Below, one piece after another: positions 1 to 64,000 of a stretch of 64,000 nt of DNA. Both the position numbers and the translations under genes were made by a program. Each line of letters opens with the position of its first letter. Within the stretch, counting starts at the first letter, position 1. The stretch comes from a virus. The stretch covers positions 1 to 64,000 of IMG/VR virus record IMGVR_UViG_3300030109_006363. One strand, 5' to 3'. The notes below the pieces were generated by a model that saw only the letters and a list, made by a program, of their open reading frames with translations, was not told where the DNA came from and ran no database searches.

Positions 1-911
1 AAAAGATTTTAGCTAAAGCACAAGAAGAAGGTCTTATTCCTGTTATCTTTGATACTGAAAATGCTATTGATCCAGAAGGTGCTGAAAGACTTGGTCTTGA
101 TATTAGTAAGGTAAAATACGTCCCATGTACTAGCATTGAGCAAGCTAGAAACTCGTTGTATAAGTTCCTTACTTCAGTTAAAGAGAAAGGTCTAGAAGGT
201 AAATTTATTGTAGCTATTGACTCTCTTGCTAACCTTCAATCTGAATTGGAACTAACTCGTATGAGTAAAGATAGTACTTCATCAGATATGGGTACTAAAG
301 CCCGGGCTATGAAGACGTTAATGCAGACTTGTACTAATTTAGGCTCAGTAACTCAAACTACTATACTTTGTACTAATCATGTTTATGATGATCCTACTGC
401 TTTGTTTCCTTCTATTGAAAAGAACATGCCTGGTGGTAAGTCTTGCATCTATTTACCCTCCGTAACGGTGCAGTTAGCTCGTAAACCTATGAAAGATGAT
501 GGTGGTAAGACTGTAGATGGTGAATTAGCTGTAGGTCAAAAGAAATACTCTGGTATTATTATTAGAGCTCTTACTCGTAAAAATAGATTTATTAAGCAAT
601 ACTTAGAAGGTGAAATGTATCTTTCCTTTTCTTCTGGTCTTGATAGATACTACGGCTTAGTAGACTTAGCTGTAGGCGTAGGTGCCGTAGTTCAAACTGG
701 AGCTACTTATCAGCTTGAAGATGGTACTAAGTTAGGTTATTATAAAAATTGGAGAAAAGATACTAAGCTTTGGGAAGAGACTATTTTACCTAAAGTTGAA
801 GATCGAATAAGTCAAGAATGGTCTTATAGTAATAAAGAAGAAGAAATACCTGATGAATTAGGTGAATTAGATAATTTAATTAATGAAAAAGAAACTAGTA
901 CTAACTCTTAG
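1..911 (+). CDS. uvsX: UvsX/RecA-like recombinase, 5' end outside window
   Basis: Strand-exchange recombinase of the RecA/Rad51 family, which coats single-stranded DNA and drives recombination-dependent replication and repair. The frame is open from base 3, so the gene starts upstream of the window and the Walker A loop is not visible. Visible RecA-like pieces are VIFDTENAIDPEGAERLG near the window start (T4 UvsX and RecA have a matching aspartate/glutamate segment), FIVAIDSLANL as a Walker B-like strand, and TTILCTNHVYDD followed by MPGGK, the usual L2-region layout. The C-terminus is acidic, as in UvsX. A TTG at 156 is in frame but cannot be the start because homology continues upstream. 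The last 29 bases overlap queC. Confidence 0.85.
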   Translation, partial: KILAKAQEEGLIPVIFDTENAIDPEGAERLGLDISKVKYVPCTSIEQARNSLYKFLTSVKEKGLEGKFIVAIDSLANLQSELELTRMSKDSTSSDMGTKARAMKTLMQTCTNLGSVTQTTILCTNHVYDDPTALFPSIEKNMPGGKSCIYLPSVTVQLARKPMKDDGGKTVDGELAVGQKKYSGIIIRALTRKNRFIKQYLEGEMYLSFSSGLDRYYGLVDLAVGVGAVVQTGATYQLEDGTKLGYYKNWRKDTKLWEETILPKVEDRISQEWSYSNKEEEIPDELGELDNLINEKETSTNS

Positions 912-1641
912 TGGTGGAATGGACTCGTCTGTGCTGTTATATATGGCACAAGATAGAGGCTTTGAAGAAATACACACTGTAACCTTTGATTACGGTCAAA
1001 GACATAAACGAGAGCTTGATTGTGTTAAGAAACAGATAAGAAACTTCAATGCTCAGTTTAGTGGTTGGTTTAATTTAAAGGTAACTAATAAAGTTCTTGA
1101 TGTCAACTATATTAGAGATATAGCTCCTACATCTTCTTTAACTAATACTGATATAGATAACCCTGATATTAGTAAAATAGCTGGGGATGCTCAACCTGTA
1201 TCTTACGTACCGTTTAGAAACTTAATGTTTTTATCTATTTGTTCTGCTTATGCTGAAAGTGTAGGTGCAGATACTGTATGGTATGGAGCAGCTCAAGTCG
1301 ACTCGCTAGCTGGTTACTGGGATGGTAGTGAAGAATTTGTAGATACAGTAAATGAGGTAACTAAACTCAATAGAGAAAACAGAGTTGAGATTGAAGCTCC
1401 TCTTCTTGATATGTCTAAAGAAGATATTATTAAAGAAGGAATAAGATTAGGAGTAAAGTTTGGTGATACTTGGACTTGCTATTCAGATAGAGAAGATGGC
1501 TTAGCTGATGCTACTACTCCTTCGAGTAGCATGAGAGTAAAAGGATTTATCTCTGCAGGTTATCAAGATCCTATAGTTTATTTGCAGCAAGAAAAGATTG
1601 ATAAACTATATCATGAGAATGAATGTAAGCGATGCGCTTAA
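883..1641 (+). CDS. queC: QueC-like 7-cyano-7-deazaguanine (preQ0) synthase
   Basis: QueC uses ATP and ammonia to turn 7-carboxy-7-deazaguanine into preQ0, a precursor of queuosine and of phage 7-deazaguanine DNA modifications. The PP-loop SGGMDSS lies at residues 10-16, and the family segments FDYGQRH, VPFRN and GDTWTCY follow. The length of 252 residues is normal for QueC. One oddity: canonical QueC continues after the TWxCY cysteine with a CxxCxxC zinc cluster, but here that stretch reads DATTPSSSMRVKGF with no cysteine, and a CKRC pair appears at the extreme C-terminus (C248, C251) instead. The ATG overlaps uvsX by 29 bases, so it is probably co-transcribed. A class-II amidotransferase gene lies 2.3 kb downstream. 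Family assignment is firm; substrate is inferred. Confidence 0.82.
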   Translation: MKKKLVLTLSGGMDSSVLLYMAQDRGFEEIHTVTFDYGQRHKRELDCVKKQIRNFNAQFSGWFNLKVTNKVLDVNYIRDIAPTSSLTNTDIDNPDISKIAGDAQPVSYVPFRNLMFLSICSAYAESVGADTVWYGAAQVDSLAGYWDGSEEFVDTVNEVTKLNRENRVEIEAPLLDMSKEDIIKEGIRLGVKFGDTWTCYSDREDGLADATTPSSSMRVKGFISAGYQDPIVYLQQEKIDKLYHENECKRCA

Positions 1642-3431
1642 AGACCGTAACGTCTAAGTTCTTCTAACTGCCAGTGGGTTTTTGGCTTATATTTTTCCTT
1701 AAATGACTGATTTTTAACTTCTGCTTTTTTATTACGCTTGTCACTTTGCTTTTGCTCAGTTAAGTAAGCTGCAGTTGAGGTTTCAGAGACTTCTAAATGA
1801 GGTTGCATTTTTATTGCCTCATTAATACGTCCTACACCTCCAGGAGCACCAATATATTTACCATCTTGGTCAATAGCATACCTGTAACCTTCTTTCATAT
1901 CATTCGGATCCTCATAATAATCCATAGGGTCACTATAAACTGCCCCAGTAATGGTGTAGCCGTTTTTATTCTTTTCAATGTCAATAACAATACCATCATC
2001 ATGCGGATCGTCCACACCTACTTCATACCTATGACCGCCAATCTCAAGCTCTTTAAGCCTCATTCCTCCTTCTTCGTCGCCCGCAGCTATCCGTTCACCC
2101 TCTTTTCTTAACTCTGCTTTTTTATTAGCTATTTTTAAAGCTACAATCTCCTCTCGGTCGCCTGATGGCAAAAAGTCATCATCACCAAGGAAGTCATAAG
2201 AATCTTCACCATCTTCCCTATTAAGTTGCTTGATTGCATGCTTCTTCTTATCATCATCAACAAGAGCTGCTAGTACATCCTCGTAATCGTCAGGTACATT
2301 TTCATCTGACTGAGGTCCAATATCAAAGTCATCAAACTCATTATCTTCTACATACCCTCTTTTCTTATAATCCTCAATTTCATCTTTATTACCAGGAGGT
2401 AACTTTACCCCAAGTTTTCCATCTGGACTTCTTAACCTTACATGGTTTTCAAACTCTTTTTCAACTTTCTTAGCGTATTTTGGTGAAAACTTTCCTTTAT
2501 ATTCAGCATCTTCTTCTGCATCATTAATATCTTCTTCATACTCATTAGCAGGGCCTTCAGGTTCTAAAGGTTCAGGACCCTCTTCATAATCTTCTTCTTG
2601 ATCAGTATTAAGAGTTACTTTAATTTCCGCTTCTCTAACAGCCGGAAAATATTTAGTAATTAATCTAGTCATTTGATCTGATACTTTTTCCTCAGAACCA
2701 AATACTCCAACAGGGCCTTCAATATTTAAACCAACTCCTGTAGGTTCAGCTTTAAGGTTATTTGTAGTATTAATTAATTGAGCAATTTTAGCAGCAACTT
2801 CATCTTTATTATCTAGAGCTTCAATATTAACGTCAACATCATCAAAGTCTAACTCTACTTGATCAGCACCACTACTCATTAAGCCTTGAGCTATCTTAAC
2901 TTCATCAGATATATCATCAACTGCATCCTCAACTGCGTCAGCTATATCCTCAGTATCTATATCCTTTATGTATTCTCTATCTCTTCTTGTATAATTTATT
3001 ACCGTATCTTTTATTAATTCTTCTAACTTCTCTGGGTCATTAACATACTCTGATACCTCTACACTCCTAGGATTTTTTTCTCTAAAAAGCTCTTCAAATG
3101 CCTTAGGAGCTAACTCTTGCAAACCTTGCCCTATCCTAGTAGAAGATGTAGAATATTTCGCTCCTTTAAGAGTATTAGTAGTTTCCTGATCTAGTATATC
3201 TAAATGCGCTTCTCCTAATGCTGTTACAAATAATATATTTGCTAACCTAGACAGCCCACCTGGTGACGCCTTCTCTCCTGTCTTTGGATCTTTAGCTTTA
3301 TATTTCGCAAACTCAGGTCGAAGCTTAGCAGACCCTACCATTGATTTAAAGTCTTTTTCTTCCAAAAACTCTGCTCTGTTGATTAAATCATTAAAGGAGC
3401 TATAATTATCGTATACATTAAAGGAACTCAT
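1638..3431 (-). CDS. Hypothetical acidic protein, probable late virion protein
   Basis: A 597-residue, very acidic protein that I do not recognise. The N-terminus (FNDLINRAEFLEEKDF) resembles the short amphipathic leaders of other late + strand proteins in this window. The middle is rich in Asp and Glu (residues about 150-420), and the C-terminus is basic and ends in LEELRRYGL. No catalytic motif, signal peptide or membrane segment is visible. It starts 6 bases after a perfect TATAAATA late promoter on its strand, so late expression is likely. Its TAA stop shares a TTAA palindrome with the queC stop. An internal head or head-tail joining role is only a guess. Confidence 0.6.
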   Translation of the reverse strand: MSSFNVYDNYSSFNDLINRAEFLEEKDFKSMVGSAKLRPEFAKYKAKDPKTGEKASPGGLSRLANILFVTALGEAHLDILDQETTNTLKGAKYSTSSTRIGQGLQELAPKAFEELFREKNPRSVEVSEYVNDPEKLEELIKDTVINYTRRDREYIKDIDTEDIADAVEDAVDDISDEVKIAQGLMSSGADQVELDFDDVDVNIEALDNKDEVAAKIAQLINTTNNLKAEPTGVGLNIEGPVGVFGSEEKVSDQMTRLITKYFPAVREAEIKVTLNTDQEEDYEEGPEPLEPEGPANEYEEDINDAEEDAEYKGKFSPKYAKKVEKEFENHVRLRSPDGKLGVKLPPGNKDEIEDYKKRGYVEDNEFDDFDIGPQSDENVPDDYEDVLAALVDDDKKKHAIKQLNREDGEDSYDFLGDDDFLPSGDREEIVALKIANKKAELRKEGERIAAGDEEGGMRLKELEIGGHRYEVGVDDPHDDGIVIDIEKNKNGYTITGAVYSDPMDYYEDPNDMKEGYRYAIDQDGKYIGAPGGVGRINEAIKMQPHLEVSETSTAAYLTEQKQSDKRNKKAEVKNQSFKEKYKPKTHWQLEELRRYGL

Positions 3432-3437
3432 ATAATA

Positions 3438-3445
3438 TATTTATA
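3438..3445 (-). promoter_or_regulatory. Late promoter TATAAATA for the gene at 1638-3431
   Basis: A perfect T4 late octamer on the - strand, 6 bases before the ATG at 3431. The 17-bp gap (3432-3448) also serves the divergent + strand gene at 3449. Confidence 0.75.
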
Positions 3446-3448
3446 CCT

Positions 3449-3901
3449 ATGAAGCTGAATTATAAAGATTTTAACGAAATGTCTGATAAAGAATTACGTA
3501 AATTACCAGGAGTTGGTAGAACTACTGTAGCGCGTATTGTGGGGTTCAGACCTTTTAGAAATAATAACGACTTGTTTAAAGTAAAAGGCTTAGGAGCTAA
3601 GACTCTTAAAAAACTAGGTATCGTTAAATCAAAAAAGAAAAAGAAAAAATGGTATACTATTGATGGTATTGATTATCCAGATACTTGTTTAGCAAGAGAT
3701 AAAAAATATGGAACTATTGACTTGTTTTGGAGAATACCTAATGAAAATAGAGAAAGTGTAGGTGAACCATCACCGTGGGTTTTACGTGTGCGTCGTATAC
3801 TTGAACGTACAAGAGCTGAAGGCCCAGATGGTATTATGAGTCGATATGTAGACAACTCTTATATGTGGGAACCTGGTTTTAAGTTTGATTGGGAAGATTG
3901 A
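3449..3901 (+). CDS. Small helix-hairpin-helix protein
   Basis: A 150-residue protein of two parts. Residues about 12-52 hold two helix-hairpin-helix motifs of the ComEA type (LRKLPGVGRTTVARIVGF and FKVKGLGAKTLKKLGI), which bind DNA backbone non-specifically. A lysine-rich linker follows, then a C-terminal region (from about residue 67) with many aromatic and charged residues and an acidic end (KFDWED) that I cannot assign. It is divergent from the gene at 1638-3431. A role in replication, repair or DNA handling is plausible from the motif and from the neighbouring replication genes; no nuclease motif is evident. Confidence 0.6.
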   Translation: MKLNYKDFNEMSDKELRKLPGVGRTTVARIVGFRPFRNNNDLFKVKGLGAKTLKKLGIVKSKKKKKKWYTIDGIDYPDTCLARDKKYGTIDLFWRIPNENRESVGEPSPWVLRVRRILERTRAEGPDGIMSRYVDNSYMWEPGFKFDWED

Positions 3902-3930
3902 AAAACAAATAAATTATACTAAAATAGTAT

Positions 3931-4602
3931 ATGTGTGCTATCTTTGGTTCTTTTAATACTTCTATGTTTGAAGTTTTGTATGAAGCTAATAAACAAAGAG
4001 GTAATTTCGCAAGTAGTATAGTAAGTCTTTCTGAAGATGATCAATATATTAAAAAGAAGAAAGGTGATATAGACTTTGATAAGTATACTCATCAACCTGA
4101 TACTAGCTACTACTTAGGTCACGTTCAAGCTCCAACATCGTCCGTAAGAGCATGGAATTATGATACATCCCATCCGTTTGAAACTATGTCTTGGTTAGTA
4201 AGTCATAACGGTGTTCTTACTAATCATAAAAAGCTTAATAAAATTTATAACTTTTATACAAGTGTAGATACTGATACTATAGTAAACCTTTTGGAGCACT
4301 TTACAGCTGCTCAACATAAAAAGGGTAAAACGTTTATTAATACTAAAAAAATAGTAAAGGATACTTTAGAGTGTTTATCTGGTACTTTTGCTCTTAGTAT
4401 AGTTAGTTGTGATACTAACGAAGTGTTTATAGCGAGATCGGGCTCAATACTCCATTATAATAATAGTGGTGACTACTCTACTCTTAATGGTGAAGGTTTA
4501 AAGGAACTTCCGGAAGGGGTAGTTATGAAGCTTAATATGAAAACACATAGATGGAATAAGCTTTGTAGCTTTAAACATGATTCACCTTTTTCTTTTATAT
4601 GA
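3931..4602 (+). CDS. Stand-alone class-II (Ntn) glutamine amidotransferase
   Basis: A 223-residue protein with the N-terminal nucleophile glutaminase fold of GlmS, PurF and AsnB. After removal of Met1 the catalytic Cys2 is exposed (MCAIFGSF). GHVQAPTSS and SHNGVLTNH match the glutamine-binding and oxyanion segments, including the Asn-Gly pair. No synthetase, isomerase or phosphoribosyltransferase domain follows, so any released ammonia must be used by another protein. QueC uses ammonia, and Gat-QueC fusions are known, so the queC product at 883-1641 is an attractive partner. It overlaps the following glycosyltransferase gene by 4 bases (ATGA). The fold is clear; partner and product are inference. 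Confidence 0.75.
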   Translation: MCAIFGSFNTSMFEVLYEANKQRGNFASSIVSLSEDDQYIKKKKGDIDFDKYTHQPDTSYYLGHVQAPTSSVRAWNYDTSHPFETMSWLVSHNGVLTNHKKLNKIYNFYTSVDTDTIVNLLEHFTAAQHKKGKTFINTKKIVKDTLECLSGTFALSIVSCDTNEVFIARSGSILHYNNSGDYSTLNGEGLKELPEGVVMKLNMKTHRWNKLCSFKHDSPFSFI

Positions 4603-5255
4603 TTAATACAATGATATTTTCTGCTACTGCGGGTAGCGACATAGATACCTTACTATGGAAAACTAGTGAAAACTCTTCTGTTATTTTTAAACAAAATAAT
4701 AAAGATCCTCTTCATAAAGTTTATAATAAAGCAATAAAGTTTGCTATTCAAGAAAATGTACAAAATTTAGTACTAGTTCATGATGATGTAATTTTAGAAA
4801 ACTTTTCAGAAGACAAATTAAACAACCTATTCAAAAAATATGATGTTGTAGGTTGTGCCGGTGCTAAAGAAGTTAATTTAGCTCCCCCTGCATTATGGCA
4901 TTTAATGGGCGGAGGGTTTGGCTCGCCTAATCTACATGGCGCTGTAGCTCATTTAGATAGTAAAGGTAAAAAACGCATGACACCTTTTGGAAGTTATCCT
5001 AATAGAGCGATTATTATTGATGGTGTCTTTATGGCTATAAAAAGAAAGGTATTTCAAAAAATTAAATTTGATGAATCTTGCCCTTCAAAATGGCATTTTT
5101 ATGATTTAGATTATTCCATGCAATGTCATAAAGCTGGATTCAAAGTAGGAGTCGGTGATATTTTAGTTACTCACGACTCACCAGGGTTAGAGTCGTTTAA
5201 TGAAGAATTTAACAAAGGTCAAGAGTGGTTTTTGAATAAGTGGAAAACTAAATGA
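4599..5255 (+). CDS. GT-A glycosyltransferase, StrF/GT2-like
   Basis: A 218-residue protein resembling StrF-type family-2 glycosyltransferases. LVLVHDDVIL (about residues 66-75) supplies a DxD-like nucleotide-sugar/metal site. IIIDGVFMAIKRKVF and FYDLDYSMQCHKAGFKVGVG match the acceptor-side segments, and VTHDSPG holds a late His-Asp pair. No membrane segment is visible, so it is probably cytosolic. It overlaps the amidotransferase stop by 4 bases and precedes gene 41. Possible acceptors are modified DNA bases or virion proteins; nothing in the sequence decides between them. Confidence 0.65.
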   Translation: MINTMIFSATAGSDIDTLLWKTSENSSVIFKQNNKDPLHKVYNKAIKFAIQENVQNLVLVHDDVILENFSEDKLNNLFKKYDVVGCAGAKEVNLAPPALWHLMGGGFGSPNLHGAVAHLDSKGKKRMTPFGSYPNRAIIIDGVFMAIKRKVFQKIKFDESCPSKWHFYDLDYSMQCHKAGFKVGVGDILVTHDSPGLESFNEEFNKGQEWFLNKWKTK

Positions 5256-5262
5256 TTGATTA

Positions 5263-5268
5263 TATCAT
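5263..5268 (+). promoter_or_regulatory. Candidate -10 element (TATCAT) of gene 41
   Basis: TATCAT ends 6 bases before the GTG of gene 41. The same hexamer at the same spacing precedes dut. No convincing -35 box is visible here, so this is a weak call. Confidence 0.35.
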
Positions 5269-5274
5269 ATTATT

Positions 5275-6582
5275 GTGAGTAAATTAGACTTAGATTATTT
5301 CGAAAATGTCTTAATGTATAAGTCTCTTACTGACGGGACTTATCTAGCTTCAGTAGCTGACTTTGTAAAGCCTGAATACTTTAAAAATAAAGCTATAGCT
5401 AGTATCTTTACTATTATTAAGGAATTTTCTGAAAAACGCAATAAACTACCTACTACAACCGAGATTAAATCTCATTTAGTATCCGATGAACAAAAAGAAT
5501 CGTTTAAAGAGCTAGTAGTTTCGTTTAACGATATAGATAAAGACTTAGATAAAGATGAGTTGTATGATAATACTGAACAGTTTCTTAAAGAAAAAGCTGT
5601 TTATCATACTATGCTTAACGTAGCTGAAGATGTATCGAGTGGTAAAGTAGATACTTCTGTAGTACTTGATAAGTTTGAAAAGTCTTGTAATATTAATCTA
5701 GTAACCGACTTAGGTTTAGATCTTTATAGTGATATAGATTTACTTATCGATGATATTAATTCAGTTGAGCGACATGTACCTAGTAACTGGGAGTGGTTAG
5801 ATGAAACTTTAGGTGGTGGGTTCTTAGAAGCTGGTAAATCTTTGTATGTATTTGCTGGAGAAACTAATATTGGTAAGTCTATTTTCTTAGGTAATATAGC
5901 TACTAATATAGCTCAACAAGGTAAAAATGTATTACTAGTAACTCTAGAGATGTCAGAGTTATTATATGCTCGTAGATTATGTACTAATGTAACGAAGATA
6001 CCTATGAAAGAGCTAGCGGGTAATGCCCCGTCTATTAGACAAGCAGTTAAAAGTGAAGAGGGTAAAATTTTTATTAAAGAGTTTCCTCCCTCTACTATTA
6101 CTCCTAGTCAGCTAAAAGGGTTTGTTAAGAAGTTTCAAGATAAAGGTATTAAGTTAGATGCTATAGTTTTAGACTATCTCAACTTAATGCATTCTACTAT
6201 GGGTAATAATTCTTATGAACGTATTAAGCATGTAACTGAGCAAGTTCGTGCTATGAGTTATATCTTTGAATGTCCTATTATATCAGCTACTCAGTTAAAT
6301 AGATCAGGCTTTGATACAGATAATCCTGATCTTGCTACTATATCTGAATCTATTGGATTAGCTGCTACTGCAGATGTTATCGTATCTATATATCAAAACG
6401 AAGAAGATAGAGAACTTGGTATAATTAGATTGGGTATGATGAAAAACCGATATGGCCCTCGAGGAAATACTCAAGCTATGCGTATCGACTATAGTACTCT
6501 ATCTATCGAAGAAGCAGATGATATAGAGTTTGAAGATGACGGTAATGAAACTCTCAACGCATTAGTTGGACTTGCACAATAA
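5275..6582 (+). CDS. 41: Replicative DNA helicase, T4 gp41/DnaB family
   Basis: A hexameric helicase that unwinds the replication fork 5' to 3' on the lagging strand and works with primase gp61. The N-terminal part (about residues 1-140) is the helical DnaB-like domain. The RecA-like core follows, with Walker A GETNIGKS (about residue 198), the DnaB motif LLVTLEMSE, Walker B DAIVLDYLNL, and a Q/R region SATQLNRSGFDT. Length is 435 residues against 475 in T4. The start is GTG (GTG AGT AAA). It lies 19 bases after the glycosyltransferase gene in the + strand replication region. Confidence 0.92.
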   Translation: MSKLDLDYFENVLMYKSLTDGTYLASVADFVKPEYFKNKAIASIFTIIKEFSEKRNKLPTTTEIKSHLVSDEQKESFKELVVSFNDIDKDLDKDELYDNTEQFLKEKAVYHTMLNVAEDVSSGKVDTSVVLDKFEKSCNINLVTDLGLDLYSDIDLLIDDINSVERHVPSNWEWLDETLGGGFLEAGKSLYVFAGETNIGKSIFLGNIATNIAQQGKNVLLVTLEMSELLYARRLCTNVTKIPMKELAGNAPSIRQAVKSEEGKIFIKEFPPSTITPSQLKGFVKKFQDKGIKLDAIVLDYLNLMHSTMGNNSYERIKHVTEQVRAMSYIFECPIISATQLNRSGFDTDNPDLATISESIGLAATADVIVSIYQNEEDRELGIIRLGMMKNRYGPRGNTQAMRIDYSTLSIEEADDIEFEDDGNETLNALVGLAQ

Positions 6583-6591
6583 GGAACTTTT

Positions 6592-6599
6592 TATAAATA
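6592..6599 (+). promoter_or_regulatory. Late-type promoter TATAAATA before the DHH gene
   Basis: A perfect TATAAATA octamer lies 6 bases before the GTG at 6606, in the short gap after gene 41. A late promoter inside a replication block is unexpected. It may give a second wave of expression of the DHH, 33-like and 59-like genes. Confidence 0.6.
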
Positions 6600-6605
6600 T
6601 ACCTA

Positions 6606-7475
6606 GTGAATATCCAAGTATGGACAGACACAGATCTACACGGAGCTGGAGGCGCTTTAGTATTGAAGTGGTTATATAAAAATTCAAAAACGTTTAATAT
6701 AAATGACGTAACTGAGTCGACTTTTACTGGTCGCTTTAAGGGAGCGCTTAGTACCTTAGATCATTATGATCGGATTTTTATTATAGATTTAGATTTAAAT
6801 AAAGAACAAATTGAGCTCGTTGACAAAGGTAACGTAGTTGTTATAGATAGTCATAAAAATCATAGCTCATATAAGCATTTATATAAAAACGCTAAAGTGA
6901 TAATTGATGAAAGTTATTTTTCAGTAGTAAATCTAATTAAAGATAAATTTAAAAGTCATTTAGATCTTAATAATAACCAAATAAAGCTAATTGAGTTAAT
7001 AAATGGTTATGATTGGTATAAATCTAATAACGACTCTCTTAAACTTAATGCTGTTTATTATAATTTAAATTCTCCAAAAACGGAAAATTTTATAAGTAGT
7101 TTTTATAATGGCTTTAGCTCTTATACTATAGAGCAAAAAAATTCTATAAAATTATTTTTTAAAAAATTTAAAGAACAAATTAATAGTAATGGTATTTTTA
7201 AAGGTAATATAAAAGAATATAATGTAGTAGCATCTTTTGGTAATTATGCAGTAGGAGAATTAGCTCATTTTCTATTAAGTAAGTATAATGCTGATATTAG
7301 TATTATTGTAAATACAAAAGCTAAAACTGTTTCTTTTAGAAGATCAAAAGATTGCGATGCAGATGTAAGTTTAATAGCTAAAAAATTATGTGATGGAGGC
7401 GGTCATCCTGCATCAGCCGGAGGTAAGTTAACTAATCAGTTTGCGTCATTAACTAAACAATTTACACCATGTTAA
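6606..7475 (+). CDS. DHH/DHHA1-family phosphoesterase
   Basis: A 289-residue protein with the two-domain layout of NrnA/RecJ-type phosphodiesterases, which cleave short oligonucleotides, cyclic dinucleotide products or pAp. Motif I is TDTDLHGAGGA (a D-x-D-xx-G pattern), motif II is FIIDLDL, and motif III is VVIDSHKNH where most relatives have DHH. The C-terminal DHHA1 domain ends in GGGHPASAGGKL, the substrate-binding glycine loop. Motif III keeps Asp and two His but with altered spacing, so activity should be tested rather than assumed. It starts with GTG and overlaps the next gene by 7 bases. Nucleotide recycling or removal of host signalling nucleotides are both possible roles. Confidence 0.75.
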   Translation: MNIQVWTDTDLHGAGGALVLKWLYKNSKTFNINDVTESTFTGRFKGALSTLDHYDRIFIIDLDLNKEQIELVDKGNVVVIDSHKNHSSYKHLYKNAKVIIDESYFSVVNLIKDKFKSHLDLNNNQIKLIELINGYDWYKSNNDSLKLNAVYYNLNSPKTENFISSFYNGFSSYTIEQKNSIKLFFKKFKEQINSNGIFKGNIKEYNVVASFGNYAVGELAHFLLSKYNADISIIVNTKAKTVSFRRSKDCDADVSLIAKKLCDGGGHPASAGGKLTNQFASLTKQFTPC

Positions 7476-7765
7476 ATAAAAATTTAAACCAGGCTCCTTC
7501 CAGCACCCTTATAAAAGACGAAACAGAACATTTACTTTTATGTTTTTGCACTTTCTGTTCTCAGTTAAAAGGAAAAAAGCTATCATTACAAAACATATTC
7601 ATACTAGTTTTACAAGAAGAAAAAATACGTAACATATTAAAGGAACTTTTAACCATTGAAACTAACTTTGATGTAGTTAAACTATTTATAGACTTTGAGC
7701 CATCAATTACAAAATCTAAATATATTACTAAGTTCCTTAATTCCCATTCAGATATAGATTTATGA
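7469..7765 (+). CDS. Hypothetical protein in the position of T4 gene 33
   Basis: A 98-residue protein with no recognisable motif. T4 genes run 33-59-32; here a 98-, a 222- and a 277-residue gene stand in that order, with lengths close to T4 gp33 (112), gp59 (217) and gp32 (301). T4 gp33 bridges RNA polymerase and the gp45 clamp for late transcription and ends in a short hydrophobic-acidic clamp-binding tail. This protein ends in SHSDIDL, only loosely similar. It overlaps both neighbours by a few bases, so the three genes are probably translated together. The gene is convincing; the gp33 role rests on order and size. Confidence 0.4.
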   Translation: MLNKNLNQAPSSTLIKDETEHLLLCFCTFCSQLKGKKLSLQNIFILVLQEEKIRNILKELLTIETNFDVVKLFIDFEPSITKSKYITKFLNSHSDIDL

Positions 7766-8430
7766 TCACCGAAAAAGAGAAGTCAATATATAATAGCTAC
7801 TTATATGCTTCTCGAAAGGCTAAAAATAAGCCAGTTAGACTAAGACAAAATTTTGATAACCTTGAAAGTAAGGATGAAGTAAGTCTTAAAAAATTAAACT
7901 TACTTTTATCAAAGTATAATCATATAAACTATAGTGATTTTTTTATAGCTCCTTATAAAGTATATGGGACTGATAATTACTTTGATCTATCATTCTTTAA
8001 TACAAGAAAAGCTATCAAATGCTATTCTCTTTACTGTAGAGATAAAGAAGTACAGAATCCCGATAGTGAAGAATGTATTAGTACGTTAAAGGAATGCTTA
8101 AAGTTTATTTGTGATTATTGTGAAGAGGAAAAAATTACTTTAGCTCAATATAAAAATTACTCTAATGTAGATACTCCTAATTCTATACCAATAATTTTTA
8201 CACATCTTAAAAATCATAAAATTAATTTTTACTTAATACACGCACTTAATATAGATTCAGTTATTAAAGAATGTACAGGAACTTTAACTTGGATTATTCC
8301 TGAATTTTACGACTTATATGCTCAGACAAGAGCAAAGTTCCTTAGTTCAAAACAACTAAAGCATAAAGCAAAAAAAGGTCTTAAAATAATAGAACAAAGA
8401 CTATTGAAGTTTAGTAGCCAGTCATTATAA
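7762..8430 (+). CDS. Hypothetical protein, candidate gp59-type helicase loader
   Basis: A 222-residue, mostly helical, basic protein directly upstream of gene 32. T4 gp59, which loads gp41 helicase onto gp32-coated DNA, has 217 residues and sits in the same place. The sequence has a basic N-terminus (ASRKAKNKPVRLRQ), a central aromatic region (NYSDFFIAPYKVYG, YFDLSFFNTRKAIKCY) and a basic C-terminus. I cannot align it confidently to T4 gp59 by eye. It overlaps the upstream gene by 4 bases. Support is positional plus size; a profile search against T4 gp59 would decide. Confidence 0.42.
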   Translation: MITEKEKSIYNSYLYASRKAKNKPVRLRQNFDNLESKDEVSLKKLNLLLSKYNHINYSDFFIAPYKVYGTDNYFDLSFFNTRKAIKCYSLYCRDKEVQNPDSEECISTLKECLKFICDYCEEEKITLAQYKNYSNVDTPNSIPIIFTHLKNHKINFYLIHALNIDSVIKECTGTLTWIIPEFYDLYAQTRAKFLSSKQLKHKAKKGLKIIEQRLLKFSSQSL

Positions 8431-8431
8431 T
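8404..8431 (+). promoter_or_regulatory. Sigma70-type promoter of gene 32, predicted leaderless
   Basis: TTGAAG (8404-8409), a 16-base spacer and a perfect TATAAT (8426-8431) lie just before gene 32. Only 6 bases separate the -10 box from the ATG at 8438, so transcription would start at or next to the start codon. Confidence 0.65.
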
Positions 8432-8437
8432 TAGCGT

Positions 8438-9271
8438 ATGAGTACTTTTAATACTTCAATGTTTCAATCAATTAAAGATGCGTTAGCTACTTCTGATAGT
8501 AGGGGGTCAGCTAAGTTTAACGAGATTATGCCGACTAAGTCGGGTAATACTTATACGGTAAGACTTTTGCCTTTCGCTAAAGATCCTAGTAAGACTTTCT
8601 TTCATTACTATAATCATGGATGGACGTCTTATGCGACTGGTCAATACGTGCAAGCGTTAAGTCCTCAAACGTTTGGTGAACGAGATCCTATTGCTGAAGA
8701 ACGTTTCAAGGTTCTTAGAACTGGTAGTGAAGAGGAGAAAGAAAAGATGAGCGTTGTTCGTCGACTCGAGAAGTGGTTGGTTAATGTTTATGTAATCGAT
8801 GATCCTACTAATCCTGATAATAACGGTAATGTAAAGATCTTGAGGTATGGTAAGCAGCTTCATAAAATTATTACTGAAGCTATCGAAGGTGAAGATGCTG
8901 AAGAATTTGGTCCCCGTATCTTCGATCTAGGTCCTGAAGGTGTTAACTTTAAGATCAAAGTAGAGCAGCAAGGCGATTATCCTACTTATGTATCCTCAAG
9001 ATTTACTGCTGCTGGTAAGATTGATTTATCTGAAGATGAGCAGAAAGGTATCTATGAAGGTGCTTTTGATCTTAATGAGGTCTTTACTCTTAAATCTTAT
9101 GATGAGCTTAAAGATATGCTTAACGAGCATTACTACTGCAAGACAGAAGATGATCCAGCTCCTGTAACTTCAGCTCCAGTACCGGTAGAAACTCCTACAG
9201 AGCCTGAACCTGCTGTAGTATCTAATGATACTGTTGAAGAAGATATCGATGAACTTTTAAAAGATCTCTAA
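8438..9271 (+). CDS. 32: Single-stranded DNA-binding protein gp32
   Basis: Coats single-stranded DNA at forks and recombination sites. The order is T4-like: a short N-terminal region, a DNA-binding core beginning with SGNTYTVRLLPFAKDPSKTF and HYYNHGW, and an acidic C-terminal tail (EEDIDELLKDL) that binds replication partners. T4 gp32 holds a structural zinc through one His and three Cys in the core. Here the matching stretch (QALSPQTFGERDPIAEERF) has no cysteine, so the zinc site is apparently lost. Length is 277 residues against 301. The preceding -10 box is so close that a leaderless transcript is predicted. Confidence 0.9.
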   Translation: MSTFNTSMFQSIKDALATSDSRGSAKFNEIMPTKSGNTYTVRLLPFAKDPSKTFFHYYNHGWTSYATGQYVQALSPQTFGERDPIAEERFKVLRTGSEEEKEKMSVVRRLEKWLVNVYVIDDPTNPDNNGNVKILRYGKQLHKIITEAIEGEDAEEFGPRIFDLGPEGVNFKIKVEQQGDYPTYVSSRFTAAGKIDLSEDEQKGIYEGAFDLNEVFTLKSYDELKDMLNEHYYCKTEDDPAPVTSAPVPVETPTEPEPAVVSNDTVEEDIDELLKDL

Positions 9272-9272
9272 T

Positions 9273-9719
9273 ATGGAAGGAATGACACCAGAGGAAAAAG
9301 CTGCAGTTATGCAGTTTATGGGCCAAACATATGGCCAAGCTCATAAGAATGATGGGATGATGGTAAGTCCCTCTGCAAACTTAAGACCATCTTCCGACGG
9401 CATGAAAAAAGTATTTGAGAGTACTGCTCGACTGCCAACTATTAAAAATCAGCCATCACAGCAAGATGAGCAACCCCCTCCACAGCAAATTAATACTGTA
9501 ACACCTGAACAAGCAGCTCAAGAAATTTCAGCTCAACAAACCATTAGGACACAACAACCACCAACAGTTGAGCAGATTAATCCTAATCAAGTAGAGTTTG
9601 ATTTTTCAGAGCCTAGTAAGCTTGATCAGCTTATAGATCTAATTAAAGATCAAAATTTGATTCTTAAGGATATTAGGTTAAAATTAAGTGATGGTAAGAA
9701 CGCTAAAAGTAAAAAGTAA
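9273..9719 (+). CDS. Hypothetical Q/P-rich protein between genes 32 and 45
   Basis: A 148-residue protein starting 1 base after gene 32 and overlapping gene 45. It has a short helical N-terminus (EEKAAVMQFMGQTYGQAH), a long Gln/Pro-rich, probably disordered middle (about residues 60-105), the segment NQVEFDF, and a predicted C-terminal helix (SKLDQLIDLIKDQNLILKDI) with a basic end. QVEFDF looks like a sliding-clamp binding peptide, and the clamp gene is next door, but this is only a short match. The gene is convincing from its tight packing; function is unknown. Confidence 0.5.
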   Translation: MEGMTPEEKAAVMQFMGQTYGQAHKNDGMMVSPSANLRPSSDGMKKVFESTARLPTIKNQPSQQDEQPPPQQINTVTPEQAAQEISAQQTIRTQQPPTVEQINPNQVEFDFSEPSKLDQLIDLIKDQNLILKDIRLKLSDGKNAKSKK

Positions 9720-10413
9720 AAGCGAGTATCTAAAATATCTAGATACTGTTTCAAAGATTAACGATACTGGTATTATCTTTGATATCAAAGATGATAAGTT
9801 AGTTAGTTTAGTATCTAGTTTAGATAGTACATTAATCTTGCATAGTGAGTATAAATCCGACTTTCAATTTAATACTACTCTTAATATTCCCGATGTTAAA
9901 AAACTAAGGCATGTTCTTGATACTATTGAAGAAGAGTCATTAGATATTGATATAAATTCGAATAATCTTGAGTATAATGGAAATGGAGTAAAGTTTAAAT
10001 ATCATTTATATGAAGAAGGCTTTATAACTAAGCCTAATATTAATTTAGAAAAAATAAATGGTTTTAAGTTTGATATAGGTTTTAATTTAAATAAGGCTAC
10101 TATACAACGACTATTTAAAGGTAGTACTTTTGCGAGTGAAACTAATAAAATATATTTTTATACTGATGGTGATTCGTTAATGGCTGAACTTACCGACCGC
10201 GCGAGACATAATACTGATAATTTTACTTTAAGTCTCGGTAAAGCGGACTTTAAGCTTGAACCGATAGCTTTAAATTTAGATAATCTTAGATTAATATCAT
10301 TACTAAATGACGATATTAGAGTAAAGATCAATACTGAATATGGTGTTATAGTATTTGATATCGAAGAAAATAATATTAAATTAAGGTATATAATTTCAGC
10401 CTTAACACAATAA
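9691..10413 (+). CDS. 45: Sliding clamp gp45 (PCNA-like)
   Basis: The ring-shaped processivity factor for the DNA polymerase, and in T4 also the activator of late transcription. The protein is about 240 residues against 228 in T4. It shows alternating strands typical of two clamp domains, with the second beginning near LNKATIQRLFKGSTFASETNKI and ending with GVIVFDIEENNIKLRYIISAL. A GTG at 9688 directly precedes the ATG at 9691; I prefer the ATG. The start lies inside the end of the preceding gene. Assignment rests on fold-like pattern, length and the replication context. Confidence 0.75.
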   Translation: MVRTLKVKSKSEYLKYLDTVSKINDTGIIFDIKDDKLVSLVSSLDSTLILHSEYKSDFQFNTTLNIPDVKKLRHVLDTIEEESLDIDINSNNLEYNGNGVKFKYHLYEEGFITKPNINLEKINGFKFDIGFNLNKATIQRLFKGSTFASETNKIYFYTDGDSLMAELTDRARHNTDNFTLSLGKADFKLEPIALNLDNLRLISLLNDDIRVKINTEYGVIVFDIEENNIKLRYIISALTQ

Positions 10414-10751
10414 TGATTGATCAACAAAAAAAGAATAAGCTTAAAACTCCTGGATATTTTATCAAACGATTAAAAGATAACGATTTTGTTACTCTTAGAA
10501 TATTTGATAAGTATAGTGATAGTGATCCAAGAAGGTGGACTGTGTTAGTTGACCCGGCTGGTGCATCTGTTTTTATTACGTGCTTTGAAAATACCCCATT
10601 TAAAGGCGAGTATTTATTTCAATTTAATGATGGTAACCAACTATTTAAAAATAGCTTTAGTTTAAAAACAGATTCTATTGAGGTTGTAGTTCAAAAATTA
10701 CTTAAAAGCGGTGTTAGGCAAAAGGATGAAAGTAATTTTTTGAATAAATAA
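10413..10751 (+). CDS. Hypothetical protein after the clamp gene
   Basis: A 112-residue protein that starts at the last base of gene 45, suggesting translational coupling. It begins with a lysine-rich segment (KKNKLKTPGYFIKRLKDND), then strands such as RRWTVLVDPAGASVFITCF and EYLFQFNDG, and a short helix (SIEVVVQKLLKSG). No known motif is visible. T4 has RpbA, an RNA-polymerase-binding protein of similar size, next to gene 45, but I see no sequence match. Confidence 0.5.
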   Translation: MIDQQKKNKLKTPGYFIKRLKDNDFVTLRIFDKYSDSDPRRWTVLVDPAGASVFITCFENTPFKGEYLFQFNDGNQLFKNSFSLKTDSIEVVVQKLLKSGVRQKDESNFLNK

Positions 10752-10755
10752 CAAC

Positions 10756-11061
10756 ATGGAAGAAGAAGATCATAACTCTGCAGAAGATGAAGAGCTTAGA
10801 GATATGGTTGAAAAAGCTTTAAAGGATAATTTAAAATCACGAAAAAGTTTTAAAAAACGTAAAGATTTAGCTAATCGGTTAGCTAACATATTATGTGAAT
10901 ATTTAGATAGTTATATTTTACTTGGTTATGATTTTTCCGGAAAGCACCTTGACATAAAAGCTGCTTCAACACCTCAACAGCAAGAAGCTTTAAATTCTTT
11001 TTTAATGAAATATTTTGCAAGTGAAATCCAGTCTATAAAAGGTACAGATGAATTGCTCTAA
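10756..11061 (+). CDS. Hypothetical small charged protein
   Basis: A 101-residue protein with an acidic start (MEEEDHNSAEDEELRD), a strongly basic helix (KSRKSFKKRKDLANRLANIL) and a less charged C-terminal half (CEYLDSYILLGYDFSGKH). It follows the previous gene by 4 bases and overlaps the next by 14. No family is recognised. The packing with replication genes suggests an accessory role in replication or transcription. Confidence 0.5.
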   Translation: MEEEDHNSAEDEELRDMVEKALKDNLKSRKSFKKRKDLANRLANILCEYLDSYILLGYDFSGKHLDIKAASTPQQQEALNSFLMKYFASEIQSIKGTDELL

Positions 11062-11362
11062 AAAAGAAATATATGCTATTCAAACAGGTGATTATGTAGG
11101 TCAGATGTTTGCTATTGTAGAGATAGACAAAGATCATATTGGTTGTTTATCTTTACCTGAAATGAAAAATGTTAAAGTACCTAAAGAGTCATTTGATTCA
11201 GGAAGGAACAATGATATAATATCATTAGTAGAAAAACTACCAAAAAATATTTTTAAGGTAGTAGAATCTCAATACTTTAAAAATGAAAACTCTGATAATA
11301 GACGGCAACAACTTAATACACCGAACGTATTATACAGCAAAGAATCAGGCGAAAAAGAGTGA
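11048..11362 (+). CDS. Hypothetical small protein overlapping rnh
   Basis: A 104-residue protein with an N-terminal beta-rich stretch (EIYAIQTGDYVGQMFAIVEI, HIGCLSLPEM) that could form a small barrel. The last 80 bases overlap rnh in another frame, a long overlap for this genome; there the protein reads SDNRRQQLNTPNVLYSKESG, which looks like unconstrained sequence. The rnh start is firmly fixed by its conserved N-terminus, so the overlap is real unless this gene ends early through a frameshift. Confidence 0.45.
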   Translation: MNCSKKEIYAIQTGDYVGQMFAIVEIDKDHIGCLSLPEMKNVKVPKESFDSGRNNDIISLVEKLPKNIFKVVESQYFKNENSDNRRQQLNTPNVLYSKESGEKE

Positions 11363-12158
11363 AGATTTCTCTCAAGAAAAAGTTAATAACTTCCATATAT
11401 ACTTTACGCTTAATGCGGTGAGCTCCTACGTGAAGCAGTTTTTACCCGATAATACTATATTTGTATGGGATGAAAAGCCTATTTATAAAACCAATATACG
11501 TAAGGAGATGCTTGAGAGCTATAAGGGTAATAGATCTAAAGATAGTTCACCTCATCAAAATAACGAAGTAATAAAATCTATACTTAAAACGATGGGCATT
11601 AATTCAATATTCCCTAGTCAGCTAGAAGCAGATGATGTAGTAGCATATATATGTAGAGAAAATGAAGGGTCTAAAGTAATTATTTCCGTAGATAGAGATT
11701 TTTTACAACTTGTAAGCGAAGAATGCACACTGTATGATCCAATAAGAAAGAAATATTTTGATTATGCTTCTTTCGAACAAGAAACAGGTTATAAGAATGT
11801 TGATGAGTGGTATACTGCTAAATGTTTAACTGGTGATAAGTCTGATAATGTACCGGGTATACCTCGTTTTGGTGCTGCTTCAGTTAAAAAATATTTGGCT
11901 GACCCGGGTTATATGTTAGATAAATCTCAGCAAGAAATATTTAAACGCAATGCTGATATATTTTGCTTAGATAAATATGAATCGCTACCTGATGAAAAGG
12001 AATATTATAGAGAGCAACTAGAAGTTAAAATTGAAGCGAGTTATAAAGAGTTTATTAATTATTGTAAAGAATATTCGTTCGAACGTATTCTATCTAAAAA
12101 AGAAAATTGGTTTTTTATGAAAAGTCTATATAATAAACTAAATGATATCGCTTCCTGA
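11283..12158 (+). CDS. rnh: RNase H / 5'-3' exonuclease, FEN-1 family (T4 Rnh)
   Basis: Removes RNA primers and short flaps from Okazaki fragments. The N-terminus LIIDGNNLIHRTYY carries the first metal-binding Asp. The helical arch region has the basic residues NIRKEMLESYKGNRSKD. The acidic cluster appears as LEADDVVAYI and ISVDRDFLQL, and the helix-three-turn-helix region reads CLTGDKSDNVPGIPRFGAASVKKYL, with the GDxSDN(V)PG signature and matching Asp residues. Length is 291 residues against 305 in T4. It is followed, with a 17-base overlap, by the primase gene. Confidence 0.9.
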   Translation: MKTLIIDGNNLIHRTYYTAKNQAKKSEDFSQEKVNNFHIYFTLNAVSSYVKQFLPDNTIFVWDEKPIYKTNIRKEMLESYKGNRSKDSSPHQNNEVIKSILKTMGINSIFPSQLEADDVVAYICRENEGSKVIISVDRDFLQLVSEECTLYDPIRKKYFDYASFEQETGYKNVDEWYTAKCLTGDKSDNVPGIPRFGAASVKKYLADPGYMLDKSQQEIFKRNADIFCLDKYESLPDEKEYYREQLEVKIEASYKEFINYCKEYSFERILSKKENWFFMKSLYNKLNDIAS

Positions 12159-13200
12159 AGATTTTGTTATACTTAAATTTTTTGAGCTAGGCTATTACCC
12201 TAAGTATAATAAATTTAACAATGTATATCAGTGTAGCTGTCCTATATGCAAGGAAGGTAAGTCGTTAGGTAAAAAAAGAAGATGTTATTATATTCCTAAA
12301 AATGAGAATATATTTTGTCATAACTGTGGTTGGTCCGGAAAGCCTCTAAGGTGGATAAAAGAAGTATCTAATTGTTCTGATACTGATGTAATAAATGAAT
12401 TAAAAGAATATGTACCTGATGCAGAAGATGTTATTGTCAGTAGAGAAGAAACTCGACCAACTATTCAAGTCGAAACCTTACCTAAAGATAGTATTAATTT
12501 GTCTGATAAGTTTCAGCTTGACTATTATAATCGCAACTCTGTTGTTACAGCTGTTAGATATCTTATTAAAGAGCGTAGATTAGATACTGCAGTAAATAAA
12601 CCTGATAATTTATATGTATCTTTAACTGATAGAGTACATAAAGATAGATTAGTTATACCTTTTATTAATGAGAATAAAGAGATAGAGTTTTATCAAACTC
12701 GTACAGTTTTAAATAAAGATAATAAAACTAAACCTAAGTATTTGGGCAAAGTACAAGCAGAAAAAACTTTATTTAATATTGATAGAGTATCTAATGATCA
12801 TGATAAAGTTTATATCTTTGAAGGTCCCTTGAATGCTTTCTTTACTAAAAATTCTATAGCAGTAGCTGGTATTACTGAACGAGGTAAGTCGTTTACACAA
12901 AGACAAGAACAGCAGCTAAACTATCTTAAATGGTATGATAAGGTGTGGATACTTGATTCTCAGTGGGTTGATCAAGCTTCTTTAGTAAAATCTGAAGCTT
13001 TACTTAAACAAAAAGAAAAAGTCTTTATATGGCCTGAAAAGTTTGGTAAACGATTTAAAGATTTTAATGATATAGCTATGGCTTGTAAAATTAATGAAAT
13101 AAAGTGGGACTTTATACAAAAAAATACCTTCGATGGTCTCGAAGGTATTGTAAAATTATCTGAAATTAAAAAGTATCGAAATCAGATTAAACGTGTTTAA
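12142..13200 (+). CDS. 61: DNA primase gp61 (DnaG-type, TOPRIM)
   Basis: Makes RNA primers for lagging-strand synthesis together with gp41 helicase. The N-terminal zinc ribbon is visible as CSCPICKEG and FCHNCGWSG (about residues 33-72). The TOPRIM domain shows VYIFEGPLNAFF (the catalytic Glu) and KVWILDSQWVD, where the second acidic motif is DSQ rather than the common DxD. Length is 352 residues against 342 in T4. The last 14 bases overlap the convergent gene at 13187. Confidence 0.88.
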   Translation: MISLPEDFVILKFFELGYYPKYNKFNNVYQCSCPICKEGKSLGKKRRCYYIPKNENIFCHNCGWSGKPLRWIKEVSNCSDTDVINELKEYVPDAEDVIVSREETRPTIQVETLPKDSINLSDKFQLDYYNRNSVVTAVRYLIKERRLDTAVNKPDNLYVSLTDRVHKDRLVIPFINENKEIEFYQTRTVLNKDNKTKPKYLGKVQAEKTLFNIDRVSNDHDKVYIFEGPLNAFFTKNSIAVAGITERGKSFTQRQEQQLNYLKWYDKVWILDSQWVDQASLVKSEALLKQKEKVFIWPEKFGKRFKDFNDIAMACKINEIKWDFIQKNTFDGLEGIVKLSEIKKYRNQIKRV

Positions 13201-13621
13201 AGGAAGGATTGCCTGTTTGTGCTAAGTAACCTTTAAATGACTCAGTTACTCCAGCTAATTCAGTAGCAACTCTTGCCAGTTTTCTTTGTTCAGAAGCCTT
13301 CATTCTATCAAAAATAGTATCAGGCTCTGCGTTGGCTAATTGCTGCTGGATAGAATCAGCTTCTTCTCCATTAAGATAATCTAAAAAGTCCTCCATTCTA
13401 CCAATCCAACCTCTAAGCTGCTCTTTCATAGCTTCATTACGTTCATTTACAGCTTGAGCTGCCTTTACGTTAGGATCTTCATCAACTACAGTATCGTCAA
13501 CTTCAACATCTACATCAAAATCACCTGGATCAGTATTATCATCTAACTCAGCTTCAAATGCTTCTCTTTCATCATTTTGCTCATGTAGCTTCTTAAAAAA
13601 ACGTCTCTCAAATTTAGTCAT
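13187..13621 (-). CDS. Hypothetical acidic late protein
   Basis: A 144-residue protein with a basic N-terminus (TKFERRFFKKLHEQ), a strongly acidic middle (about residues 22-50) and a helical C-terminal part (MKEQLRGWIGRMEDFLDYL, QRKLARVATELAG). It starts 5 bases after an AATAAATA late promoter inside a bidirectional promoter shared with the gene at 13654. The charged layout resembles other late proteins here that may be packaged in the head, but no family is recognised. Confidence 0.5.
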   Translation of the reverse strand: MTKFERRFFKKLHEQNDEREAFEAELDDNTDPGDFDVDVEVDDTVVDEDPNVKAAQAVNERNEAMKEQLRGWIGRMEDFLDYLNGEEADSIQQQLANAEPDTIFDRMKASEQRKLARVATELAGVTESFKGYLAQTGNPSFKHV

Positions 13622-13653
13622 AAAAATATTTATTCTCTAGCATAAATAATTAC
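13622..13653. promoter_or_regulatory. Bidirectional late promoter
   Basis: The 32-base gap holds AATAAATA on the - strand (13627-13634), 5 bases from the ATG at 13621, and CATAAATA on the + strand (13641-13648), 5 bases from the ATG at 13654. The layout and most of the sequence recur at 55591-55622. Confidence 0.7.
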
Positions 13654-14010
13654 ATGAATGGAGCGGAATTTCCTTACAGTGTTAGCAGAGATGATAAACC
13701 TATAAACTTTTCTATGAATTCAGCGGAGCAGATGTCTAAGTATAAAGAAGATGAAAGACATCAAAAAGCTCCTCCTGTAGTACCATTTGACGTTGATGCA
13801 ATGAACCAAACTTTAGGTAATGTATTTGTAAGTTTAGCAGAATTAAGGAACATGTTAACACGGTTAACCGCGCAGCCTATTGAAGGTCCCACGGAAGTCC
13901 CTTATCAAGGCGTTAATAAAGGTGCAGTAGATAATATTACAAATAAAATTGATAAAATAAATGAAATTATCCTTGATATTCCCGAGGACTTAGCTAAAAT
14001 AGCTATATGA
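13654..14010 (+). CDS. Hypothetical late protein
   Basis: A 118-residue protein from the + side of the bidirectional promoter. The N-terminal half is polar and probably disordered (residues 1-45). The C-terminal half contains two helix-like stretches (NQTLGNVFVSLAELRNMLTR and NITNKIDKINEIILDI) that could form a coiled coil. No known motif is seen. It overlaps the next gene by 4 bases (ATGA), so the two products may work together. Confidence 0.5.
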   Translation: MNGAEFPYSVSRDDKPINFSMNSAEQMSKYKEDERHQKAPPVVPFDVDAMNQTLGNVFVSLAELRNMLTRLTAQPIEGPTEVPYQGVNKGAVDNITNKIDKINEIILDIPEDLAKIAI

Positions 14011-14465
14011 CTTTTTTAAGGTCAATTATTATTTCTATATTAGTATCTCTTGGTTTTGGCTTTGGATTAAAAAATATTATTGGTTTCTGGGAAGCTTTTG
14101 CCTTAGCATTAGTAATGCAGTTTGTTCTAGCGTTTATTTATAATTCTACTAAAATTAATAAAGTTCAAGAACTTACAAATGATTTTCAAAATGAACTCGA
14201 TCAGTTATTAAGTCTAAGTGAGGCTAAAATAGATTGCCCCTGTGGTAACTACACGTACAATACAAATTTATTTCTTAATATAGAAGAAACGTTTAAATGT
14301 GAAAAATGTGGTAATGAGTTTAGAATTGAATTTACAGCTACACCAACCTTAATTACACAACCTGTATATACACAAAATGATGTAGATTTTAAAGAAGGTA
14401 AAACAGATGAAGTTAAGTTTACCTCTGACTATAAACCTGCAGGGAAAATAGGAACGGAACTATAA
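14007..14465 (+). CDS. Membrane protein with C-terminal zinc ribbon
   Basis: A 152-residue protein. Residues about 4-46 form two closely spaced hydrophobic segments (SIIISILVSLGFGFGL and AFALALVMQFVLAFIY), a likely membrane hairpin. A helical linker follows, then a four-cysteine ribbon (CPCGNY and CEKCGNEF, about 72-105), typical of small zinc-binding domains. The C-terminus is polar. It is translationally coupled to the preceding gene. The combination suggests a membrane-anchored binding protein made late in infection; its function is unknown. Confidence 0.6.
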   Translation: MTFLRSIIISILVSLGFGFGLKNIIGFWEAFALALVMQFVLAFIYNSTKINKVQELTNDFQNELDQLLSLSEAKIDCPCGNYTYNTNLFLNIEETFKCEKCGNEFRIEFTATPTLITQPVYTQNDVDFKEGKTDEVKFTSDYKPAGKIGTEL

Positions 14466-14471
14466 TATAAT
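14466..14471 (+). promoter_or_regulatory. Candidate -10 box TATAAT, predicted leaderless
   Basis: TATAAT ends 6 bases before the ATG at 14478. It is part of a 16-base sequence (14456-14471) that recurs exactly at 38600-38615 before another + strand gene. No clear -35 box is visible. Confidence 0.45.
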
Positions 14472-14477
14472 TATATT

Positions 14478-14714
14478 ATGGATAAAACGTTTACTTTTGA
14501 TCTAAAAGATGGTACTACTAAAACTATGCAGTTTGATGAATTTGTTAGATGGTGCTGCTTAATTGAAGCTGTGCAAGTAGTAGATAACAAACAAGATGTT
14601 AATACTACTAATGATAAATGGATAAAGCCTTTAGCTTTTCAGAAATATATTGATGAAAGATTCCATTCTATGAAGCATGATCTCAAAGTAGAGGCTGCTA
14701 TGGGTAATATTTAA
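14478..14714 (+). CDS. Hypothetical small protein
   Basis: A 78-residue protein with a beta start (FTFDLKDGTTKTMQFDEF) and a C-terminal segment ALAFQKYIDERFHSMKHDL-like in character (ending near residue 70). No family is recognised. Its TAA stop shares a TTAA palindrome (14711-14714) with the stop of the convergent protease gene. A TATAAT box 6 bases before the ATG suggests its own leaderless transcript, probably early or middle. Confidence 0.5.
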   Translation: MDKTFTFDLKDGTTKTMQFDEFVRWCCLIEAVQVVDNKQDVNTTNDKWIKPLAFQKYIDERFHSMKHDLKVEAAMGNI

Positions 14715-17700
14715 AATCCTAAAGTATTACACTCTTCATCTTCACATAGATTTATTTTTTCCCTAGCAGTAGTTTGAACAGGCTCTAAAGTCTCAGGTTC
14801 GTCTTCATCTTCTTCTAAATCTAAAGGAAGTGGAACAGCCAACGTTACATTTGTATCGAAGTTAACGTTACTTAAGAACGGAGGCTGCAACCCTAAAACA
14901 GGAGCTGGGAAAAGCAGTATTTCATCTTCAGGAATAACCTCTATTACTTCTGGACCCGGATTATCCGGGTCCTCTTGAGGAGGAATTCCTATACGTACAA
15001 CAGGCCTTTTACCGCAATTAGCTGGTGTAAAAGGTATAATAGGTATAAAAGGTATATCAGGTATATTAGGTATGTATGTAGGTGGTGGATCAAACGGTTC
15101 ATCTACTGTTGTCGTAGTAGGGTCAAACGGTATACAACAACCACCGTCATCAGGTATACAAGTACCGCCTTCTGGTACACAAACACCACCGCCGGTAATA
15201 CCTGATAAATCGCATGTACGACGTCTACCACCTGAGTCAGTTGTACCACTATCATCAGTTGTACTACTATCATCAGTGGTACCACTATCATCAGTTGTAG
15301 TACTATCATCAGTTGTACTACTATCATCAGTTGTAGTACTATCATCAGTTGTACTACTATCTTCAGATTCATAATCGTCTACTATATCGATATGTACATA
15401 TATTGTTCCTGCATTATAGCCTTGAGAAATTACAGCATCTACTACTATATTATCTAAAGTATTACCACCTACCAAATTACCCCTTGTCCCTATAATATCT
15501 ACTCTAGCGTTTTCAAATCTTATTGATTCTACACCATCTAGTTTAGTAAGAACAAACGTAAATCTATTTACGTCTTGTGTTATAGTAAACACACCCTTAC
15601 TTTTTAATGGCTTAAAGCCACCTTCGCCAACTATAGTAAGATCTAAATCTCCTTCATTAACTACTGTTAATGTATAAGTTTCCTTAGTGTCTTCTTTAGA
15701 GCCTAAACGGTCAGATAGTTTGGGATCATTTTCTGTAACAGGACCTGTAGATGGTGTCGTAGACGTAGTTCCTGTTTTACCATCTGATGTTTCAGTAGTA
15801 GTGGTTGTACTACCATCAGGCTTTTCTGTAGTAGTTTCAGTAGTAGTAGTTTCAGTAGTTGTGGTTTCAGTTTTACCATCTGATGTTTCAGTAGTAGTTT
15901 TAGTTTCAACAGTAGTTTCTGTAACAGTCTCTGTACTACCATCTGATGTTTCAGTAGTAGTAGTTGTTGAATCTCCTGGGGTTTCTTCTACAGTTAATTT
16001 AGTACCACTAGGTGTTTCTGTAACAGTTTCAGTAGTACCATCTGTTTTTTCTGTACTAGTTTCAGTAGTACCGTCAGTATATTCAGTAGTAGTTACAGTG
16101 CCTTCATCCGTAGTTTCGGTAGTTGTTGTTTCTACAGTTGTGGTAAACTCTCTTCTTTCTTCCTCTTCTAAGTTATAATCGATACTAGTTAATGTATAAT
16201 TAGTAGGAGTATCAAGAAATTGTAAATCAATATCTGAAATTAATTTATTTATAACCTCAGTATTTCTACCACCAACTAACGGAGCACTTTGTGTTGTTCG
16301 AGTTATACCTATTAAAACCGCTTCATCATTTATTACTGTAAGTATAGGACTACCGCTATCATTTGTTTGAAATCTGGTATTAAATCCTTGGTCTACAAAA
16401 CTCTGTATACCGTTACCAAAATTAATTAAATCCGGATAATAATCATCACCTGCGGCATCAGTACTTAAAGTAATCTTGGTTAATTGAAATATACCTGAAT
16501 TTTCTTTTTGATTTGTAGCCCATATTAACGCACCTATGTCACGCGCTTCAAATCTAGGTCGTCGGTCAGGAACCCCTGGGACAAATACTCCATCAGAGGT
16601 AACCGATGCTAGGCTCAGCCATCCAAGCGTGGATGTCACCACCTCCAGCTCATCACTAGGAATATTATTTATAATATCACTAGGCATTACACGTATAAAG
16701 CCTATACTACTAGGTAAGTCGCTATCTAATACAGCTATACTTAAATCAGGTTGAGCTGTGGAACCCCGGCGCACCGGCATCGACTTATGACCTACAACCG
16801 TACGTTTAACTTCATTATTATCTTCATCATAAAACCCTAACTCATCACCTATTACTGGATTAGCAAAGCCAGCATGTTCTGATAATAATATATGCCTTGG
16901 TGTAATAGCTACCCCGTGAGTAAATCTTGCTCTTCTTCTTTCCTCAGAATTATTAAATGCACTGATAGCAGTAATATTTTTTAAACCATACCCCCAGAAA
17001 TCTGTATTTCTTTCAAGTTGTGGGTTAGATCTGTTAGCATTTATTTTACGTTCGTAATCATAATATAAGCTTTTAGTACTAGTACTTGAAGTTTTTCCTG
17101 CTAATCTATTTAAAATACCAATAGTACTAGCATTAAGCAAAGGCTGTAACAAATTTTCAGTAGGAGTTTCTTCAACTTGCTCTGTCTCTGAATCTGTATC
17201 TGTAGCATTGAATACTTCAAAATCAGAAACATTGTCTAGTGGCTCTACTAAGTCGCTCTCCTGTGGAACAACAGTGCTTATATCTAATTCTTGGACACTA
17301 CCTTCTACACTACCTACTATAGCATCAATAACTTGGTTTGTAGGGTCAATACCCAAGTATTCCTCTTCTGTAGTTGCAGTTGATTCGATAGGTTGTTCTG
17401 GTTCTTCTTCAAAAGAAGGTTCATCTTCTTCATCTACTATACTTGGAGGTGTTACTTCTTCTTCGACTAAAAAACTGCCATAATCTACTGCAGGGGTAGG
17501 CTGTTTATCGTGGATAGTCTTTTCGTGAGTGGCTTCAGTAGATTCTGTATCTGGTAACTCTTGATCAGGTCTTACTGGTATAGATATTGTAGTAATTAAT
17601 GGAGCGCCTACTTGATTAGCATACTGAATTTGTACTGAAGCATCCATACTACCGTCTTCAGGATCTGCGATTAAAGTTACATAATCTTCAATAGCTATAA

Positions 17701-17971
17701 AATGAGAATCAAATGAAGGATCATAGTAAGTAGCAGCTCTTCCAGTTTTTAAAGTTGAAGGATCACCAAATTCATCTCTTTCACCATTTTCATCATAAAC
17801 GTAATATTCTATATCAATATTTTCACCTTCAATCTCCCTATCTATTTCAAATCCCCTTAAATAAATTTCCCCCGTTACACCATCATAATTACCTACAGCA
17901 TTAAGATATACTGGTTCAACTATATCATAATCGCTTACATCTGGAATTACCTGTATTTGAGAAAGTTGCAT
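14711..17971 (-). CDS. Virion protein with trypsin-like protease domain and Thr-rich repeats
   Basis: A 1086-residue protein in the tail gene cluster. The N-terminal part (1-150) looks beta-rich, followed by an acidic linker. Residues about 320-590 resemble a chymotrypsin-fold protease: ITPRHILLSEHAG (catalytic His about 366), PDLSIAVLDSDLP (Asp about 409) and TNDSGSPIL (Ser about 539, compare GDSGGP). A Thr/Glu-rich repeat region follows (about 608-735), then a beta domain, a Thr/Ser/Asp repeat (about 870-911), a Cys- and Pro-rich segment, and the C-terminus NLCEDEECNTLGF. That tail is almost repeated at the end of the 401-residue protein at 41871. There is no signal peptide. The protease call rests on motif order and spacing. 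Confidence 0.65.
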   Translation of the reverse strand: MQLSQIQVIPDVSDYDIVEPVYLNAVGNYDGVTGEIYLRGFEIDREIEGENIDIEYYVYDENGERDEFGDPSTLKTGRAATYYDPSFDSHFIAIEDYVTLIADPEDGSMDASVQIQYANQVGAPLITTISIPVRPDQELPDTESTEATHEKTIHDKQPTPAVDYGSFLVEEEVTPPSIVDEEDEPSFEEEPEQPIESTATTEEEYLGIDPTNQVIDAIVGSVEGSVQELDISTVVPQESDLVEPLDNVSDFEVFNATDTDSETEQVEETPTENLLQPLLNASTIGILNRLAGKTSSTSTKSLYYDYERKINANRSNPQLERNTDFWGYGLKNITAISAFNNSEERRRARFTHGVAITPRHILLSEHAGFANPVIGDELGFYDEDNNEVKRTVVGHKSMPVRRGSTAQPDLSIAVLDSDLPSSIGFIRVMPSDIINNIPSDELEVVTSTLGWLSLASVTSDGVFVPGVPDRRPRFEARDIGALIWATNQKENSGIFQLTKITLSTDAAGDDYYPDLINFGNGIQSFVDQGFNTRFQTNDSGSPILTVINDEAVLIGITRTTQSAPLVGGRNTEVINKLISDIDLQFLDTPTNYTLTSIDYNLEEEERREFTTTVETTTTETTDEGTVTTTEYTDGTTETSTEKTDGTTETVTETPSGTKLTVEETPGDSTTTTTETSDGSTETVTETTVETKTTTETSDGKTETTTTETTTTETTTEKPDGSTTTTTETSDGKTGTTSTTPSTGPVTENDPKLSDRLGSKEDTKETYTLTVVNEGDLDLTIVGEGGFKPLKSKGVFTITQDVNRFTFVLTKLDGVESIRFENARVDIIGTRGNLVGGNTLDNIVVDAVISQGYNAGTIYVHIDIVDDYESEDSSTTDDSTTTDDSSTTDDSTTTDDSGTTDDSSTTDDSGTTDSGGRRRTCDLSGITGGGVCVPEGGTCIPDDGGCCIPFDPTTTTVDEPFDPPPTYIPNIPDIPFIPIIPFTPANCGKRPVVRIGIPPQEDPDNPGPEVIEVIPEDEILLFPAPVLGLQPPFLSNVNFDTNVTLAVPLPLDLEEDEDEPETLEPVQTTAREKINLCEDEECNTLGF
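15238..15362 (-). repeat. In-gene tandem repeat encoding Thr-Thr-Asp-Asp-Ser units
   Basis: About seven copies of an 18-base unit (sense strand roughly GATGATAGTAGTACAACT) encode TTDDSS-type units in the protease virion protein. Such repeats can change copy number by slippage. Confidence 0.8.
15770..16140 (-). repeat. In-gene degenerate repeat encoding Thr/Glu-rich stalk
   Basis: Degenerate repeats built from ACT/ACA (Thr) and GAA (Glu) codons encode TTTETSDGKTETTT-like sequence. It probably forms an extended linker between the protease domain and the C-terminal domains. Confidence 0.75.
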
Positions 17972-18831
17972 TATACATCTATGTTTGTGACAGTCGCAAA
18001 GGCTTCATTTGAATTTACCGATAGTGATGGTGTAGTTACTGTCTCTGTTAATACCTCTTCTCCTTCAAATCCTTCTACATTAAAATTACGTAAGAAAAAG
18101 TTCTTTGCTGATAATCCAGTATTAGTAGTTGATACAGGTGTAGTGAATGAAAATCCGCAATAGATATTATCTAAATTATCAAAATTAGTTAATCTTGGCT
18201 CTAAATTTATAGTAGTTAATAGAGTATAATTAGTGGTGTTGTCTTCTCTAAAATCAATATGTATCTTTTGACCTAAATTGACATATCTAAATCTTAAAGC
18301 TCTAAAGCTGTTAGTAGATAATGTACTAAAAACATTTGAAATAGTTGATAGGGGTGAATTAGCTCTTATATTATGGAGAACGTCTCTAACCACTAGTGAT
18401 TCTCTGTTAATTAAATGCGGGCCCACGCCGGGTCTATCATCTCTACCAGATAAAGCATACATACCCGTAGAATCAAAAGCTACTTTTACTAAACTACCAC
18501 TTAAAATGCCCCCTTCTAGAAGAATAGTAGAGTCATCTTCAGTTTTTAAAACTAACGGTGATTCAGTTAATAAAGCGTGGGCAGATAAAATAAATTCTGG
18601 ATCTTGGTCGCCTATATACTGCCCAGGGAGAGAGGATAAAGGAGCTTGAAGATTAGTAATAAAAGTACTAAATCCCAATTCATAGTTTACTGGATCAGGT
18701 ATATTACTAGATGGTAAGCTATATTCAAACGACCATGTAATATCATAATTAGAGTTAAACTTCTTACTTTGTTCTACAAAAGTAAAATATCTCGCATCTG
18801 CCGGAAGTTTTATGTCACTAGGAAAGCCCAT
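17971..18831 (-). CDS. Hypothetical beta-rich virion protein, lectin-like
   Basis: A 286-residue protein just upstream of the protease gene, with stop and start overlapping by one base. The sequence is strand-rich (DITWSFEYSLPSS, QKIHIDFREDN, NYTLLTTINLEP, GFSFTTPVS, KNFFLRNFNVEGFEG). This is the alternation seen in concanavalin/LamG-like sugar-binding folds, in which a last strand describes a ligand-binding face. No catalytic residues are visible. It starts 6 bases after an ATTAAATA late promoter. A tail-tip or baseplate position is likely from context; the lectin resemblance is tentative. Confidence 0.45.
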   Translation of the reverse strand: MGFPSDIKLPADARYFTFVEQSKKFNSNYDITWSFEYSLPSSNIPDPVNYELGFSTFITNLQAPLSSLPGQYIGDQDPEFILSAHALLTESPLVLKTEDDSTILLEGGILSGSLVKVAFDSTGMYALSGRDDRPGVGPHLINRESLVVRDVLHNIRANSPLSTISNVFSTLSTNSFRALRFRYVNLGQKIHIDFREDNTTNYTLLTTINLEPRLTNFDNLDNIYCGFSFTTPVSTTNTGLSAKNFFLRNFNVEGFEGEEVLTETVTTPSLSVNSNEAFATVTNIDV

Positions 18832-18837
18832 TAATTA

Positions 18838-18845
18838 TATTTAAT
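18838..18845 (-). promoter_or_regulatory. Late promoter ATTAAATA
   Basis: Lies 6 bases before the ATG at 18831. It probably drives the lectin-like and protease genes. Confidence 0.65.
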
Positions 18846-18848
18846 TAC

Positions 18849-19061
18849 TCAACCTAATATAAAAGTACAGGTATAAGAATTTGTTATATGAAGCTTAGTT
18901 TTAAATACTAAAAAATATCCCATTTTTTGTAATTCTTTTTTTAAAGTATTCATATAATCTTCATGAATATTTACAAGTATACTTTCAGATTCTTCATCAA
19001 AAAGAACGTAATCAGAAAATTCTTCACATAAAGAACTACCTTTCCATACACTTGCTTCCAT
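18849..19061 (-). CDS. Hypothetical small protein
   Basis: A 70-residue protein with an acidic middle (EEFSDYVLFDEESESILV), a helix (NTLKKELQKMGYFLVF) and a short beta C-terminus (YTCTFILG). It has its own late promoter, AATAAATA, 5 bases before the ATG, which supports it as a real gene. No family is recognised. Confidence 0.5.
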   Translation of the reverse strand: MEASVWKGSSLCEEFSDYVLFDEESESILVNIHEDYMNTLKKELQKMGYFLVFKTKLHITNSYTCTFILG

Positions 19062-19066
19062 ACAAG

Positions 19067-19074
19067 TATTTATT
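19067..19074 (-). promoter_or_regulatory. Late promoter AATAAATA
   Basis: Lies 5 bases before the ATG at 19061 and overlaps the stop codon of the small upstream gene. Confidence 0.6.
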
Positions 19075-19234
19075 CATCAAAAGCATTAATAATTTTTTCT
19101 ATTTTTTCAATTAATATACTATTGTTAGCGAATAAATTTGAATCACTAAATTTAAATCTTGTATTGTTAGATAAAATTTCTTTTAAAATTTTAAAATCTT
19201 CGTAGTCTAAACCTTCTACTATAATTTCTTCCAT
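19070..19234 (-). CDS. Hypothetical 54-residue protein
   Basis: A short open frame filling the gap between the small gene at 18849-19061 and the adhesin at 19267. It reads MEEIIVEGLDYEDFKILK at the start and EKIEKIINAFDE at the end, with charge and helix pattern like a real small protein. No TAAATA octamer lies before its ATG, and no ribosome binding site is evident. It could be translated from upstream readthrough. Confidence is modest because of its length. Confidence 0.4.
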   Translation of the reverse strand: MEEIIVEGLDYEDFKILKEILSNNTRFKFSDSNLFANNSILIEKIEKIINAFDE

Positions 19235-19266
19235 AATTTAGTTATATGAAAAAAAAGTAAAAGCAA

Positions 19267-20943
19267 CTATGACCATTCAAGTATAACTACCCCGTTACTC
19301 GGAGGAGGTCCAAACGCTCCTATACCATGTCCATGGGCTCCTTGACCACCACCCGGAGCCGGGGCATTACCAAAGAAAGAAGAACCTCCAACTGATTCTT
19401 CGCTGCCATCATCATTAGTATCCATTTTACCAGATCCTCCCTTAATTACGTAGCCGTTTAAAATAAATGCGTTAGAAGTATCAACAGTGCCATCAGCTAC
19501 TGTATGATCCTGATAAGGCGGACTCTCAACATTGCCTTCATATATACCACCATTTGCTTGTACTAATAAAGTACCATCTTCAGTAAAGATTTTTGAAGGT
19601 CTACCATTTTGTGGAGCCTCTGCTGATGTAAATCCGGTTCCTACTTGAATTTTAAATATAGTACCTGACTTAGCAGAGAGATTACCAATTACAGTAGCAC
19701 TAGCACCGCCTGCGGAATCACCACCTTTAGCACCTGTTCCTGTTACCGTGTACTTAATAAAATTAATACCATCTGGTACAGTGAAGTCAGTAGTACCGGC
19801 TGTATCAAAAATAACCATACCCGGCGCCGGTCTTTCAATTACTAAATTACCACTTAGAGGGTTAAATTCAACCCCTGTTTTATCTACACCACCTGTACCA
19901 GCAGGATTAAACATTGTAGCTGATAAATTATGTTTTATAGTGAAGGTAGGCGACGTAACACCACCTATAGCTTTTATAATAAAGTTTGTACCAGCAGCAG
20001 AAAGACTTGGAGTCGCTCCATGAAAAGCTGTTGTAATTGGGTATACAGTACTTCCTGCAGGTACCCCGCTAGGCTCGCCATATAAAGCTTTTGATAGTAA
20101 ATTAGGTACTCTAAAATGATCTGCTGTTGTTCCGGCTATATTATAATCAGTACCAATAGTTGCTGATAAATCTGGGTAAGAAGTACTTGAATATTCTGCT
20201 CCATCGCATTCTAACCAACCATAAGGAATTCCATTACTAGCTGAAGCAAAAGGTACTATAGTACCTACTGGTAAAACGCTTGCTGTAGTAGGCGCCACGC
20301 CTGTAGTTATAACGCTTGGAACAGCCCAATTCAAATTACCTGAAGCATCAGAGTTTAAAAATGTATTACTAGTCGGACTTACTCCAGGAAAGTTATAATC
20401 GATTGAATTTATCTTTAGCTTTGATGGGAGCTGTAAAAAGCTATTAGTATCTACTGTATTTCTTAAAATGTTATCAACTTTTATAGTTGAGCTTAAGCTT
20501 ATTTTTTCTGAACTTATTTCTAAAGAATTATTTAAACAATCGGGTGAAAAATTACCTGATGAAAGAACACCTACTGTAATCTTATTATCGGAGCCTATAA
20601 GTATAGTACCATCACCAGCGCTTAATAAATTAGATACAGTAAGCCAGTCAGTATCTACAGCTCCATTACCATTTTGAAGTACTTTAAGAGTATTAGTATC
20701 AGTCTCAAAGACATAATCTCCAGTTACACATGGTGCTAAAGATGTTGCTAATGCAGCTTTGCCTTTATATTTATTGCCTACAACTAAACCGCCTTTATCT
20801 GTTCCGTTACCTATATATAATCTTTCTGAATCAGTAGTGTATCCTAACTCTCCTGCATTTAAGGTAATATTTTTACGGTCAGCGTCTGTACCTCTTCTAA
20901 CAAGAAGCTTAATTAACGTATTTTCTAAGATTTCAATAGACAT
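19267..20943 (-). CDS. Tail adhesin with N-terminal attachment and collar domains
   Basis: A 558-residue tail fibre or baseplate adhesin. The N-terminus LIKLLVRRGTDADRKNITL followed by GELGYTTDSERLYIGNG is a short beta module also found at the start of the next gene; similar modules begin many phage adhesins and attach them to the baseplate. The middle has a phage collar domain (GTIVPFAS, NGIPYGWLECDGAEYS, YPDLSATIG, FRVPNLL). The C-terminal part is glycine-rich (GSGKMDTNDDGS, APAPGGGQGAHGHG) and ends GVVILEWS, a likely receptor-binding tip. The octamer AATAAATA overlaps the ATG, so the leaderless rule seen elsewhere does not fit this start. Confidence 0.75.
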   Translation of the reverse strand: MSIEILENTLIKLLVRRGTDADRKNITLNAGELGYTTDSERLYIGNGTDKGGLVVGNKYKGKAALATSLAPCVTGDYVFETDTNTLKVLQNGNGAVDTDWLTVSNLLSAGDGTILIGSDNKITVGVLSSGNFSPDCLNNSLEISSEKISLSSTIKVDNILRNTVDTNSFLQLPSKLKINSIDYNFPGVSPTSNTFLNSDASGNLNWAVPSVITTGVAPTTASVLPVGTIVPFASASNGIPYGWLECDGAEYSSTSYPDLSATIGTDYNIAGTTADHFRVPNLLSKALYGEPSGVPAGSTVYPITTAFHGATPSLSAAGTNFIIKAIGGVTSPTFTIKHNLSATMFNPAGTGGVDKTGVEFNPLSGNLVIERPAPGMVIFDTAGTTDFTVPDGINFIKYTVTGTGAKGGDSAGGASATVIGNLSAKSGTIFKIQVGTGFTSAEAPQNGRPSKIFTEDGTLLVQANGGIYEGNVESPPYQDHTVADGTVDTSNAFILNGYVIKGGSGKMDTNDDGSEESVGGSSFFGNAPAPGGGQGAHGHGIGAFGPPPSNGVVILEWS

Positions 20944-20950
20944 ATTTATT
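20943..20950 (-). promoter_or_regulatory. Late-promoter-like AATAAATA overlapping a start codon
   Basis: The last base of the octamer is the A of the ATG at 20943. Initiation at the usual distance would begin inside codon 2 or 3, so this is either not a working promoter or the true start differs. Confidence 0.35.
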
Positions 20951-22457
20951 AGTAGTTAAAAATTGGTATTGCATATTTATCAAATATTCCGTCACTTTCA
21001 CTATTTCTTACTTCACCTGAAAGAGCGAAAGTTATAAATCCAGCTGAACTTAATGATATCTGTTCGCCATTACTGTCGACACCTCTATATACTTGATTAT
21101 TATTTCTCCCTACAGCATTTATAGAAACAGCGTCAGGCGCACCGTTGAATATGTTAGTAAAGGCATCTTCTTTATATTTAATAATAAAGTTAACTCCAAA
21201 CCCACTTAATATAGCACCAGTAGCATTCGTATCCCCATCTAAGAATTTTTGTGATCCGGTAAAATCTCCTGCTATAGGAGCTTCAGCACCAGCACCATAT
21301 AATACTGCTGGCATACCCCCTCCAGTTAAGTTAGGTAAAGTGAATGTATTACCGGTACCGTCGCCATTACCGTAACTAGTACCTATTACACTAAACAAAT
21401 CAGAATATTCGGTTTGACTTAAAGTCCTACCATTAGCTAGTAAAAATCCATTCGGTACTGAATTTGTAAAAGCACGAGCATGCGGTAATATAGTTCCTAC
21501 AGGAATTGAACTGTTTGTACCTTCAGTACCGGATAGAGCTAGTCCTGTAACGACATCAAAAATAGAAGTTGTAATAGTTTTTATTAATCCATTAGTAGTA
21601 GTAATTCTTGGAAATTCAATTGCCGTTGCATCACTTGCAGTTGATCCAGCTGAATTCAACTCACCATCAGTTAAAGTAAAATTACTTACATTTACTGATC
21701 TGATATTTGATTTAAGCTTTCTAGTAATAGGGTCTATCTCTAATCCACTACCAACTAGATTAGTACCACCGGTACCTGCCCAACTTTCAGCAGAAATTTC
21801 AGTATTACCAACGCCTTTAAAGGTTAGATTATGATCAACATCAAATTCGAATTGATCATGATTTATTTTAAGTTTTAATGGGGTATTATTACCACCAACT
21901 AAACCAGATGAAAGAGCAGTAGTTGCTATTTCCCTTTCTGTTATTGAGGCAGCTACAGGTGATATTTTAGAATTAGATAATTCAAAATATGTAGAATTTA
22001 GATTTACTTCTACAACACCACCAGTGCTTGATAATAATCCTGATCCAAAAAACTCAGATTTAAAAAAAGTAGAATCGAATTGACTAGTATTAAGCGTTAA
22101 CTTATTATTTGCGTCAAATTTTACTAATGTGCCATCCGGTACATTTCCTATATATGAATAACCTGATAGTGAGTCATTATAATTAGTAGAAGTTAACATA
22201 TATAAACGGCTATCTGCATAACCTATATCTCCTACTTGTAAGCCAGGTGAACTATCAGGACCTAAGCTAGAATTGTTTGAAAAAGGTCCTATATTTTTAT
22301 TACTTACAGATTGACCTCCAAATGTAGAACCATCACCAACAAACAGCCTTCTAGTATCAAGAGTATAACCAATTTCCCCTTGATCAAGAACTATAGTTTC
22401 ACGTTGCGCGTCTGAACCACGTCTAACTTTTAATTTTACTATGCTTATATTTGCCAT
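20949..22457 (-). CDS. Tail adhesin with attachment and collar domains (paralog)
   Basis: A 502-residue paralog of the preceding protein. I start it at the ATG at 22457 (MANISIVKLKVRRGSDAQRE), not the upstream in-frame ATG at 22493, because this gives the same N-terminal module as its neighbour (VRRGSDAQRE versus VRRGTDADRK) and removes an overlap with the next gene. A collar domain is near the middle (GTILPHARAF, VPNGFLLANGRTLSQTEYSDL, FTLPNLTGGG). The C-terminus is beta-rich and lacks the glycine-rich tip. A CATAAATT motif lies close upstream. It is probably a second or shorter adhesin. Confidence 0.7.
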   Translation of the reverse strand: MANISIVKLKVRRGSDAQRETIVLDQGEIGYTLDTRRLFVGDGSTFGGQSVSNKNIGPFSNNSSLGPDSSPGLQVGDIGYADSRLYMLTSTNYNDSLSGYSYIGNVPDGTLVKFDANNKLTLNTSQFDSTFFKSEFFGSGLLSSTGGVVEVNLNSTYFELSNSKISPVAASITEREIATTALSSGLVGGNNTPLKLKINHDQFEFDVDHNLTFKGVGNTEISAESWAGTGGTNLVGSGLEIDPITRKLKSNIRSVNVSNFTLTDGELNSAGSTASDATAIEFPRITTTNGLIKTITTSIFDVVTGLALSGTEGTNSSIPVGTILPHARAFTNSVPNGFLLANGRTLSQTEYSDLFSVIGTSYGNGDGTGNTFTLPNLTGGGMPAVLYGAGAEAPIAGDFTGSQKFLDGDTNATGAILSGFGVNFIIKYKEDAFTNIFNGAPDAVSINAVGRNNNQVYRGVDSNGEQISLSSAGFITFALSGEVRNSESDGIFDKYAIPIFNY

Positions 22458-22461
22458 AAAT

Positions 22462-23601
22462 TTATGATATTCGTTTCCATACATACACACCATACGATGG
22501 AGGTATGTTATTATGTGCTATATCCCTTCCAACTGATGCTGAAACTCTTGTATTATTTGCACTCTCATCTCTATTTATTACATCAGTAGGTGCTGTAACA
22601 ATAGGTACGTTACTATTTTGTGCTAAAAAATCACCTGCAGTTGCGTCACCTATATCAACTGCACCTAGCTCTAAAGCGTATTCGTAAGGAGTCTTTGTTA
22701 GAGTGACAGGATTTCTATTTACTGTACCTACCTGTACATTCGAATCAGAAACAAATCTCGTCTCCCCGTTCCATATACCTATCATTTCTTTAAATTTATA
22801 ATCTACTGCCCAGTTAGTAATATAGGAACTTCTTACTGCTGCAGAATAATTAGCTGCTGAGCCTCTATCAAAACCAAAATCTAATGCATACAACCACGGG
22901 TAAGCTAATATATTATCTTGAAAAGACGAATCTTTGTAATTTATTAAAAATTGATTTTCATACTCACCAGGAAAAGCATAAATCTTTGCACCTAGGGCTA
23001 GCCTAGCTCTTTGTTGTTCGCCAAATGTAAGAGTTGAATCAGTTGTACCTACTCCTGGTGCTTGAAAGGATAAGTTGGTGCCAGCAGTATTAGGTATTTG
23101 TACGTCAAGAGCGCCTATATTTACATCATGTGTATGAGCCGGAAGATTATTTTGATTTAACGTAGTTAAATATTCCCCAGCAGTATCACCATTACCACCT
23201 CTTAACCCCAAAGCTTCTTCTTCTTCACCACCCGGGCAAAATTCTCTGGTATCACCATTTTTATCTGTAAGAGTACCGGTACCAACTAAGAATCTACCTT
23301 GTGCTACTTGCTCCCAAACAGTACCAGCTATTCTGTTAGTTGGATTATCTTCAGTTAAGGTAAGCTGTATACAGCCTATAGGATAAAAACTATCTAACCA
23401 TTCAAGAGGGGGTCGTGTAGTAAACCCTTGAGGGTATATATAATTACTAATTACAACTCTTTCACCACTTAGAGCTAATCCTGTTGAGTTACCTGCTCCA
23501 TCAAATACTTTGTTAAGATTTGAAGAAAGTTCAGCTCCGCTTAAATGTAAAAGAGAAGTATATAAATCAGATATAAATTGATTTTCTAAACTTTCAGGCA
23601 T
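22462..23601 (-). CDS. Baseplate/tail fibre protein with gp10 C-terminal-like domain
   Basis: A 379-residue protein. The N-terminal part contains SDLYTSLLHLSGAELSSNLNKVFDG, shared with the next gene. The central part has LDSFYPIGCIQLTL, NRIAGTVWEQVAQGRFLVGTG and LPAHTHDVN, the pattern of the T4 gp10 C-terminal (collar-like) domain. It ends NNIPPSYGVYVWKRIS, again shared with the neighbour. The AHTH motif binds metal in related trimers. It starts 5 bases after AATAAATA. It is most likely a trimeric baseplate-attached protein that carries or holds an adhesin. Confidence 0.7.
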   Translation of the reverse strand: MPESLENQFISDLYTSLLHLSGAELSSNLNKVFDGAGNSTGLALSGERVVISNYIYPQGFTTRPPLEWLDSFYPIGCIQLTLTEDNPTNRIAGTVWEQVAQGRFLVGTGTLTDKNGDTREFCPGGEEEEALGLRGGNGDTAGEYLTTLNQNNLPAHTHDVNIGALDVQIPNTAGTNLSFQAPGVGTTDSTLTFGEQQRARLALGAKIYAFPGEYENQFLINYKDSSFQDNILAYPWLYALDFGFDRGSAANYSAAVRSSYITNWAVDYKFKEMIGIWNGETRFVSDSNVQVGTVNRNPVTLTKTPYEYALELGAVDIGDATAGDFLAQNSNVPIVTAPTDVINRDESANNTRVSASVGRDIAHNNIPPSYGVYVWKRIS

Positions 23602-23606
23602 ACCAT

Positions 23607-23614
23607 TATTTATT
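23607..23614 (-). promoter_or_regulatory. Late promoter AATAAATA
   Basis: Lies 5 bases before the ATG at 23601. Confidence 0.65.
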
Positions 23615-23630
23615 CGTTAAACATTAAATA

Positions 23631-25973
23631 CTACTGGTCAACTGTACCATATATTATTCCACCAGTTATAGTATAATTAGAGTTATCAATAGCAGTTATT
23701 GCTTTACCACCTTGACCACCTTTAGGAAGTTCACTAACCCCTATTCCCCCTCTCCTCTTAAGACAGTCACCACCATTAGCGCCCCATCCGCCTCCACCGG
23801 CAGCATTTCCCCATGGTATATGATCTCTTGAGCTTACAGTCTCACCATCTTCATTACCACTGCCTCCGTGACCACCCCCGTACATTTCGCTCTCTGGATT
23901 AACCGCAGTTCCTCCTTTAGCATCAGCGGATAATATTCTACCACCTCCTCCACCACCACCGTGAGGATCATTACCTCTTCTCTTATAACCACCTGAACCA
24001 CCCCCACCAGCTTCACCGCCTCCGCCTCCAAAGTAAGCTTTAGGATTTCCTCTGGCGCGTACGCGCGCCATGAACCTTCGACCAAACAATTGATCAAGAG
24101 GTAAATTACGCCAGGTACCACCATCACTACCAGGTTGACCAGGTGCACCACCTTCACCACCTGCTTCCCATGCATTAGGCGCGCCTGGTAATGCATTAAA
24201 ATTAGGATAAGAACCTACACCACCTTTGCCTCCACCGGCACCTCCGCCTCCACCACCAAAATTACCAGTACCACTACCAGCCCCGCCTCCACCACCACCA
24301 GCAATTGCTCCTTGATTGTTAATAATAATACTATCAGAGGTATTAATAAAGATAGCATCACCGCCATCCCAACCGTCATATAAGCTTTTACCAGGAGGCG
24401 ACCCTATAGACCAAGATTGTTGAGGGTACTTTCCTGCTGCGTAAGATCCACCGTCTCCCCCTCTCCCCATAATAAATCCATTATTAATAAGTCTTAATCC
24501 TTTAGGCCAGTTACCAGTAGTTAAAGCAGGTTTATCCATATCATCAGAATAAATGTATACATTAGGTCTTATAGTAATAATAGCTCTGCTTGAACCATTC
24601 CAACCTCTATCTTTAGCCCATTCTTCGAGATTTAAAGTTTCTTGATTTACAGTTATATCTGCTCTGAATACCGGGTCAGCTTCAATTATTTGAGTACCTC
24701 CTCCAATTTCAGTATTAGGTTCATCAAAGTCTAAAGGTACTCTACGCCATGCATAAAAACCATAATTAGGGGGTATGTTATTATGAGAAAGAGAACTTCC
24801 TTGATTTCTTGATGGTACAGTAGTAGACCCTCTAATTTGAGCATTAACATATAAATTAGTAGTAGTAGCTTGTGAAACTTCTTCATCTAGTTCCTTTAAT
24901 CTATCAACACCATCTAATGCTATAGCTGCTTCTTCCGCTCCCAGTACTTCAATAATAATATTACGAGCTTTTATTAAATCTGCAGGACTGAATCTACCTG
25001 GATGAACTCTATCAATATCCCTTGAGTCGTAATCAGCTTTTTCTATTTGAATATTACCCGCGGCCCATGGTACCCCTACTGGTCTCGGACTATCAGTTAT
25101 AAAAATTTTAGTATTAGGAATATTACTATCCAACAGCCCAGCCCATCCAGGGCCCCCTGCAATTGAACCGCCCCACCCTTCTAGTGAAAAGCTAGCCAGC
25201 TTAGGATCAAAGTCTACATTTGAGTATCTAAAGCCATCTTCATGCCTTTTTTTAATTAAAAAATCTCTATAGTTATCTTGTCCCTTAAAGGTAGTATTAT
25301 TTTGAAATGCTTCTATTTCATCTTGACCCAATAAGTAAGAAAAGGGATCATCAGCTACATTGGGTATTAAGCTAGCAGACGAAGATGTATATATACGTTC
25401 TTGTGTTAATCCTCTTGAATTTATTCTCGGACCAAAATAAAAGCAAAAAATATCTATAGGAGAACTAGGAGTGTTAGTATCACCCTTTATAGTAGTTTGT
25501 ACATTAACATCATGAGTATGCGCCGGTAAATTATCTTTATTTAATTTATTTTCAAATTCACCTATTTTATCACCACTATTATTACCAACAGAACCAGGTG
25601 AAAATACTTTATCTTCGCCTCCTACTCCAACAAAAAATCTACCAGGGCTTTCGAGTACCCATTTTGTTCCAGCTATTCTCTTAGTTGGGTCGTCATTAGT
25701 TGTTGTTAGTATTATACTACCTATGGGGTAAAAACTATCTAACCAGTCTCTTGTTATAGTACTTTCAGGTAAAATATAGTTTTGAATATCAACTCTATCT
25801 GCAGTATTTTCATCTACAGTTCTACTACTTAGAGTTAAACCGCTAGTATTTCCTTTACCATCAAATACTTTATTATATTCCTGCAAAGTTATATCAAAAC
25901 CACTTAAATGTAATAAAGAAGAATAGTAATCAGCTATTCTTAACCCCTTTAAGCTTTCTCCTTTATTTGCCAT
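23631..25973 (-). CDS. Tail adhesin: gp10-like collar plus polyglycine-rich tip
   Basis: A 780-residue adhesin. Residues about 1-420 match the neighbouring gp10-like protein (YYSSLLHLSGFDITL, LDSFYPIGSIIL, KRIAGTKWVLESPGRFFVG, LPAHTHDVN, NNIPPNYGFYAWRRV). A beta region follows, then from about residue 510 to 745 dense glycine motifs (for example GGGGGGAGSG, GGGGEAGGGG, HGGGGGGGR) alternate with variable loops. This layout matches polyglycine-II sandwich tips such as the gp38 adhesin of phage S16, where glycine stretches form a scaffold and the loops contact the receptor. It starts 5 bases after ATTAAATA. Tip structure and receptor role are inferred. Confidence 0.75.
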   Translation of the reverse strand: MANKGESLKGLRIADYYSSLLHLSGFDITLQEYNKVFDGKGNTSGLTLSSRTVDENTADRVDIQNYILPESTITRDWLDSFYPIGSIILTTTNDDPTKRIAGTKWVLESPGRFFVGVGGEDKVFSPGSVGNNSGDKIGEFENKLNKDNLPAHTHDVNVQTTIKGDTNTPSSPIDIFCFYFGPRINSRGLTQERIYTSSSASLIPNVADDPFSYLLGQDEIEAFQNNTTFKGQDNYRDFLIKKRHEDGFRYSNVDFDPKLASFSLEGWGGSIAGGPGWAGLLDSNIPNTKIFITDSPRPVGVPWAAGNIQIEKADYDSRDIDRVHPGRFSPADLIKARNIIIEVLGAEEAAIALDGVDRLKELDEEVSQATTTNLYVNAQIRGSTTVPSRNQGSSLSHNNIPPNYGFYAWRRVPLDFDEPNTEIGGGTQIIEADPVFRADITVNQETLNLEEWAKDRGWNGSSRAIITIRPNVYIYSDDMDKPALTTGNWPKGLRLINNGFIMGRGGDGGSYAAGKYPQQSWSIGSPPGKSLYDGWDGGDAIFINTSDSIIINNQGAIAGGGGGGAGSGTGNFGGGGGGAGGGKGGVGSYPNFNALPGAPNAWEAGGEGGAPGQPGSDGGTWRNLPLDQLFGRRFMARVRARGNPKAYFGGGGGEAGGGGSGGYKRRGNDPHGGGGGGGRILSADAKGGTAVNPESEMYGGGHGGSGNEDGETVSSRDHIPWGNAAGGGGWGANGGDCLKRRGGIGVSELPKGGQGGKAITAIDNSNYTITGGIIYGTVDQ

Positions 25974-25978
25974 AATTT

Positions 25979-25986
25979 TATTTAAT
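25979..25986 (-). promoter_or_regulatory. Late promoter ATTAAATA
   Basis: Lies 5 bases before the ATG at 25973 and overlaps the stop of the upstream gene. Confidence 0.6.
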
Positions 25987-28264
25987 ATGATCCTCCAGTA
26001 CTACCACTACTTGTATTTGATGAACCGGGTATGTTGTTTGGTCCTGTATCTCTTAGTTGTTGTGTTGGTGGAACAAGAACATCATCACCAAAATCAGGTG
26101 ATGTTTCTGTTACATTAAAAATAACGTTATCCATCGGGGTTAAATAAGCATGAGGTGTATCTATATGTAAAGGACCTACCATGAACCCCTTATCAGGATG
26201 TGAATGATAAAATCCTACATAATCTTCGCCTGTATCAGTTAATACAAACTCTCCACCACTCGTATATAAACTCTCTACAATTTCATTTCTTTCACCCTCA
26301 ATTTCAACCACTATAGAATCTTCTTCATCTTCGTCTTCATCATCTTGTGAAACTATAATATTAAATACTGTTTCTTGTAGCTTAAAAATTTGATCAAAGA
26401 CCCTCGAGACTGTGTCATAATTAACTTCTTCGTTATCATGAAATTCTAAATTTCTAAAATTAACATCAATGCCCTCGTATGAAATAAATTTACCTAAAAC
26501 AGGTATACCTTCTCTAACTTCTTTAAATGGTATTACACTAGCGTTTAAAAATACATTTACGGTATCTTTAATTATATTTTGCAGCTCACTATTAAGAGAT
26601 ATACCTAAACTAGATTCACAGCTTATAATTTTTTCATATAAGTTTTCTAAATTTAAAGGAACAAAGCTTTTATAAAGTAACTTGCTTTCTTCCATAAGAT
26701 AAATTCTACCAATATTATGCAACAAGTAGAATAAACTTGTATTATTTTTACCTACTAGAAAATTTAAATTATTATAATTATTAGACGGTAACGTGTTTGA
26801 ATTAAATTTCTTTTGTATCTTATCAAATCTCTCTAGTGTACCATTAAAGTACATATCTTCAAGGTATAGTAAATTTTTATTAGATGGGAAACCCGCTACA
26901 TTTTCAGGGTTCGAAATAAACCTTGAAGAAATAGCTCCTTCATCATCAATAATAAAAATATTTGAATCGTTACCAGAAAAGTAAATAGTAACTACATTCT
27001 TTTTAGCGTTAAATACTACTTCTGGTTTATATCTAGTTAGTTTTTTAGGATTGAAAGGTAAGACATAATCACCTTCAGCGCTACTAACTTTATCTATATC
27101 TAAATGATAGATAAAAAACTCTTCTGCATCAAATCCATCAAATGAAGTTAAAATTAATAATGAATCATCAGAATCTCTTATATCAAATTCTAGAATTTCT
27201 TCAGCAGGGTTAGATGATACTATATTATTAATAAGCTCAAAAGTATATTTGTTTACTATTTTAATTTTAGGTTGATTATTAACGTTATTAGCAATTTGTT
27301 GCATGCGTACTAATCTATTTTTACCATGTACTTTACCTCTTATAGGATTACCTTCAGAATCTGTTTCTACACGTGCTTGATCTGTATATCTATATCCTAA
27401 AATATTATTTCCTAAACTTACTTTATCATCTATAACATTATCTTCTAACGTTATTTGATCTACGAGTTTTAAGACTCTACATTCTGATACAAAACTATTA
27501 TCATAAAGCTTTAAAATAAATTTAAAAAGACCAGATATGTTTTGTACTTCAGATTTTTCTAATGCATATAAAGTATCTGTATTATTATCATAACTAAATC
27601 TTTGCGCGCCCTCAAAAACATCTTCTTCTAATCTTATTAGACTACCCCCTGTAGCAAAAGTTCCTGAAAATGTATATGACGAGGTAGAAGTTGTAGTAAA
27701 ATAATTAAATGATTTATCATCATATATAAAAACCATACTATCAACAGTATCATCTAATACATCTACATCTGGAACTTTATCGATAAAAGTAAAGGGATCA
27801 ATTTGAACGGGAAAATTATTAGATTTTGATAATTTAGTATCATCGTTTCTAATATCGTTTTTACCACTAGATAGTCCTAAGAAGTAACTATCTTTATTTT
27901 CAACTGAATTTAAAAAATCAAATAAATCTGGATTGGCTATAATATTTTTAGAATATATTATTAAATTATTGATATTAAGAGCTTGTAAATTTGTATCAAT
28001 AAAATTTTGATCAATTACATTTCTTGGAGAGATTTTAGGTTGAGTTAATATATTTTTATTTTCTACAGATACTGTCCTATCAAATTCAAACTTATTTAAA
28101 AAACAGTTAGCTAAAAATGTATCCTTACCACTCAGTAACTTAGATGCAGTACTAAAAGATTTACCAGTAAAAGCTTTTCCGTCTTTTACAGTAAATAAGC
28201 CACTATAATCATTACCGCTTAAGGTAAACGAATCTCCGTTAGTATATTTAAAGTAATCTATCAT
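25982..28264 (-). CDS. Large hypothetical virion protein with C-terminal YHSHP motif
   Basis: A 760-residue, Asn/Asp/Ser-rich beta protein of the baseplate-proximal cluster. Most of it matches no family I know. An acidic run (about 640-655) precedes a C-terminal domain that reads GEDYVGFYHSHPDKGFMVG and then PLHIDTPHAYLTP. The His-x-His-Pro core recalls JAB/MPN metal sites, but the Ser and Asp ligands are not obvious. The extreme C-terminus is Ser/Thr/Gly-rich. Start and stop overlap the upstream gene by 4 bases, so the two are coupled. It is probably a structural protein of the distal tail. Confidence 0.5.
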   Translation of the reverse strand: MIDYFKYTNGDSFTLSGNDYSGLFTVKDGKAFTGKSFSTASKLLSGKDTFLANCFLNKFEFDRTVSVENKNILTQPKISPRNVIDQNFIDTNLQALNINNLIIYSKNIIANPDLFDFLNSVENKDSYFLGLSSGKNDIRNDDTKLSKSNNFPVQIDPFTFIDKVPDVDVLDDTVDSMVFIYDDKSFNYFTTTSTSSYTFSGTFATGGSLIRLEEDVFEGAQRFSYDNNTDTLYALEKSEVQNISGLFKFILKLYDNSFVSECRVLKLVDQITLEDNVIDDKVSLGNNILGYRYTDQARVETDSEGNPIRGKVHGKNRLVRMQQIANNVNNQPKIKIVNKYTFELINNIVSSNPAEEILEFDIRDSDDSLLILTSFDGFDAEEFFIYHLDIDKVSSAEGDYVLPFNPKKLTRYKPEVVFNAKKNVVTIYFSGNDSNIFIIDDEGAISSRFISNPENVAGFPSNKNLLYLEDMYFNGTLERFDKIQKKFNSNTLPSNNYNNLNFLVGKNNTSLFYLLHNIGRIYLMEESKLLYKSFVPLNLENLYEKIISCESSLGISLNSELQNIIKDTVNVFLNASVIPFKEVREGIPVLGKFISYEGIDVNFRNLEFHDNEEVNYDTVSRVFDQIFKLQETVFNIIVSQDDEDEDEEDSIVVEIEGERNEIVESLYTSGGEFVLTDTGEDYVGFYHSHPDKGFMVGPLHIDTPHAYLTPMDNVIFNVTETSPDFGDDVLVPPTQQLRDTGPNNIPGSSNTSSGSTGGSY

Positions 28265-30609
28265 TTGTAATCAATAAATTTAATATCGTTTATAACTGCA
28301 GTTTTTGGTAATGTTTTAATAATGTTATTAAGCATAACATTTTTAACTTCACTAGCCACATCTAAATTAATATTTAAATTCTTTATATTAATATCAACTA
28401 AATTACTCTTATTCTTAAGATTAGTGTTAATAGAATTCATTACTTTGATATTATCAGTAAGATTTCTCATTCCACAAGGTAAGGAGATAGTTAAATCTTG
28501 TATTGTATCTATATTAATACCAAAAATATATCCAAGCTCTTGATATTTTTGTAAAGGTTGCAAGGTTAAGTATAAGTTGTCTATGTATAATTTTTTAGTA
28601 GCATCATTAAATAAAATTTCTGTCTTACGAGCATTGCGTGTTGGTAACTGTATAAAAATATCTCCAAATAATATTTTCTTAGTAAACATTTGATATGCAT
28701 TTATATCAAAAGAAAATATAATATTAGTATTGAGATATAAATTACATAAACCTTCAACTGCATTAAAAGATAAGAAGATGTTATTTTTTTCAAACTTATC
28801 TAGTTCAAATGTATGTCTAAAGGTATTTTGATTTATACGCTTACTTAAATTAGCTCCCGCAGTGCTATTATCAAATAATCTAAATACAAATTCTACGGTA
28901 TTACCAGTTTTACTAAAAACAAAACCACCATTAATATCATTACTATCAGAATATATATCAAAATCACCAACTTCGTTTTGATAAGTAAAACCTAAGCTAA
29001 ACCCACCATTATCATTAATAGTATTAAAGTAATTATTTACTCTGTTATTAACTCTAGCTGTATCACAAAAATTAGTAGGAGATTCTCTCAAAAAGTCTTT
29101 CTTTTGCACTCTTACATACTTATACCTTTTTTCAGGCTCAAAAGTTAAATCACTTTTTTTATCAAAATATAATTTTTTCTTTACTGAATTTCTTAAAGTA
29201 GTGTTACTACTTATTAGATTTTCTACTGCTTTTTCATATGTAACATTATATATTGGGGAAGCTGCTAAAGCTGCTTCTTTAGTAGTATAATCTGGGTAAT
29301 AATATCTATCTACCCATATACCTTCTTGGCCTATTCCCCCTGAAAGCCATGTACATAAGTAAGTAACATCTTTATCCTTTATAGAGTTATCATCTAATTT
29401 ATAAACTCTATCTGATAGATCAGGTCTTTTAAAAGAAAAAGAACCCGCTTTTGTAAATTTTGTATCATTAATATTCAACTTACTAAACGGCTGCATAGAA
29501 GAAGGAGTAGTAAAGTAAGTAGTACCAGGCTTTATTTTAATATCAAAATTATTATAAACAAAATTTAAAGCTAAAGTTTCATTTTTTTCACTATCTATGT
29601 CAGAAAGTATTGAAGTATATTTTCTTAAATTCTGACTAAAGATAGTAGTTTCTGAGGTTGACAATAAATTATTAGAAGAAGTAAATTGATCTTGAGTGTT
29701 AACAATATTTTTTAAATTAATTAAATTAAAATCTAATTCATTATTATTTGAGGAGCTATACAACAGGTAATTAGAAGGTAGATGAAAATCACTTTTATCA
29801 TTATCTACTTGACCACTGTTGTCGTAAGTAATAAAACTAGTATTATAAGGCGAAGGCACAGATAAATTTACCTCTTGATTTAACTTAATTGAACTATTAG
29901 CTATAAAAAATTGATTCGGCTTGGTTGTACTGTCAATAAGTTTAGCATATAAAACACCACCAGTTCCAAGTATAGCATACTTACCGTCTATTTTTTGAGA
30001 ATATAAGTTTACAAAACTATCTCTTTTATATTTTAAAAGATTATATTGTAAATTTCTACCTGTTAAGCTTAGTTTATTTTCTGCGACGAAAAGCGCTTTA
30101 CGCGCATCAAATTCATCTTTAGCATCATCACTTACTACAAGAAAGTAACGGACTCCGTCAACCACAGTACTAACTCTACAAATAAAATCATCTACAAAAG
30201 TTATTTCGAAATCATTAGCATCATCTTTAAGTTCTGAAAAAGATGTTTTTCCAAAAAACTCAGCATTATATATATCATCGTTGTCTTTAAAAGAACTCAA
30301 TGACGGTGCCTTGTAAATTAAATAATTCTCACTCGACGTAGTAAAATTTAAAGTAGTAAAAAAAGAATCTGGCTTTACTTTAATCTCTTTAGTTGATGTA
30401 ACATCATCTAGTAAAAATTCATTCGTTAAGTAAAAATTAGTAAAATTTAAATTTTTAAAATCCTGTATTCCTGATAGAGCAGAAATAAAATTTAAATTAA
30501 ACCCACCATTATATGTTTGTCTGTATTGATCAAGTGAAAGATCAACAGGGCAGATGCTTGCATCTACTGAACTTAAAGCACTTAAACTAGATTTAACTAA
30601 ACAACCCAT
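28261..30609 (-). CDS. Large hypothetical virion protein
   Basis: A 782-residue beta-rich protein with many Asn, Ser, Lys and Phe residues. The middle contains LCTWLSGGIGQEGIWVDRYYYPD and a section that looks like a laminin G-type sandwich (GFSLGFTYQNEVGDFDIYSD, VEFVFRLFDNS, NIFLSFNAVEGLCNLYLN). The C-terminus is helical (SLPCGMRNLTDNIKVMN, ASEVKNVMLNNIIKTL). It has its own late promoter, 6 bases from the ATG, and is coupled to the downstream gene by a 4-base overlap. A baseplate appendage or fibre-network role fits its place between gp6/gp25 and the adhesins. Confidence 0.45.
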   Translation of the reverse strand: MGCLVKSSLSALSSVDASICPVDLSLDQYRQTYNGGFNLNFISALSGIQDFKNLNFTNFYLTNEFLLDDVTSTKEIKVKPDSFFTTLNFTTSSENYLIYKAPSLSSFKDNDDIYNAEFFGKTSFSELKDDANDFEITFVDDFICRVSTVVDGVRYFLVVSDDAKDEFDARKALFVAENKLSLTGRNLQYNLLKYKRDSFVNLYSQKIDGKYAILGTGGVLYAKLIDSTTKPNQFFIANSSIKLNQEVNLSVPSPYNTSFITYDNSGQVDNDKSDFHLPSNYLLYSSSNNNELDFNLINLKNIVNTQDQFTSSNNLLSTSETTIFSQNLRKYTSILSDIDSEKNETLALNFVYNNFDIKIKPGTTYFTTPSSMQPFSKLNINDTKFTKAGSFSFKRPDLSDRVYKLDDNSIKDKDVTYLCTWLSGGIGQEGIWVDRYYYPDYTTKEAALAASPIYNVTYEKAVENLISSNTTLRNSVKKKLYFDKKSDLTFEPEKRYKYVRVQKKDFLRESPTNFCDTARVNNRVNNYFNTINDNGGFSLGFTYQNEVGDFDIYSDSNDINGGFVFSKTGNTVEFVFRLFDNSTAGANLSKRINQNTFRHTFELDKFEKNNIFLSFNAVEGLCNLYLNTNIIFSFDINAYQMFTKKILFGDIFIQLPTRNARKTEILFNDATKKLYIDNLYLTLQPLQKYQELGYIFGINIDTIQDLTISLPCGMRNLTDNIKVMNSINTNLKNKSNLVDINIKNLNINLDVASEVKNVMLNNIIKTLPKTAVINDIKFIDYK

Positions 30610-30615
30610 TTTATA

Positions 30616-30623
30616 TATTTATT
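30616..30623 (-). promoter_or_regulatory. Late promoter AATAAATA
   Basis: Lies 6 bases before the ATG at 30609. Confidence 0.65.
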
Positions 30624-30624
30624 C

Positions 30625-31164
30625 TTAATTCTCTTTATAAGATTTGTTATCTAATTGAACTAAGTAGTTGTTGTTTTTAGTTAAAAATGTAATTCTTGAG
30701 CTATTATTAACATCATTTAATAAATCTACCCCTATAATATCGATATCATCTACATTTTCATAATAGCTTTGTGAATTTATTACTAATGGTACACTAAAAC
30801 ATAAAGTTTCACCTGTAACGTATCCTATATTCATTTTAAAGGTAAGAGCTTTTTTGAGTGCATACGAAGATGGGTAATACTTATGCTTGTAATTATTACT
30901 AAACGTCACGGGCGTAACTCCTTTTTGTATTTCCGAGAAGATAGATTCTGTTCTGTAGTCTCTGTAAATTTTTATATCTGGCTTTAACACTTCAGAACCA
31001 TCGCCCCAATCTATACTTAAGTAAGTAGGAAAAATTTCTGTATAAATATTAGAAATATCTAGAGTTACTTCAGTAAAATCAAATAAATCAATTGGTTTTA
31101 AAGTTTGTTCTTTGATTGCTAGATGATGTTTGGATGAAGAAATGGATAATGTATAAGTGTTCAT
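30625..31164 (-). CDS. Small virion protein with PKD-like domain
   Basis: A 179-residue protein. The segment YLSIDWGDGSEVLKPD, followed later by NNYKHKYY, matches the PKD (Ig-like) signature in which WGDGS sits before a closing tyrosine-containing strand. Strands follow to the C-terminus. PKD domains usually bind carbohydrate or protein surfaces. It overlaps the upstream 954-residue gene by 4 bases. A second, clearer PKD domain occurs in the gene at 34041, so these proteins may assemble together at the distal tail. Confidence 0.5.
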   Translation of the reverse strand: MNTYTLSISSSKHHLAIKEQTLKPIDLFDFTEVTLDISNIYTEIFPTYLSIDWGDGSEVLKPDIKIYRDYRTESIFSEIQKGVTPVTFSNNYKHKYYPSSYALKKALTFKMNIGYVTGETLCFSVPLVINSQSYYENVDDIDIIGVDLLNDVNNSSRITFLTKNNNYLVQLDNKSYKEN

Positions 31165-34025
31165 AGTATTAAAGCAGCTGATGAAAGCGGTAATTTAGAT
31201 GTTGATAAAGTAGGTACGCTAGATGATAATGTAAATACAGCATTACTTAAATCTATAACACCGTCACTAGTAAAGTTATCAGTAAATCTACTATTGTTAC
31301 TGCTAAAGGTTGTATTGTTTAAGAAATTCACACTGTCTTTATATTCAAATAAATAGTTAACTAATAAAGGCCCTTTATTTAAATCTTTAATTAAGACAGC
31401 TAAATTAAATTGTTCGTTATCGCTATTATAAGTTAAAAATGGCTTTCCGCTCTCTATATATACTGAGTCGAAAGATGAAAGATTGAAATTACAACCTTCA
31501 GCGTTATTACCGGTAGTTGGAAATATTTGTTCAGTTTTATCATCAGTAAAGCTATATTTGTAGATGACAGGATAAAGCCTTATATTTTTAAATGTTAATT
31601 GATCTTTTTGTATTTTACAATAATATACATTACTACCAACTCTTAATCGGTTACTTACTTTATCAAAGAAATTAGTGTTAATGTTAAGAGAACTAGTAAA
31701 AGTATTAGGTGAAACGAATCTATTATTTTGATAAGAAGTTTTCTCAGTTACTAAAAATGAACTTGTTTCAATAAAGAGGGTGTCATATAGTATATCAAAA
31801 TTAACTACCTTATTTGATAATTCATTACATATAGTAGTATTATATTTGCCAGATAGGTAAGTTAGTGTTTCAGTTAACTCTTTTACTGCTGAATCATCTG
31901 ATGCTTTATTAATATTTTTTACATAAATTTTTCCTATATGACTTTGTCTATCAAATGTTGATTCATTAGTAGAATCAACTGTAGAGAAAGATGTAGCGTT
32001 ATTAGCATCTACAGTGTTATTATATAAGAATCCTTCTTCAGCTTGATTATAGTTAAAGATTATATTATCTGTAAATCTTGACCCATCGTAGTTCTTTACA
32101 CCATTACCTCCGGAAAGCCTGACATTGTAAGAAAAGTCCCCTGAAAGCCCTGCATAGAGCGCTATACCTGGTTTAAATTCTGTACCTGGTCCAGTACCAT
32201 CACTCAATGCTCTTATTACAGTTAGTCCTCCATCATAGTAACCTATTCCTGCTTCAACTAACTCTGAAAAGTAAAATTGATCAGAACTATCACTAAAAGC
32301 GCTTAATCCGGAACTTATAGGGTCAGCTAAAGTTTCAGAATCTGAAAATCTAAAATAAGCTCCTTCTTTTACATCTGCGTCATATGTAATTGACTCTGGT
32401 CTAGTATAATCTACCGTTAAATAATCAGAAGGCTCTATTAGTTCTTCGTAAGGATTAAAAAATCTACTAAAGATATAAAATGATGATAAAGGTAAATCTG
32501 GAGTTTGATCTCCTGGTGCATTAAATCCGTTTGTAAAGCTAGTTAAACCGGATCTAATAGTTTCTGTAAACGTAGAATCATCTTCTAACGTATAATCAAA
32601 ATTATAACCTTCGTTGTATAAATCATCGAAAAATGTATATCCATTTATAACTAGATTTTTTATAGTCTTTGGTGTTTCTGAAATTAAATTATTTCTATAG
32701 TAATCATTATCTTTTACTAACCCAAAAATATTACCAAATATATCTTTTTTACTATCATCAATATATCCTTGATCATATAGATGGGATAAATCGGTATTCA
32801 AATTTCTTTCACCGGTTATTTCAGAAGAGTAACCTAAAAATGTAGTACTTTCTTTATCGGGGTTAGGTTGATTTTTAGAAATACCTTTACTAGCATTGTT
32901 GATTGACCTAGAAGTATCAACTATAAAGGTTAAAATAGATTGGTCATTAGTATATAGATTAGGATCAGGGAATATATAAAATTGATTAGGTTTATAATTT
33001 TCCTTTTCATAAAAGTCTATTCTCTTTCCTTGTATAGTTACTATAGCAGAATTATGAGGCCTAAAAAATCCTAAATCTCTTTCACTAATTATTTGATCAG
33101 AAAATATTGATGCAGTAGAAGGAAAATTTTGATTTAAAAAATTAGCATAAGGTTTATCAGATTTAAATAATAGCCCTATATCAGGGTTACCATTATTGTC
33201 AGTTGAAAGGTAATAAAAATCTGACCCTATGAACTTTTCTGTTTGTCTTTTTTTTGAACTAAAAACGTTATCTACTTCTTTTATATCCTTTAATTCATCA
33301 CTAACAGAAGAAAATATTTCATTAACTAAATCTGATTCTAAAGAAGTAAATAAATTAGTATTCTCGGGTAATACCCCAGGCTCGTATTCTTTGAAATTAG
33401 CCCCGTATTCATTTATATCTGGAGTCTTGTTAAAATATTGACCAAAGTTATCATAATATTCAACAATAGATACAGAGAGATTTTTCTTTATTTCTTCTAT
33501 ATTATAATCAATATTACCCGTTTCTCTGTTCTCTAAAAATTCTAAAATAATATCTTTTGAAGCTTGCTCGACTCCAACACTACTACCCTTAACTTTACTT
33601 TTAGTTAGAGAATAATGTAAAGTATTTCTTTTCTTTTTATAATAAGATATTATGTCTCTTATTTTTCTACTAAAAAAGGACATAGCTATTTGCATATCAT
33701 AGCTATCACTAAAATCTAGCTGCGTTAAAAATTTTCTTTCAGCGTTAGAAGAAAAGTTTAAAGTTACATCTTTTAGAAAGTCTCTATATCTATCAATAAT
33801 AGAGGTTGAATTATTTTTGCTTAAAGCTACATTTCTAGTATTCCATTTATTTACATAATTATTATAAAACGCAGTTAAAGTTTCAGGCTTATAACTCTCA
33901 CTTACTATTTCAATAAATTTTAAAAACGAGTATGGAGCAAATTTATCTAATGCCTCGTCACTATTAACATTAGGATTAGTTATAGACTGGTTTACATTTG
34001 GAAACCCTGTAGTAATGTTATCCAT
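31161..34025 (-). CDS. Very large hypothetical virion protein
   Basis: A 954-residue protein downstream of the baseplate wedge genes. The N-terminal quarter is helical (YSFLKFIEIVSESYKPETL, FFSRKIRDIISYYKKKRNTL) and the rest is beta-rich with many Tyr, Asn and Ser residues. No family is recognised. In T4, gp7 (1032 residues) and gp8 (334) follow gp6; its size and place make a gp7-like wedge role possible, but I see no alignable motif. It has its own GATAAATA promoter 6 bases from the ATG and is coupled to the small PKD gene. Confidence 0.45.
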   Translation of the reverse strand: MDNITTGFPNVNQSITNPNVNSDEALDKFAPYSFLKFIEIVSESYKPETLTAFYNNYVNKWNTRNVALSKNNSTSIIDRYRDFLKDVTLNFSSNAERKFLTQLDFSDSYDMQIAMSFFSRKIRDIISYYKKKRNTLHYSLTKSKVKGSSVGVEQASKDIILEFLENRETGNIDYNIEEIKKNLSVSIVEYYDNFGQYFNKTPDINEYGANFKEYEPGVLPENTNLFTSLESDLVNEIFSSVSDELKDIKEVDNVFSSKKRQTEKFIGSDFYYLSTDNNGNPDIGLLFKSDKPYANFLNQNFPSTASIFSDQIISERDLGFFRPHNSAIVTIQGKRIDFYEKENYKPNQFYIFPDPNLYTNDQSILTFIVDTSRSINNASKGISKNQPNPDKESTTFLGYSSEITGERNLNTDLSHLYDQGYIDDSKKDIFGNIFGLVKDNDYYRNNLISETPKTIKNLVINGYTFFDDLYNEGYNFDYTLEDDSTFTETIRSGLTSFTNGFNAPGDQTPDLPLSSFYIFSRFFNPYEELIEPSDYLTVDYTRPESITYDADVKEGAYFRFSDSETLADPISSGLSAFSDSSDQFYFSELVEAGIGYYDGGLTVIRALSDGTGPGTEFKPGIALYAGLSGDFSYNVRLSGGNGVKNYDGSRFTDNIIFNYNQAEEGFLYNNTVDANNATSFSTVDSTNESTFDRQSHIGKIYVKNINKASDDSAVKELTETLTYLSGKYNTTICNELSNKVVNFDILYDTLFIETSSFLVTEKTSYQNNRFVSPNTFTSSLNINTNFFDKVSNRLRVGSNVYYCKIQKDQLTFKNIRLYPVIYKYSFTDDKTEQIFPTTGNNAEGCNFNLSSFDSVYIESGKPFLTYNSDNEQFNLAVLIKDLNKGPLLVNYLFEYKDSVNFLNNTTFSSNNSRFTDNFTSDGVIDLSNAVFTLSSSVPTLSTSKLPLSSAALIL

Positions 34026-34031
34026 TAAACA

Positions 34032-34039
34032 TATTTATC
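34032..34039 (-). promoter_or_regulatory. Late promoter GATAAATA
   Basis: Lies 6 bases before the ATG at 34025, in the gap after the gene at 34041. Confidence 0.65.
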
Positions 34040-34040
34040 T

Positions 34041-36245
34041 TTAAAACAAGGATAGACTACTAAATAAGGAATTTCGTATATTAATATCGAAAATATTGTC
34101 TTCTCCTTCTAAATTACTTAGCGGTTCATTAAAACTTACTGTAGTTAAACCATTATCATAATCTATAAGACCTGTTAAAATGGTATCATCAGTAACTGCA
34201 GATAAAGTGTAAAATTCGTAAAAATTATTTACTGTACTTATATCAAATGTGTTCGGTAAAATTAATGGCCAGCCCCAAGAACTTCCACCACTTAACGACG
34301 CATTTAGAGACTGAGTACTGTAATCACTTAACATATACGTATTAGAATTTTTTGCCCCCGTAGGTGTCCCGGTATTTATCCCGCTTAAAGCGCTAATAGG
34401 TTGAAAGGTATTCAACCGTATATACGAATTACTAAACTTTTCATAAGCTACTAAATCATTACCCGCAGTAACTTCATAAGTAAGAGAATTTATTTCATCT
34501 CCTAGATTTTTACCGTAAATAGTTTTAGTTGTAGTTCCTTTAGGATCAAAATTTTCATCAAATTTATTTTTACTGCCTCTAAACTTATTATAACTTAAAC
34601 TTAAAGTATCAATAAATCGTTTTACTTGCTCAGGCTCTTGAGCTAATGCTCTATCAAAAACTATTCCATTATCGTTAGTTAAAGCTGCTAAGCTAATGAG
34701 AGAGTTAATATCACAGACATCAATATCAGCGTTATTTGAGACAAAGTTAAATACCTTCTCATAAAGTTTTTTACCTAAAACATCATATCTACTACTAACA
34801 TCTCCAAAAATTGTACCTATAAAATCATTAAAGAAAATATTCTTATCTAATAAGATTTCTTGAAATCTCATATCTTTAATATTTTGTTCAAAATCAAATC
34901 TCTCGTTATGTTTATAAAAATTATAAAAATCTTTAGGATAAGCTGAAAAGGTTACTGTACCACTAACTGTAGAAAGTAACGAGCTACTAGTATTAAATGA
35001 GTATTCATTTTTCGCACTTAAAGTTAGTCTAGTTGATGTAGAAGAAAGATTATCATTAAATGTTAGTACACCTCTATACCAAAAATTTGTATCTAAAGTA
35101 GATAGAGTATTTGATAAGCTAGATATTTCGTAGTAAGAAGATTGAACTATATTATCTTCGTCGTAAACATGGCTCGTTGCTCCGGATAATAATACAAAGG
35201 TAGGGCTTCCAGCTGAAAGCGCTTTCATAGTAAAGTTATCAGTATTAACAGGAGTAATAACAAACGGAATGCCTAAATCTTTGAATTGAGTTTTGCTTAT
35301 TGAAAATGGCTCCGCTTCAATACCTTCACCAGTAATACCATTTGAAGTAAACTTAAATGCACTTAGTGTTTGACCAGAAGTAGGGCTGATAAACGATGAC
35401 AATGTGATATCAAAGTTATTAGTGTAGTTGTTATTCTTATACCCCTTTAAACTGTTAGAAAATATATTTTCTCTATCTTTAAAAAATGAAATATTTAAAG
35501 GTGTGTCTTGATCTTCTGCTTTTAAGTATATTTCCTTACTTCCAGAGCTACCTACATATACACTAGATAAACTAGAGCTAATTCCATAACTTAACGTTCC
35601 ATCAGAATTAAGCTGAGCATATATATCTTTTGAAGATAAAGATAAGTTTTCAATTTCTACATATTCGTAAGTAGAAAGGGTTGGTAGATATTTTCTTTCG
35701 TAAATGGAAAAATATTTCTTTAAGGTGTTAAATTTATATGGTGAGAGGTTGAAATAATTTTCAAAATCACTGCCTGAAACACTGTAATAAATTTCTTGAA
35801 AGTCTTGATAAAAAGGTGTTTGAGATGTAACAGTAATAGGACCAGTTATTTCGCCTGCTGATAAAACTAAAACCGGTTTTCCTGCAGCTATATGACCAGG
35901 GGGCATACTTAAAGAAAAGGTATTGGTTATATAATCTTTAATATGTACTGAATCACTATAAGAAGCTAATACTGAGTTATTTTTACAGTCACGTATAATC
36001 ATCCGTACAGTATATTCACCAGGATACTCATAAACATGTGAACTACTTAGATTGCTTCCAAAAGTACCGTCACCAAAATCGAATGTTATTTTTTGATTGT
36101 TAAGTGGAATTTCCCTGCTTTCATCTAGAGGTATTCTAGCTTTGAAGGTGAGAGGAGTAATATCTAGATTATATGAAGAGAGTTTATTTTCTCCTTTATA
36201 ATCTACGACGTCAAAAAGTGCATAGTCTGTTTTAATATTACTCAT
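34041..36245 (-). CDS. Large baseplate-proximal protein with PKD domain
   Basis: A 734-residue protein immediately downstream of gene 6, overlapping it by 8 bases. Residues about 45-105 form a clear PKD domain (KITFDFGDGTFGSNLSSSHV, then YEYPGEYTVRMIIRDC). A long beta-rich part follows, then a more helical region (about 490-600) with RYDVLGKKLYEKVFNFVS and PEQVKRFIDTLSLSYNKFRG, and a final beta part. It occupies the place of T4 wedge genes 7/8. It is probably a wedge or wedge-linker protein with a surface-binding Ig-like module; the exact T4 counterpart is not clear. Confidence 0.5.
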   Translation of the reverse strand: MSNIKTDYALFDVVDYKGENKLSSYNLDITPLTFKARIPLDESREIPLNNQKITFDFGDGTFGSNLSSSHVYEYPGEYTVRMIIRDCKNNSVLASYSDSVHIKDYITNTFSLSMPPGHIAAGKPVLVLSAGEITGPITVTSQTPFYQDFQEIYYSVSGSDFENYFNLSPYKFNTLKKYFSIYERKYLPTLSTYEYVEIENLSLSSKDIYAQLNSDGTLSYGISSSLSSVYVGSSGSKEIYLKAEDQDTPLNISFFKDRENIFSNSLKGYKNNNYTNNFDITLSSFISPTSGQTLSAFKFTSNGITGEGIEAEPFSISKTQFKDLGIPFVITPVNTDNFTMKALSAGSPTFVLLSGATSHVYDEDNIVQSSYYEISSLSNTLSTLDTNFWYRGVLTFNDNLSSTSTRLTLSAKNEYSFNTSSSLLSTVSGTVTFSAYPKDFYNFYKHNERFDFEQNIKDMRFQEILLDKNIFFNDFIGTIFGDVSSRYDVLGKKLYEKVFNFVSNNADIDVCDINSLISLAALTNDNGIVFDRALAQEPEQVKRFIDTLSLSYNKFRGSKNKFDENFDPKGTTTKTIYGKNLGDEINSLTYEVTAGNDLVAYEKFSNSYIRLNTFQPISALSGINTGTPTGAKNSNTYMLSDYSTQSLNASLSGGSSWGWPLILPNTFDISTVNNFYEFYTLSAVTDDTILTGLIDYDNGLTTVSFNEPLSNLEGEDNIFDINIRNSLFSSLSLF

Positions 36246-38076
36246 CTACTACTTTAATACGATTAGTTAATGAAAGAGGGGAATATAAGTATGGAAACTT
36301 AAAATAAGGTAAGGTAATGTCTTGATTAACTAAAGATATGTCACTAGTTTCATATAACGGATTAAAAGATAAAAACGAAACAGTATCGATACTAGCACCA
36401 GTAGATTCATTTTTAGTATAGATTCTTTTTACTCCTTCTAATGAAAGAATATTATTACTTAATTCATTTAAATTAAGTTTTTGACCTAAATTATTATTTG
36501 ATGGATCAAAGAAGGATTTAATTAAATTAGCTGCTCTGCTGCTTAAAGTGTTTTTATTTATTTTATTATTAATCTCTCTAACTATATATAAACTAGTCTC
36601 GTTAAGTAAATTTAATTCTAAATCAGATGAATTAGTAAACCCTAGACCATAAGCCATGTAAATAGGGTCTCTTGGTACTACTGTATTAGAAACCATTTTT
36701 CTATCTTTACAGGTTTCTACAATTAAATTCTTAAATGAATCTGATAGATAAGGAGGGAAAAATTTATCCTGAGCCACTGTAAATTTAGGAGCAACGAAAA
36801 TGTTAATATTGTTAAAATCGCAAGCGTCTGCAAAATTTATTTGATTAATTAGTACTCTATTTACTTTATTAGGATCAACACATATGTCATAGAAATATTG
36901 AATGTATTCATTAATGTATGAATCATTATTTACCACTGATACACTATTAAGCACATTAGCTAAATTCTTTCCTAAGAAAGCTTCGTAATCAGATTCATTA
37001 ACTAAACGTAGCTGAGAGGAAAAAGCTTTGGGAGCATTTTTTCTTATTTCATCTACTGTTTCTTCATCTGAAAGCGAAGTTGAATTTTGAGGGTTGTTTA
37101 CAGTTAATAGAGTAGAATTTGAACCATCTATAAACGTAGTTTCATTTTTATTTGCAAAGGTATCATTAAAAATTTGTCTTTGTCTTAACGAGTCATAAAC
37201 AAACAGTTTATTACCATTGATTACATTTTTACTAATGACACCTTCAGTATTATCAGATTGTATATAATTTATTGAAACTATATCTCCTACCCTTAATCTT
37301 TTTCCAAAAACACCACTTCCAAATTTGATTTCATAAAATCCATTTTCATTTAAACGCCTTTCGTAAACTCTATCAGTTGAATCAGAAAGGTATAAACTAT
37401 CTACCTCCTTATAGAGATAATACGTATTATTATCTTTTTCTTTTACATAAACATCAATAGTATTATCAGCTATAAATTTTTCAGCGTTATTATCAACTAC
37501 ATTTTTTACTACTATAGGCACTAATTCAAACTCTTCACCTTGAGCAGAATAATCAGGATATTCTTTAATTGAACCTTGATATAAAATTACTGAATCATTT
37601 AAAGATTTTATAACTTCGCTTCCTGTAGTTGTTTTGTTAAAAGAATAATCATCAATAAAGTTGTATTGAAATCCATCAGCTAAGAAGTAAGAATTTTTTC
37701 TTATAGTGTAATTTGCTACAGCCATGTCAGCTGTACCTACAGCGTTTATAGGTACAATAGAAGTTTGCTTTCCAGCTGGCTTGTAACCTATAAGCTTAAC
37801 TATCTTATTCATATTCTCATAGATAGAAGCTTGATCAAAATTTACTTCTGAAGCAGTATTATTTAAGTAAAAAAGTAATACATGATATGAATACGCAATA
37901 ATATCAATCACTGCTGCTAAATTACTACCATCATAATTTTGGTCAGTAAATTTTTCATTAGTATTAAGTCTGTTAATTATATAATCCTTTAAACTTACTG
38001 CGTCAAAAGCTACATAAGCATTTTGAGGTAAGTTGAATTCTAAAAATTCATTATCTTTATCGTTTGGAGTAGCCAT
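36238..38076 (-). CDS. 6: Baseplate wedge protein gp6
   Basis: The ring-forming wedge subunit that joins the baseplate together and rearranges at contraction. The N-terminus is family-like: NAYVAFDAVSLKDYIINRL, then NYDGSNLAAVIDIIAYSYHV and ASIYENMNKIVKLIGYKPAG. This N-terminal helical block and the following beta-rich baseplate-J-like core match T4 gp6. Length is 612 residues against 660. It follows gene 25 by 2 bases and overlaps the next gene by 8. The gp25-gp6 order is conserved in contractile tail systems. Confidence 0.88.
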   Translation of the reverse strand: MATPNDKDNEFLEFNLPQNAYVAFDAVSLKDYIINRLNTNEKFTDQNYDGSNLAAVIDIIAYSYHVLLFYLNNTASEVNFDQASIYENMNKIVKLIGYKPAGKQTSIVPINAVGTADMAVANYTIRKNSYFLADGFQYNFIDDYSFNKTTTGSEVIKSLNDSVILYQGSIKEYPDYSAQGEEFELVPIVVKNVVDNNAEKFIADNTIDVYVKEKDNNTYYLYKEVDSLYLSDSTDRVYERRLNENGFYEIKFGSGVFGKRLRVGDIVSINYIQSDNTEGVISKNVINGNKLFVYDSLRQRQIFNDTFANKNETTFIDGSNSTLLTVNNPQNSTSLSDEETVDEIRKNAPKAFSSQLRLVNESDYEAFLGKNLANVLNSVSVVNNDSYINEYIQYFYDICVDPNKVNRVLINQINFADACDFNNINIFVAPKFTVAQDKFFPPYLSDSFKNLIVETCKDRKMVSNTVVPRDPIYMAYGLGFTNSSDLELNLLNETSLYIVREINNKINKNTLSSRAANLIKSFFDPSNNNLGQKLNLNELSNNILSLEGVKRIYTKNESTGASIDTVSFLSFNPLYETSDISLVNQDITLPYFKFPYLYSPLSLTNRIKVVDE

Positions 38077-38078
38077 AA

Positions 38079-38567
38079 TTAAAATATAATATATCCATTG
38101 TTATTTAATACCGATCTTATTGAGATCCCATATACATTTAAAGAAGGGATGTTTATTTGCAAATTGATTTTGTATTCGTTATTATCTGCGTCAGGAATTA
38201 CACTGACACCTTCTATTTCAACTCTAGGCTCCATTAAAGGTAGCCTATTTTTTATGTCATCTTTTATAGAAAATGCACTAAAGTCACTTATAGGCTCAAA
38301 CAAATACCTTCTTAAATCTAACCCAAATTCAGGGCTCAGTATTTTTTCTCCAGGTGCAGTAAGAAATATATTAGTAATACTGTTAAGAACTGCATTTTCA
38401 TCATACAATCCCTGCGCGTCTTTGAGGATAGTAGATTTATTAAATTGTTTATTATAGTAAACCGAAGTATCTAAATCTAAAAATAAATCTTTATAAAGAT
38501 ACCCTTGTTTTAGTGAATTACCATCTAAATTACTAACTTCAGTATCTGTTAATTTTATTAGAGCCAT
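38079..38567 (-). CDS. 25: Baseplate wedge protein gp25
   Basis: A 162-residue wedge protein with the gp25-like fold shared with type VI secretion TssE. The hallmark stretch FLTAPGEKILSPEFGLDLRR is present, followed by YLFEPIS and LPLMEPRVEIEGVSV. gp25 nucleates sheath polymerisation at the baseplate. It is longer than T4 gp25 (132) by an N-terminal extension. It begins the wedge operon, 6 bases after an ATTAAATA late promoter. Confidence 0.9.
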   Translation of the reverse strand: MALIKLTDTEVSNLDGNSLKQGYLYKDLFLDLDTSVYYNKQFNKSTILKDAQGLYDENAVLNSITNIFLTAPGEKILSPEFGLDLRRYLFEPISDFSAFSIKDDIKNRLPLMEPRVEIEGVSVIPDADNNEYKINLQINIPSLNVYGISIRSVLNNNGYIIF

Positions 38568-38573
38568 TTATTA

Positions 38574-38581
38574 TATTTAAT
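38574..38581 (-). promoter_or_regulatory. Late promoter ATTAAATA of the gp25-gp6 operon
   Basis: Lies 6 bases before the ATG at 38567. Confidence 0.7.
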
Positions 38582-38604
38582 GTAGCATATCAGGATAAAG
38601 GAAC

Positions 38605-38610
38605 TATAAT
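38605..38610 (+). promoter_or_regulatory. Candidate -10 box TATAAT, predicted leaderless
   Basis: TATAAT ends 7 bases before the GTG at 38618. It belongs to the 16-base sequence at 38600-38615 that also occurs at 14456-14471. Confidence 0.45.
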
Positions 38611-38617
38611 ATAATAA

Positions 38618-38908
38618 GTGAGTATGGAGTTAATTGGTAAAGCTGATGTTAAGGTTGATGTTTCGTTAAAAGACGTTCTTAATACCATTGAAGTAGAGGT
38701 TCATAAAAAGCTAAAGCTTCCTCATCCTAATGAAGGTGAAGTTACTGCAAATCCTCATCATGATGGTAATTGGCGCTGGAATATTAAAAAAGATGTTAAT
38801 ACTTCTCACTCGTTTCAACTTGAAGAAAGTTTAGGACCAGCAGATGACGAAGATATTGAAATCTTTCAAGCTTATCATACCTTACGTTTATTTCTTAAAG
38901 ATAGCTAA
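38618..38908 (+). CDS. Hypothetical small protein
   Basis: A 96-residue protein starting with GTG. The first third is beta-like (MELIGKADVKVDVSLKDVL), followed by a histidine-rich middle (HKKLKLPHPNEGEV, NPHHDGNWRWN) and an acidic end. No known family. It is an isolated + strand gene between the - strand wedge operon and two late + strand genes. Its promoter type suggests early or middle expression. Confidence 0.5.
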   Translation: MSMELIGKADVKVDVSLKDVLNTIEVEVHKKLKLPHPNEGEVTANPHHDGNWRWNIKKDVNTSHSFQLEESLGPADDEDIEIFQAYHTLRLFLKDS

Positions 38909-38933
38909 AACTGTATGATTCTTTGCAAGCTGG

Positions 38934-38941
38934 CATAAATA
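38934..38941 (+). promoter_or_regulatory. Late promoter CATAAATA
   Basis: Lies 5 bases before the ATG at 38947. It supports that start over the upstream in-frame TTG at 38923. Confidence 0.7.
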
Positions 38942-38946
38942 ATATT

Positions 38947-39522
38947 ATGGCCGATAAAAAGTTTGTAAGTTTACATGAATCGTATATGAGAAGGTATGAG
39001 CGAGGAGGCTTTCTCGTGGGTGATGTTTTTAAGTTTAATGATAATTTTAAAAGCACTGACGAATTTAAAGCTCTAGGAACTAATACACAAGAGCTTTTAC
39101 AACATATGATTGACTCAGGTCTTCATGTAAGAGTTGTAGGTATTAAAGATAATACTTCAGCGAGGTACCCTGCTAATTCAGATACAACTACATTAGACGT
39201 TGTATTAGACTTAGCTCTCGATGATGGTGGAGGAAGATATTCACATCACGTATCTATTCCAAGTAACTTAGGTCAAGCAGAAGAATTTTATCCTAATCTT
39301 CCTCCAATTCCTGATGTGATGAAGAGACCTAGTAATGTTAATATTAAGCCTGAAGAAGCTGAAACAGCTAAAGCACCACAAGCTAGAGATGCTAGCCCTG
39401 ATAGAGCGCTACCCGATAGCAATGTTGATATTCCATCTGATGCAGTCACTCCTTCGCCGGCTGCTACTTCATACACGCAACAATATCTTGGAGATTTAAC
39501 AAAAGGCCCTAGTGCTTATTAA
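38947..39522 (+). CDS. Hypothetical late protein with head-leader-like N-terminus
   Basis: A 191-residue protein from the ATG at 38947 (MADKKFVSLHESYMRRYERG); the longer frame from a TTG at 38923 is rejected because the late promoter sits inside it. Residues about 1-120 look globular (GGFLVGDVFKFNDNF, VVLDLALDDGGGRYSHHVSI), followed by a Pro/Ala/Asp-rich tail. The N-terminal pattern F-V-S-L-x-E-x-Y resembles that of the proteins at 55623 and 39534. An internal head protein or other packaged protein is possible. No enzymatic motif is seen. Confidence 0.5.
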   Translation: MADKKFVSLHESYMRRYERGGFLVGDVFKFNDNFKSTDEFKALGTNTQELLQHMIDSGLHVRVVGIKDNTSARYPANSDTTTLDVVLDLALDDGGGRYSHHVSIPSNLGQAEEFYPNLPPIPDVMKRPSNVNIKPEEAETAKAPQARDASPDRALPDSNVDIPSDAVTPSPAATSYTQQYLGDLTKGPSAY

Positions 39523-39525
39523 ATA
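39518..39525 (+). promoter_or_regulatory. Late promoter-like ATTAAATA
   Basis: Lies 8 bases before the ATG at 39534 and overlaps the stop of the previous gene. Spacing is slightly longer than at most late genes here. Confidence 0.5.
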
Positions 39526-39533
39526 ATAATAAG

Positions 39534-40022
39534 ATGACTAAACACGATCAAGATTTAATAGCTGAAGCTTATAATAAAGTTAACGAAGGATTCTTTGACA
39601 GAATTAAGGCTAGAGCTAGCCAAACTGGAGGCGCAGTAAAGGGGTTAGGTCAAAAAGTTAAAGGAGCAGCAAAAGATGTAGCGGGAAAAGCGTTAGCAGG
39701 AGCTGCTGAAGTAGGTGGTAAAGCTTTAGGTGTTGATGCATCAGAAGGAGGGTTAGCTCAAAAAGGAGCAGCTTTACAAAAAGACGCTACAAGAGATAAA
39801 GCTAGAGGAGCTAGAGCTGGTCAGGAAGCTAAATTTAAAAGTTATATAGCTAATTCTGCTAAAACTATTGCGAATGATCTGGCAAAATTAGGAATGGAAG
39901 TGGATGATGATGCTGGCCTTATTGAAGATATACAGAATGTTATCTCATCTCGTCTAAAGCAAGTTACCAAAAGCGGTCAATTTAGAGATGCTGCTGGTAA
40001 AATGGGAGGTAAAGTAGCTTAA
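39534..40022 (+). CDS. Hypothetical Ala/Gly/Lys-rich late protein
   Basis: A 162-residue protein. It begins MTKHDQDLIAEAYNKVNEGF, where DLIAEA resembles the capsid-targeting leader of T4 internal head proteins (EFIAEA). The middle is rich in Ala, Gly and Lys (KGLGQKVKGAAKDVAGKALA), and the C-terminal third forms helices (SYIANSAKTIANDLAKLGM, IEDIQNVISSRLKQVT). A basic, Ala-rich protein of this kind could be packed with DNA. It ends 4 bases before the convergent gene 44 stop. Function is inferred from leader and composition only. Confidence 0.5.
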   Translation: MTKHDQDLIAEAYNKVNEGFFDRIKARASQTGGAVKGLGQKVKGAAKDVAGKALAGAAEVGGKALGVDASEGGLAQKGAALQKDATRDKARGARAGQEAKFKSYIANSAKTIANDLAKLGMEVDDDAGLIEDIQNVISSRLKQVTKSGQFRDAAGKMGGKVA

Positions 40023-40026
40023 GCTA

Positions 40027-40950
40027 TTATACACACTTCTCGAGATTAACTAGACACGCAAAAGCATTAATCTCTTTATCTACTACAAACGCGCTCTTAT
40101 ACAAATGATCAGCTATATTAGCTATAAACGCTTTCTTTTGTGCGTCTTGTAAATTAGTATTATAGATATAGTTTAAGAAGTTTGCCAGCAAAGTATCATA
40201 GTCACCTTGAAATCTATCTTCGTTCTCAATTAAGTATTTTCTAGCTTCTAAGCTCTTTTGACTTACTATTTTTTTATAGACGGTTTCGAGAAGCTCGTTA
40301 TCGCTAGTAATGCTAGCAATACACAGCTCTGAATCAATAACGTTCTTTTGAAGCTCATTGATCGCTTTCCGTAAATCGGGGAAGTGACGCTTAACGAGTT
40401 GGATGAATTTGATCTTTTGTTCATCTGATACTTTAACATTTTCATTTTTTAGAATATAATAACAACGCTTTACAGCGAGTTCTACTACCGGCTTAATATC
40501 TAAAGCCTGACACCTTGATTGCAAGGCAGGAATAATTTTATGCTTATAGTTAGCTGTAAGAATAAACCTACAATACTTAGCGAATGTCTCCATAGTATTA
40601 CGCAATGCAGCTTGCGCTTGAGGAGTAAGCCCATCAGCTTCGTCTAAGATTACTACTTTAACACCTCCATCGAAAGATTTAGTTTGAGCGAAGTTAGTGA
40701 TATTATGTCTGATGGTATCAATACCAGACTCATCAGAAGCATTAATATAAAGATAATTACATCCGAGTATATCGTTAACAATAACTCTAGCAAGGGTGGT
40801 CTTACCAGTACCAGGGTTACCAACAAAGAGAAGATTAGGTATTTCATTTTTAAACTCTTTAACTATTTTAAGAGTACGTTTATCTAAAATAATATCATCG
40901 AGCTTAGCAGGACGATATTTCTCAACCCAAATTTTATCAAAATCAATCAT
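40027..40950 (-). CDS. 44: Clamp loader large subunit gp44 (AAA+)
   Basis: The ATPase that opens and loads the gp45 clamp. It begins WVEKYRPAKLDDIIL, the standard start of clamp loaders. Walker A is VGNPGTGKTTLA, Walker B is VVILDEADGLT, sensor 1 is FILTANYKHKI, and the arginine finger is SRCQALDI. Length is 307 residues against 319 in T4. It is not next to gene 45 as in T4 but lies among late structural genes on the - strand with dut. GGTAAATA lies 3 bases before the ATG. No gp62 small subunit was recognised in the window. Confidence 0.92.
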   Translation of the reverse strand: MIDFDKIWVEKYRPAKLDDIILDKRTLKIVKEFKNEIPNLLFVGNPGTGKTTLARVIVNDILGCNYLYINASDESGIDTIRHNITNFAQTKSFDGGVKVVILDEADGLTPQAQAALRNTMETFAKYCRFILTANYKHKIIPALQSRCQALDIKPVVELAVKRCYYILKNENVKVSDEQKIKFIQLVKRHFPDLRKAINELQKNVIDSELCIASITSDNELLETVYKKIVSQKSLEARKYLIENEDRFQGDYDTLLANFLNYIYNTNLQDAQKKAFIANIADHLYKSAFVVDKEINAFACLVNLEKCV

Positions 40951-40952
40951 AA

Positions 40953-41375
40953 TTATTTACCAGAAGAACCAAAGCCTTTTTCACCTCGTTTAGATTCTAT
41001 AATTTCTCCTTCAGAAACTTCTACAGTATAGTTTCTATAAACTACAAACTGAGCAATTCTATCTCCAGCTTTAACTTCGTAATCAGTATCGGTATTATTA
41101 TATAATTTAATTCCAGCATCTCCACGGTAACCTTGATCAATGATACCAGGATGCGGGATAATACCATGCTTAAATCCAAGACCAGAACGGCCTTCAACTT
41201 TTACCCAAAAACCAAGATCAATATAAGCAAATTTTAACCCAACGTCCACTACAGCAGAGCCCCGTGCGGGAATAACTTTATCTTCAACTGAAGTAACATC
41301 TAATCCTGTATCTGCTTCATGATTCTTAGAAGGAATTACAGCTTTATCATTAGTCTTTTTAAACCTTACTACCAT
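40953..41375 (-). CDS. dut: dUTPase, trimeric
   Basis: Hydrolyses dUTP to dUMP, keeping uracil out of phage DNA. All five trimeric dUTPase motifs are visible in order: EADTGLDVTS, GRSGLGFKHG, PGIIDQGYRGD, GDRIAQFVV and RGEKGFGSSGK. Length is 140 residues, normal. A TTGAAT-16-TATCAT promoter lies just before the ATG. It is followed by gene 44 at 2 bases, so the two are probably co-transcribed as an early pair inside a late region. Confidence 0.95.
   Translation of the reverse strand: MVVRFKKTNDKAVIPSKNHEADTGLDVTSVEDKVIPARGSAVVDVGLKFAYIDLGFWVKVEGRSGLGFKHGIIPHPGIIDQGYRGDAGIKLYNNTDTDYEVKAGDRIAQFVVYRNYTVEVSEGEIIESKRGEKGFGSSGK
40954..40961 (-). promoter_or_regulatory. Weak late promoter-like GGTAAATA before gene 44
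   Basis: Lies 3 bases before the ATG at 40950, inside the end of dut. It is closer than at the main late set, so it may be fortuitous. Confidence 0.3.
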
Positions 41376-41381
41376 ACATCT

Positions 41382-41409
41382 ATGATAAGATACTTTGCAA
41401 AATATTCAA
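41382..41409 (-). promoter_or_regulatory. Sigma70-type promoter of dut, predicted leaderless
   Basis: On the - strand, TTGAAT (41404-41409), a 16-base spacer and TATCAT (41382-41387) end 6 bases before the ATG at 41375. Confidence 0.55.
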
Positions 41410-41415
41410 GAGTAG

Positions 41416-41423
41416 ATTAAATA
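41416..41423 (+). promoter_or_regulatory. Late promoter ATTAAATA
   Basis: Lies 7 bases before the ATG at 41431. It is divergent from the dut promoter. Confidence 0.55.
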
Positions 41424-41430
41424 TATATAA

Positions 41431-41874
41431 ATGGCCGAAGAACTAGATGAAGCTGTAAACGATATTATTGCGCAACTAAAGCATAATAATAAAGTAGCTA
41501 AAGCGCCTGTAGAAGAAAGTGTTCTTAATAAAGAAGACTTAGAGGATTTTCTCATTCAAAATTCAGGTAAGCTCATTAAAAAATCTCTTAGTATAGTAGA
41601 TAATGTAAATGATTACATTTCGTCTGCACCTGAAAATAGAGATGTAGCAGCTTTAGCAGAATTAATTAAAGCTTCTTCTTCAGCTATAGAGACTCTTAAT
41701 CGTCTTCATACTGCTAAAGAAAGAAACGAAACGCAAGTAGCAGTTAAGCGTTTAGATGTAGAGAGCAAAGAACGTCTTAACATAGCAGACAATCAAACTA
41801 AAATGCTTTTGTCGAGAGACGATATTATGAAAGCATTAATTGATAAAGAAGATGAAGATGTTATTGATGTTTAA
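41431..41874 (+). CDS. 16: Candidate small terminase subunit gp16
   Basis: A 147-residue helical protein. The middle (SGKLIKKSLSIVDNVNDYI, then AALAELIKASSSAIETLNRL) forms two long amphipathic helices ending in LH, as in T4 gp16, where the paired helices build the ring that recognises DNA for gp17. The C-terminus is acidic (DKEDEDVIDV), also usual for gp16. The length is close to that of T4 gp16 (164). It is not beside gene 17. Its stop shares a TTAA palindrome with the convergent gene. The call rests on helix pattern, size and late promoter. Confidence 0.5.
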   Translation: MAEELDEAVNDIIAQLKHNNKVAKAPVEESVLNKEDLEDFLIQNSGKLIKKSLSIVDNVNDYISSAPENRDVAALAELIKASSSAIETLNRLHTAKERNETQVAVKRLDVESKERLNIADNQTKMLLSRDDIMKALIDKEDEDVIDV

Positions 41875-43076
41875 AAGTTAAGATCTTTACATTCACCTTC
41901 ATCTTCACAAAGCTCTTTCTTAACTATAGATACTGGAGCAGCTGCTAACTCGTCCTCAGGTATATCTGGAAGCTCAGGAAGCTCTGGAAGCCTAGATGTA
42001 GTACTAGCGCCATCATCTGGAAATTGACCACCTATAGTACATATATCATATATTCCATCACCTATGCAAATTTGTATAGTATAAGTATCATCAGTACTAA
42101 TAGGTGTTCCGAGTATAGAAGTTAATGCACTTTCACATTTTTGTTGAATAATTCTATTCTTAACCGTGTATTCTGTTCTATCTAAGGATATAAGTAATCT
42201 GTTAACTCCGTTTAAAATAGAAAAAGCTTCACTACCTTTTATGTAGAATGTATTTACAAACTTTCTAAATTCAAATAATTTATTTGCTGCTGGTCCTAAA
42301 GCTGATTTAATAGACTCAAAAATATTGTTTGATATATCTCTTAAATTATTAAAGAATGGTATATCTTTGAGATTAAGATTGCCTGCGGCGAAGTTAGTAA
42401 AGCCTTGTGAAAATTCATTATTAACTCTTAATTTTGGAAACTTATCTATAAAAGGTAGGGTATTATCATTATAACAACTACATTCAAAATTATAATTAAA
42501 GACATTGGTAGCTGCTCTAGTACCTTTTTGTATATTATCTTGCATGTATGGGGGTAGTTTATTGTAAAGATCTAAAGCTGCATTAAATGGTTCTAAGCCA
42601 TAAACTGTAGTAGATATATTACCTCTCACTGCATTACCTAATGTACCTATTCCATCGTTTACTGAAGCCAGTAAATTTATACTCTCACCAGATAACAGTT
42701 TAGATATATCATATGCAGCACATGCAAAAGGACCATTCAAAAGTTGACGCAAATAATATAGAATAGAGCATTCATCAAGGTTTAAGAGACCTTCAGCAGA
42801 TTGCAGCATGCCTATAAATTCTTCTAATTGATCTAAGCCTAATTCAAAAATCTTGAGATAGTTTTCCATGAAATCTAAATCAGACTCAGAATAATTATGC
42901 ATGAATTGACCATTTAACTTACCATCACAATCTCTCTCAATTAAATTTTCGAATTGTTTTCTATTTACAAAGAGAGATCTTAGAACTTGAGCTTTAACGT
43001 TAAAGAAACCATTAACATCATCTACTAGTTCATTAACTAATTGATCTATACACGCTGATCTGTTACCGGTACTCAT
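41871..43076 (-). CDS. Hypothetical tail protein with cysteine-tagged C-terminus
   Basis: A 401-residue protein directly downstream of the hub gene. It is mostly helical (VNGFFNVKAQVLRSLF, YLKIFELGLDQLEEFIGML), and cysteines are spread along the chain. The C-terminal part has a proline-rich run (SRLPELPELPDIPEDELA) and ends KELCEDEGECKDLNF. That end matches, with one inserted residue, the end of the 1086-residue protease virion protein (NLCEDEECNTLGF). No gp5 lysozyme domain is visible. It is probably a hub- or spike-associated protein; the shared tail suggests both are handled by the same partner. Confidence 0.5.
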   Translation of the reverse strand: MSTGNRSACIDQLVNELVDDVNGFFNVKAQVLRSLFVNRKQFENLIERDCDGKLNGQFMHNYSESDLDFMENYLKIFELGLDQLEEFIGMLQSAEGLLNLDECSILYYLRQLLNGPFACAAYDISKLLSGESINLLASVNDGIGTLGNAVRGNISTTVYGLEPFNAALDLYNKLPPYMQDNIQKGTRAATNVFNYNFECSCYNDNTLPFIDKFPKLRVNNEFSQGFTNFAAGNLNLKDIPFFNNLRDISNNIFESIKSALGPAANKLFEFRKFVNTFYIKGSEAFSILNGVNRLLISLDRTEYTVKNRIIQQKCESALTSILGTPISTDDTYTIQICIGDGIYDICTIGGQFPDDGASTTSRLPELPELPDIPEDELAAAPVSIVKKELCEDEGECKDLNF

Positions 43077-43078
43077 AT

Positions 43079-44683
43079 CTATGTAAGGACTGTTGGGTTA
43101 TATTGAGGATTTTGTTGCTGTAATTGTCGTTGTATGACACCTGGATCTAATCTAGCATCATCACCTACATTTTCTGGGCCTACATAAGGCTTGACACAAA
43201 CAATTACATTTTGATATTTATCTTTAAAGAATCTATGATGTACGCTTGTAATAAACCATTTGCCTAACAATTTACTATCTGAAACTGCTACTTCTTGACC
43301 TGCTTTAAATACATCTATAAAACGACCTGGTCTTCTAAAAGTATCACCAGGTATATCTAAAGTAAGTTGTAGATTGTAAAATGTTAAATTAGAAACCATT
43401 TGAGCAGTAACTAAGTTTTTATTATCTTCAAATTCGAATCTTGGTAACGAAAAAGGTTTTACTGGTCTATTAGCTCCTTGATAGAAAGGAATATATGGCT
43501 CAGGTGATCCTCCTACGCAACCAAATTTATCCACAAATATTGTTCTCCACTCTTCTTTTACTTTATCTATTTCTATAATCTTTCTTTTTTCTGCTCCCAA
43601 CATAGGATCAGTACTCTTAACTATATAATCACTAAAAAATTCATTTGTATATGTTGTAAAGGGACTAGTTAAATTAGTATTATGAAGCATACCTTGATAC
43701 CTATTAAAGAAAACACCCTGTTCACCTGTATTAGGATTTGTAACTTTACTTACCGGGTTACTCTTATTTTCGCCTAGTTTATCGAGATTACCTTGTAGAT
43801 CTCCTATACCCATTGCCTCAATTGTTAATTTTTCATTATCTTTAAAATAAGCATCTAGAGGTATATACGTATACTTACCCGTATCTCTATTATATTGTAA
43901 AAAAGGTTGAACTGGTAACTTTTGACCTTCTGATACTACGTAATTAAAACGTAAAAGATATTTTAATGCATCAGAGTATCTCCAGTGCTGTCCCGGTGTG
44001 ATATGCTCAATATGATTAGGAAAATCACCATTATTGCCGTTAATATAATGGCTACCAGGAGTAAATTGCTCTTCATCTATTAATCCATCTCCTTCAAAAA
44101 CCTTTTTAAATATATCTCTTTTTATTATATCACCAATAGGTTGTTCAGTTTCGTTAGTTGAAGGCAATCTCATATTAGGTTCTGATTGTCTATTTAATAT
44201 ATGAAAGTTTTTATCTATTAATGCATATGTTTTAAAGTTATTAGATCTATCTGTTTTTGAAATACTATTGCTTTCATCTTGTAAAACAAAAGAATAAAAT
44301 AATCCTTTTTCTTGGTATAATGCTGCTTGTGGTTCAGTGCTTCCAACTACATTAGGATTACCTTTTTGAAATGTTTCATAATCTACAAATCTCACATGAA
44401 GATAATCTTCACCTGTTCCACTACTTATTAATTCGTCTTCAATATAATTGTAAGGATTATTAATAGTTATTGAACCTACTACTTCAGGAGCAAAAAAGTT
44501 TTCATGAATATCTAAACTTACAATAGATGATTTAGTTAAAAGTATACCTTCATTAGCATCCTGCCCAGTAAATCTAATCGGTGGATCCGGATTACCTGAA
44601 AGTAAAAAGAAGCAATAAAACTCTGCACCATTTAATTTAAATTTAAATGATTCATCATCAATAGGTTTAGGAGCAGTAGCCAT
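43079..44683 (-). CDS. 27: Baseplate hub protein, gp27-like
   Basis: A 534-residue protein with features of hub proteins: an N-terminal beta barrel (ILLTKSSIVSLDIHENFFAP, EVVGSITINNPYNY) and a C-terminal barrel with LQLTLDIPGDTFRRPGRFI, VFKAGQEVAV and GKWFITSVHHRF. The segment ending YQNVIVCVKPYVG is typical of the second hub barrel. T4 gp27 has 391 residues, so this one carries an insertion in the middle (about 170-330). It overlaps gene 53 by one base, fitting a wedge/hub operon. Its place next to gp53 and gp48 supports a hub role. Confidence 0.68.
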   Translation of the reverse strand: MATAPKPIDDESFKFKLNGAEFYCFFLLSGNPDPPIRFTGQDANEGILLTKSSIVSLDIHENFFAPEVVGSITINNPYNYIEDELISSGTGEDYLHVRFVDYETFQKGNPNVVGSTEPQAALYQEKGLFYSFVLQDESNSISKTDRSNNFKTYALIDKNFHILNRQSEPNMRLPSTNETEQPIGDIIKRDIFKKVFEGDGLIDEEQFTPGSHYINGNNGDFPNHIEHITPGQHWRYSDALKYLLRFNYVVSEGQKLPVQPFLQYNRDTGKYTYIPLDAYFKDNEKLTIEAMGIGDLQGNLDKLGENKSNPVSKVTNPNTGEQGVFFNRYQGMLHNTNLTSPFTTYTNEFFSDYIVKSTDPMLGAEKRKIIEIDKVKEEWRTIFVDKFGCVGGSPEPYIPFYQGANRPVKPFSLPRFEFEDNKNLVTAQMVSNLTFYNLQLTLDIPGDTFRRPGRFIDVFKAGQEVAVSDSKLLGKWFITSVHHRFFKDKYQNVIVCVKPYVGPENVGDDARLDPGVIQRQLQQQNPQYNPTVLT

Positions 44684-45075
44684 TATCTAAGTGTGGCTTC
44701 AGTTATCTGCTGGTATATTAAACCTCTCTTACTTGGTTTAATAAAAGTAAGCTGTTGACCGCCTTCAGCAAAAAAACTGTTACCAATAGTTTCTTTATTC
44801 AACAAATATATAATCCACCAACTATGAATATCACCGTATATGTCATACGATGTAGTAGTTAGAGCTTGTTTACTAACAACATTATGTGTATCTAATAATG
44901 AACTATCAATGTTATCTGGAAATTCCATCTTGTTTAGTATATTGTAAAAGTAAAACTCTTTACCATTTACAGGTTGTGTAAACAACTTAAATATACGCTC
45001 ATAGCGATTCAAAGGTAAACTTGGTAAAGCGTTTACCTGATCTTGATATTGTCCTGTTTTTCCTGTTAAACTCAT
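44683..45075 (-). CDS. 53: Baseplate wedge protein gp53
   Basis: A 130-residue wedge protein, shorter than T4 gp53 (196). The conserved core is visible as SYDIYGDIHSWWIIYLLN near residue 80, and GQQLTFIKPSKRGL near the end recalls the LysM-like part. gp53 completes the wedge and joins it to the hub ring. The tandem order hub, gp53, tube cap is tight: 1 base of overlap downstream and 3 bases of spacing upstream. Confidence 0.8.
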   Translation of the reverse strand: MSLTGKTGQYQDQVNALPSLPLNRYERIFKLFTQPVNGKEFYFYNILNKMEFPDNIDSSLLDTHNVVSKQALTTTSYDIYGDIHSWWIIYLLNKETIGNSFFAEGGQQLTFIKPSKRGLIYQQITEATLR

Positions 45076-45078
45076 AAA

Positions 45079-46575
45079 TTATTCCCTTCTATAATTTCTA
45101 GCTCCTTCACTTAAATTTCGTTGTTGCTCTTGTTCGTCCTGAGGTTGAGGTAATAGTGATATACTTGGTACTTCTTCTCTAAATCCTCCTAATTGACTGT
45201 AGTCAGTAGCTGCGCTTTCCCTTTCCCTTGCTTCTTGAGGACTAACCCCTGATCGAGTATCTTCCATATACAAAGTAGCTACTTGTCCATCAGGGGTGAT
45301 TATCGTCTTAGGTGTGAACTTAGAACTAGAACTACCTAATCCCGCATCAGCTAAATTTTCAGGTGTTGCCGGTTGGTTAGCACCAGGAACTATTCTTCCG
45401 AGTCCGGTTTGCCTACTCCGTTCAGCTGGAGGTGTAGGTCTGGGTTGATTTTGATTAGGAAGTTGATCTCCTGTCCTAATAGCTCGAGCTAAATCTGATC
45501 TCTTGTTTAAAGTTCTCTCTCTTTGATACTTACCTTTTTGAAATCCTTCTTCTTCTTTAGCTTGATTAGCAGAGTATCTATCAAAATCACCAAAAGCATC
45601 TCTATTGTCACATATCTCTTCAACAAAGTTAGCTGGTTCTACTGTTAACGATCTAAAAGTAAAATTACAAACATATGCTTCAGGTATAACTCTTGTACCT
45701 ATTCTTCTTCTGTTTCCTAATAAGCTTACTTCAAAATTCTCTAAATAAGCCCATTGTATGTATCTTAAACCAGGTACTACTAAATTATAGATAGCAGGAA
45801 AATCCATTCCAATAGGACCATATCTATAAGGCCTGTTCATTTTAGTAAAATCGCATATAAATTTAAAGTTCTTATCTATTGAATCATCTTCCAAAGTATT
45901 GGAAAGAGTAAATCCTATCTGTAATCCATTATCAGTATTACTATATTGATAAAATTTAGGAGTTTCAATATATGAGCCAGGCGTACCAATAGTTTGTCTA
46001 CCGGGGTTTAATCCTAATGCCTTAGTTACACCAGTAGCTGCTCCTGAAACTGTCTTAGCTACTTTATCAGCTAATGATTGGTCGCCACTATTACCTGTAT
46101 CACCAAATGAAGCGAGAGCATTTACAGCTGCAACTCCTCCACCTACTAAACTCTCACCAGCAGCACCTAAACCTTGTATTTCTTTACCTCCAAACATCTG
46201 TGCACCTCTTTGACTAATAGGTGAAAATGTATCAGCGAATTCGGTACTAAATGATCTAAAACTATCTTCAAAAAATGGAAAATTTAATCTAGCTATAGCA
46301 TTATTCTTAACAGTATATAATCCTTTGTAAAAATCTAAACCAGGATTCTTACTATTAGTATACGAACCTGCATTGTTTTGTGGAGATAAAATATTCATAT
46401 ACCCGTCTATAAACGAGCGTAATTGCGAATACTGTAATTCGTAAGCTGTTATGAAAGCAGATGGCGCTTCGTTACGTAAGTCAGAAGTTCTTGGTACAGA
46501 AGTCCAATCGTACTCCTTTACGATATCATATACGCCTGGATTCTTTCCATTACGAATGTCATCATATCTCGCCAT
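45079..46575 (-). CDS. 48: Baseplate tail-tube cap protein, gp48-like
   Basis: A 498-residue protein with a tube-like core: GLQIGFTLSNTLEDDSIDKN, MDFPAIYNLVVPGLRYIQWA, VSLLGNRRRIGTRVIPEAYV and CNFTFRSLTVEPANFVEE. This strand order is that of the gp48/gp54 proteins that sit on the hub and start tube assembly. An Ala/Gly-rich insertion occurs at about 120-195, and the C-terminal 150 residues are Gln/Pro/Arg-rich and probably disordered. T4 gp48 has 364 residues. It has a GATAAATA promoter 5 bases from the ATG. Confidence 0.65.
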   Translation of the reverse strand: MARYDDIRNGKNPGVYDIVKEYDWTSVPRTSDLRNEAPSAFITAYELQYSQLRSFIDGYMNILSPQNNAGSYTNSKNPGLDFYKGLYTVKNNAIARLNFPFFEDSFRSFSTEFADTFSPISQRGAQMFGGKEIQGLGAAGESLVGGGVAAVNALASFGDTGNSGDQSLADKVAKTVSGAATGVTKALGLNPGRQTIGTPGSYIETPKFYQYSNTDNGLQIGFTLSNTLEDDSIDKNFKFICDFTKMNRPYRYGPIGMDFPAIYNLVVPGLRYIQWAYLENFEVSLLGNRRRIGTRVIPEAYVCNFTFRSLTVEPANFVEEICDNRDAFGDFDRYSANQAKEEEGFQKGKYQRERTLNKRSDLARAIRTGDQLPNQNQPRPTPPAERSRQTGLGRIVPGANQPATPENLADAGLGSSSSKFTPKTIITPDGQVATLYMEDTRSGVSPQEARERESAATDYSQLGGFREEVPSISLLPQPQDEQEQQRNLSEGARNYRRE

Positions 46576-46580
46576 ATTAA

Positions 46581-46588
46581 TATTTATC
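46581..46588 (-). promoter_or_regulatory. Late promoter GATAAATA
   Basis: Lies 5 bases before the ATG at 46575. It probably drives the gp48-gp53-gp27 genes. Confidence 0.7.
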
Positions 46589-46595
46589 CACTAAA

Positions 46596-48101
46596 TTAGG
46601 TTGGCTGCATAGTATATGCAGAGTTGAGGAAGTTTGTTTTAGAATCATTATATGATGGGCCTTCCATTGAGCCTGGCATATCATTGTTAAGAGGGTTTTG
46701 TACAACTACCGGTGTAGTATTATTGCTTCCATTTTTAGCTATTTGTGCTGTAAGTTGAACTAACTGAGCTAAAAGCTGATTAGATCTTTTTACCTCAGCA
46801 GCTACAGCTTTGTCAAAAACATCTTTTATAGCAATACTTTCTGTAGCAGCGCCTTTAATTAATTTAGATAATGTACCACCTTCTTTCATTCCTACTACAT
46901 CATCTCTACTATTAAAGTTTACTAATGTACCATCATTAAATCTTGCAAAGTCATCTGCGTATACAACTCTTTTAAAGGCTTCAATAGGAGATTCACCTCC
47001 AGGTACTAATGCTTTAAATGCAGCTTTAACACCCGAACCTACAGTGCTAAATTTCTTACCAAAGCTTTTTAAGCCTCCCATTACGTTATCTACTATACCT
47101 GTAAATATACCTACAAATTTATCTTTAATAGAAGCAAAGAAGTCACCTGCTTTACCTAATACAAATCCTGTACCTTTTGCAATACTTTCTCCTGCGCCAG
47201 CTAACCACGATATTACACTTCCAACAAAAGGTAACGCTTCATTAAAATGTTCTCCAGCTTCAGCCCATTCACCTCTAAATACTGCTCCTATACCTTTACC
47301 CAATGAAATAATATTCTGTATACCAGGTAACTTCATAGCAAACTCTTTTATCTTACCCCACATATCAAATTGACCACCAGTAGGATCAATTCCTTCTCTT
47401 TCTTTCTTAGCTTGATTTAAATCGTAAATTAATAACGCCCCATCAATTATCATAGAAGCTATATTAGTGACTCCAAATGGAAGTAAATTTAAAATACCAG
47501 AAGCAAATTCAAAAAGAGCTGGAATATAATCACCTTTTTTCCATCTTGATATACCAAAACCGAAACTGAATAAAGAACCTATAACAGGAATAAACCTACC
47601 AAATTTTAGTAATCTACCTCCTATACCTTTCGCTAAGCCAGCTAATATTTTACCTAGCTTACCGCCTTTCATAGCTTTAAAAAAGCCGCTAGCTAACTTA
47701 CCCATAGGCTTTAAAAGCTTAGGTAAAGTTTTAGCTACAAACTCTGCAACCGGCCCTATAAAGTCAGCAATCCAAGCAGCAAATGCTGTAATACCTGCTC
47801 CTAGAGCTAATAGTAAAGGAAATTTAAGTTTAGGAGGTTTTTCTTCTTTAGTTTTTTGAACTGATTCTTTAGCCATTCCAGCTGGAGTAGAAGCTCGATC
47901 CGTTTCACCGAATGCATCCTTTTCATTTTTTTTCTGAACATTAAAGAAAGCTTCAGCAGCAATAGTTGATTCATTTGTAATACGCCTTCTCTCCGCCGAA
48001 GTTAAGACGGGATTAACCTTTTTTAAAATCTTTTTATCAGCAGCACCTCCTATGGTTTCACCAGATACTACTTTTCCTAATATGTTAAAGGGATTAGCCA
48101 C
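46596..48101 (-). CDS. 29: Tape measure / hub protein, gp29-like
   Basis: A 501-residue protein with a series of hydrophobic, glycine-rich segments (LKFPLLLALGAGITAFAAWI near 93, FIPVIGSLFSFGFG near 172, FEFASGILNLLPFGV near 200, ALPFVGSVISWLAG near 290) separated by basic helices. This is the typical composition of tape measure proteins. The C-terminal part has FARFNDGTLVNFNSRDDVVG and a coiled-coil-like segment (RSNQLLAQLVQLTAQIA). T4 gp29 has 590 residues. The start is GTG, 5 bases after CATAAATA. It follows two chaperone-like genes, the usual tail order. Confidence 0.7.
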   Translation of the reverse strand: MANPFNILGKVVSGETIGGAADKKILKKVNPVLTSAERRRITNESTIAAEAFFNVQKKNEKDAFGETDRASTPAGMAKESVQKTKEEKPPKLKFPLLLALGAGITAFAAWIADFIGPVAEFVAKTLPKLLKPMGKLASGFFKAMKGGKLGKILAGLAKGIGGRLLKFGRFIPVIGSLFSFGFGISRWKKGDYIPALFEFASGILNLLPFGVTNIASMIIDGALLIYDLNQAKKEREGIDPTGGQFDMWGKIKEFAMKLPGIQNIISLGKGIGAVFRGEWAEAGEHFNEALPFVGSVISWLAGAGESIAKGTGFVLGKAGDFFASIKDKFVGIFTGIVDNVMGGLKSFGKKFSTVGSGVKAAFKALVPGGESPIEAFKRVVYADDFARFNDGTLVNFNSRDDVVGMKEGGTLSKLIKGAATESIAIKDVFDKAVAAEVKRSNQLLAQLVQLTAQIAKNGSNNTTPVVVQNPLNNDMPGSMEGPSYNDSKTNFLNSAYTMQPT

Positions 48102-48106
48102 ATATA

Positions 48107-48114
48107 TATTTATG
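48107..48114 (-). promoter_or_regulatory. Late promoter CATAAATA
   Basis: Lies 5 bases before the GTG at 48101 and overlaps the stop region of the upstream gene. Confidence 0.65.
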
Positions 48115-48850
48115 CACTAGTAGTGGCATCAAGCAATGAAGCATCTATAGGTATAATAGATTCATTAACAGTTAATATACCTTCTTCGAACTTAGCTACT
48201 TTAGTTAAAAAAGAAGTGATATCATCATATAGTTCTAAGGGCAGCTGCTCTACTATTTTAACTCTATCAACAACTTTTAATTCATTAAAGTTGATTAATT
48301 CTTCCTCAACTTGAACGGACTTGATAGTTTTAATTAATTCAAATATATAAATTAACCCCATTGCCTCTGAAAGATTTTCACTTTTTAAATTATCTATTTC
48401 TTGAATGCACTTCTTTAAGATAATGTTTTCTTCTTGTAGAGTTGGTATTCTTAATTCAACATTAATAGAACCTATTTTAACTTTTTTTGTTAGTTTGAAA
48501 GGCGGTACTTCTTTCGCTTTTAGTAATGAATCTTTTAAAGAAACTACGTCCCCGTCGTCTATTTTTATTTTATCACCTAAAGATTCTACTCTTAAAGCTA
48601 GTAATGCTGGTATCCTATCAAAAGTAAATAAAGTATCGCTATCTACATTTTCAATAATTAATTCATTTACTGCTTTAGTAAATTGTAATGCACCAAGAAC
48701 TCCGTTGACTGCAGTAGATATGATATCTTTTTGTTGTTTTAAGGTGATTTGCTTAGCTGTTACTTCTTTTTTAATTGAAGGTATAAAAACTTTAAACTCT
48801 TTTTTAAGCTCAGAAAGTTTATTAATAAAATCCTTAGTTGAAGTACTCAT
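48110..48850 (-). CDS. Baseplate assembly/tail chaperone, gp26/gp51-like
   Basis: A 246-residue protein. The N-terminal stretch FKVFIPSIKKEVTAKQITLKQ followed by helix QKDIISTAVNGVLGAL is the pattern of T4-like baseplate assembly proteins (gp26/gp51 type), which fold hub components without staying in the virion. The segment KVKIGSINVELRIPTLQEEN repeats a similar strand-helix theme. It lies between tube-like genes and the tape measure, the normal place of tail chaperones, and has its own late promoter. The paralog upstream shares size and layout. Confidence 0.55.
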   Translation of the reverse strand: MSTSTKDFINKLSELKKEFKVFIPSIKKEVTAKQITLKQQKDIISTAVNGVLGALQFTKAVNELIIENVDSDTLFTFDRIPALLALRVESLGDKIKIDDGDVVSLKDSLLKAKEVPPFKLTKKVKIGSINVELRIPTLQEENIILKKCIQEIDNLKSENLSEAMGLIYIFELIKTIKSVQVEEELINFNELKVVDRVKIVEQLPLELYDDITSFLTKVAKFEEGILTVNESIIPIDASLLDATTSA

Positions 48851-48855
48851 GATAT

Positions 48856-48863
48856 TATTTAAC
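48856..48863 (-). promoter_or_regulatory. Late promoter GTTAAATA
   Basis: Lies 5 bases before the ATG at 48850 and touches the stop codon of the upstream gene. Confidence 0.6.
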
Positions 48864-49630
48864 TAGTTATCTAATTTTGCAACTTTATCGTTTTGCTCTT
48901 CATTTTCCCGCATATATAGATCCATATAATCTAATATATCTTTGAACGTACTGTTAAGAAGAAATGATACATCTTTTATTCTTTTACTTAAAACAAATAT
49001 ATACTCTCTATAAGTATACTCATCTATACAATTGAATAAGTTCTGTAAAAAATAAAAAGGCGAAGCATTTAAAAAACTAATTTCATAATCATCATTATTA
49101 GGTATTAAAGTATATTCAAGAACATGTTTGTTATCATTTATAAACTCATTTATGACAGTAAGTACATCAGTAGGTAAGTTATTAGTTATGTCGATTAATT
49201 CTTGATCTGATACATTATTTAAATCTATAGCATCGTTGTCTATTTTAATTTCTTTTATTACACTAAAGATGTTATCTGTATTAATTAAAAATTTAGAAGG
49301 ATAGTCTAAAACTAATTTTAAGTTACCAACTTCTCTCTCTTGTCTTATATCAATTATTTCATCAAAATTTTTTATTACTAAATCTATACCTACATCTTTA
49401 TCTAAACCGTTTATGTTAATATTAAAAGATTGTTTTAAACATCTCTTTCTAAGATAAAGAAGAGTAATAAATTTTTCTAATGCATTTAAATTTTTCGTTA
49501 CAATAAAATCTTCTAATTTATTTAAATTATGCTCAAGTGAAGATTCAAAAAAGAACTGTCTAGAGTCTTTAAATAAGAACTCTTTTGTAACTACTTCCTT
49601 ACCGTTAGGAAGTTTAAATACACATTGCAT
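48863..49630 (-). CDS. Second gp26/gp51-like tail assembly protein
   Basis: A 255-residue protein with the same outline as its neighbour: CVFKLPNGKEVVTKEFLFKD at the N-terminus, a helical part with LEKFITLLYLRKRCLKQSF, and the strand NLKLVLDYPSKF near residue 107. The C-terminal half is helical and acidic (YREYIFVLSKRIKDVSFLL). No TAAATA octamer lies before its ATG, so it is probably read from the upstream tube-like genes. A chaperone role in hub or tape-measure assembly is inferred from position and pattern. Confidence 0.45.
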   Translation of the reverse strand: MQCVFKLPNGKEVVTKEFLFKDSRQFFFESSLEHNLNKLEDFIVTKNLNALEKFITLLYLRKRCLKQSFNININGLDKDVGIDLVIKNFDEIIDIRQEREVGNLKLVLDYPSKFLINTDNIFSVIKEIKIDNDAIDLNNVSDQELIDITNNLPTDVLTVINEFINDNKHVLEYTLIPNNDDYEISFLNASPFYFLQNLFNCIDEYTYREYIFVLSKRIKDVSFLLNSTFKDILDYMDLYMRENEEQNDKVAKLDN

Positions 49631-49644
49631 ATTAATAATTATTA

Positions 49645-50292
49645 CTAAAATGCAAAAGGTAAAGCCTGCCCAGTAGTTCGTAAAGGCTTATAATCTCTAA
49701 AAGCAAATGTAACTGACTTTTCCTGAAACTCTTCATCATTATACGATAATTGATAACCTTCTACATTTGTAGGAAACACTTCTCTAAACTCATACCCTTT
49801 ACGTAAACGCATTCTATTATCATACTGTCTTAAGATAACTTTAGGACATAAGAGATTCCTTTCTAGTAAACCATCTATACCTAAAGCTATCATCCAAGGT
49901 CTAAAGAAGAAGTGCTCAATATCATCGATAGTATCAAAAAAGTTAATAGCTAAATTTTTAGATAAAAAGTCTACTCTTTTGTTTAAAGCATACCCGGGTA
50001 AGAAGCCACCCATATTTTGTTGACCGGCAATATCAAATTGCGAGTTTTCATTAGGAACGTTAACTGTTCTTGCTACTAAGATATTACCATTTTCTGTAAA
50101 TGCATCTGGCTCTGTAGTAGCTTTCCAATTGTCTGCGTCTTGTTTATACGCTTTAGTAATAGCTTTATTAATGTTAGGTATTAACTCTGAACCCTCGTAA
50201 AGAAATTCTATCTTCCAAAGAAAGGGATGCGAGAGAAAGAACCTTTCACTATAGCTATACCTATCGAGAAAATCTTGCTGCTCAAACGCCAT
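49645..50292 (-). CDS. Tail tube-like protein (gp19/gp54 fold)
   Basis: A 215-residue protein related in pattern to tail tube proteins. FLSHPFLWKIEFLYEGS is a first strand pair, NILVARTVNVPNENSQFDIA marks a tube-like hairpin, FFFRPWMIALGIDGLL is the characteristic buried helix, and REVFPTNVEGYQLSYNDEEF with VTFAFRDYKPL forms the final strands. It is longer than the major tube protein downstream of the sheath. It could be the tube initiator (gp54-like) or a minor tube ring. It has its own ATTAAATA promoter. Confidence 0.6.
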   Translation of the reverse strand: MAFEQQDFLDRYSYSERFFLSHPFLWKIEFLYEGSELIPNINKAITKAYKQDADNWKATTEPDAFTENGNILVARTVNVPNENSQFDIAGQQNMGGFLPGYALNKRVDFLSKNLAINFFDTIDDIEHFFFRPWMIALGIDGLLERNLLCPKVILRQYDNRMRLRKGYEFREVFPTNVEGYQLSYNDEEFQEKSVTFAFRDYKPLRTTGQALPFAF

Positions 50293-50298
50293 TAATAA

Positions 50299-50306
50299 TA
50301 TTTAAT
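50299..50306 (-). promoter_or_regulatory. Late promoter ATTAAATA
   Basis: Lies 6 bases before the ATG at 50292. Confidence 0.65.
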
Positions 50307-50317
50307 CGCGAGTGTAA

Positions 50318-50860
50318 TTAAGAAAGGGCAAAGTCTCTATAGAAGTGGAATGCAAAGGTTACATCAAAGCTTAATACATCACCTGAACCATCAGCAATAT
50401 CATAACTTACAGCTCCAACATTTCTAAGAGAAGCTCCTACAAGTTCGATATTTCTAACATCATTAAGCTGTTTGTCAACTTGAACTAAATTAATAACAGA
50501 TTCTTCACCAGGCATGCCATATTGACCTATTGAAGTTTCATTATTAAAAACCACTCTAGAAGCAGCTTCAAATTTAGTTCTTAACTGACAATCTTCATCA
50601 TGATAAAAACTAATTGTATATCCTCCTGCTTCAGGGTAAGTCGATCTACCAGGTACTTGAAACTCTTGTCCAAAATAGTTAACTACCTTACTATCAATGT
50701 TTCGTCCCGGCAACTGCGCTGTCTTTGCATAAACTAGATCATTATCACCAACAAATGTAATTCCACCTGCTAATGTAATGTTTCTAACTCTAAATAGAAA
50801 ATCTCTCGAAAATTGATTTTCTGCTGCTTTAGTAAAGAAGTTTTGAATTGTTGTTGCCAT
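50318..50860 (-). CDS. 19: Tail tube protein gp19
   Basis: The major tail tube subunit, forming the inner tube through which DNA passes. Recognisable parts are RDFLFRVRNITLAGG, VYAKTAQLPGRNIDSKVVNY with GQEFQVPGRSTYPEAGGY, YTISFYHDEDCQLRTKFEA, and VSYDIADGSGDVLSFDVTF with FHFYRDF. Length is 180 residues against 163 in T4. It follows the sheath gene by 25 bases and has its own promoter 5 bases from the ATG, as expected for a highly expressed structural gene. Confidence 0.85.
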   Translation of the reverse strand: MATTIQNFFTKAAENQFSRDFLFRVRNITLAGGITFVGDNDLVYAKTAQLPGRNIDSKVVNYFGQEFQVPGRSTYPEAGGYTISFYHDEDCQLRTKFEAASRVVFNNETSIGQYGMPGEESVINLVQVDKQLNDVRNIELVGASLRNVGAVSYDIADGSGDVLSFDVTFAFHFYRDFALS

Positions 50861-50865
50861 AATAA

Positions 50866-50873
50866 TATTTAAT
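50866..50873 (-). promoter_or_regulatory. Late promoter ATTAAATA of the tube gene
   Basis: Lies 5 bases before the ATG at 50860. Confidence 0.7.
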
Positions 50874-50885
50874 TGTTCTTATTGT

Positions 50886-53228
50886 TTAACCGCCAATTAA
50901 CTCTTGGAAATTAGCATCTGTCCTAGTAGCGTAGAAGTTAACTAAGATAAACTCTGCTGTTCTCGTTGGCTTAAGGTAAATATCTACCACTAGCTCATTA
51001 GCATCGATAACTGCTGGAGTATTGTTTCTTTCGTCACAAACAATCAAGTAATCAAATAATCCTTCATTGTTCTTAGCTCTTTCAAACAGAGGAGTTAAAG
51101 CATTTACTAATCTCGTTCTAGTAAACTCTGAGTTCTGCTCAAATACAAACTGACGAGCTAACTGCTTAGTAGGTCTTTCTAACGACAAGAACAACCTTCT
51201 AACATTAATTCTATCGAATGCACTTGGCTTCTTCTGTAAAGTCTTCTGACCGAATATTACTATACCCGATCCAGGGAATTGAGCTATTGGGTTAATGTTA
51301 GCTTTGTAAAGTTCATCACGCTGCTTTTGATTAGGATTAACTGCAATATCATTAGCAAATGAAACTAACCCTCTAGTAAAGCCTGCTGGGGCGAACCATG
51401 GGAATGCTACTGCATCTGTTCTTGCCATTGCAGCTGCAGCAAATCCTGAAGAAGGTACCCAGCATTGCTTACCAGCATAACTATCATTAACAGCCATCCA
51501 GTTTCCATAAACTGTTGCGTAAGAAGTATTTTCATTTTCAAACTGATGTCTAATTGGCCAGTAAATATCTTTTTGGAAATTTAAAGTTTTATCAGATAAG
51601 GTCTTAGTATTAGCTCCTTTTATAAGGATTTGTCTTATAGGGTCAGCAATAAAGATACAATCTCCTCTATCACCACCTTCATATGGAGGCTTTACAAACT
51701 TTTCAAACTTATTAAAGATTGTAGAATAATTATTTCTTAATGTAATTGCAGATGCTACTGATAAATCACCAGTCTCTCTTAAACCATTAACAGCAGTTGC
51801 AGTTGCAGTGCTATAATCTTCGTCGTCATAATATCCTCTATTAGTAACAGTCGAAGCACTTGCAATTGCATAAATAGTACCTAAACCAGCTTCAGTTACT
51901 ATATCAATGTTATAAACTTCGTCATTCTTAATATTATCTAAAGATCTTTCAAGCTTAGTTGGAATATTACCGAGAAGTTTTTCCGTCACTTTCTTATTAG
52001 TAAACTGTCCTAATGGGAATAAATTAGCCGTGTCTTTACCTTGATCAATAAGAGTTTGTAGAGGATCGTCAGCTAATGGATATGAAGATAATCCAGTGTT
52101 AGCTGCTGTACCGTTTCTTAACCCTCCAGCAGTTTTTGCTTTTAATTTTACACTACCATATGTGTTGAGTCCTGTAGAACCTGCTAGTCTCTGTGATATG
52201 TTATCATTAACTAAGACTTTAATATTCTGTGAGTTCTGTGAAACATTTTCTAAGAATACTGATCTATTAGCTCCTCCATTAGGATTAAGCTCAGTTCTAT
52301 GAGCATTAATAGAACCTGCCACTACATCTGTTAATACGTAATCAAGTTTAGTAGCTTCATTTGCGTAAATAGACTTACGTAATTTAAACACTCCTAATTG
52401 CAAATAATCATCAAATGACCGGTCATCTAACTCATAATCAGTAAGATTTTCCATCACTCTTGATATACTTCGACCAGAACCATCTGTTTTAGAAGAGGTT
52501 AAGTCGAATGTTATAGTATTACTAGGAACATCAGTAAATGAACTTGTGGAAGATGATGCAGCTACTAAAGCTTTAACTCCTGACACAGCTAAGAAATCTG
52601 TACCAGGGTTTTGAGTATTATCAAGTAAACCTACATATGTACCTTCTAATCCTTCGTTATTAGCAAGTTGTGTTTTATTAAGAACAATCAAACCTGCGTT
52701 ACCAAGCTCAGATGCAGCATTAAAACTAGCAGTATTAGAAGCACTATTACCCCAGATCAAACTCGAACCATCTAGAATACCTAAATATTCTGCTTCTGTA
52801 AGCTGTAAATGTGTAGGCGCGTCGAAAATATAAAGACCTGAACCCGTATTAGTTAAGGTTGCCGCGCGATCCGGCTTGCCGTCGGAATCAACAGTAATTG
52901 CAGAAACAGGATAAGCTAAAGCGGAATACTTAGATCCAAATCCATCACCGCTTCCTCCCCCGTAAGGTAATCTACCAGCGTAAACTGTAGCAGGTGAATT
53001 TAAAAGTTCGCTAATTGTGTAATGAAAGTATTTTTCTGCTGCAGTAGTAGGAGGACCATAAATTTGAACTAATTCTTGCTTAGTGGTTATAAGCAAAACT
53101 TCGTCGATGGGACCCTGCTGAGCAAAACCGGTAACGTAGACGCTCGTTCCGGCAGGTGCAGGTGTTGTAAAGGAAAGATCTGATTCTCTTATTTCTACTC
53201 CAGGTGAGTTTATTGTACGCTGTGCCAT
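50886..53228 (-). CDS. 18: Tail sheath protein gp18
   Basis: The contractile sheath subunit. The N-terminus INSPGVEIRESDLSFTTPAP and TSVYVTGFAQQGPIDEV is the standard sheath start, followed by LVQIYGPPTTAAEKYFHYTI. The conserved C-terminal contraction domain shows NWMAVNDSYAGKQCWVPSSG, SAFDRINVRRLFLSLERPTK and ANELVVDIYLKPTRTAEFIL. Length is 780 residues against 659 in T4, with the extra length in the middle domains (about 130-480), which face outward in T4. Its promoter is GATAAATA, 5 bases from the ATG. Confidence 0.93.
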   Translation of the reverse strand: MAQRTINSPGVEIRESDLSFTTPAPAGTSVYVTGFAQQGPIDEVLLITTKQELVQIYGPPTTAAEKYFHYTISELLNSPATVYAGRLPYGGGSGDGFGSKYSALAYPVSAITVDSDGKPDRAATLTNTGSGLYIFDAPTHLQLTEAEYLGILDGSSLIWGNSASNTASFNAASELGNAGLIVLNKTQLANNEGLEGTYVGLLDNTQNPGTDFLAVSGVKALVAASSSTSSFTDVPSNTITFDLTSSKTDGSGRSISRVMENLTDYELDDRSFDDYLQLGVFKLRKSIYANEATKLDYVLTDVVAGSINAHRTELNPNGGANRSVFLENVSQNSQNIKVLVNDNISQRLAGSTGLNTYGSVKLKAKTAGGLRNGTAANTGLSSYPLADDPLQTLIDQGKDTANLFPLGQFTNKKVTEKLLGNIPTKLERSLDNIKNDEVYNIDIVTEAGLGTIYAIASASTVTNRGYYDDEDYSTATATAVNGLRETGDLSVASAITLRNNYSTIFNKFEKFVKPPYEGGDRGDCIFIADPIRQILIKGANTKTLSDKTLNFQKDIYWPIRHQFENENTSYATVYGNWMAVNDSYAGKQCWVPSSGFAAAAMARTDAVAFPWFAPAGFTRGLVSFANDIAVNPNQKQRDELYKANINPIAQFPGSGIVIFGQKTLQKKPSAFDRINVRRLFLSLERPTKQLARQFVFEQNSEFTRTRLVNALTPLFERAKNNEGLFDYLIVCDERNNTPAVIDANELVVDIYLKPTRTAEFILVNFYATRTDANFQELIGG

Positions 53229-53233
53229 AAAAT

Positions 53234-53241
53234 TATTTATC
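53234..53241 (-). promoter_or_regulatory. Late promoter GATAAATA of the sheath gene
   Basis: Lies 5 bases before the ATG at 53228. Confidence 0.7.
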
Positions 53242-53260
53242 CTAATTTAGGTTAATAATT

Positions 53261-53842
53261 TCAAAAACTGATAACTTCTGTATGTAATTGTGAGTAAACA
53301 AATGTAAATCCTGATGTAATTTCATCTGAAGTTGTATAATTATAGCTTATAGCTTCAACTGTAGTGGGAAATGCTTTAGTGTATGTAAATTTTATACGAT
53401 TATTGTTGAATTCGTCTTTACCAAAAATGGTCAAATCAGTCTGATAATCCTGAAAATCTGGATTATTTTCATTTATCTCACGAGCATTATACCGCCCTTC
53501 ATATTGATCATGTAACAAATTAAGCCAAGAGTATATTGCATAGTAATTTTTATACTCATTATCTATTTTAAATCCTATAGATACAGGAGGATAAGGGTTT
53601 TTCGAATGAGAAGATACATATAAAGTGTTACCAGCGTATCTATTTTCTACTGCAGGAACATTAACTTCAGGTACTGCAGCACCAAATATTGAAAATTGAA
53701 CCGAATCAGGTATTAAGCTATCGTTAGTTTGATTAAACTTTTTACTAAACTCCTTTAAAATTGGTGGTACATCAAAAACTAATAAAAACTTATCAGCTCT
53801 AGATTTGTTCAGCATCGACTGCTGCATAGTATTCCTTGCCAT
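53261..53842 (-). CDS. Tail tube-like paralog between terminase and sheath
   Basis: A 193-residue protein starting at the ATG at 53842 (MARNTMQQSMLNKSRADKFL), not at the upstream TTG at 53881. A perfect TATAAATA lies 5 bases before that ATG. Tube-like features are KFLLVFDVPPILKEF, PDSVQFSIFGAAVPEVNVPA, YPPVSIGFKIDNEYKNYYAI, and FTYTKAFPTTVEAISYNY with SGFTFVYSQL. Together with the products of the genes at 50318 and 49645 it makes three tube-type proteins. It could be a tail terminator, a minor tube ring or a tube initiator; order alone does not decide. Confidence 0.6.
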   Translation of the reverse strand: MARNTMQQSMLNKSRADKFLLVFDVPPILKEFSKKFNQTNDSLIPDSVQFSIFGAAVPEVNVPAVENRYAGNTLYVSSHSKNPYPPVSIGFKIDNEYKNYYAIYSWLNLLHDQYEGRYNAREINENNPDFQDYQTDLTIFGKDEFNNNRIKFTYTKAFPTTVEAISYNYTTSDEITSGFTFVYSQLHTEVISF

Positions 53843-53847
53843 GTATA

Positions 53848-53855
53848 TATTTATA
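53848..53855 (-). promoter_or_regulatory. Late promoter TATAAATA inside the end of gene 17
   Basis: A perfect octamer that overlaps the gp17 stop codon and ends 5 bases before the ATG at 53842. It fixes the start of the tube-like gene. Confidence 0.75.
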
Positions 53856-55590
53856 GCTGCCTCGGTATACCCGCTTGCCAATTATCTTGAGGATTTTCAC
53901 CTAAGAACATAAATCCACTTGATCTTAAATCTTCCATATCATCTAATACCTCATCCCCCATTCCAAAAACTACTGCAGAAACATTATTTGATCCTATACC
54001 TGTAATTTCTTCATCTAAATATATAGAAGTAGGGTCTTCAAAATATTGAATACCAAAGTCCATAGGTTCAATTACACAAGGTTTGCCCATATCATCTACT
54101 TCGACTATATCAAAAAATCGTTCAGTTATTTCTTTTTCTAAGATAAACAATCCATAAAGCATAGCCATAACTCTATCATCATGAAAACCTCCTCTAGCTT
54201 TCCAAGTACCATTAGGATAGCGTACAAAGTTTCTTAACTCAGCAACTGTTTCTTCCTCTCTAATACTTACTACTCTTATCTCATTCATAAAATAACGCAT
54301 GTTGAGCACACCCTTGTACTTTGTATTAGTATGCGCTATCATGCCTCTCATTACATTTCTTCTATGAGCGTTTTTATTACCGTAAGAAACTATTTTATCG
54401 TAACTTAAATCTTCTGATAATCTATCCACTACCTGTGCGCCACAATTGTTTCTCTCTATGAGAGCTAAGGGAGACCCCCAGTTACGTAAAATTTTGTATA
54501 ATCTATTAGTAAACTCTAAAGGTGGGATCTTATTGTTTCTGTAGATAGCTACTTGCTTAATATCTTTAATATCAGTAATATCTAAAATCTGTATAACAGA
54601 TGAATCGACGCCAACGCCTTCAGATATATCTACTCCTGCTACATATACCTTACTCTCATCTGGCTCTTCCCATATTTTATAATGACCATCGTCTAAAATA
54701 ATTTTTGGCTCTACTACCTTCGACATCATTTCTTCAAATAATTCATCATCTAAAGTAGATTCACCTGAATGAATAAACTCACATTCAAACTCCTGTAACC
54801 AAGCATCAGCTGAACCAATAGCTGTTTTAGTAGCCTGAGCCCATTGTTCATCTCTACCAGGAACCTCACTCCATTTTATCTTATCATGAGCCCATCCATT
54901 ATCACCTTCTATAGCTCCGCTGTATAATTTATAAAATAAGTTATCAGTGCCATTAGCTGTAGAACAAACAAATACTTTAGATTTTTTAGAAGAAGTAATA
55001 ATAGGAAAGACTGATTTCCAAAACTCTTCTACTAAATGAGGTTCAATAAAAGCCATCTCATCAATAACTAAGCAGTTAACAGATTGACCTCGAGCAGCAG
55101 TACCAGTAGTAGTCGTAATACCTATTCTACTACCATTCTCTAATGTCATAGAAGTCTTAGCATACTCTTTTACAGGAGGCTTTAACCAGTTAGGCAACTC
55201 TTCATATGCCATTCTAACTCTTTGAAAGATCTCTATTGCAGTAGCCTCTTTGTTTGCTACCAGAAGTATACGCTGATCATTATTAAAGCAGGCTTGCCAC
55301 AAGATATAGATAGTCATCATCGTAGACTTACCAATCTGTCTAGAAGCTAAGAGACAAAAGAATCTATTGTCTCTCATCTTTCTAAGAGCTCTTTTCTGTG
55401 GCTTGAACAGTTGAATTTTTTCTTTACCTCTATCTAAGTTAACTATATGAAAGAAGTTTTCAGCAAAATATAGTATATTACTGCTTGCTTTTTTAAGGTC
55501 TTTTACTTGTTCTTTAGTATATTCACCCTTCCAGTTAACGTTGGGTAAATTTTTATTACCCATATAAAACATATTATCTTGTCTAGCCAC
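53851..55590 (-). CDS. 17: Terminase large subunit gp17
   Basis: The DNA-packaging motor and headful nuclease. Walker A is LASRQIGKSTMM, Walker B is CLVIDEMAFIE with the catalytic Glu, and the coupling motif is FVCSTANGT. The C-terminal RNase H-like nuclease has VAGVDISEGVGVDSSV (first Asp) and GFHDDRVMAMLYG (last Asp). I place the start at the GTG at 55590 (reads VARQDNMFYMGNKNLP), because ACTAAATA ends 5 bases before it; the frame is open further upstream to an ATG at 55629, which overlaps the divergent gene. From the GTG the protein has 579 residues against 610 in T4. Confidence 0.92.
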   Translation of the reverse strand: MARQDNMFYMGNKNLPNVNWKGEYTKEQVKDLKKASSNILYFAENFFHIVNLDRGKEKIQLFKPQKRALRKMRDNRFFCLLASRQIGKSTMMTIYILWQACFNNDQRILLVANKEATAIEIFQRVRMAYEELPNWLKPPVKEYAKTSMTLENGSRIGITTTTGTAARGQSVNCLVIDEMAFIEPHLVEEFWKSVFPIITSSKKSKVFVCSTANGTDNLFYKLYSGAIEGDNGWAHDKIKWSEVPGRDEQWAQATKTAIGSADAWLQEFECEFIHSGESTLDDELFEEMMSKVVEPKIILDDGHYKIWEEPDESKVYVAGVDISEGVGVDSSVIQILDITDIKDIKQVAIYRNNKIPPLEFTNRLYKILRNWGSPLALIERNNCGAQVVDRLSEDLSYDKIVSYGNKNAHRRNVMRGMIAHTNTKYKGVLNMRYFMNEIRVVSIREEETVAELRNFVRYPNGTWKARGGFHDDRVMAMLYGLFILEKEITERFFDIVEVDDMGKPCVIEPMDFGIQYFEDPTSIYLDEEITGIGSNNVSAVVFGMGDEVLDDMEDLRSSGFMFLGENPQDNWQAGIPRQL

Positions 55591-55622
55591 AGAAATATTT
55601 AGTAGGTAGCATAAATAATTAC
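55591..55622. promoter_or_regulatory. Bidirectional late promoter of gene 17 and the gene at 55623
   Basis: ACTAAATA on the - strand (55596-55603) ends 5 bases from the GTG of gene 17, and CATAAATA on the + strand (55610-55617) ends 5 bases from the ATG at 55623. The layout and most bases match 13622-13653. Confidence 0.75.
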
Positions 55623-56603
55623 ATGTCAAAAGGAAAAGACTTTATATCATTAGGTGAAGCATACAAAGATATCTTCAACAAAGTAGTAGTTAACGAAGAT
55701 GTTCCAGCTGGAACGACAGGAGAAGCTCCTTTAACCAAAGAAGGAGGTCCTGAAGAAAAAGGAGGGTTTCGAAAGCCCCTCGTTGACTTAGATAATATGT
55801 CCGATAAAGATAAGAAGGATAATATTTATAATATTAAAGGCTATTCATACGGAGACGGTAACGACCCAGTTGATTGTCAATCGCCAAAACCAACAGGTCC
55901 AACTTTCGGTCAAGTTGCAACTACAGGAGCAGTTGGTCCTGAGGAAGATGAAGAAGATGAAGAAAAGCCTGATTATATTGATTTAGATAAAGATGGTGAT
56001 AAAAAGGAGTCTATGAAGAAAGCTGCTCAAGATAAGAAAGAAGAAAATGAAGAAAATGAAGAAGATGAAGAATTTTTAGGAGAACACGAGAAAATTGCAC
56101 GAGATGGCCTAAATAATTTTATGAGCAAGACTTCCGTATTTGATAAACTTTATAATAAAGTAATGGTAAACGAAAACTTCGGTGAAGATCAAGAAGATAT
56201 CACTGATATTGAGGCACTTGGAATCGAAACCGATGAAGACGGTGGTGATGAGGGTGAAGTTACTATTACTATTTCGAAAGAATGTTGCGAAGAAATTCAT
56301 GCAGCATGTGAAAAAGCACTCGGTGTAAGTGATGATGAGCCTGATGAGGACTTTGAAACAGCAGTTGCTTATGAAGAAGACGAAGAGGCAATTGATCCTG
56401 GTTCTGAGCTTCATCACAATGTAAACATGGGAACCGGTGGAAGTAACAAGGTTGGTAGTTTGAAGCCTAAAGGAGCTGCTAAAGATAAAGCTGCTTCAGG
56501 AACAGTTGATCCTGGTTCTGAGCTTCATCATAAAGTAAACATGGGAACCGGTGGAAGTAACAAGGTTGGTAGTTTACAATCCGGCCAAGGTGCATTCGAT
56601 TAA
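55623..56603 (+). CDS. Hypothetical acidic late protein with internal repeats
   Basis: A 326-residue, very acidic protein. The N-terminal leader DFISLGEAYKDIFNKVVVNED is echoed inside the protein by FDKLYNKVMVNENFGED (about residue 175). An acidic run (EEDEEDEEKPDYIDLDKDGD, about 107-126) could bind metal ions in an EF-hand-like way. The C-terminus has two copies of DPGSELHHxVNMGTGGSNKV. A strong terminator follows. The leader pattern and late promoter suggest a head-associated or packaged protein. No enzyme motif is visible. Confidence 0.5.
   Translation: MSKGKDFISLGEAYKDIFNKVVVNEDVPAGTTGEAPLTKEGGPEEKGGFRKPLVDLDNMSDKDKKDNIYNIKGYSYGDGNDPVDCQSPKPTGPTFGQVATTGAVGPEEDEEDEEKPDYIDLDKDGDKKESMKKAAQDKKEENEENEEDEEFLGEHEKIARDGLNNFMSKTSVFDKLYNKVMVNENFGEDQEDITDIEALGIETDEDGGDEGEVTITISKECCEEIHAACEKALGVSDDEPDEDFETAVAYEEDEEAIDPGSELHHNVNMGTGGSNKVGSLKPKGAAKDKAASGTVDPGSELHHKVNMGTGGSNKVGSLQSGQGAFD
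56392..56575 (+). repeat. 70-bp direct repeat, two copies 114 bp apart
   Basis: Copy 1 is 56392-56461 and copy 2 is 56506-56575, nearly identical with about two substitutions. Both lie in frame and encode the DPGSELHH repeat at the C-terminus of the acidic protein. Confidence 0.85.
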
Positions 56604-56628
56604 AAAAAAGCTCAATAATTAAATTAAA

Positions 56629-56662
56629 AGAGCCCGTAGAGTAGACCTCTTCGGGCTTTTTT
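56629..56662 (+). terminator. Rho-independent terminator
   Basis: AGCCCGTAGAG (56631-56641) pairs with CTCTTCGGGCT (56647-56657) with a single T-T mismatch and a 5-base loop, followed by a run of T. It lies between the acidic protein gene and the next late promoter. Confidence 0.85.
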
Positions 56663-56670
56663 AATAAATA
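56663..56670 (+). promoter_or_regulatory. Late promoter AATAAATA
   Basis: Lies 5 bases before the GTG at 56676, directly after the terminator. Confidence 0.7.
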
Positions 56671-56675
56671 TAAGT

Positions 56676-57707
56676 GTGAAGATCTACAACAAAACTCTAA
56701 ATAAAAAGTTTTGGTCTGATGATAGCTTTGATCCTGATATAAGGCAAAAATTATTAGCTATTACTTCAGATTTTATTAATGAGTTAGAATTAGATAATGT
56801 AAAGATACATGATATTACTTTAACAGGTAGTAATAGTAATTACAATTACAACGATTTCTCTGACTTAGATGTGCATGTTCTTATTGATTATAAAGATATA
56901 AATGATGATGAAGATCTAGTTAAAGATGCGTTAGATGGTAAAAGATTTATATGGAATCAAAGACATAATATAAATTTTAGAGGACATGACGTTGAAATGT
57001 ATGTGCAAGATAAAGACGAGCCTCATACAGCTTCAGGATTATATTCAATACAAGATGATAGCTGGTTAACTAAACCAACATATGATCCTCCCTCAGTTGA
57101 TCTAAAGGATGTTTATAAAAAAGCTAATGCATTTGTAAAAGATACTCAAATATTAGAGGAAAAGCTTAGCGAAGTTAAAGGCAAAGAAGCTAGAGAGTTA
57201 AACGATGTTGCTAAAAAATTAAAGCAGAAGATCTCAAAAATGAGAAAAAGAGGCCTTGAGAGAGAAGGCGAGTTTAGCATAGAAAATTTAGCATTTAAAG
57301 TATTGCGTAATACTAAAGTAATAGAAAAGTTAATAGACCTAATTGCTACATCTTATGATAAGATTTATATGGAAAACTTTAAAACATTTTTTGAATATTA
57401 TCAAGGCGAAGAGCTTCTTAATCCTCATATGAGAGTGGGGAAGAATATTAATAGGGTAGGTTTAGCTAAAAAACATTTAAACACATTGCCTAAAAAATAT
57501 AATCATAAATGCCCTCATGTTAATAATCTTCTTAATGGTGCAGCTAGTCAAATAAAATTAATGGGCATGCCTTTATTTGATACGTTAAATACTTACGGAG
57601 TACAATATCTGCCCGGGCAAACTAAAGTATTAGGTAACTCTGGTGTAGAAGTAAAAATGTTTGAAGATGAAGAAGGCAATCAATGCGGAATGTTAGCCAA
57701 GAGATAA
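56676..57707 (+). CDS. Nucleotidyltransferase-fold protein
   Basis: A 343-residue protein starting with GTG. Residues about 42-70 (IHDITLTGSNSNYNYNDFSD, then LDVHVLIDY) match the polymerase-beta nucleotidyltransferase signature GSx8-11DxD, and GHDVEMYVQDKDE could supply the third acidic residue. A basic helical region (about 160-230; KEARELNDVAKKLKQKISKM) follows, then a region of unknown fold and a small C-terminal beta part (YGVQYLPGQTKVLGNSGVEV). Such proteins transfer NMP groups to RNA, protein or small molecules. The late promoter and the neighbouring neck gene suggest a packaged or assembly-time enzyme. Substrate is unknown. Confidence 0.65.
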   Translation: MKIYNKTLNKKFWSDDSFDPDIRQKLLAITSDFINELELDNVKIHDITLTGSNSNYNYNDFSDLDVHVLIDYKDINDDEDLVKDALDGKRFIWNQRHNINFRGHDVEMYVQDKDEPHTASGLYSIQDDSWLTKPTYDPPSVDLKDVYKKANAFVKDTQILEEKLSEVKGKEARELNDVAKKLKQKISKMRKRGLEREGEFSIENLAFKVLRNTKVIEKLIDLIATSYDKIYMENFKTFFEYYQGEELLNPHMRVGKNINRVGLAKKHLNTLPKKYNHKCPHVNNLLNGAASQIKLMGMPLFDTLNTYGVQYLPGQTKVLGNSGVEVKMFEDEEGNQCGMLAKR

Positions 57708-57708
57708 A

Positions 57709-58506
57709 ATGTCAATATGTAACGAAAATAGATTAAACTGTACACCAGAAGAAGTATTAGCTGCTACTGCTATACCATCTTGTGGTAAATTAGTTAATCC
57801 ATCTAACTTACAAGCTGAACAATTAGTCTTCGATCAAGCATACAACGATCTTATTAATAACTTTGGTATACCGGTAGATTACTATATAAACACTTTCAAC
57901 TTATCAGCAGCAGATTTACTCTATGGAGAAGATTCCGTTAAACAGTATCAGGGTCCACTCTCAGGTGTACAAATGTATGTAGAATTAAATGATGATGCAG
58001 TAAACTTAACTAAGTTCGGCTTTGACCCAGGTGATGAATTTACGGCGTATGTTCATATTAGCACTTTTCATTCTGCTGCTTCTGCTTATTTTGATTATTC
58101 TTCTGTAGGTCAATCTATAGAGCCTAAAGCTGGGGATGTAATAGACTTAACAGTATTGGGTTGTGATAGACCTAACGGAAGGGGCTCTGTTAAATATGAA
58201 ATAACCGAAAGAATGGATCAAGATATATCTACTCTTAATCCTATCTTAGGTCATTACATTTATAGATTGAGAGGTAAGAGATTAGACTTTACCTTCCAGA
58301 ATGGTTTATCAAGCGAGAAAGCCAATCAGCAGGTTTATGATAATTCGTTTAGCGGTATATTATCAACCACTCTTACTGATCAACTTACATCAGATGGCAA
58401 GACTTATCCTACTGAAGAGAATCCATATGACATAGACAACATATCTAAATCAGATGTTATGGATATGGATGTAAATGATACCGATATATACGGTTCATAT
58501 TATTAA
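57709..58506 (+). CDS. 14: Neck protein gp14
   Basis: A head-completion protein that closes the head-tail joint with gp13 and gp15. The pattern NNFGIPVDYYINTFNLSAAD, LLYGEDSVKQYQGP and VELNDDAVNLTKFGFDPGDE fits the T4-like gp14 family, as do EPKAGDVIDLTVLGCDRPNG, EITERMDQD and NPILGHYIYRLRGKRLDF. Length is 265 residues against 256 in T4. It starts 1 base after the nucleotidyltransferase stop. I did not find gp13 in the window. Confidence 0.72.
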   Translation: MSICNENRLNCTPEEVLAATAIPSCGKLVNPSNLQAEQLVFDQAYNDLINNFGIPVDYYINTFNLSAADLLYGEDSVKQYQGPLSGVQMYVELNDDAVNLTKFGFDPGDEFTAYVHISTFHSAASAYFDYSSVGQSIEPKAGDVIDLTVLGCDRPNGRGSVKYEITERMDQDISTLNPILGHYIYRLRGKRLDFTFQNGLSSEKANQQVYDNSFSGILSTTLTDQLTSDGKTYPTEENPYDIDNISKSDVMDMDVNDTDIYGSYY

Positions 58507-58510
58507 TCTT

Positions 58511-59434
58511 TTACTTAGAGGCTGGAAGAGGCTGTTCTTGAGCTTCTACCGCTGCTACTATCTCAGCAGAGTCATGAATGTCTTCAATATTCTTATATGG
58601 GCATTCATAGATAGTACCAGTAAAGTTATAATCAAAGAGATAAGAATCAATATTACCTTCTAAATATTCTTTTTTAGGACCTATATTATGATGAACATCA
58701 TATCCAAATATTTTAGGTTGAGTAGCTACCCACAGTACAATAGATTTTTTATTTAATGCCGCGGCCGCATGTTGAAGAGATGAGTCAATAAACAACCTTT
58801 TATCAGCTACCCCGGTCATAGCAAAGAGAGCTTTTTTACCAATCGTCTTATCAAAACGATGACAATTGTTTAATTTAGGATGGAACTCATAGCATACATG
58901 AATAATATTATATTTTGTAGCTAATGCATTCACTACTTCTTGAGCTATTTTAGGATGCATATCTCTGGTCCAAGAATAAGGATGTGTTTGGTGGTCGGGC
59001 CCTGGTCCTCCAAAAGGCTGAAAGAGTAGGGTAGGCCGGCCATCTTGCTTAAATTGATTTACGTAAGCAGACCCTTCTTCTAATTCTCTAAAATTAAAGT
59101 TAAGTTCTGGGCGTTCATCCTCATACTCAACTCCTGCCATTTCACACCATGTATCAATCAAATGAGTCTTCTTGGTAATATGGTTTGTAGTTCTATAAGG
59201 ATCAGCACTATACACTTCAACATCCTTACCTTGAATTACATCCTTGTAAAAGTATGGAGTTCTACCTATAACATAAAATCTACTTACATTAGGATTATTC
59301 ATCCAAACCTCAGCCCAAGCTGATACAACAATAATATTACGCTCTGGTTTAGCTTTCTTATATGCTGCAACTACCGCAGTAGCTGCAATATTTTTACCTA
59401 TACCCCCTTCAATGTGAAAAACTGTAGTAGCCAT
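58511..59434 (-). CDS. GT-B glycosyltransferase, GT9/heptosyltransferase-like
   Basis: A 307-residue protein. FHIEGGIGKNIAATAVVAAY is the N-terminal glycine loop of GT-B enzymes, and FQPFGGPGPDHQTHPYSWTR starts the second domain. VADKRLFIDSSLQHAAAALN followed by KKSIVLWVATQPKIFG matches the GT9 segment in which the sugar donor is bound. Relatives add heptose or other sugars to lipopolysaccharide. Its promoter-like ACTAAATC lies 7 bases before the ATG. Possible roles are decoration of virion proteins or of the host surface during infection. Confidence 0.65.
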   Translation of the reverse strand: MATTVFHIEGGIGKNIAATAVVAAYKKAKPERNIIVVSAWAEVWMNNPNVSRFYVIGRTPYFYKDVIQGKDVEVYSADPYRTTNHITKKTHLIDTWCEMAGVEYEDERPELNFNFRELEEGSAYVNQFKQDGRPTLLFQPFGGPGPDHQTHPYSWTRDMHPKIAQEVVNALATKYNIIHVCYEFHPKLNNCHRFDKTIGKKALFAMTGVADKRLFIDSSLQHAAAALNKKSIVLWVATQPKIFGYDVHHNIGPKKEYLEGNIDSYLFDYNFTGTIYECPYKNIEDIHDSAEIVAAVEAQEQPLPASK

Positions 59435-59441
59435 ACTATAT

Positions 59442-59449
59442 GATTTAGT
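59442..59449 (-). promoter_or_regulatory. Degenerate late promoter ACTAAATC
   Basis: Lies 7 bases before the ATG at 59434. It differs from the main set in its last base. Confidence 0.4.
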
Positions 59450-59465
59450 ATGGTCACTCTATAAA

Positions 59466-61871
59466 TCAACACCCTAATGATATTTTTAAATCAGTACCAT
59501 CGCGCCATACAACTCCTAAGACGTCTGGGTTAGAAGTTGGAATAGATGATAAGAATAAACTATATGCATGAAGCATACATGAAGATACAGAAGTCAAATT
59601 AGATGTAACAATAGCAGAATCAGTATGAGAGTTTTCTATTGTATTATTTCTACCGCCTCCAATAAAGCCGCACCCGCCTGATAAAGTATTGGTAGTACCT
59701 CCTACAATAACTGAATGGTTAGAGTTACATATTTTGTTAGTTTGACCTCCTGCAACAGTAGAAATTGTACTAGAACCACAGATACTGTTTTGTAATCCAC
59801 CTCCTACAAAATTCCCACAAGTAGCGTTTTCAATGTTTTGATTTCCTCCTACAACAACACTCGTTGGTGAATTAGCCTGGTTAATAACACCGCCACCAAC
59901 GAAAGAACAGGTACCACATGCACAGTTACCTTTACCCCCTGCAACAGTAGCATCATTAGCCACTGCTTTGTTTCCGCATCCCCCGGCTATAGTAGCATGA
60001 TCACCTGAAGTAGCATCATTACTACAGCCTCCTCCGATAGTTGCACCTGTATCATTAACTTGATTAGTATACCCACCACCTATATTACCAAATGTTCCAG
60101 CAGTTCCTATACAGTTATTGTCGCCTCCTGCAACTGAACTGCAGGTAGCTAAAGCGCAGTTTTTACTTCCCCCTAATATTGATGCGTGGCAACCAGTTAT
60201 ACAGTTATCAACCCCTCCTACTATTACACCAAACTCAGAATTAGTACAACCCATTGAGTTACCTAACCCTGCACCAATAAAAGAACCCTTTCCACAAGTT
60301 TTGTTAGCACTACCTCCTCCAATAAATGCACCGGTAACTGAACCTGTAAGAGTATTATTACACCCTCCAACAATAACAGTCATACAACCTCCGTTGTCCG
60401 TATTAGTATCACCTCCTCCTATAAAGGAATGACTACTACATCCAGTATTCGCGCACCCTCCTGCTCGTACTGATCTAGTTCCTGTAGCATCATTTCTATA
60501 TCCACCTCCTACAAAAACTTGACAACCTCCAGCACAGTTCTGATAACCTCCTGTAACTGCAGCAAAATCACCACAAACTTTATTTTCTTGACCACCTGCT
60601 ATAGTACCGTGGCAATGATTAGCTGTTATTGCATTGCTTTGTCCACCTCCAATAGAACCATAATCTGCGTCAGCAGCAACTGAATTTTCTTGACCTCCAG
60701 GTATAGTAACATAGTCAGAATTTGATGTTACCTCGTTGCAAAATCCTCCTCCTACAAAACTACTATTACTATATATCGTATGTGCTTTTCCACCTATTGC
60801 AATACTGCAATTTCCCATAACAGTATTAGACTCACCGCCTAAAGCTACTGAATGAACACCAGAGGCAGAGTTATTTTTACCTCCACCAACAATACCATAT
60901 TTTCCATCAGCGGTATTAGACTCACCGCCACCAACAACTGCACAAGCAGCTCCTCCAGTATTACTGGTTCCTCCTCCTACAAATGATTCTTTTTGAGTAG
61001 CGCTGTTACCAGATCCCCCTCCTATAAATGCACCACTTCCTGATACAGTATTTGTACTTCCTCCAACTATAGAACTAGCTGCTCCTGTAACTTTATTAAT
61101 ATGCCCTCCACCAGCAAAAGCACTTAGACCTGTTACACAGTTACATGTGCCTCCGCCTACAAACGACGCTTTACCAATAGCACATGAACTCAACCCACCT
61201 ACTAAAGAAGAATAGTCACCACGAGCTTGATTAGTCTTACCACCTGCAATAGTAGCAGAATCACCTGTTACAGTGTTACCAAGGCCTCCTGCTATAGTAC
61301 TACAATCTCCACTAGTAGTATTTTCCCTACCTACGCTATATGAAAATGAACCACTAGTAGTATTGCTGCAACCACCTGCAACAACCGCTCCGCATGCGGA
61401 TGCTGTATTACCAGCACCACCTCCTACTGTAGCATCTCCTGATGAAGCTGTATTGCTTTTTCCTCCTAAAATTGACCCGCAAGTAGCGCTTACCGTGTTG
61501 GCATGACCACCACCTATAACGCCATTTACAGCAGTAACGTCATTTCCACAGCCTCCGCCTACTATACCACAATTGCCTGAAACTGTATTATCTCTACCTC
61601 CTGCAATAGTAGCTACTGTACCAGTGTTAGTATGCGTAGCTACAGTACCTATAGTTAAGGTAGACATTCCACTAATAGCTCCCAAGAAGGTTTGCGTACA
61701 AGCAAAGCGATTATTCTTAAAAGGTGATGCTAGATGATCTTGACCGGATAAAAATGATTGAAATGAGCTGATAGGAGCTGCAACTGTAGCACTATCCTCA
61801 ACCATTGCAAAAAGTTCTTCACCTTCGTACGGTGTACAAGCTATAGTAAGTTCGGATATCTTCTTTCCCAT
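59466..61871 (-). CDS. YadA-like repeat adhesin / tail fibre
   Basis: An 801-residue protein. Residues 1-87 form an attachment part (KKISELTIACTPYEGEELFA). Residues about 88-749 consist of about 43 repeats of roughly 14-18 residues with the core I/V-x-G-G-G-x-x-N-x-x-x-G, the register of the YadA head beta-roll (SVAIG units), a trimeric left-handed roll. The repeats carry many cysteines, often at N-C or C-G positions. The last 52 residues (ending VLGVVWRDGTDLKISLGC) resemble the terminal module of phage fibres. It sits beside the holin genes. Adhesin function is well supported; the cysteine pattern is unusual. Confidence 0.8.
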   Translation of the reverse strand: MGKKISELTIACTPYEGEELFAMVEDSATVAAPISSFQSFLSGQDHLASPFKNNRFACTQTFLGAISGMSTLTIGTVATHTNTGTVATIAGGRDNTVSGNCGIVGGGCGNDVTAVNGVIGGGHANTVSATCGSILGGKSNTASSGDATVGGGAGNTASACGAVVAGGCSNTTSGSFSYSVGRENTTSGDCSTIAGGLGNTVTGDSATIAGGKTNQARGDYSSLVGGLSSCAIGKASFVGGGTCNCVTGLSAFAGGGHINKVTGAASSIVGGSTNTVSGSGAFIGGGSGNSATQKESFVGGGTSNTGGAACAVVGGGESNTADGKYGIVGGGKNNSASGVHSVALGGESNTVMGNCSIAIGGKAHTIYSNSSFVGGGFCNEVTSNSDYVTIPGGQENSVAADADYGSIGGGQSNAITANHCHGTIAGGQENKVCGDFAAVTGGYQNCAGGCQVFVGGGYRNDATGTRSVRAGGCANTGCSSHSFIGGGDTNTDNGGCMTVIVGGCNNTLTGSVTGAFIGGGSANKTCGKGSFIGAGLGNSMGCTNSEFGVIVGGVDNCITGCHASILGGSKNCALATCSSVAGGDNNCIGTAGTFGNIGGGYTNQVNDTGATIGGGCSNDATSGDHATIAGGCGNKAVANDATVAGGKGNCACGTCSFVGGGVINQANSPTSVVVGGNQNIENATCGNFVGGGLQNSICGSSTISTVAGGQTNKICNSNHSVIVGGTTNTLSGGCGFIGGGRNNTIENSHTDSAIVTSNLTSVSSCMLHAYSLFLSSIPTSNPDVLGVVWRDGTDLKISLGC
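59625..61610 (-). repeat. Coding repeat array of the YadA-like roll
   Basis: About 43 degenerate repeats of 42 bp or slightly more. DNA identity between units is moderate (glycine and asparagine codons conserved), so the array is old or under recombination and selection. Confidence 0.75.
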
Positions 61872-61876
61872 ACTTA

Positions 61877-61884
61877 TATTTATT
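61877..61884 (-). promoter_or_regulatory. Late promoter AATAAATA
   Basis: Lies 5 bases before the ATG at 61871 of the repeat adhesin. Confidence 0.7.
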
Positions 61885-62129
61885 TACTTCGGTGCTTTTA
61901 ACCGGCAACAAACAGCAATAACTGTTGCTAGCACGCCAGATAACAATAAATGCTTCTTAAAACTTTCAATGTTTTCAGTTACATTACAATATAAATCTCC
62001 ATCTGTAGTTAACGCTCCTTTATTTAAAGCTTCTAAATAGACGTTAACCATGTCTACACAAAAATACCCTCTAATAACGAATGCTAGAATAATAGCTGCT
62101 AAAATATATACTAGATATTTTGGTTTCAT
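61884..62129 (-). CDS. Small two-TM membrane protein next to holin
   Basis: An 81-residue protein with hydrophobic segments at about residues 5-22 (LVYILAAIILAFVIRGYF) and 60-76 (LLLSGVLATVIAVCC), and a polar loop with one NVT site and a cysteine between them. It starts at the stop of the holin gene (TAATG overlap), so it is made together with it. It could be an antiholin, a holin partner or a spanin-like protein; it has no lipobox. The position makes a lysis role likely. Confidence 0.5.
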   Translation of the reverse strand: MKPKYLVYILAAIILAFVIRGYFCVDMVNVYLEALNKGALTTDGDLYCNVTENIESFKKHLLLSGVLATVIAVCCRLKAPK

Positions 62130-62446
62130 TATTTTTTAATAACCTTTTCCGGGTTATCTGCAAATTTTTTACCAAGTTTTACTATTCCCTCAATGACCTC
62201 AGGTGATATAACACCAATAATTCCATATGTTACCGCTTTATAAAGTGAAGATATCTCTGTTTGTTCAAGTATAAACCATGCTATCCCAGCTGATATACCA
62301 GCAGTAAGTATTTTTTTAAGTTGTTGGCCCCAAGTGTAATTATTTTCTCCTGATAGTAAACGCGCTAACATAGCGCCGGCCCCAATCAAAGGCACGACCC
62401 ATCCTCCGCTTAGAAACTCTTTAAGTAGGGATTTTTCAGGTTCCAT
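62129..62446 (-). CDS. Holin, LydA/phage-holin-3-like
   Basis: A 105-residue protein with an amphipathic start (EPEKSLLKEFLSGG), three hydrophobic segments (WVVPLIGAGAMLARLL at about 16-31, ILTAGISAGIAWFILE at about 46-61, AVTYGIIGVISPEVIEGI at about 70-87) and a lysine-rich tail. This matches the small holins that permeabilise the inner membrane at lysis. The promoter is CATAAATA, 6 bases from the ATG. No endolysin is visible in the window. Confidence 0.65.
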   Translation of the reverse strand: MEPEKSLLKEFLSGGWVVPLIGAGAMLARLLSGENNYTWGQQLKKILTAGISAGIAWFILEQTEISSLYKAVTYGIIGVISPEVIEGIVKLGKKFADNPEKVIKK

Positions 62447-62452
62447 TTTATA

Positions 62453-62460
62453 TATTTATG
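62453..62460 (-). promoter_or_regulatory. Late promoter CATAAATA of the holin pair
   Basis: Lies 6 bases before the ATG at 62446. Confidence 0.65.
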
Positions 62461-62499
62461 GATAAAACTATGTAGTTCTAGAGAATAGTAAGTTTATTA

Positions 62500-62526
62500 T
62501 TGATTTCTAATTATTCAGTATATAAT
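62500..62526 (+). promoter_or_regulatory. Sigma70-type promoter of the PD-(D/E)XK gene
   Basis: TTGATT (62500-62505), a 15-base spacer and TATAAT (62521-62526) end 8 bases before the GTG at 62535, again leaving no room for a normal leader. Confidence 0.5.
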
Positions 62527-62534
62527 ATTAGATA

Positions 62535-63260
62535 GTGAAGATAAAGTTTGATGAAGCGTCTCATACCTATACGCATAAAGATACTGATGAAAAGTTTATT
62601 TCTGTAACTACTCTACTTGGAAAGTATAAACAACCCTTTGATAGAGAGGGTCACTCTAAGAGAGTAGCTGATAGGGAAGGTATATCTCAAGAGTTAGTCT
62701 TAGAGATGTGGGAAAAAGAAAAGGTAAGAGCTTGTAACCGAGGTACTGATATTCATAAAATATTAGAAGATTATATTAGCTTTGGTGATGTAAGAGAGAA
62801 TTATAGTTGGTTGTGTAAATCATATGATAAAGCAGCAGAACGTTCTATTGATTCATTTAAAAATGTTCTTTGTGAGAATTTGCTTTATGATGAAGAGTTT
62901 AAGATAGCTGGTACAGCAGATTTAATTTATGAACATAAAAATGAATTTACTATTGGAGATTTTAAGACTAATAAACGTTTTAGATTTAGCTCACCATATA
63001 GTGAAAGATTAAAAGACCCTATAAGTCATTTACATAACTGTGAGTTTAACTTATATGGATTACAGCTATCGCTTTATGCTTATCTCTATGAAAGAATGAC
63101 TAGTAAGAGGTGTAGAAAGTGTGTTATCTATTACTTAAAAGATGATAGATTTTTATCTTATCATGTAAATTATATGAAAGCTGAAGTTGAAGCTATCTTA
63201 GCTAGTATGCAAAAGAGCGGAGCAGAAGTCCCAGTTAACAATATCGAAAAACTTGCTTAG
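62535..63260 (+). CDS. PD-(D/E)XK nuclease, Cas4/RecB-like
   Basis: A 241-residue protein starting with GTG. The nuclease core reads FKIAGTADLIYEHKN, then EFTIGDFKTNKRFRF, giving the metal-binding D and D-x-K of motifs II and III; QLSLYAYLYER is the QxxxY motif IV of RecB-like nucleases. A histidine in RGTDIHKILEDYI could be motif I. No iron-sulfur cysteine cluster is obvious, though CRKC occurs near the end. Such proteins trim DNA ends in replication, recombination or host-DNA degradation. Its last 63 bases overlap the convergent sod gene. Confidence 0.72.
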   Translation: MKIKFDEASHTYTHKDTDEKFISVTTLLGKYKQPFDREGHSKRVADREGISQELVLEMWEKEKVRACNRGTDIHKILEDYISFGDVRENYSWLCKSYDKAAERSIDSFKNVLCENLLYDEEFKIAGTADLIYEHKNEFTIGDFKTNKRFRFSSPYSERLKDPISHLHNCEFNLYGLQLSLYAYLYERMTSKRCRKCVIYYLKDDRFLSYHVNYMKAEVEAILASMQKSGAEVPVNNIEKLA

Positions 63261-63824
63261 CCATTCTTTTCTATCCGGTCCATACATTAGGTAGTAGCTA
63301 TGTTCCCATACATCTACTCCTAAGACTGGCTTACCCATACCATGCATTAAAGGATTATCTTGATTAGGCGTCTTTGCTAAATCTAATCTTCCATCCTTTT
63401 CAACTAACCACCCCCAACCGGAGCCAAATTGACTAGCTGCATTGTCAATAAATTCTTTTTTGAATTTAGCATATGTACCAAAGCGCTTTTTTATTCTATC
63501 AGCTATTTCACCGTTAAAATCGCTTCCTCCAGGCTTCATCATGTTAAAGAATAACTGATGATTATAAGCACCGCCGGCGTTGTCTCTTACCTTATCATTA
63601 TATTTGTTTATATTCTTTACAAGCTCTACTAACGGTATTTTTCTTCTTACTCCCATAGCTGCATTTAATTTTTTAACGTAACCTTTGTAGTGTTTGTTAA
63701 AATGAAAGTCTGTAGTTTGTTTATTTACTACGGGCTCTAAAGCATTTAATTTATAAGGTAAGTTTATAGGCTTATAAGGACCAACTTTCTCTAAAATTAA
63801 GTTTACTTCTTCTAAGAACGACAT
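63198..63824 (-). CDS. sod: Superoxide dismutase, Fe/Mn family (Mn-type residues)
   Basis: Converts superoxide to oxygen and hydrogen peroxide. A 208-residue protein of full family length. Metal ligands are all present: His41 in FHFNKHYKGYV, His89 in AGGAYNHQLFF, and Asp171 and His175 in VDVWEHSYYLMYG. The glycine pair before the second histidine and Gln155 in TPNQDNPL are the features of Mn-type rather than Fe-type enzymes. There is no signal peptide, so it acts in the infected cell or in the virion. It starts 6 bases after an ATTAAATA late promoter. The last residues overlap the nuclease gene on the other strand. Confidence 0.9.
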   Translation of the reverse strand: MSFLEEVNLILEKVGPYKPINLPYKLNALEPVVNKQTTDFHFNKHYKGYVKKLNAAMGVRRKIPLVELVKNINKYNDKVRDNAGGAYNHQLFFNMMKPGGSDFNGEIADRIKKRFGTYAKFKKEFIDNAASQFGSGWGWLVEKDGRLDLAKTPNQDNPLMHGMGKPVLGVDVWEHSYYLMYGPDRKEWLSKFFDIVNWDFCSALLHTS

Positions 63825-63830
63825 TAATTA

Positions 63831-63838
63831 TATTTAAT
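63831..63838 (-). promoter_or_regulatory. Late promoter ATTAAATA of sod
   Basis: Lies 6 bases before the ATG at 63824. It is divergent from the next promoter, which partly overlaps the same gap. Confidence 0.65.
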
Positions 63839-63839
63839 A

Positions 63840-63847
63840 AATAAATA
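63840..63847 (+). promoter_or_regulatory. Late promoter AATAAATA
   Basis: Lies 5 bases before the ATG at 63853. A second overlapping AATAAATA is at 63836-63843. Confidence 0.6.
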
Positions 63848-63852
63848 GGAAT

Positions 63853-64000
63853 ATGAAACGAAATTCTCTACTTAAAAAGTTTGATGAAGAAACTGAAAAT
63901 CTATGGGAGCAACTTTACAGAATTAAAGAATTATTAGAAAACACAGAAGACTTTGAACTGTCAGATTTAGCAAATAAATTCTTAGATCAAATAGCTAATG
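63853..64000 (+). CDS. Hypothetical protein, 3' end outside window
   Basis: An open frame from the ATG at 63853 to the end of the window (49 residues seen). It begins MKRNSLLKKFDEETENLWEQ and continues as a charged helix (YRIKELLENTEDFELSDLA). It has a standard late promoter 5 bases upstream, so it is a real gene start. The visible part resembles a coiled coil; no family can be named. Confidence 0.55.
   Translation, partial: MKRNSLLKKFDEETENLWEQLYRIKELLENTEDFELSDLANKFLDQIAN

Follow-up and report, generated by a model that had tools for sequence, protein, structure and literature searches.

QueC converts 7-carboxy-7-deazaguanine to the amide and then to preQ0 in two ATP-dependent steps with ammonia as the nitrogen donor, and residues Y35, R99, Y131 and Y189 of the E. 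coli enzyme are essential (PMC13329287). The canonical enzymes of E. coli and B. subtilis (cluster 1 of PMC13329287) share the fold and the motifs SGGxDS, YxQxHxxE and VPxRN with the QueC described below. The latter differs in having YWD instead of YPDC and a dedicated class-II glutamine amidotransferase (GAT), and in its clade cysteines 2-4 of the zinc motif are gone. The Gat-QueC fusions of archaea and of phages 9g, Vid5 and Quinobequin likewise combine class-II GAT and QueC domains, and those of phages lie in 7-deazaguanine clusters. However, they are single polypeptides with the canonical zinc motif and YPDN or GD, whereas the locus considered here has two ORFs and YWD. Vibrio phages KVP40 and nt-1 have the same two families, QueC and a downstream phrog_12378 gene, overlapping each other within a 7-deazaguanine cluster, but there QueC keeps the zinc motif and the pair is accompanied by DpdA2 rather than by a DpdA3-type protein. 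Flavobacterium phage immuto and Campylobacter phage CP220 encode a DpdA3-type transglycosylase, as do the marine relatives of our locus, and immuto also has the formyltransferase-kinase-QueF set of these relatives; no GAT of the family analysed here was found in immuto or CP220. An incomplete literature search retrieved no published account of a stand-alone GAT partner of QueC, and prior notice is possible.

The queC and gat genes of the window

The window is a stretch of 64,000 nucleotides from the virus record IMGVR_UViG_3300030109_006363, itself a 68.7-kb fragment (G000) whose start falls inside uvsX. Between uvsX and a gp41-like helicase gene it contains queC and gat genes, both on the plus strand. 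Their spacing of 2.29 kb is due to two intervening genes, one of them on the opposite strand:

883..1641, plus strand: QueC-family protein of the YWD type without the CxxCxxC zinc motif, 252 aa (PF06508, E=1.4e-53)
1477..1536, plus strand: former zinc loop of QueC, residues 199-218 (CYSDREDGLADATTPSSSMR), first cysteine kept, the other three replaced
1638..3431, minus strand: acidic protein between QueC and GAT, 597 aa, no Pfam or PHROG match
3449..3901, plus strand: helix-hairpin-helix protein just 5' of GAT, 150 aa (PF12836, E=1.8e-10)
3931..4602, plus strand: stand-alone class-II (Ntn) GAT with nucleophile Cys2, 223 aa (PF13522/PF13537)
4120..4137, plus strand: GAT signature HVQAPT, residues 64-69, with Gln66 in place of GlmS Arg73
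4599..5255, plus strand: glycosyltransferase-like protein (PF13712, E=3.6e-13), its start overlapping the stop of GAT (ATGA)

The initial annotation had recognised here a QueC and a stand-alone Ntn amidotransferase lacking a synthetase domain, 2.3 kb apart on the same strand. The two plus-strand ORFs, 883-1641 and 3931-4602, the matches to PF06508 and PF13522/PF13537, and the folds of the AlphaFold models all agree with this description.

The QueC-family protein scores 156.3 bits with TIGR00364, above the cut-off of 150.3, and its AlphaFold model resembles B. subtilis QueC (3bl5) with a TM score of 0.82 by target length. In the alignment it keeps SGGMDS, YGQRHKRE and VPFRN; the corresponding canonical motifs (PF06508 cluster 1) are near-invariant in 78 relatives of the window QueC. 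The essential residues Y35/R99/Y131/Y189 of the E. coli enzyme are conserved as Y37/R112/Y145/Y200. In the position of YPDC there is YWDG, and the canonical zinc motif C(x)8CxxCxxC is absent from the window clade, where cysteines 2-4 have been lost; in the 78 relatives C199 and a new cysteine, C248, are near-invariant and CxxCxxC does not occur. Since both YPDC and the zinc motif fail, we classed the protein as a variant of PF06508. Reconstruction of the zinc site from the C-terminal C248/C251 was rejected, as C251 is not conserved. The zinc motif is intact in the QueCs of KVP40, nt-1 and Pseudomonas phage pf16, whose pairs thus suggest that zinc was probably lost after QueC had been paired with GAT. 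Given the loss of three of the four zinc cysteines, full synthesis of preQ0 by the window-clade enzymes is not assured, and to judge from these replacements the reaction could stop at the amide.

YWD occurs in 75 of the 76 GAT-linked QueCs, compared with YPDC in the canonical enzyme, and in the alignment these proteins also have in common a GD/GE..P..VPxRN stretch and an NR motif. Among the QueC-like protein ligases (Cap9, QatC), Cap9 is matched more weakly by the window QueC. No CD-NTase or QatA/B/D genes were found linked to the QueC-GAT loci, where the neighbours are replication and 7-deazaguanine genes.

The stand-alone GAT matches PF13522 (E=3e-9), PF13537 (E=4e-6) and phrog_12378 and has no synthetase domain. 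Its AlphaFold model (pLDDT 91.4) has a fold resembling the glutaminase domains of GlmS and PurF, and the alignment shows that the nucleophile C2, the oxyanion residues N93-G94 and D113 (Asp123 of GlmS) are invariant. Arg73 of GlmS is the residue that binds the carboxylate of glutamine. Arginine is kept at this position by GlmS, PurF, AsnB and the fused Gat, whereas glutamine is found in all 17 aligned and all 81 surveyed stand-alone GATs. The survey comprised diverse loci obtained by a search with a mixed GAT alignment, plus one further locus, L375, and the motif HxQAPT is present in 81 of 81. Since the arginine is replaced in every member of the family, it is uncertain whether the nitrogen donor is free glutamine. 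The difference from the fusions extends to Thr76 and His86, which are kept in the paired GATs and lost in the fused ones. In cultivated phages members of the family are annotated as hypothetical or as 'nucleophile aminohydrolase'; KVP40.0125, nt-1 VPFG_00173 and pf16 gp77 are still hypothetical.

Linkage and neighbours of the pair

GAT is present in 55 of the 56 IMG/VR QueC loci that have at least 4.5 kb downstream. The sole exception, contig IMGVR_UViG_3300030107_007843 (L042, L055), contains two uvsX-QueC junctions and is probably a misassembled chimera. In the reciprocal survey, QueC of this type was found at 76 of the 81 diverse GAT loci, always on the same strand, or at 76 of the 77 loci with room for it. 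Four of the remaining five start too close to a contig edge, and the fifth, from a 306-kb virus (L379), has GAT, DpdA2 and QueE with no QueC within 5 kb. Loci of one clade are not independent, and the argument rests on the spread over lineages rather than on these counts; the link between QueC and GAT is far beyond chance. The genes are directly adjacent at many of the 81 loci, and none of these loci encodes a fused GAT-QueC protein. The sequences show the gene identities, the clade signatures, linkage in several lineages and placement in 7-deazaguanine clusters. At 31 of the 81 loci a further 7-deazaguanine gene lies within about 5 kb of GAT (DpdA2 at 18, DpdA3-type at 10), and nine have both a DpdA3-type gene and a formyltransferase within this distance.

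In a further large set of viral loci (L418-L455), many have a zinc-less QueC with YWDAS directly adjacent to GAT; other known 7-deazaguanine genes are absent within about 5 kb throughout the set, except in L420. As for cellular homologues, L375, a 6.5-kb scaffold of a Mariprofundus MAG, is the one MAG scaffold encountered. It has adjacent queC and gat genes and was binned as bacterial, but it may be a phage contig.

The only cultivated phage matched directly by the window GAT is pf16. Its own GAT, used as the query, retrieves 49 Vibrio phages, including KVP40 and nt-1. The queC and gat genes share a single base in KVP40, nt-1 and 1.081.O and are separated by 11 bp in pf16 and by 32 bp in 2.275.O; in all these phages the pair adjoins folE, queD, queE, queF or dpdA genes. 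The gene order in pf16 is folE, dpdA2, queF, queC, gat, with queE and queD slightly upstream. DpdA2 was detected in pf16, nt-1 and 1.081.O. The 'hypothetical' gp80 of pf16 (L116:8948-10270) falls into phrog_10773, which also contains DpdA2 of nt-1, and therefore pf16 probably carries a DNA transglycosylase. In Vibrio phage 2.275.O, which has queC, gat, queF and folE, no DpdA was found by the models used; a gene near its queF (L187:2355-3467) has a weak match to amidoligases. The 'glutamine amidotransferases' of 50-kb Vibrio and Pseudomonas phages were rejected as members of the same family, being long proteins from another clade.

The acidic protein varies in length among relatives, its position being more conserved than its sequence. 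In KVP40, nt-1 and pf16 its gene does not separate queC from gat, and the protein probably has no part in the 7-deazaguanine pathway. The helix-hairpin-helix gene is restricted by synteny to the nearer marine relatives.

Remaining pathway genes in relatives

No FolE, QueD, QueE or DpdA was found in the 68.7-kb fragment. The initial annotation had correctly stated that these genes are not in the window and had suggested a 7-deazaguanine for phage DNA, with the other genes elsewhere or in the host. Such genes were found in collinear relatives, which supports a DNA-modification pathway encoded in part elsewhere in the genome. The window is collinear in nearly all its genes with the stretch running from 73.8 to 9.8 kb in a 171-kb relative (G001). 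Beyond the uvsX edge this genome has FolE2 at 92.7 kb, QueD at 94.3 kb and QueE at 95.7 kb, and further on QueF at 137 kb, a P-loop kinase, a formyltransferase at 138.8 kb and a DpdA-type protein at 145.7 kb. By this collinearity, the missing pathway genes of the window phage would be found past the uvsX end of the contig. QueD and QueE co-occur in nine long relatives, each time with FolE or FolE2. FolE, QueD, QueE, QueC and a DpdA assigned to the DpdA3 type by homology are present together in single genomes G001, G002, G015 and G025. The last of these (197 kb) is probably chimeric, and it was rejected as a complete genome because its two ends share 84% identity over 3.9 kb; it also contains a second, partial DpdA.

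We take the DpdA-type proteins of these relatives to be the subfamily called DpdA3, and the formyltransferase to be the one called DpdN. The former are 46-47% identical to the immuto protein annotated as 'DNA guanine transglycosylase, DpdA' and 45% identical to a protein of CP220. QueF lies within 3 kb of the DpdA3-type protein at 69 of 80 viral loci, and in wider samples the gene is found beside QueF and a kinase. In profile-profile comparison with TGT/DpdA1 the motifs VVQG and PHHLLG align, with a score that beats the negative controls and is not significant alone. On the basis of identity to an annotated DpdA and of gene context, the DpdA3-type protein is a probable DNA transglycosylase. 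A search with PF01702 detected no DpdA in 25 records; this negative was discarded because the model also misses the known DpdAs of 9g, nt-1 and KVP40. The PHROGs of DpdA1 and DpdA2, whose controls worked, gave no match in the marine group. Modification without DpdA, by dADG or at the dNTP level, had been considered and was dropped once the DpdA3-type gene near QueF was found.

P-loop kinases (AAA_28, thymidylate-kinase-like; L218:9402-10148, L258:18192-18785, L289:6472-6996) adjoin QueE and QueF in the marine phages and QueF in immuto.

Proposed function and alternatives

Given the linkage and the matching signatures, GAT is best read as the ammonia supply of QueC. We consider it likely that the QueC synthetase and a dedicated GAT feeding it ammonia are two parts of one function, and the earlier suggestion that the two proteins act together is supported to this extent. 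Points against it are the replaced arginine of GAT, the lost zinc cysteines, the two genes lying between queC and gat in the window, and L379 with its GAT but no nearby QueC. The scheme would involve a physical complex, transfer of ammonia, a complete pathway in the window phage and a modified base as its end product. Firstly, GTP would be converted to CDG by FolE or FolE2, QueD and QueE. Secondly, GAT would hydrolyse glutamine, or another amide, and deliver ammonia to QueC, perhaps by channelling, and QueC and GAT would thus convert CDG to preQ0. QueF would then make preQ1 and, where present, the formyltransferase would make formyl-preQ1. Finally, the DpdA3-type transglycosylase would insert the base into phage DNA, where it may act as a shield against restriction enzymes.

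A variant of this scheme, in which the pair is a two-subunit enzyme whose zinc-free QueC depends on a GAT with a donor other than free glutamine and whose product may be the amide or a different 7-deazaguanine rather than preQ0, seems to us rather unlikely. For the DNA of the window phage the likely product is preQ1 or formyl-preQ1 and not an amidine, since relatives carry QueF, the formyltransferase and the probable DpdA3-type transglycosylase. The amidated or formamidino-type base proposed initially is not favoured by QueF and the formyltransferase of the relatives, nor by data on Vibrio phage 6E351A (listed as 6E35.1a). The latter carries the QueC-GAT pair, and dPreQ1 accounts for 15% of dG in its DNA; the amidotransferase is not mentioned in that paper (PMC12028318).

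If GAT supplies ammonia to QueC, a nitrogen-supply subunit would be added to phage 7-deazaguanine synthesis, and this would be a second form of coupling between QueC and an amidotransferase besides the Gat-QueC fusion. A function is thereby proposed for a gene still hypothetical in KVP40, nt-1 and pf16; as KVP40 and nt-1 are in culture, the pairing can be tested at once. Among marine T4-like phages, a large group known only from uncultivated members is predicted to have DNA modified with preQ1 or formyl-preQ1.

An alternative function is a split archaeosine synthase, with QueC and GAT making the amidine (G+) from preQ0 as does Gat-QueC of phage 9g. Gat-QueC together with DpdA leads to dG+ in DNA, and the DNA of nt-1, which carries the pair, contains dPreQ0, dADG and traces of dG+, about 0.02% of G (PMC6884629). 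However, the dG+ of nt-1 was attributed to an ArcS (PMC6884629), and a DUF5591 protein is encoded in the nt-1 cluster, while 6E351A with the same pair has dPreQ1. The active sites of the paired and fused GATs also differ at Arg73, Thr76 and His86. The trees point in the same direction. The paired QueCs form one clade (UFBoot 94), as do the stand-alone GATs (UFBoot 99), each with marine and Vibrio/pf16 subgroups, and in both trees the fusions of 9g, Vid5, Quinobequin and PhiXhv-15 group apart in a clade of their own. In AU tests with 5000 resamplings, few according to the program, nesting of the fusions within either the marine or the Vibrio branch was rejected for GAT (0.04) and borderline for QueC (0.05), and their placement as a sister to all pairs was not rejected (0.30 for GAT, 0.34 for QueC). 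The initial label of a possible 'split Gat-QueC' is thus not upheld: both genes have clades of their own, and a recent split of a known fusion is rejected by the GAT tree. From the separate clades and the failure of nesting for GAT, the association of QueC and GAT looks like an independent pairing, although an older origin in common with the fusions would also fit the trees. On balance, a split archaeosine synthase appears improbable.

We regard as quite improbable the explanation that GAT serves another enzyme, such as the adjacent glycosyltransferase-like protein or one acting in sugar amination, and that its proximity to QueC merely reflects old synteny of the replication block. The ATGA overlap between gat and the glycosyltransferase-like gene, which adjoins GAT in near marine relatives, would fit this explanation, as would sugar-type genes in the slot between GAT and gp41 in distant relatives. 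On the other hand, the QueC-GAT pair is kept across many different neighbourhoods, and KVP40, nt-1, pf16 and L110/L112 have QueC and no glycosyltransferase-like gene next to GAT. The content of this slot varies among relatives (L092-L112): glycosyltransferase-like, GNAT-like, formyltransferase, dATP/dGTP diphosphohydrolase, cytidylyltransferase and NDP-sugar epimerase genes were observed. The formyltransferase adjoins GAT in four distant relatives of the window (L103, L105, L107, L108).

The supply of ammonia to QueC for DNA modification remains the preferred reading also with respect to host tRNA: that the phage genes boost preQ0/preQ1 for tRNA queuosine, a role suggested for 48 phages with preQ0/G+ genes and no recognised DpdA (PMC6884629), is hardly credible here, as the long relatives carry the DpdA3-type gene, elsewhere found beside QueF and a kinase, pf16, nt-1 and 1.081.O carry DpdA2, and dPreQ1 in 6E351A resides in the phage DNA itself (PMC12028318).

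Follow-up and report, generated by a model that had tools for sequence, protein, structure and literature searches.

The window considered here, a viral stretch of 64,000 nucleotides (positions 1 to 64,000 of IMG/VR record IMGVR_UViG_3300030109_006363), raises the question of what it means for a T4-type late promoter motif to lie almost against the start codons of its genes. The late box of T4 begins at -13 (PMC2988020). The original prediction was that an octamer ending in TAAATA precedes 26 gene starts, with a gap of 5 bases (17 genes) or 6 bases (9 genes), and that late mRNAs should therefore be leaderless. A scan of all ORFs of the window confirms this count and brings it to 27 ATG or GTG starts, 18 at gap 5 and 9 at gap 6, the additional one being the ORF that begins at 63853 and continues beyond the window. 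A single further case, gene 41431, carries TAAATA at gap 7.

The sites at gap 6 are found mostly on the minus strand: TATAAATA at 3438-3445 (ATG 3431; 597-aa gene 1638-3431), ATTAAATA at 18838-18845 (ATG 18831), AATAAATA at 30616-30623 (ATG 30609), GATAAATA at 34032-34039 (ATG 34025), ATTAAATA at 38574-38581 (ATG 38567; gp25-like baseplate wedge), at 50299-50306 (ATG 50292; tail tube paralogue) and at 63831-63838 (ATG 63824), and CATAAATA at 62453-62460 (ATG 62446; weak holin match). The only one on the plus strand is TATAAATA at 6592-6599 (GTG 6606). At gap 5, the minus strand carries AATAAATA at 19067-19074 (ATG 19061), AATAAATA and ATTAAATA at 23607-23614 (ATG 23601) and 25979-25986 (ATG 25973), each before a tail fibre-like gene, GATAAATA at 46581-46588 (ATG 46575), CATAAATA at 48107-48114 (GTG 48101; tape-measure-like gene), GTTAAATA at 48856-48863 (ATG 48850; baseplate hub), ATTAAATA at 50866-50873 (ATG 50860; tail tube), GATAAATA at 53234-53241 (ATG 53228; tail sheath), TATAAATA at 53848-53855 (ATG 53842; tail tube) and AATAAATA at 61877-61884 (ATG 61871; 801-aa gene). 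Plus-strand sites at gap 5 include AATAAATA at 10743-10750 (ATG 10756) and 56663-56670 (GTG 56676), and CATAAATA at 38934-38941 (ATG 38947).

The other gap-5 sites belong to divergent arrangements. Two 32-bp segments each hold two back-to-back promoters: 13622-13653, with AATAAATA at 13627-13634 (minus strand, ATG 13621) and CATAAATA at 13641-13648 (plus strand, ATG 13654), and 55591-55622, where ACTAAATA at 55596-55603 (minus strand, GTG 55590) serves the terminase large subunit and CATAAATA at 55610-55617 (plus strand) precedes ATG 55623. Three genomes contain such pairs, their start codons lying 30-32 bp apart. The divergent starts 63824 (minus) and 63853 (plus; AATAAATA at 63840-63847, ORF 63853-64059) are separated by 28 bp.

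The word itself is not enriched, as the window contains 139 TAAATA against 180 expected. The idea that TAAATA is merely common was rejected on this under-representation; only the placement of the word is special. In a blind test that took the first ATG of every ORF as the start, TAAATA stood at gap 5 or 6 in 22 of the 61 window genes, compared with a mean of 0.35 and a maximum of 4 in 300 dinucleotide shuffles. The same test gave 45/183 and 33/153 in two related genomes, of 171 kb and 155 kb respectively; for the late region of T4 the result was 0/53. The relatives (G001 onward) are IMG/VR contigs, the window fragment being G000; the genomes behind counts pooled over G000-G002 are related, which leaves these counts non-independent.

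It could be objected that the proximity of the octamer is a by-product of a compact A+T-rich genome whose transcripts carry leaders and start elsewhere. The genome is indeed dense, with 33% GC and short intergenic gaps. However, the placement far exceeds that in dinucleotide shuffles, gap bins 10-30 are nearly empty, and equally A+T-rich T4-like phages (T4, HTVC008M, Mosig and XG4; 31-36% GC) show no gap 5/6 pattern, which makes this explanation very improbable. More broadly, across 10 other T4-like phages (11 stretches), the motif lies mostly 15-44 bases upstream and Shine-Dalgarno (SD)-like sequences are found in 17-72% of genes.

The spacing is also kept gene by gene in related IMG/VR contigs. 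Gap 5 is found in 48/51 orthologues of the tail tube gene starting at 50860, in 39/42 of the tail sheath gene (53228) and in all 23 of gene 55623, and orthologues of the tail tube gene starting at 53842 are divided between gap 5 (24) and gap 6 (14). Since the starts are only predicted, they might be misassigned, the true ones lying downstream behind an SD sequence. This possibility is all but ruled out: conservation of the sheath protein begins at the called methionine (invariant M1, A2, R4, I6, S8 and P9), and orthologues share the start position in nearly all cases. The unit even recurs within a coding sequence. On the plus strand of gene 55623-56603, positions 56108-56123 comprise a nested octamer, CCTAAATA, followed by 5 bases and the in-frame internal ATG 56121; its TAAATA is retained in 21/21 unique orthologues, whose protein identity is 33-82%. 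Such a nested promoter suggests that the unit may also create extra protein products.

The bases downstream of the motif bear on the position of the transcript 5' end, which remains inferred. Counting 3' from TAAATA, the sixth base, equivalent to +1 in T4, is a purine at 144 of the 160 orthologous sites, and the fifth is a pyrimidine in 133/156. At gap 5 the purine is imposed by the start codon, so that free evidence comes only from the gap-6 sites and from the preceding pyrimidine. Base -1 is A in only 5/93 genes at gap 5 versus 30/40 at gap 6 (Fisher 3e-16). Start codons at these gaps are restricted to ATG (109) and GTG (23), without any TTG or CTG; the same ATG/GTG rule holds for mycobacterial leaderless starts (PMC4633059).

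The original prediction that no SD sequence fits in the gap is matched by an absence of SD in every gene class. SD-like sequences occur in 4 of the 133 genes of the octamer class (7.1 in shuffled sequence), in none of the 48 of the TATAAT class (3.1) and in 19 of 236 further genes (22.4). Set against the other T4-like phages, their share is 3-7% of genes, which is no more than chance, and no gene class exceeds its shuffled frequency.

This absence leaves room for a rival in which TAAATA would not be a promoter but would serve an SD-free host as an A/U-rich element for ribosome binding, the mRNAs having ordinary leaders. The fixed distance between motif and start fits this rival, and an upstream bias towards A/U in the absence of SD is known from Bacteroidetes and other groups (PMC5397173). 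Against it, the motif is identical to the late promoter core of T4 and cyanophages; it marks 11 of 15 virion genes but 0 of 8 replication genes (p=0.0013); in other genes this position is taken by a promoter of another -10/-35 type; most stop-start coupled genes are without TAAATA; its spacing tracks a YR initiator and not a fixed -1 context; and TTG and CTG starts are missing. A translation signal is therefore a very poor explanation, and the octamer is better read as a late promoter.

Several features of the T4 late system support the promoter reading. As in that system, a TATAAATA-like -10 box is present upstream of the late genes, here at about -13/-12 to -7/-6 from the start codon. Homologues of the late sigma factor gp55 (phrog_234) are encoded by the relatives G001, G002 and G003 (E about 1e-25 to 1e-26), with a C-terminal extension shorter than that of T4 gp55; the window fragment itself has no gp55 gene. 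A gp44-type clamp loader is present but the sliding clamp gp45 was matched by none of the models phrog_223, PF09116 and PF02916, although it may be diverged. Because it escaped all three, the T4 late mechanism is incomplete on paper.

T4 (Straboviridae), whose late promoters depend on gp55, gp33 and gp45, thus shares the TATAAATA core, the late virion genes and a gp55-type sigma factor with this lineage, but its box lies mostly about 20-45 bases upstream of the gene start instead of 5-6, 72% of its late-region genes have SD-like sequences, and octamer positions 1-2 are looser in the lineage studied here. The cyanophage and pelagiphage T4-like phages (Kyanoviridae: Syn9, Bellamy, HTVC008M, Mosig) resemble this lineage in being marine and carrying gp55. 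However, their sheath proteins are at most 44% identical to that of the studied phage, cyanophages have TAAATA at about 15-44 bases, and HTVC008M and Mosig show no clear TAAATA peak. The late motif reported for cyanophages is NATAAATA (PMC2984593), and published searches for late promoters in pelagimyophages failed (PMC7029224). Megablast of the first 25 kb of the window against phage records gave no match, relatives being found by protein only. The literature searched, which left out most subscription papers, contained no description of T4-like phages whose late transcription is systematically leaderless.

The original prediction confined leaderless expression to late genes, which appears too narrow. 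On the plus strand, the window carries a sigma70-type promoter, TTGAAG-16-TATAAT, at 8404-8431, 6 bases from ATG 8438 of a gp32-like SSB gene. TATAAT is also found at 12129-12134 (gap 7 to ATG 12142; primase), at 14466-14471 with GGAACT upstream (gap 6 to ATG 14478), at 38605-38610 with AAAGGAACT upstream (gap 7 to GTG 38618) and at 62521-62526 (gap 8 to GTG 62535; exonuclease), all on the same strand. The distance of TATAAT to the start codon peaks at gap 5-8, and TTGA lies 15-16 bp away in 24 genes of this class versus 1.7 expected. As these sigma70-like promoters also lie 5-8 bases from start codons, the early genes look leaderless too. The alternative, that leaderlessness is limited to late genes and that early genes are expressed with leaders and by conventional initiation, can invoke the octamer class as the largest and cleanest (133 genes across three genomes). 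It is nevertheless unlikely, given the peak at gap 5-8 with its TTGA and the lack of SD in the TATAAT class as well.

In the mechanism proposed, host RNA polymerase with a gp55-type late sigma factor would recognise NWTAAATA at about -13 to -6 of late, mostly virion, genes and would initiate transcription at gap 5 on the start codon's own A/G and at gap 6 one base ahead of it, yielding mRNAs without a leader or with a leader of one base. Early and replication genes would use TTGA-15/16-TATAAT promoters, whose -10 box 5-8 bases from the start codon would give leaders of 0-2 bases. Most genes without octamer or TATAAT are stop-start coupled, overlapping or nearly touching the upstream stop codon, and would probably be translated by coupling. 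SD sequences would not be used, translation being ensured by host ribosomes handling 5'-terminal AUG or GUG. A reservation is that read-through from upstream promoters would also yield leadered copies of internal genes.

As for the predicted need of a host or phage factor, no homologue of bS21, S1 or IF3 scored above the curated cut-off in eight records (IF2 was outside the search), and since no such phage protein was found, a property of the host is the likelier cause. Host ribosomes probably do translate leaderless messages, but this is an inference, as the host is unidentified and its ribosome cannot be examined. Neither the sheath protein nor its alignment retrieved a relative from GTDB contigs, and the window contains no tRNA or Rfam match that could serve as a host clue. 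Relative G001 has one tmRNA, which fits the standard one-piece model and is not diagnostic of a host.

Globally, leaderless late mRNA is supported by every prediction testable at the sequence level, including promoter geometry, +1 purine, ATG/GTG starts, lack of SD, conserved spacing and contrast with T4-like phages, but the RNA 5' ends themselves are inferred. The lineage is therefore likely to be a T4-like one whose promoters abut start codons and whose late and early mRNAs are leaderless. A bolder reading, to which we lean only slightly, is that transcription begins at the start codon itself for essentially every promoter, the late gp55-type as well as the early sigma70-type, that SD has been abandoned genome-wide, with other cistrons relying on stop-start coupling, and that the host is an uncultured bacterium with largely leaderless translation. 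In mycobacteria and other bacteria with leaderless mRNAs, transcripts similarly begin on the start codon, with ATG or GTG only and no SD (PMC4633059), as inferred for the 5' ends of this phage; however, the leaderless transcripts of those bacteria are host-encoded and represent about a quarter of the total, whereas in the phage every promoter class would apparently follow this mode as a rule. SD is also absent in SD-scarce bacteria (Bacteroidota, some Verrucomicrobiota, Planctomycetes; PMC10783764, PMC5397173), but these are cellular genomes and not a phage of an unidentified host.

Late promoter and ribosome-binding site, which are separate modules in T4, are fused in the studied lineage into a single unit, octamer + 5/6 + RTG. 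As this unit can be read from the sequence alone, start sites can be called to the base in a phage family that is uncultured. The lack of SD and the apparently leaderless early and late genes suggest, by inference, a host that routinely translates leaderless messages. If this is true, the virus would be adapted wholesale to leaderless translation, and promoter layout could be used as a fingerprint of the translation mode of the host and thus for host assignment of metagenomic phages.

An octamer ending in TAAATA, as in T4-like late promoters, lies 5 bases before ATG or GTG at 18 genes of the window and 6 bases before it at 9 genes, on both strands; the original prediction, which had reported this placement at 26 genes, held. 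TAAATA is not over-represented as a word in the window, its special feature being its placement. With starts called blindly, the first ATG being taken as gene start, TAAATA at gap 5 or 6 was found at 22 of 61 window genes, far above shuffles (0.35), and at none of 53 in the T4 late region. This placement is also present in two related IMG/VR contigs analysed in full, G001 (170,908 bases; 45/183 versus 1.25 in shuffles) and G002 (154,604 bases; 33/153 versus 0.88). Across 58 related IMG/VR loci recovered by a sheath search (53–100% identity), raw redundant counts reach 310 for gap 5 and 78 for gap 6, with no other gap in the 0–24 range exceeding 26. The gap is kept gene by gene among orthologues (tail tube 48/51, sheath 39/42, gene 55623-56603 23/23).

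The viral record containing the window (68,712 bases) has there the gene content of a T4-like contractile-tail phage, including sheath, three tail-tube paralogues, gp6/gp25-type wedge proteins and large terminase, along with a gp32-type SSB, a DnaB-type helicase, a primase and a gp44-type clamp loader. The tail-tube paralogues (phrog_45; 49645-50292, 50318-50860 and 53261-53842) are each preceded by a late octamer. The phage is remote from all phage records searched: megablast of the first 25 kb gave no match, the sheath shows at most 44% identity over part of its length only, and the terminase at most 39%.

In T4, the late box serves as the -10 element; it begins at -13 and sits roughly one helical turn away from where transcription starts (PMC2988020). 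By analogy, this geometry would put +1 on base 1 of the start codon at gap 5 and one base earlier at gap 6. A purine occupies the sixth position after TAAATA at 144 of 160 non-redundant orthologous sites, and the position just before it is a pyrimidine at 133 of 156. A directly precedes the start codon at 5/93 sites with gap 5 versus 30/40 with gap 6 (Fisher 3e-16), and therefore the purine tracks the promoter, not the codon. Start codons at these gaps are ATG (109) or GTG (23), never TTG or CTG, a restriction shared with mycobacterial leaderless genes (PMC4633059). Furthermore, in all three genomes, divergent pairs with two octamers have only 30–32 bp between start codons (13622-13653 and 55591-55622 in the window); therefore, mRNAs could have leaders of ordinary length only if the promoter lay within the opposite gene. 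These features, known from sequence alone, probably reflect transcription from the start codon. The leaderless interpretation of late mRNAs is thus supported, and widened to other promoter classes, direct RNA evidence being lacking.

Among 417 genes from the three genomes, which are related and hence not independent, 133 carry the octamer and 48 carry instead TATAAT at gap 5–8, with TTGA 15–16 bp upstream in 24 cases versus 1.7 expected. The latter class, which includes SSB, primase and exonuclease genes and gp55, likely corresponds to sigma70-type promoters with an inferred +1 on the start codon or 0–2 bases before; the claim limited to late genes was therefore too narrow. Within the remaining 236 genes, 158 start within -30 to +15 of an upstream stop codon, and many of the 67 starting more than 15 bases after a stop show one-mismatch versions of either motif in the same place (35 and 30, versus about 12 each in shuffles). 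SD-like sequences show no excess over shuffles in any gene class. The octamer precedes 11/15 virion genes versus 0/8 replication genes (p=0.0013; classes assigned by the analyst from the window annotation). A AAGGAACT element, possibly a middle-promoter or activator site, lies 15–21 bases ahead of start codons and immediately 5' of TATAAT (window 3423-3428, 6583-6588, 14456-14461 and 38600-38605; also G001 and G002); it is enriched at gene starts, not across the whole window.

The 326-aa gene 55623-56603 has a further octamer inside it, 5 bases ahead of an in-frame ATG at 56121 (residue 167; unit 56108-56121), as in seven related contigs (G001-G005, G007 and G009). Octamer and ATG are retained in all 21 unique orthologues, at 33–82% protein identity, nearly always as CTA AAT AAT TTT ATG; the two most distant contigs have ATA in place of CTA, a change that alters the amino acid and leaves TAAATA intact. 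This conservation suggests that the promoter-start unit is under selection. The predicted product would be a second protein of 160 aa, whose start, read by eye, looks like another copy of the sequence at the N-terminus of the full protein (F..LYNKV.VNE).

The same calling was applied to T4 (two regions), HTVC008M, Syn9, two single-cell marine viruses, pf16, Mosig, phiM9, XG4 and Bellamy. In these T4-like phages, TAAATA mostly lies about 15–44 bases upstream of starts, whereas the gap is 5–8 in the window lineage; HTVC008M and Mosig show no clear distance peak. SD-like sequences precede 17–72% of their genes but only 3–7% in the lineage. Base composition does not explain this contrast, because several compared genomes are equally A+T-rich.

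Searches with the sheath protein and its alignment found no relative in GTDB contigs. In G001 (159564-162507), a DUF1549/DUF1553 gene behind a late octamer is followed by DUF1501, apparently host-like cargo controlled by the phage as late genes. The PVC superphylum is rich in these families; the host hint is weak, because a control search also returned DUF1501 from Caulobacter and Deinobacterium. SD scarcity is known in some Verrucomicrobiota (PMC10783764), and low-SD phyla include Planctomycetes (PMC5397173). G001 also carries a tmRNA (164252-164661, - strand; 133.7 bits), whose predicted tag, at 32 residues, is unusually long. The same contig has CsgG, FecR and CHASE2-adenylate/guanylate cyclase genes clustered with octamers (140391-145525), and a CsgF match. 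QueC and glutamine amidotransferase genes occur in the window (883-1641 and 3931-4602) and in G001, which also has FolE2, PTPS and QueF matches; these genes might indicate 7-deazaguanine DNA modification.

A gp55-type late sigma is encoded by G001, G002 and G003 and is absent from the window fragment; it lacks a T4-like C-terminal extension. No gp45 sliding clamp was matched by phrog_223, PF09116 or PF02916 in the window fragment and G001-G003, though the gp44-type clamp loader is present.

T4 late promoters and leaderless mRNA are both known; the open-access literature searched yielded no description of a T4-like family with a leaderless layout in every promoter class. The original prediction implied a host or phage factor for leaderless translation. 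Its phage part is without support, no homologue of bS21, S1 or IF3 exceeding the cut-off in eight records; therefore, a host property is favoured, and the likely explanation, by inference, is that host ribosomes already accept leaderless mRNA.
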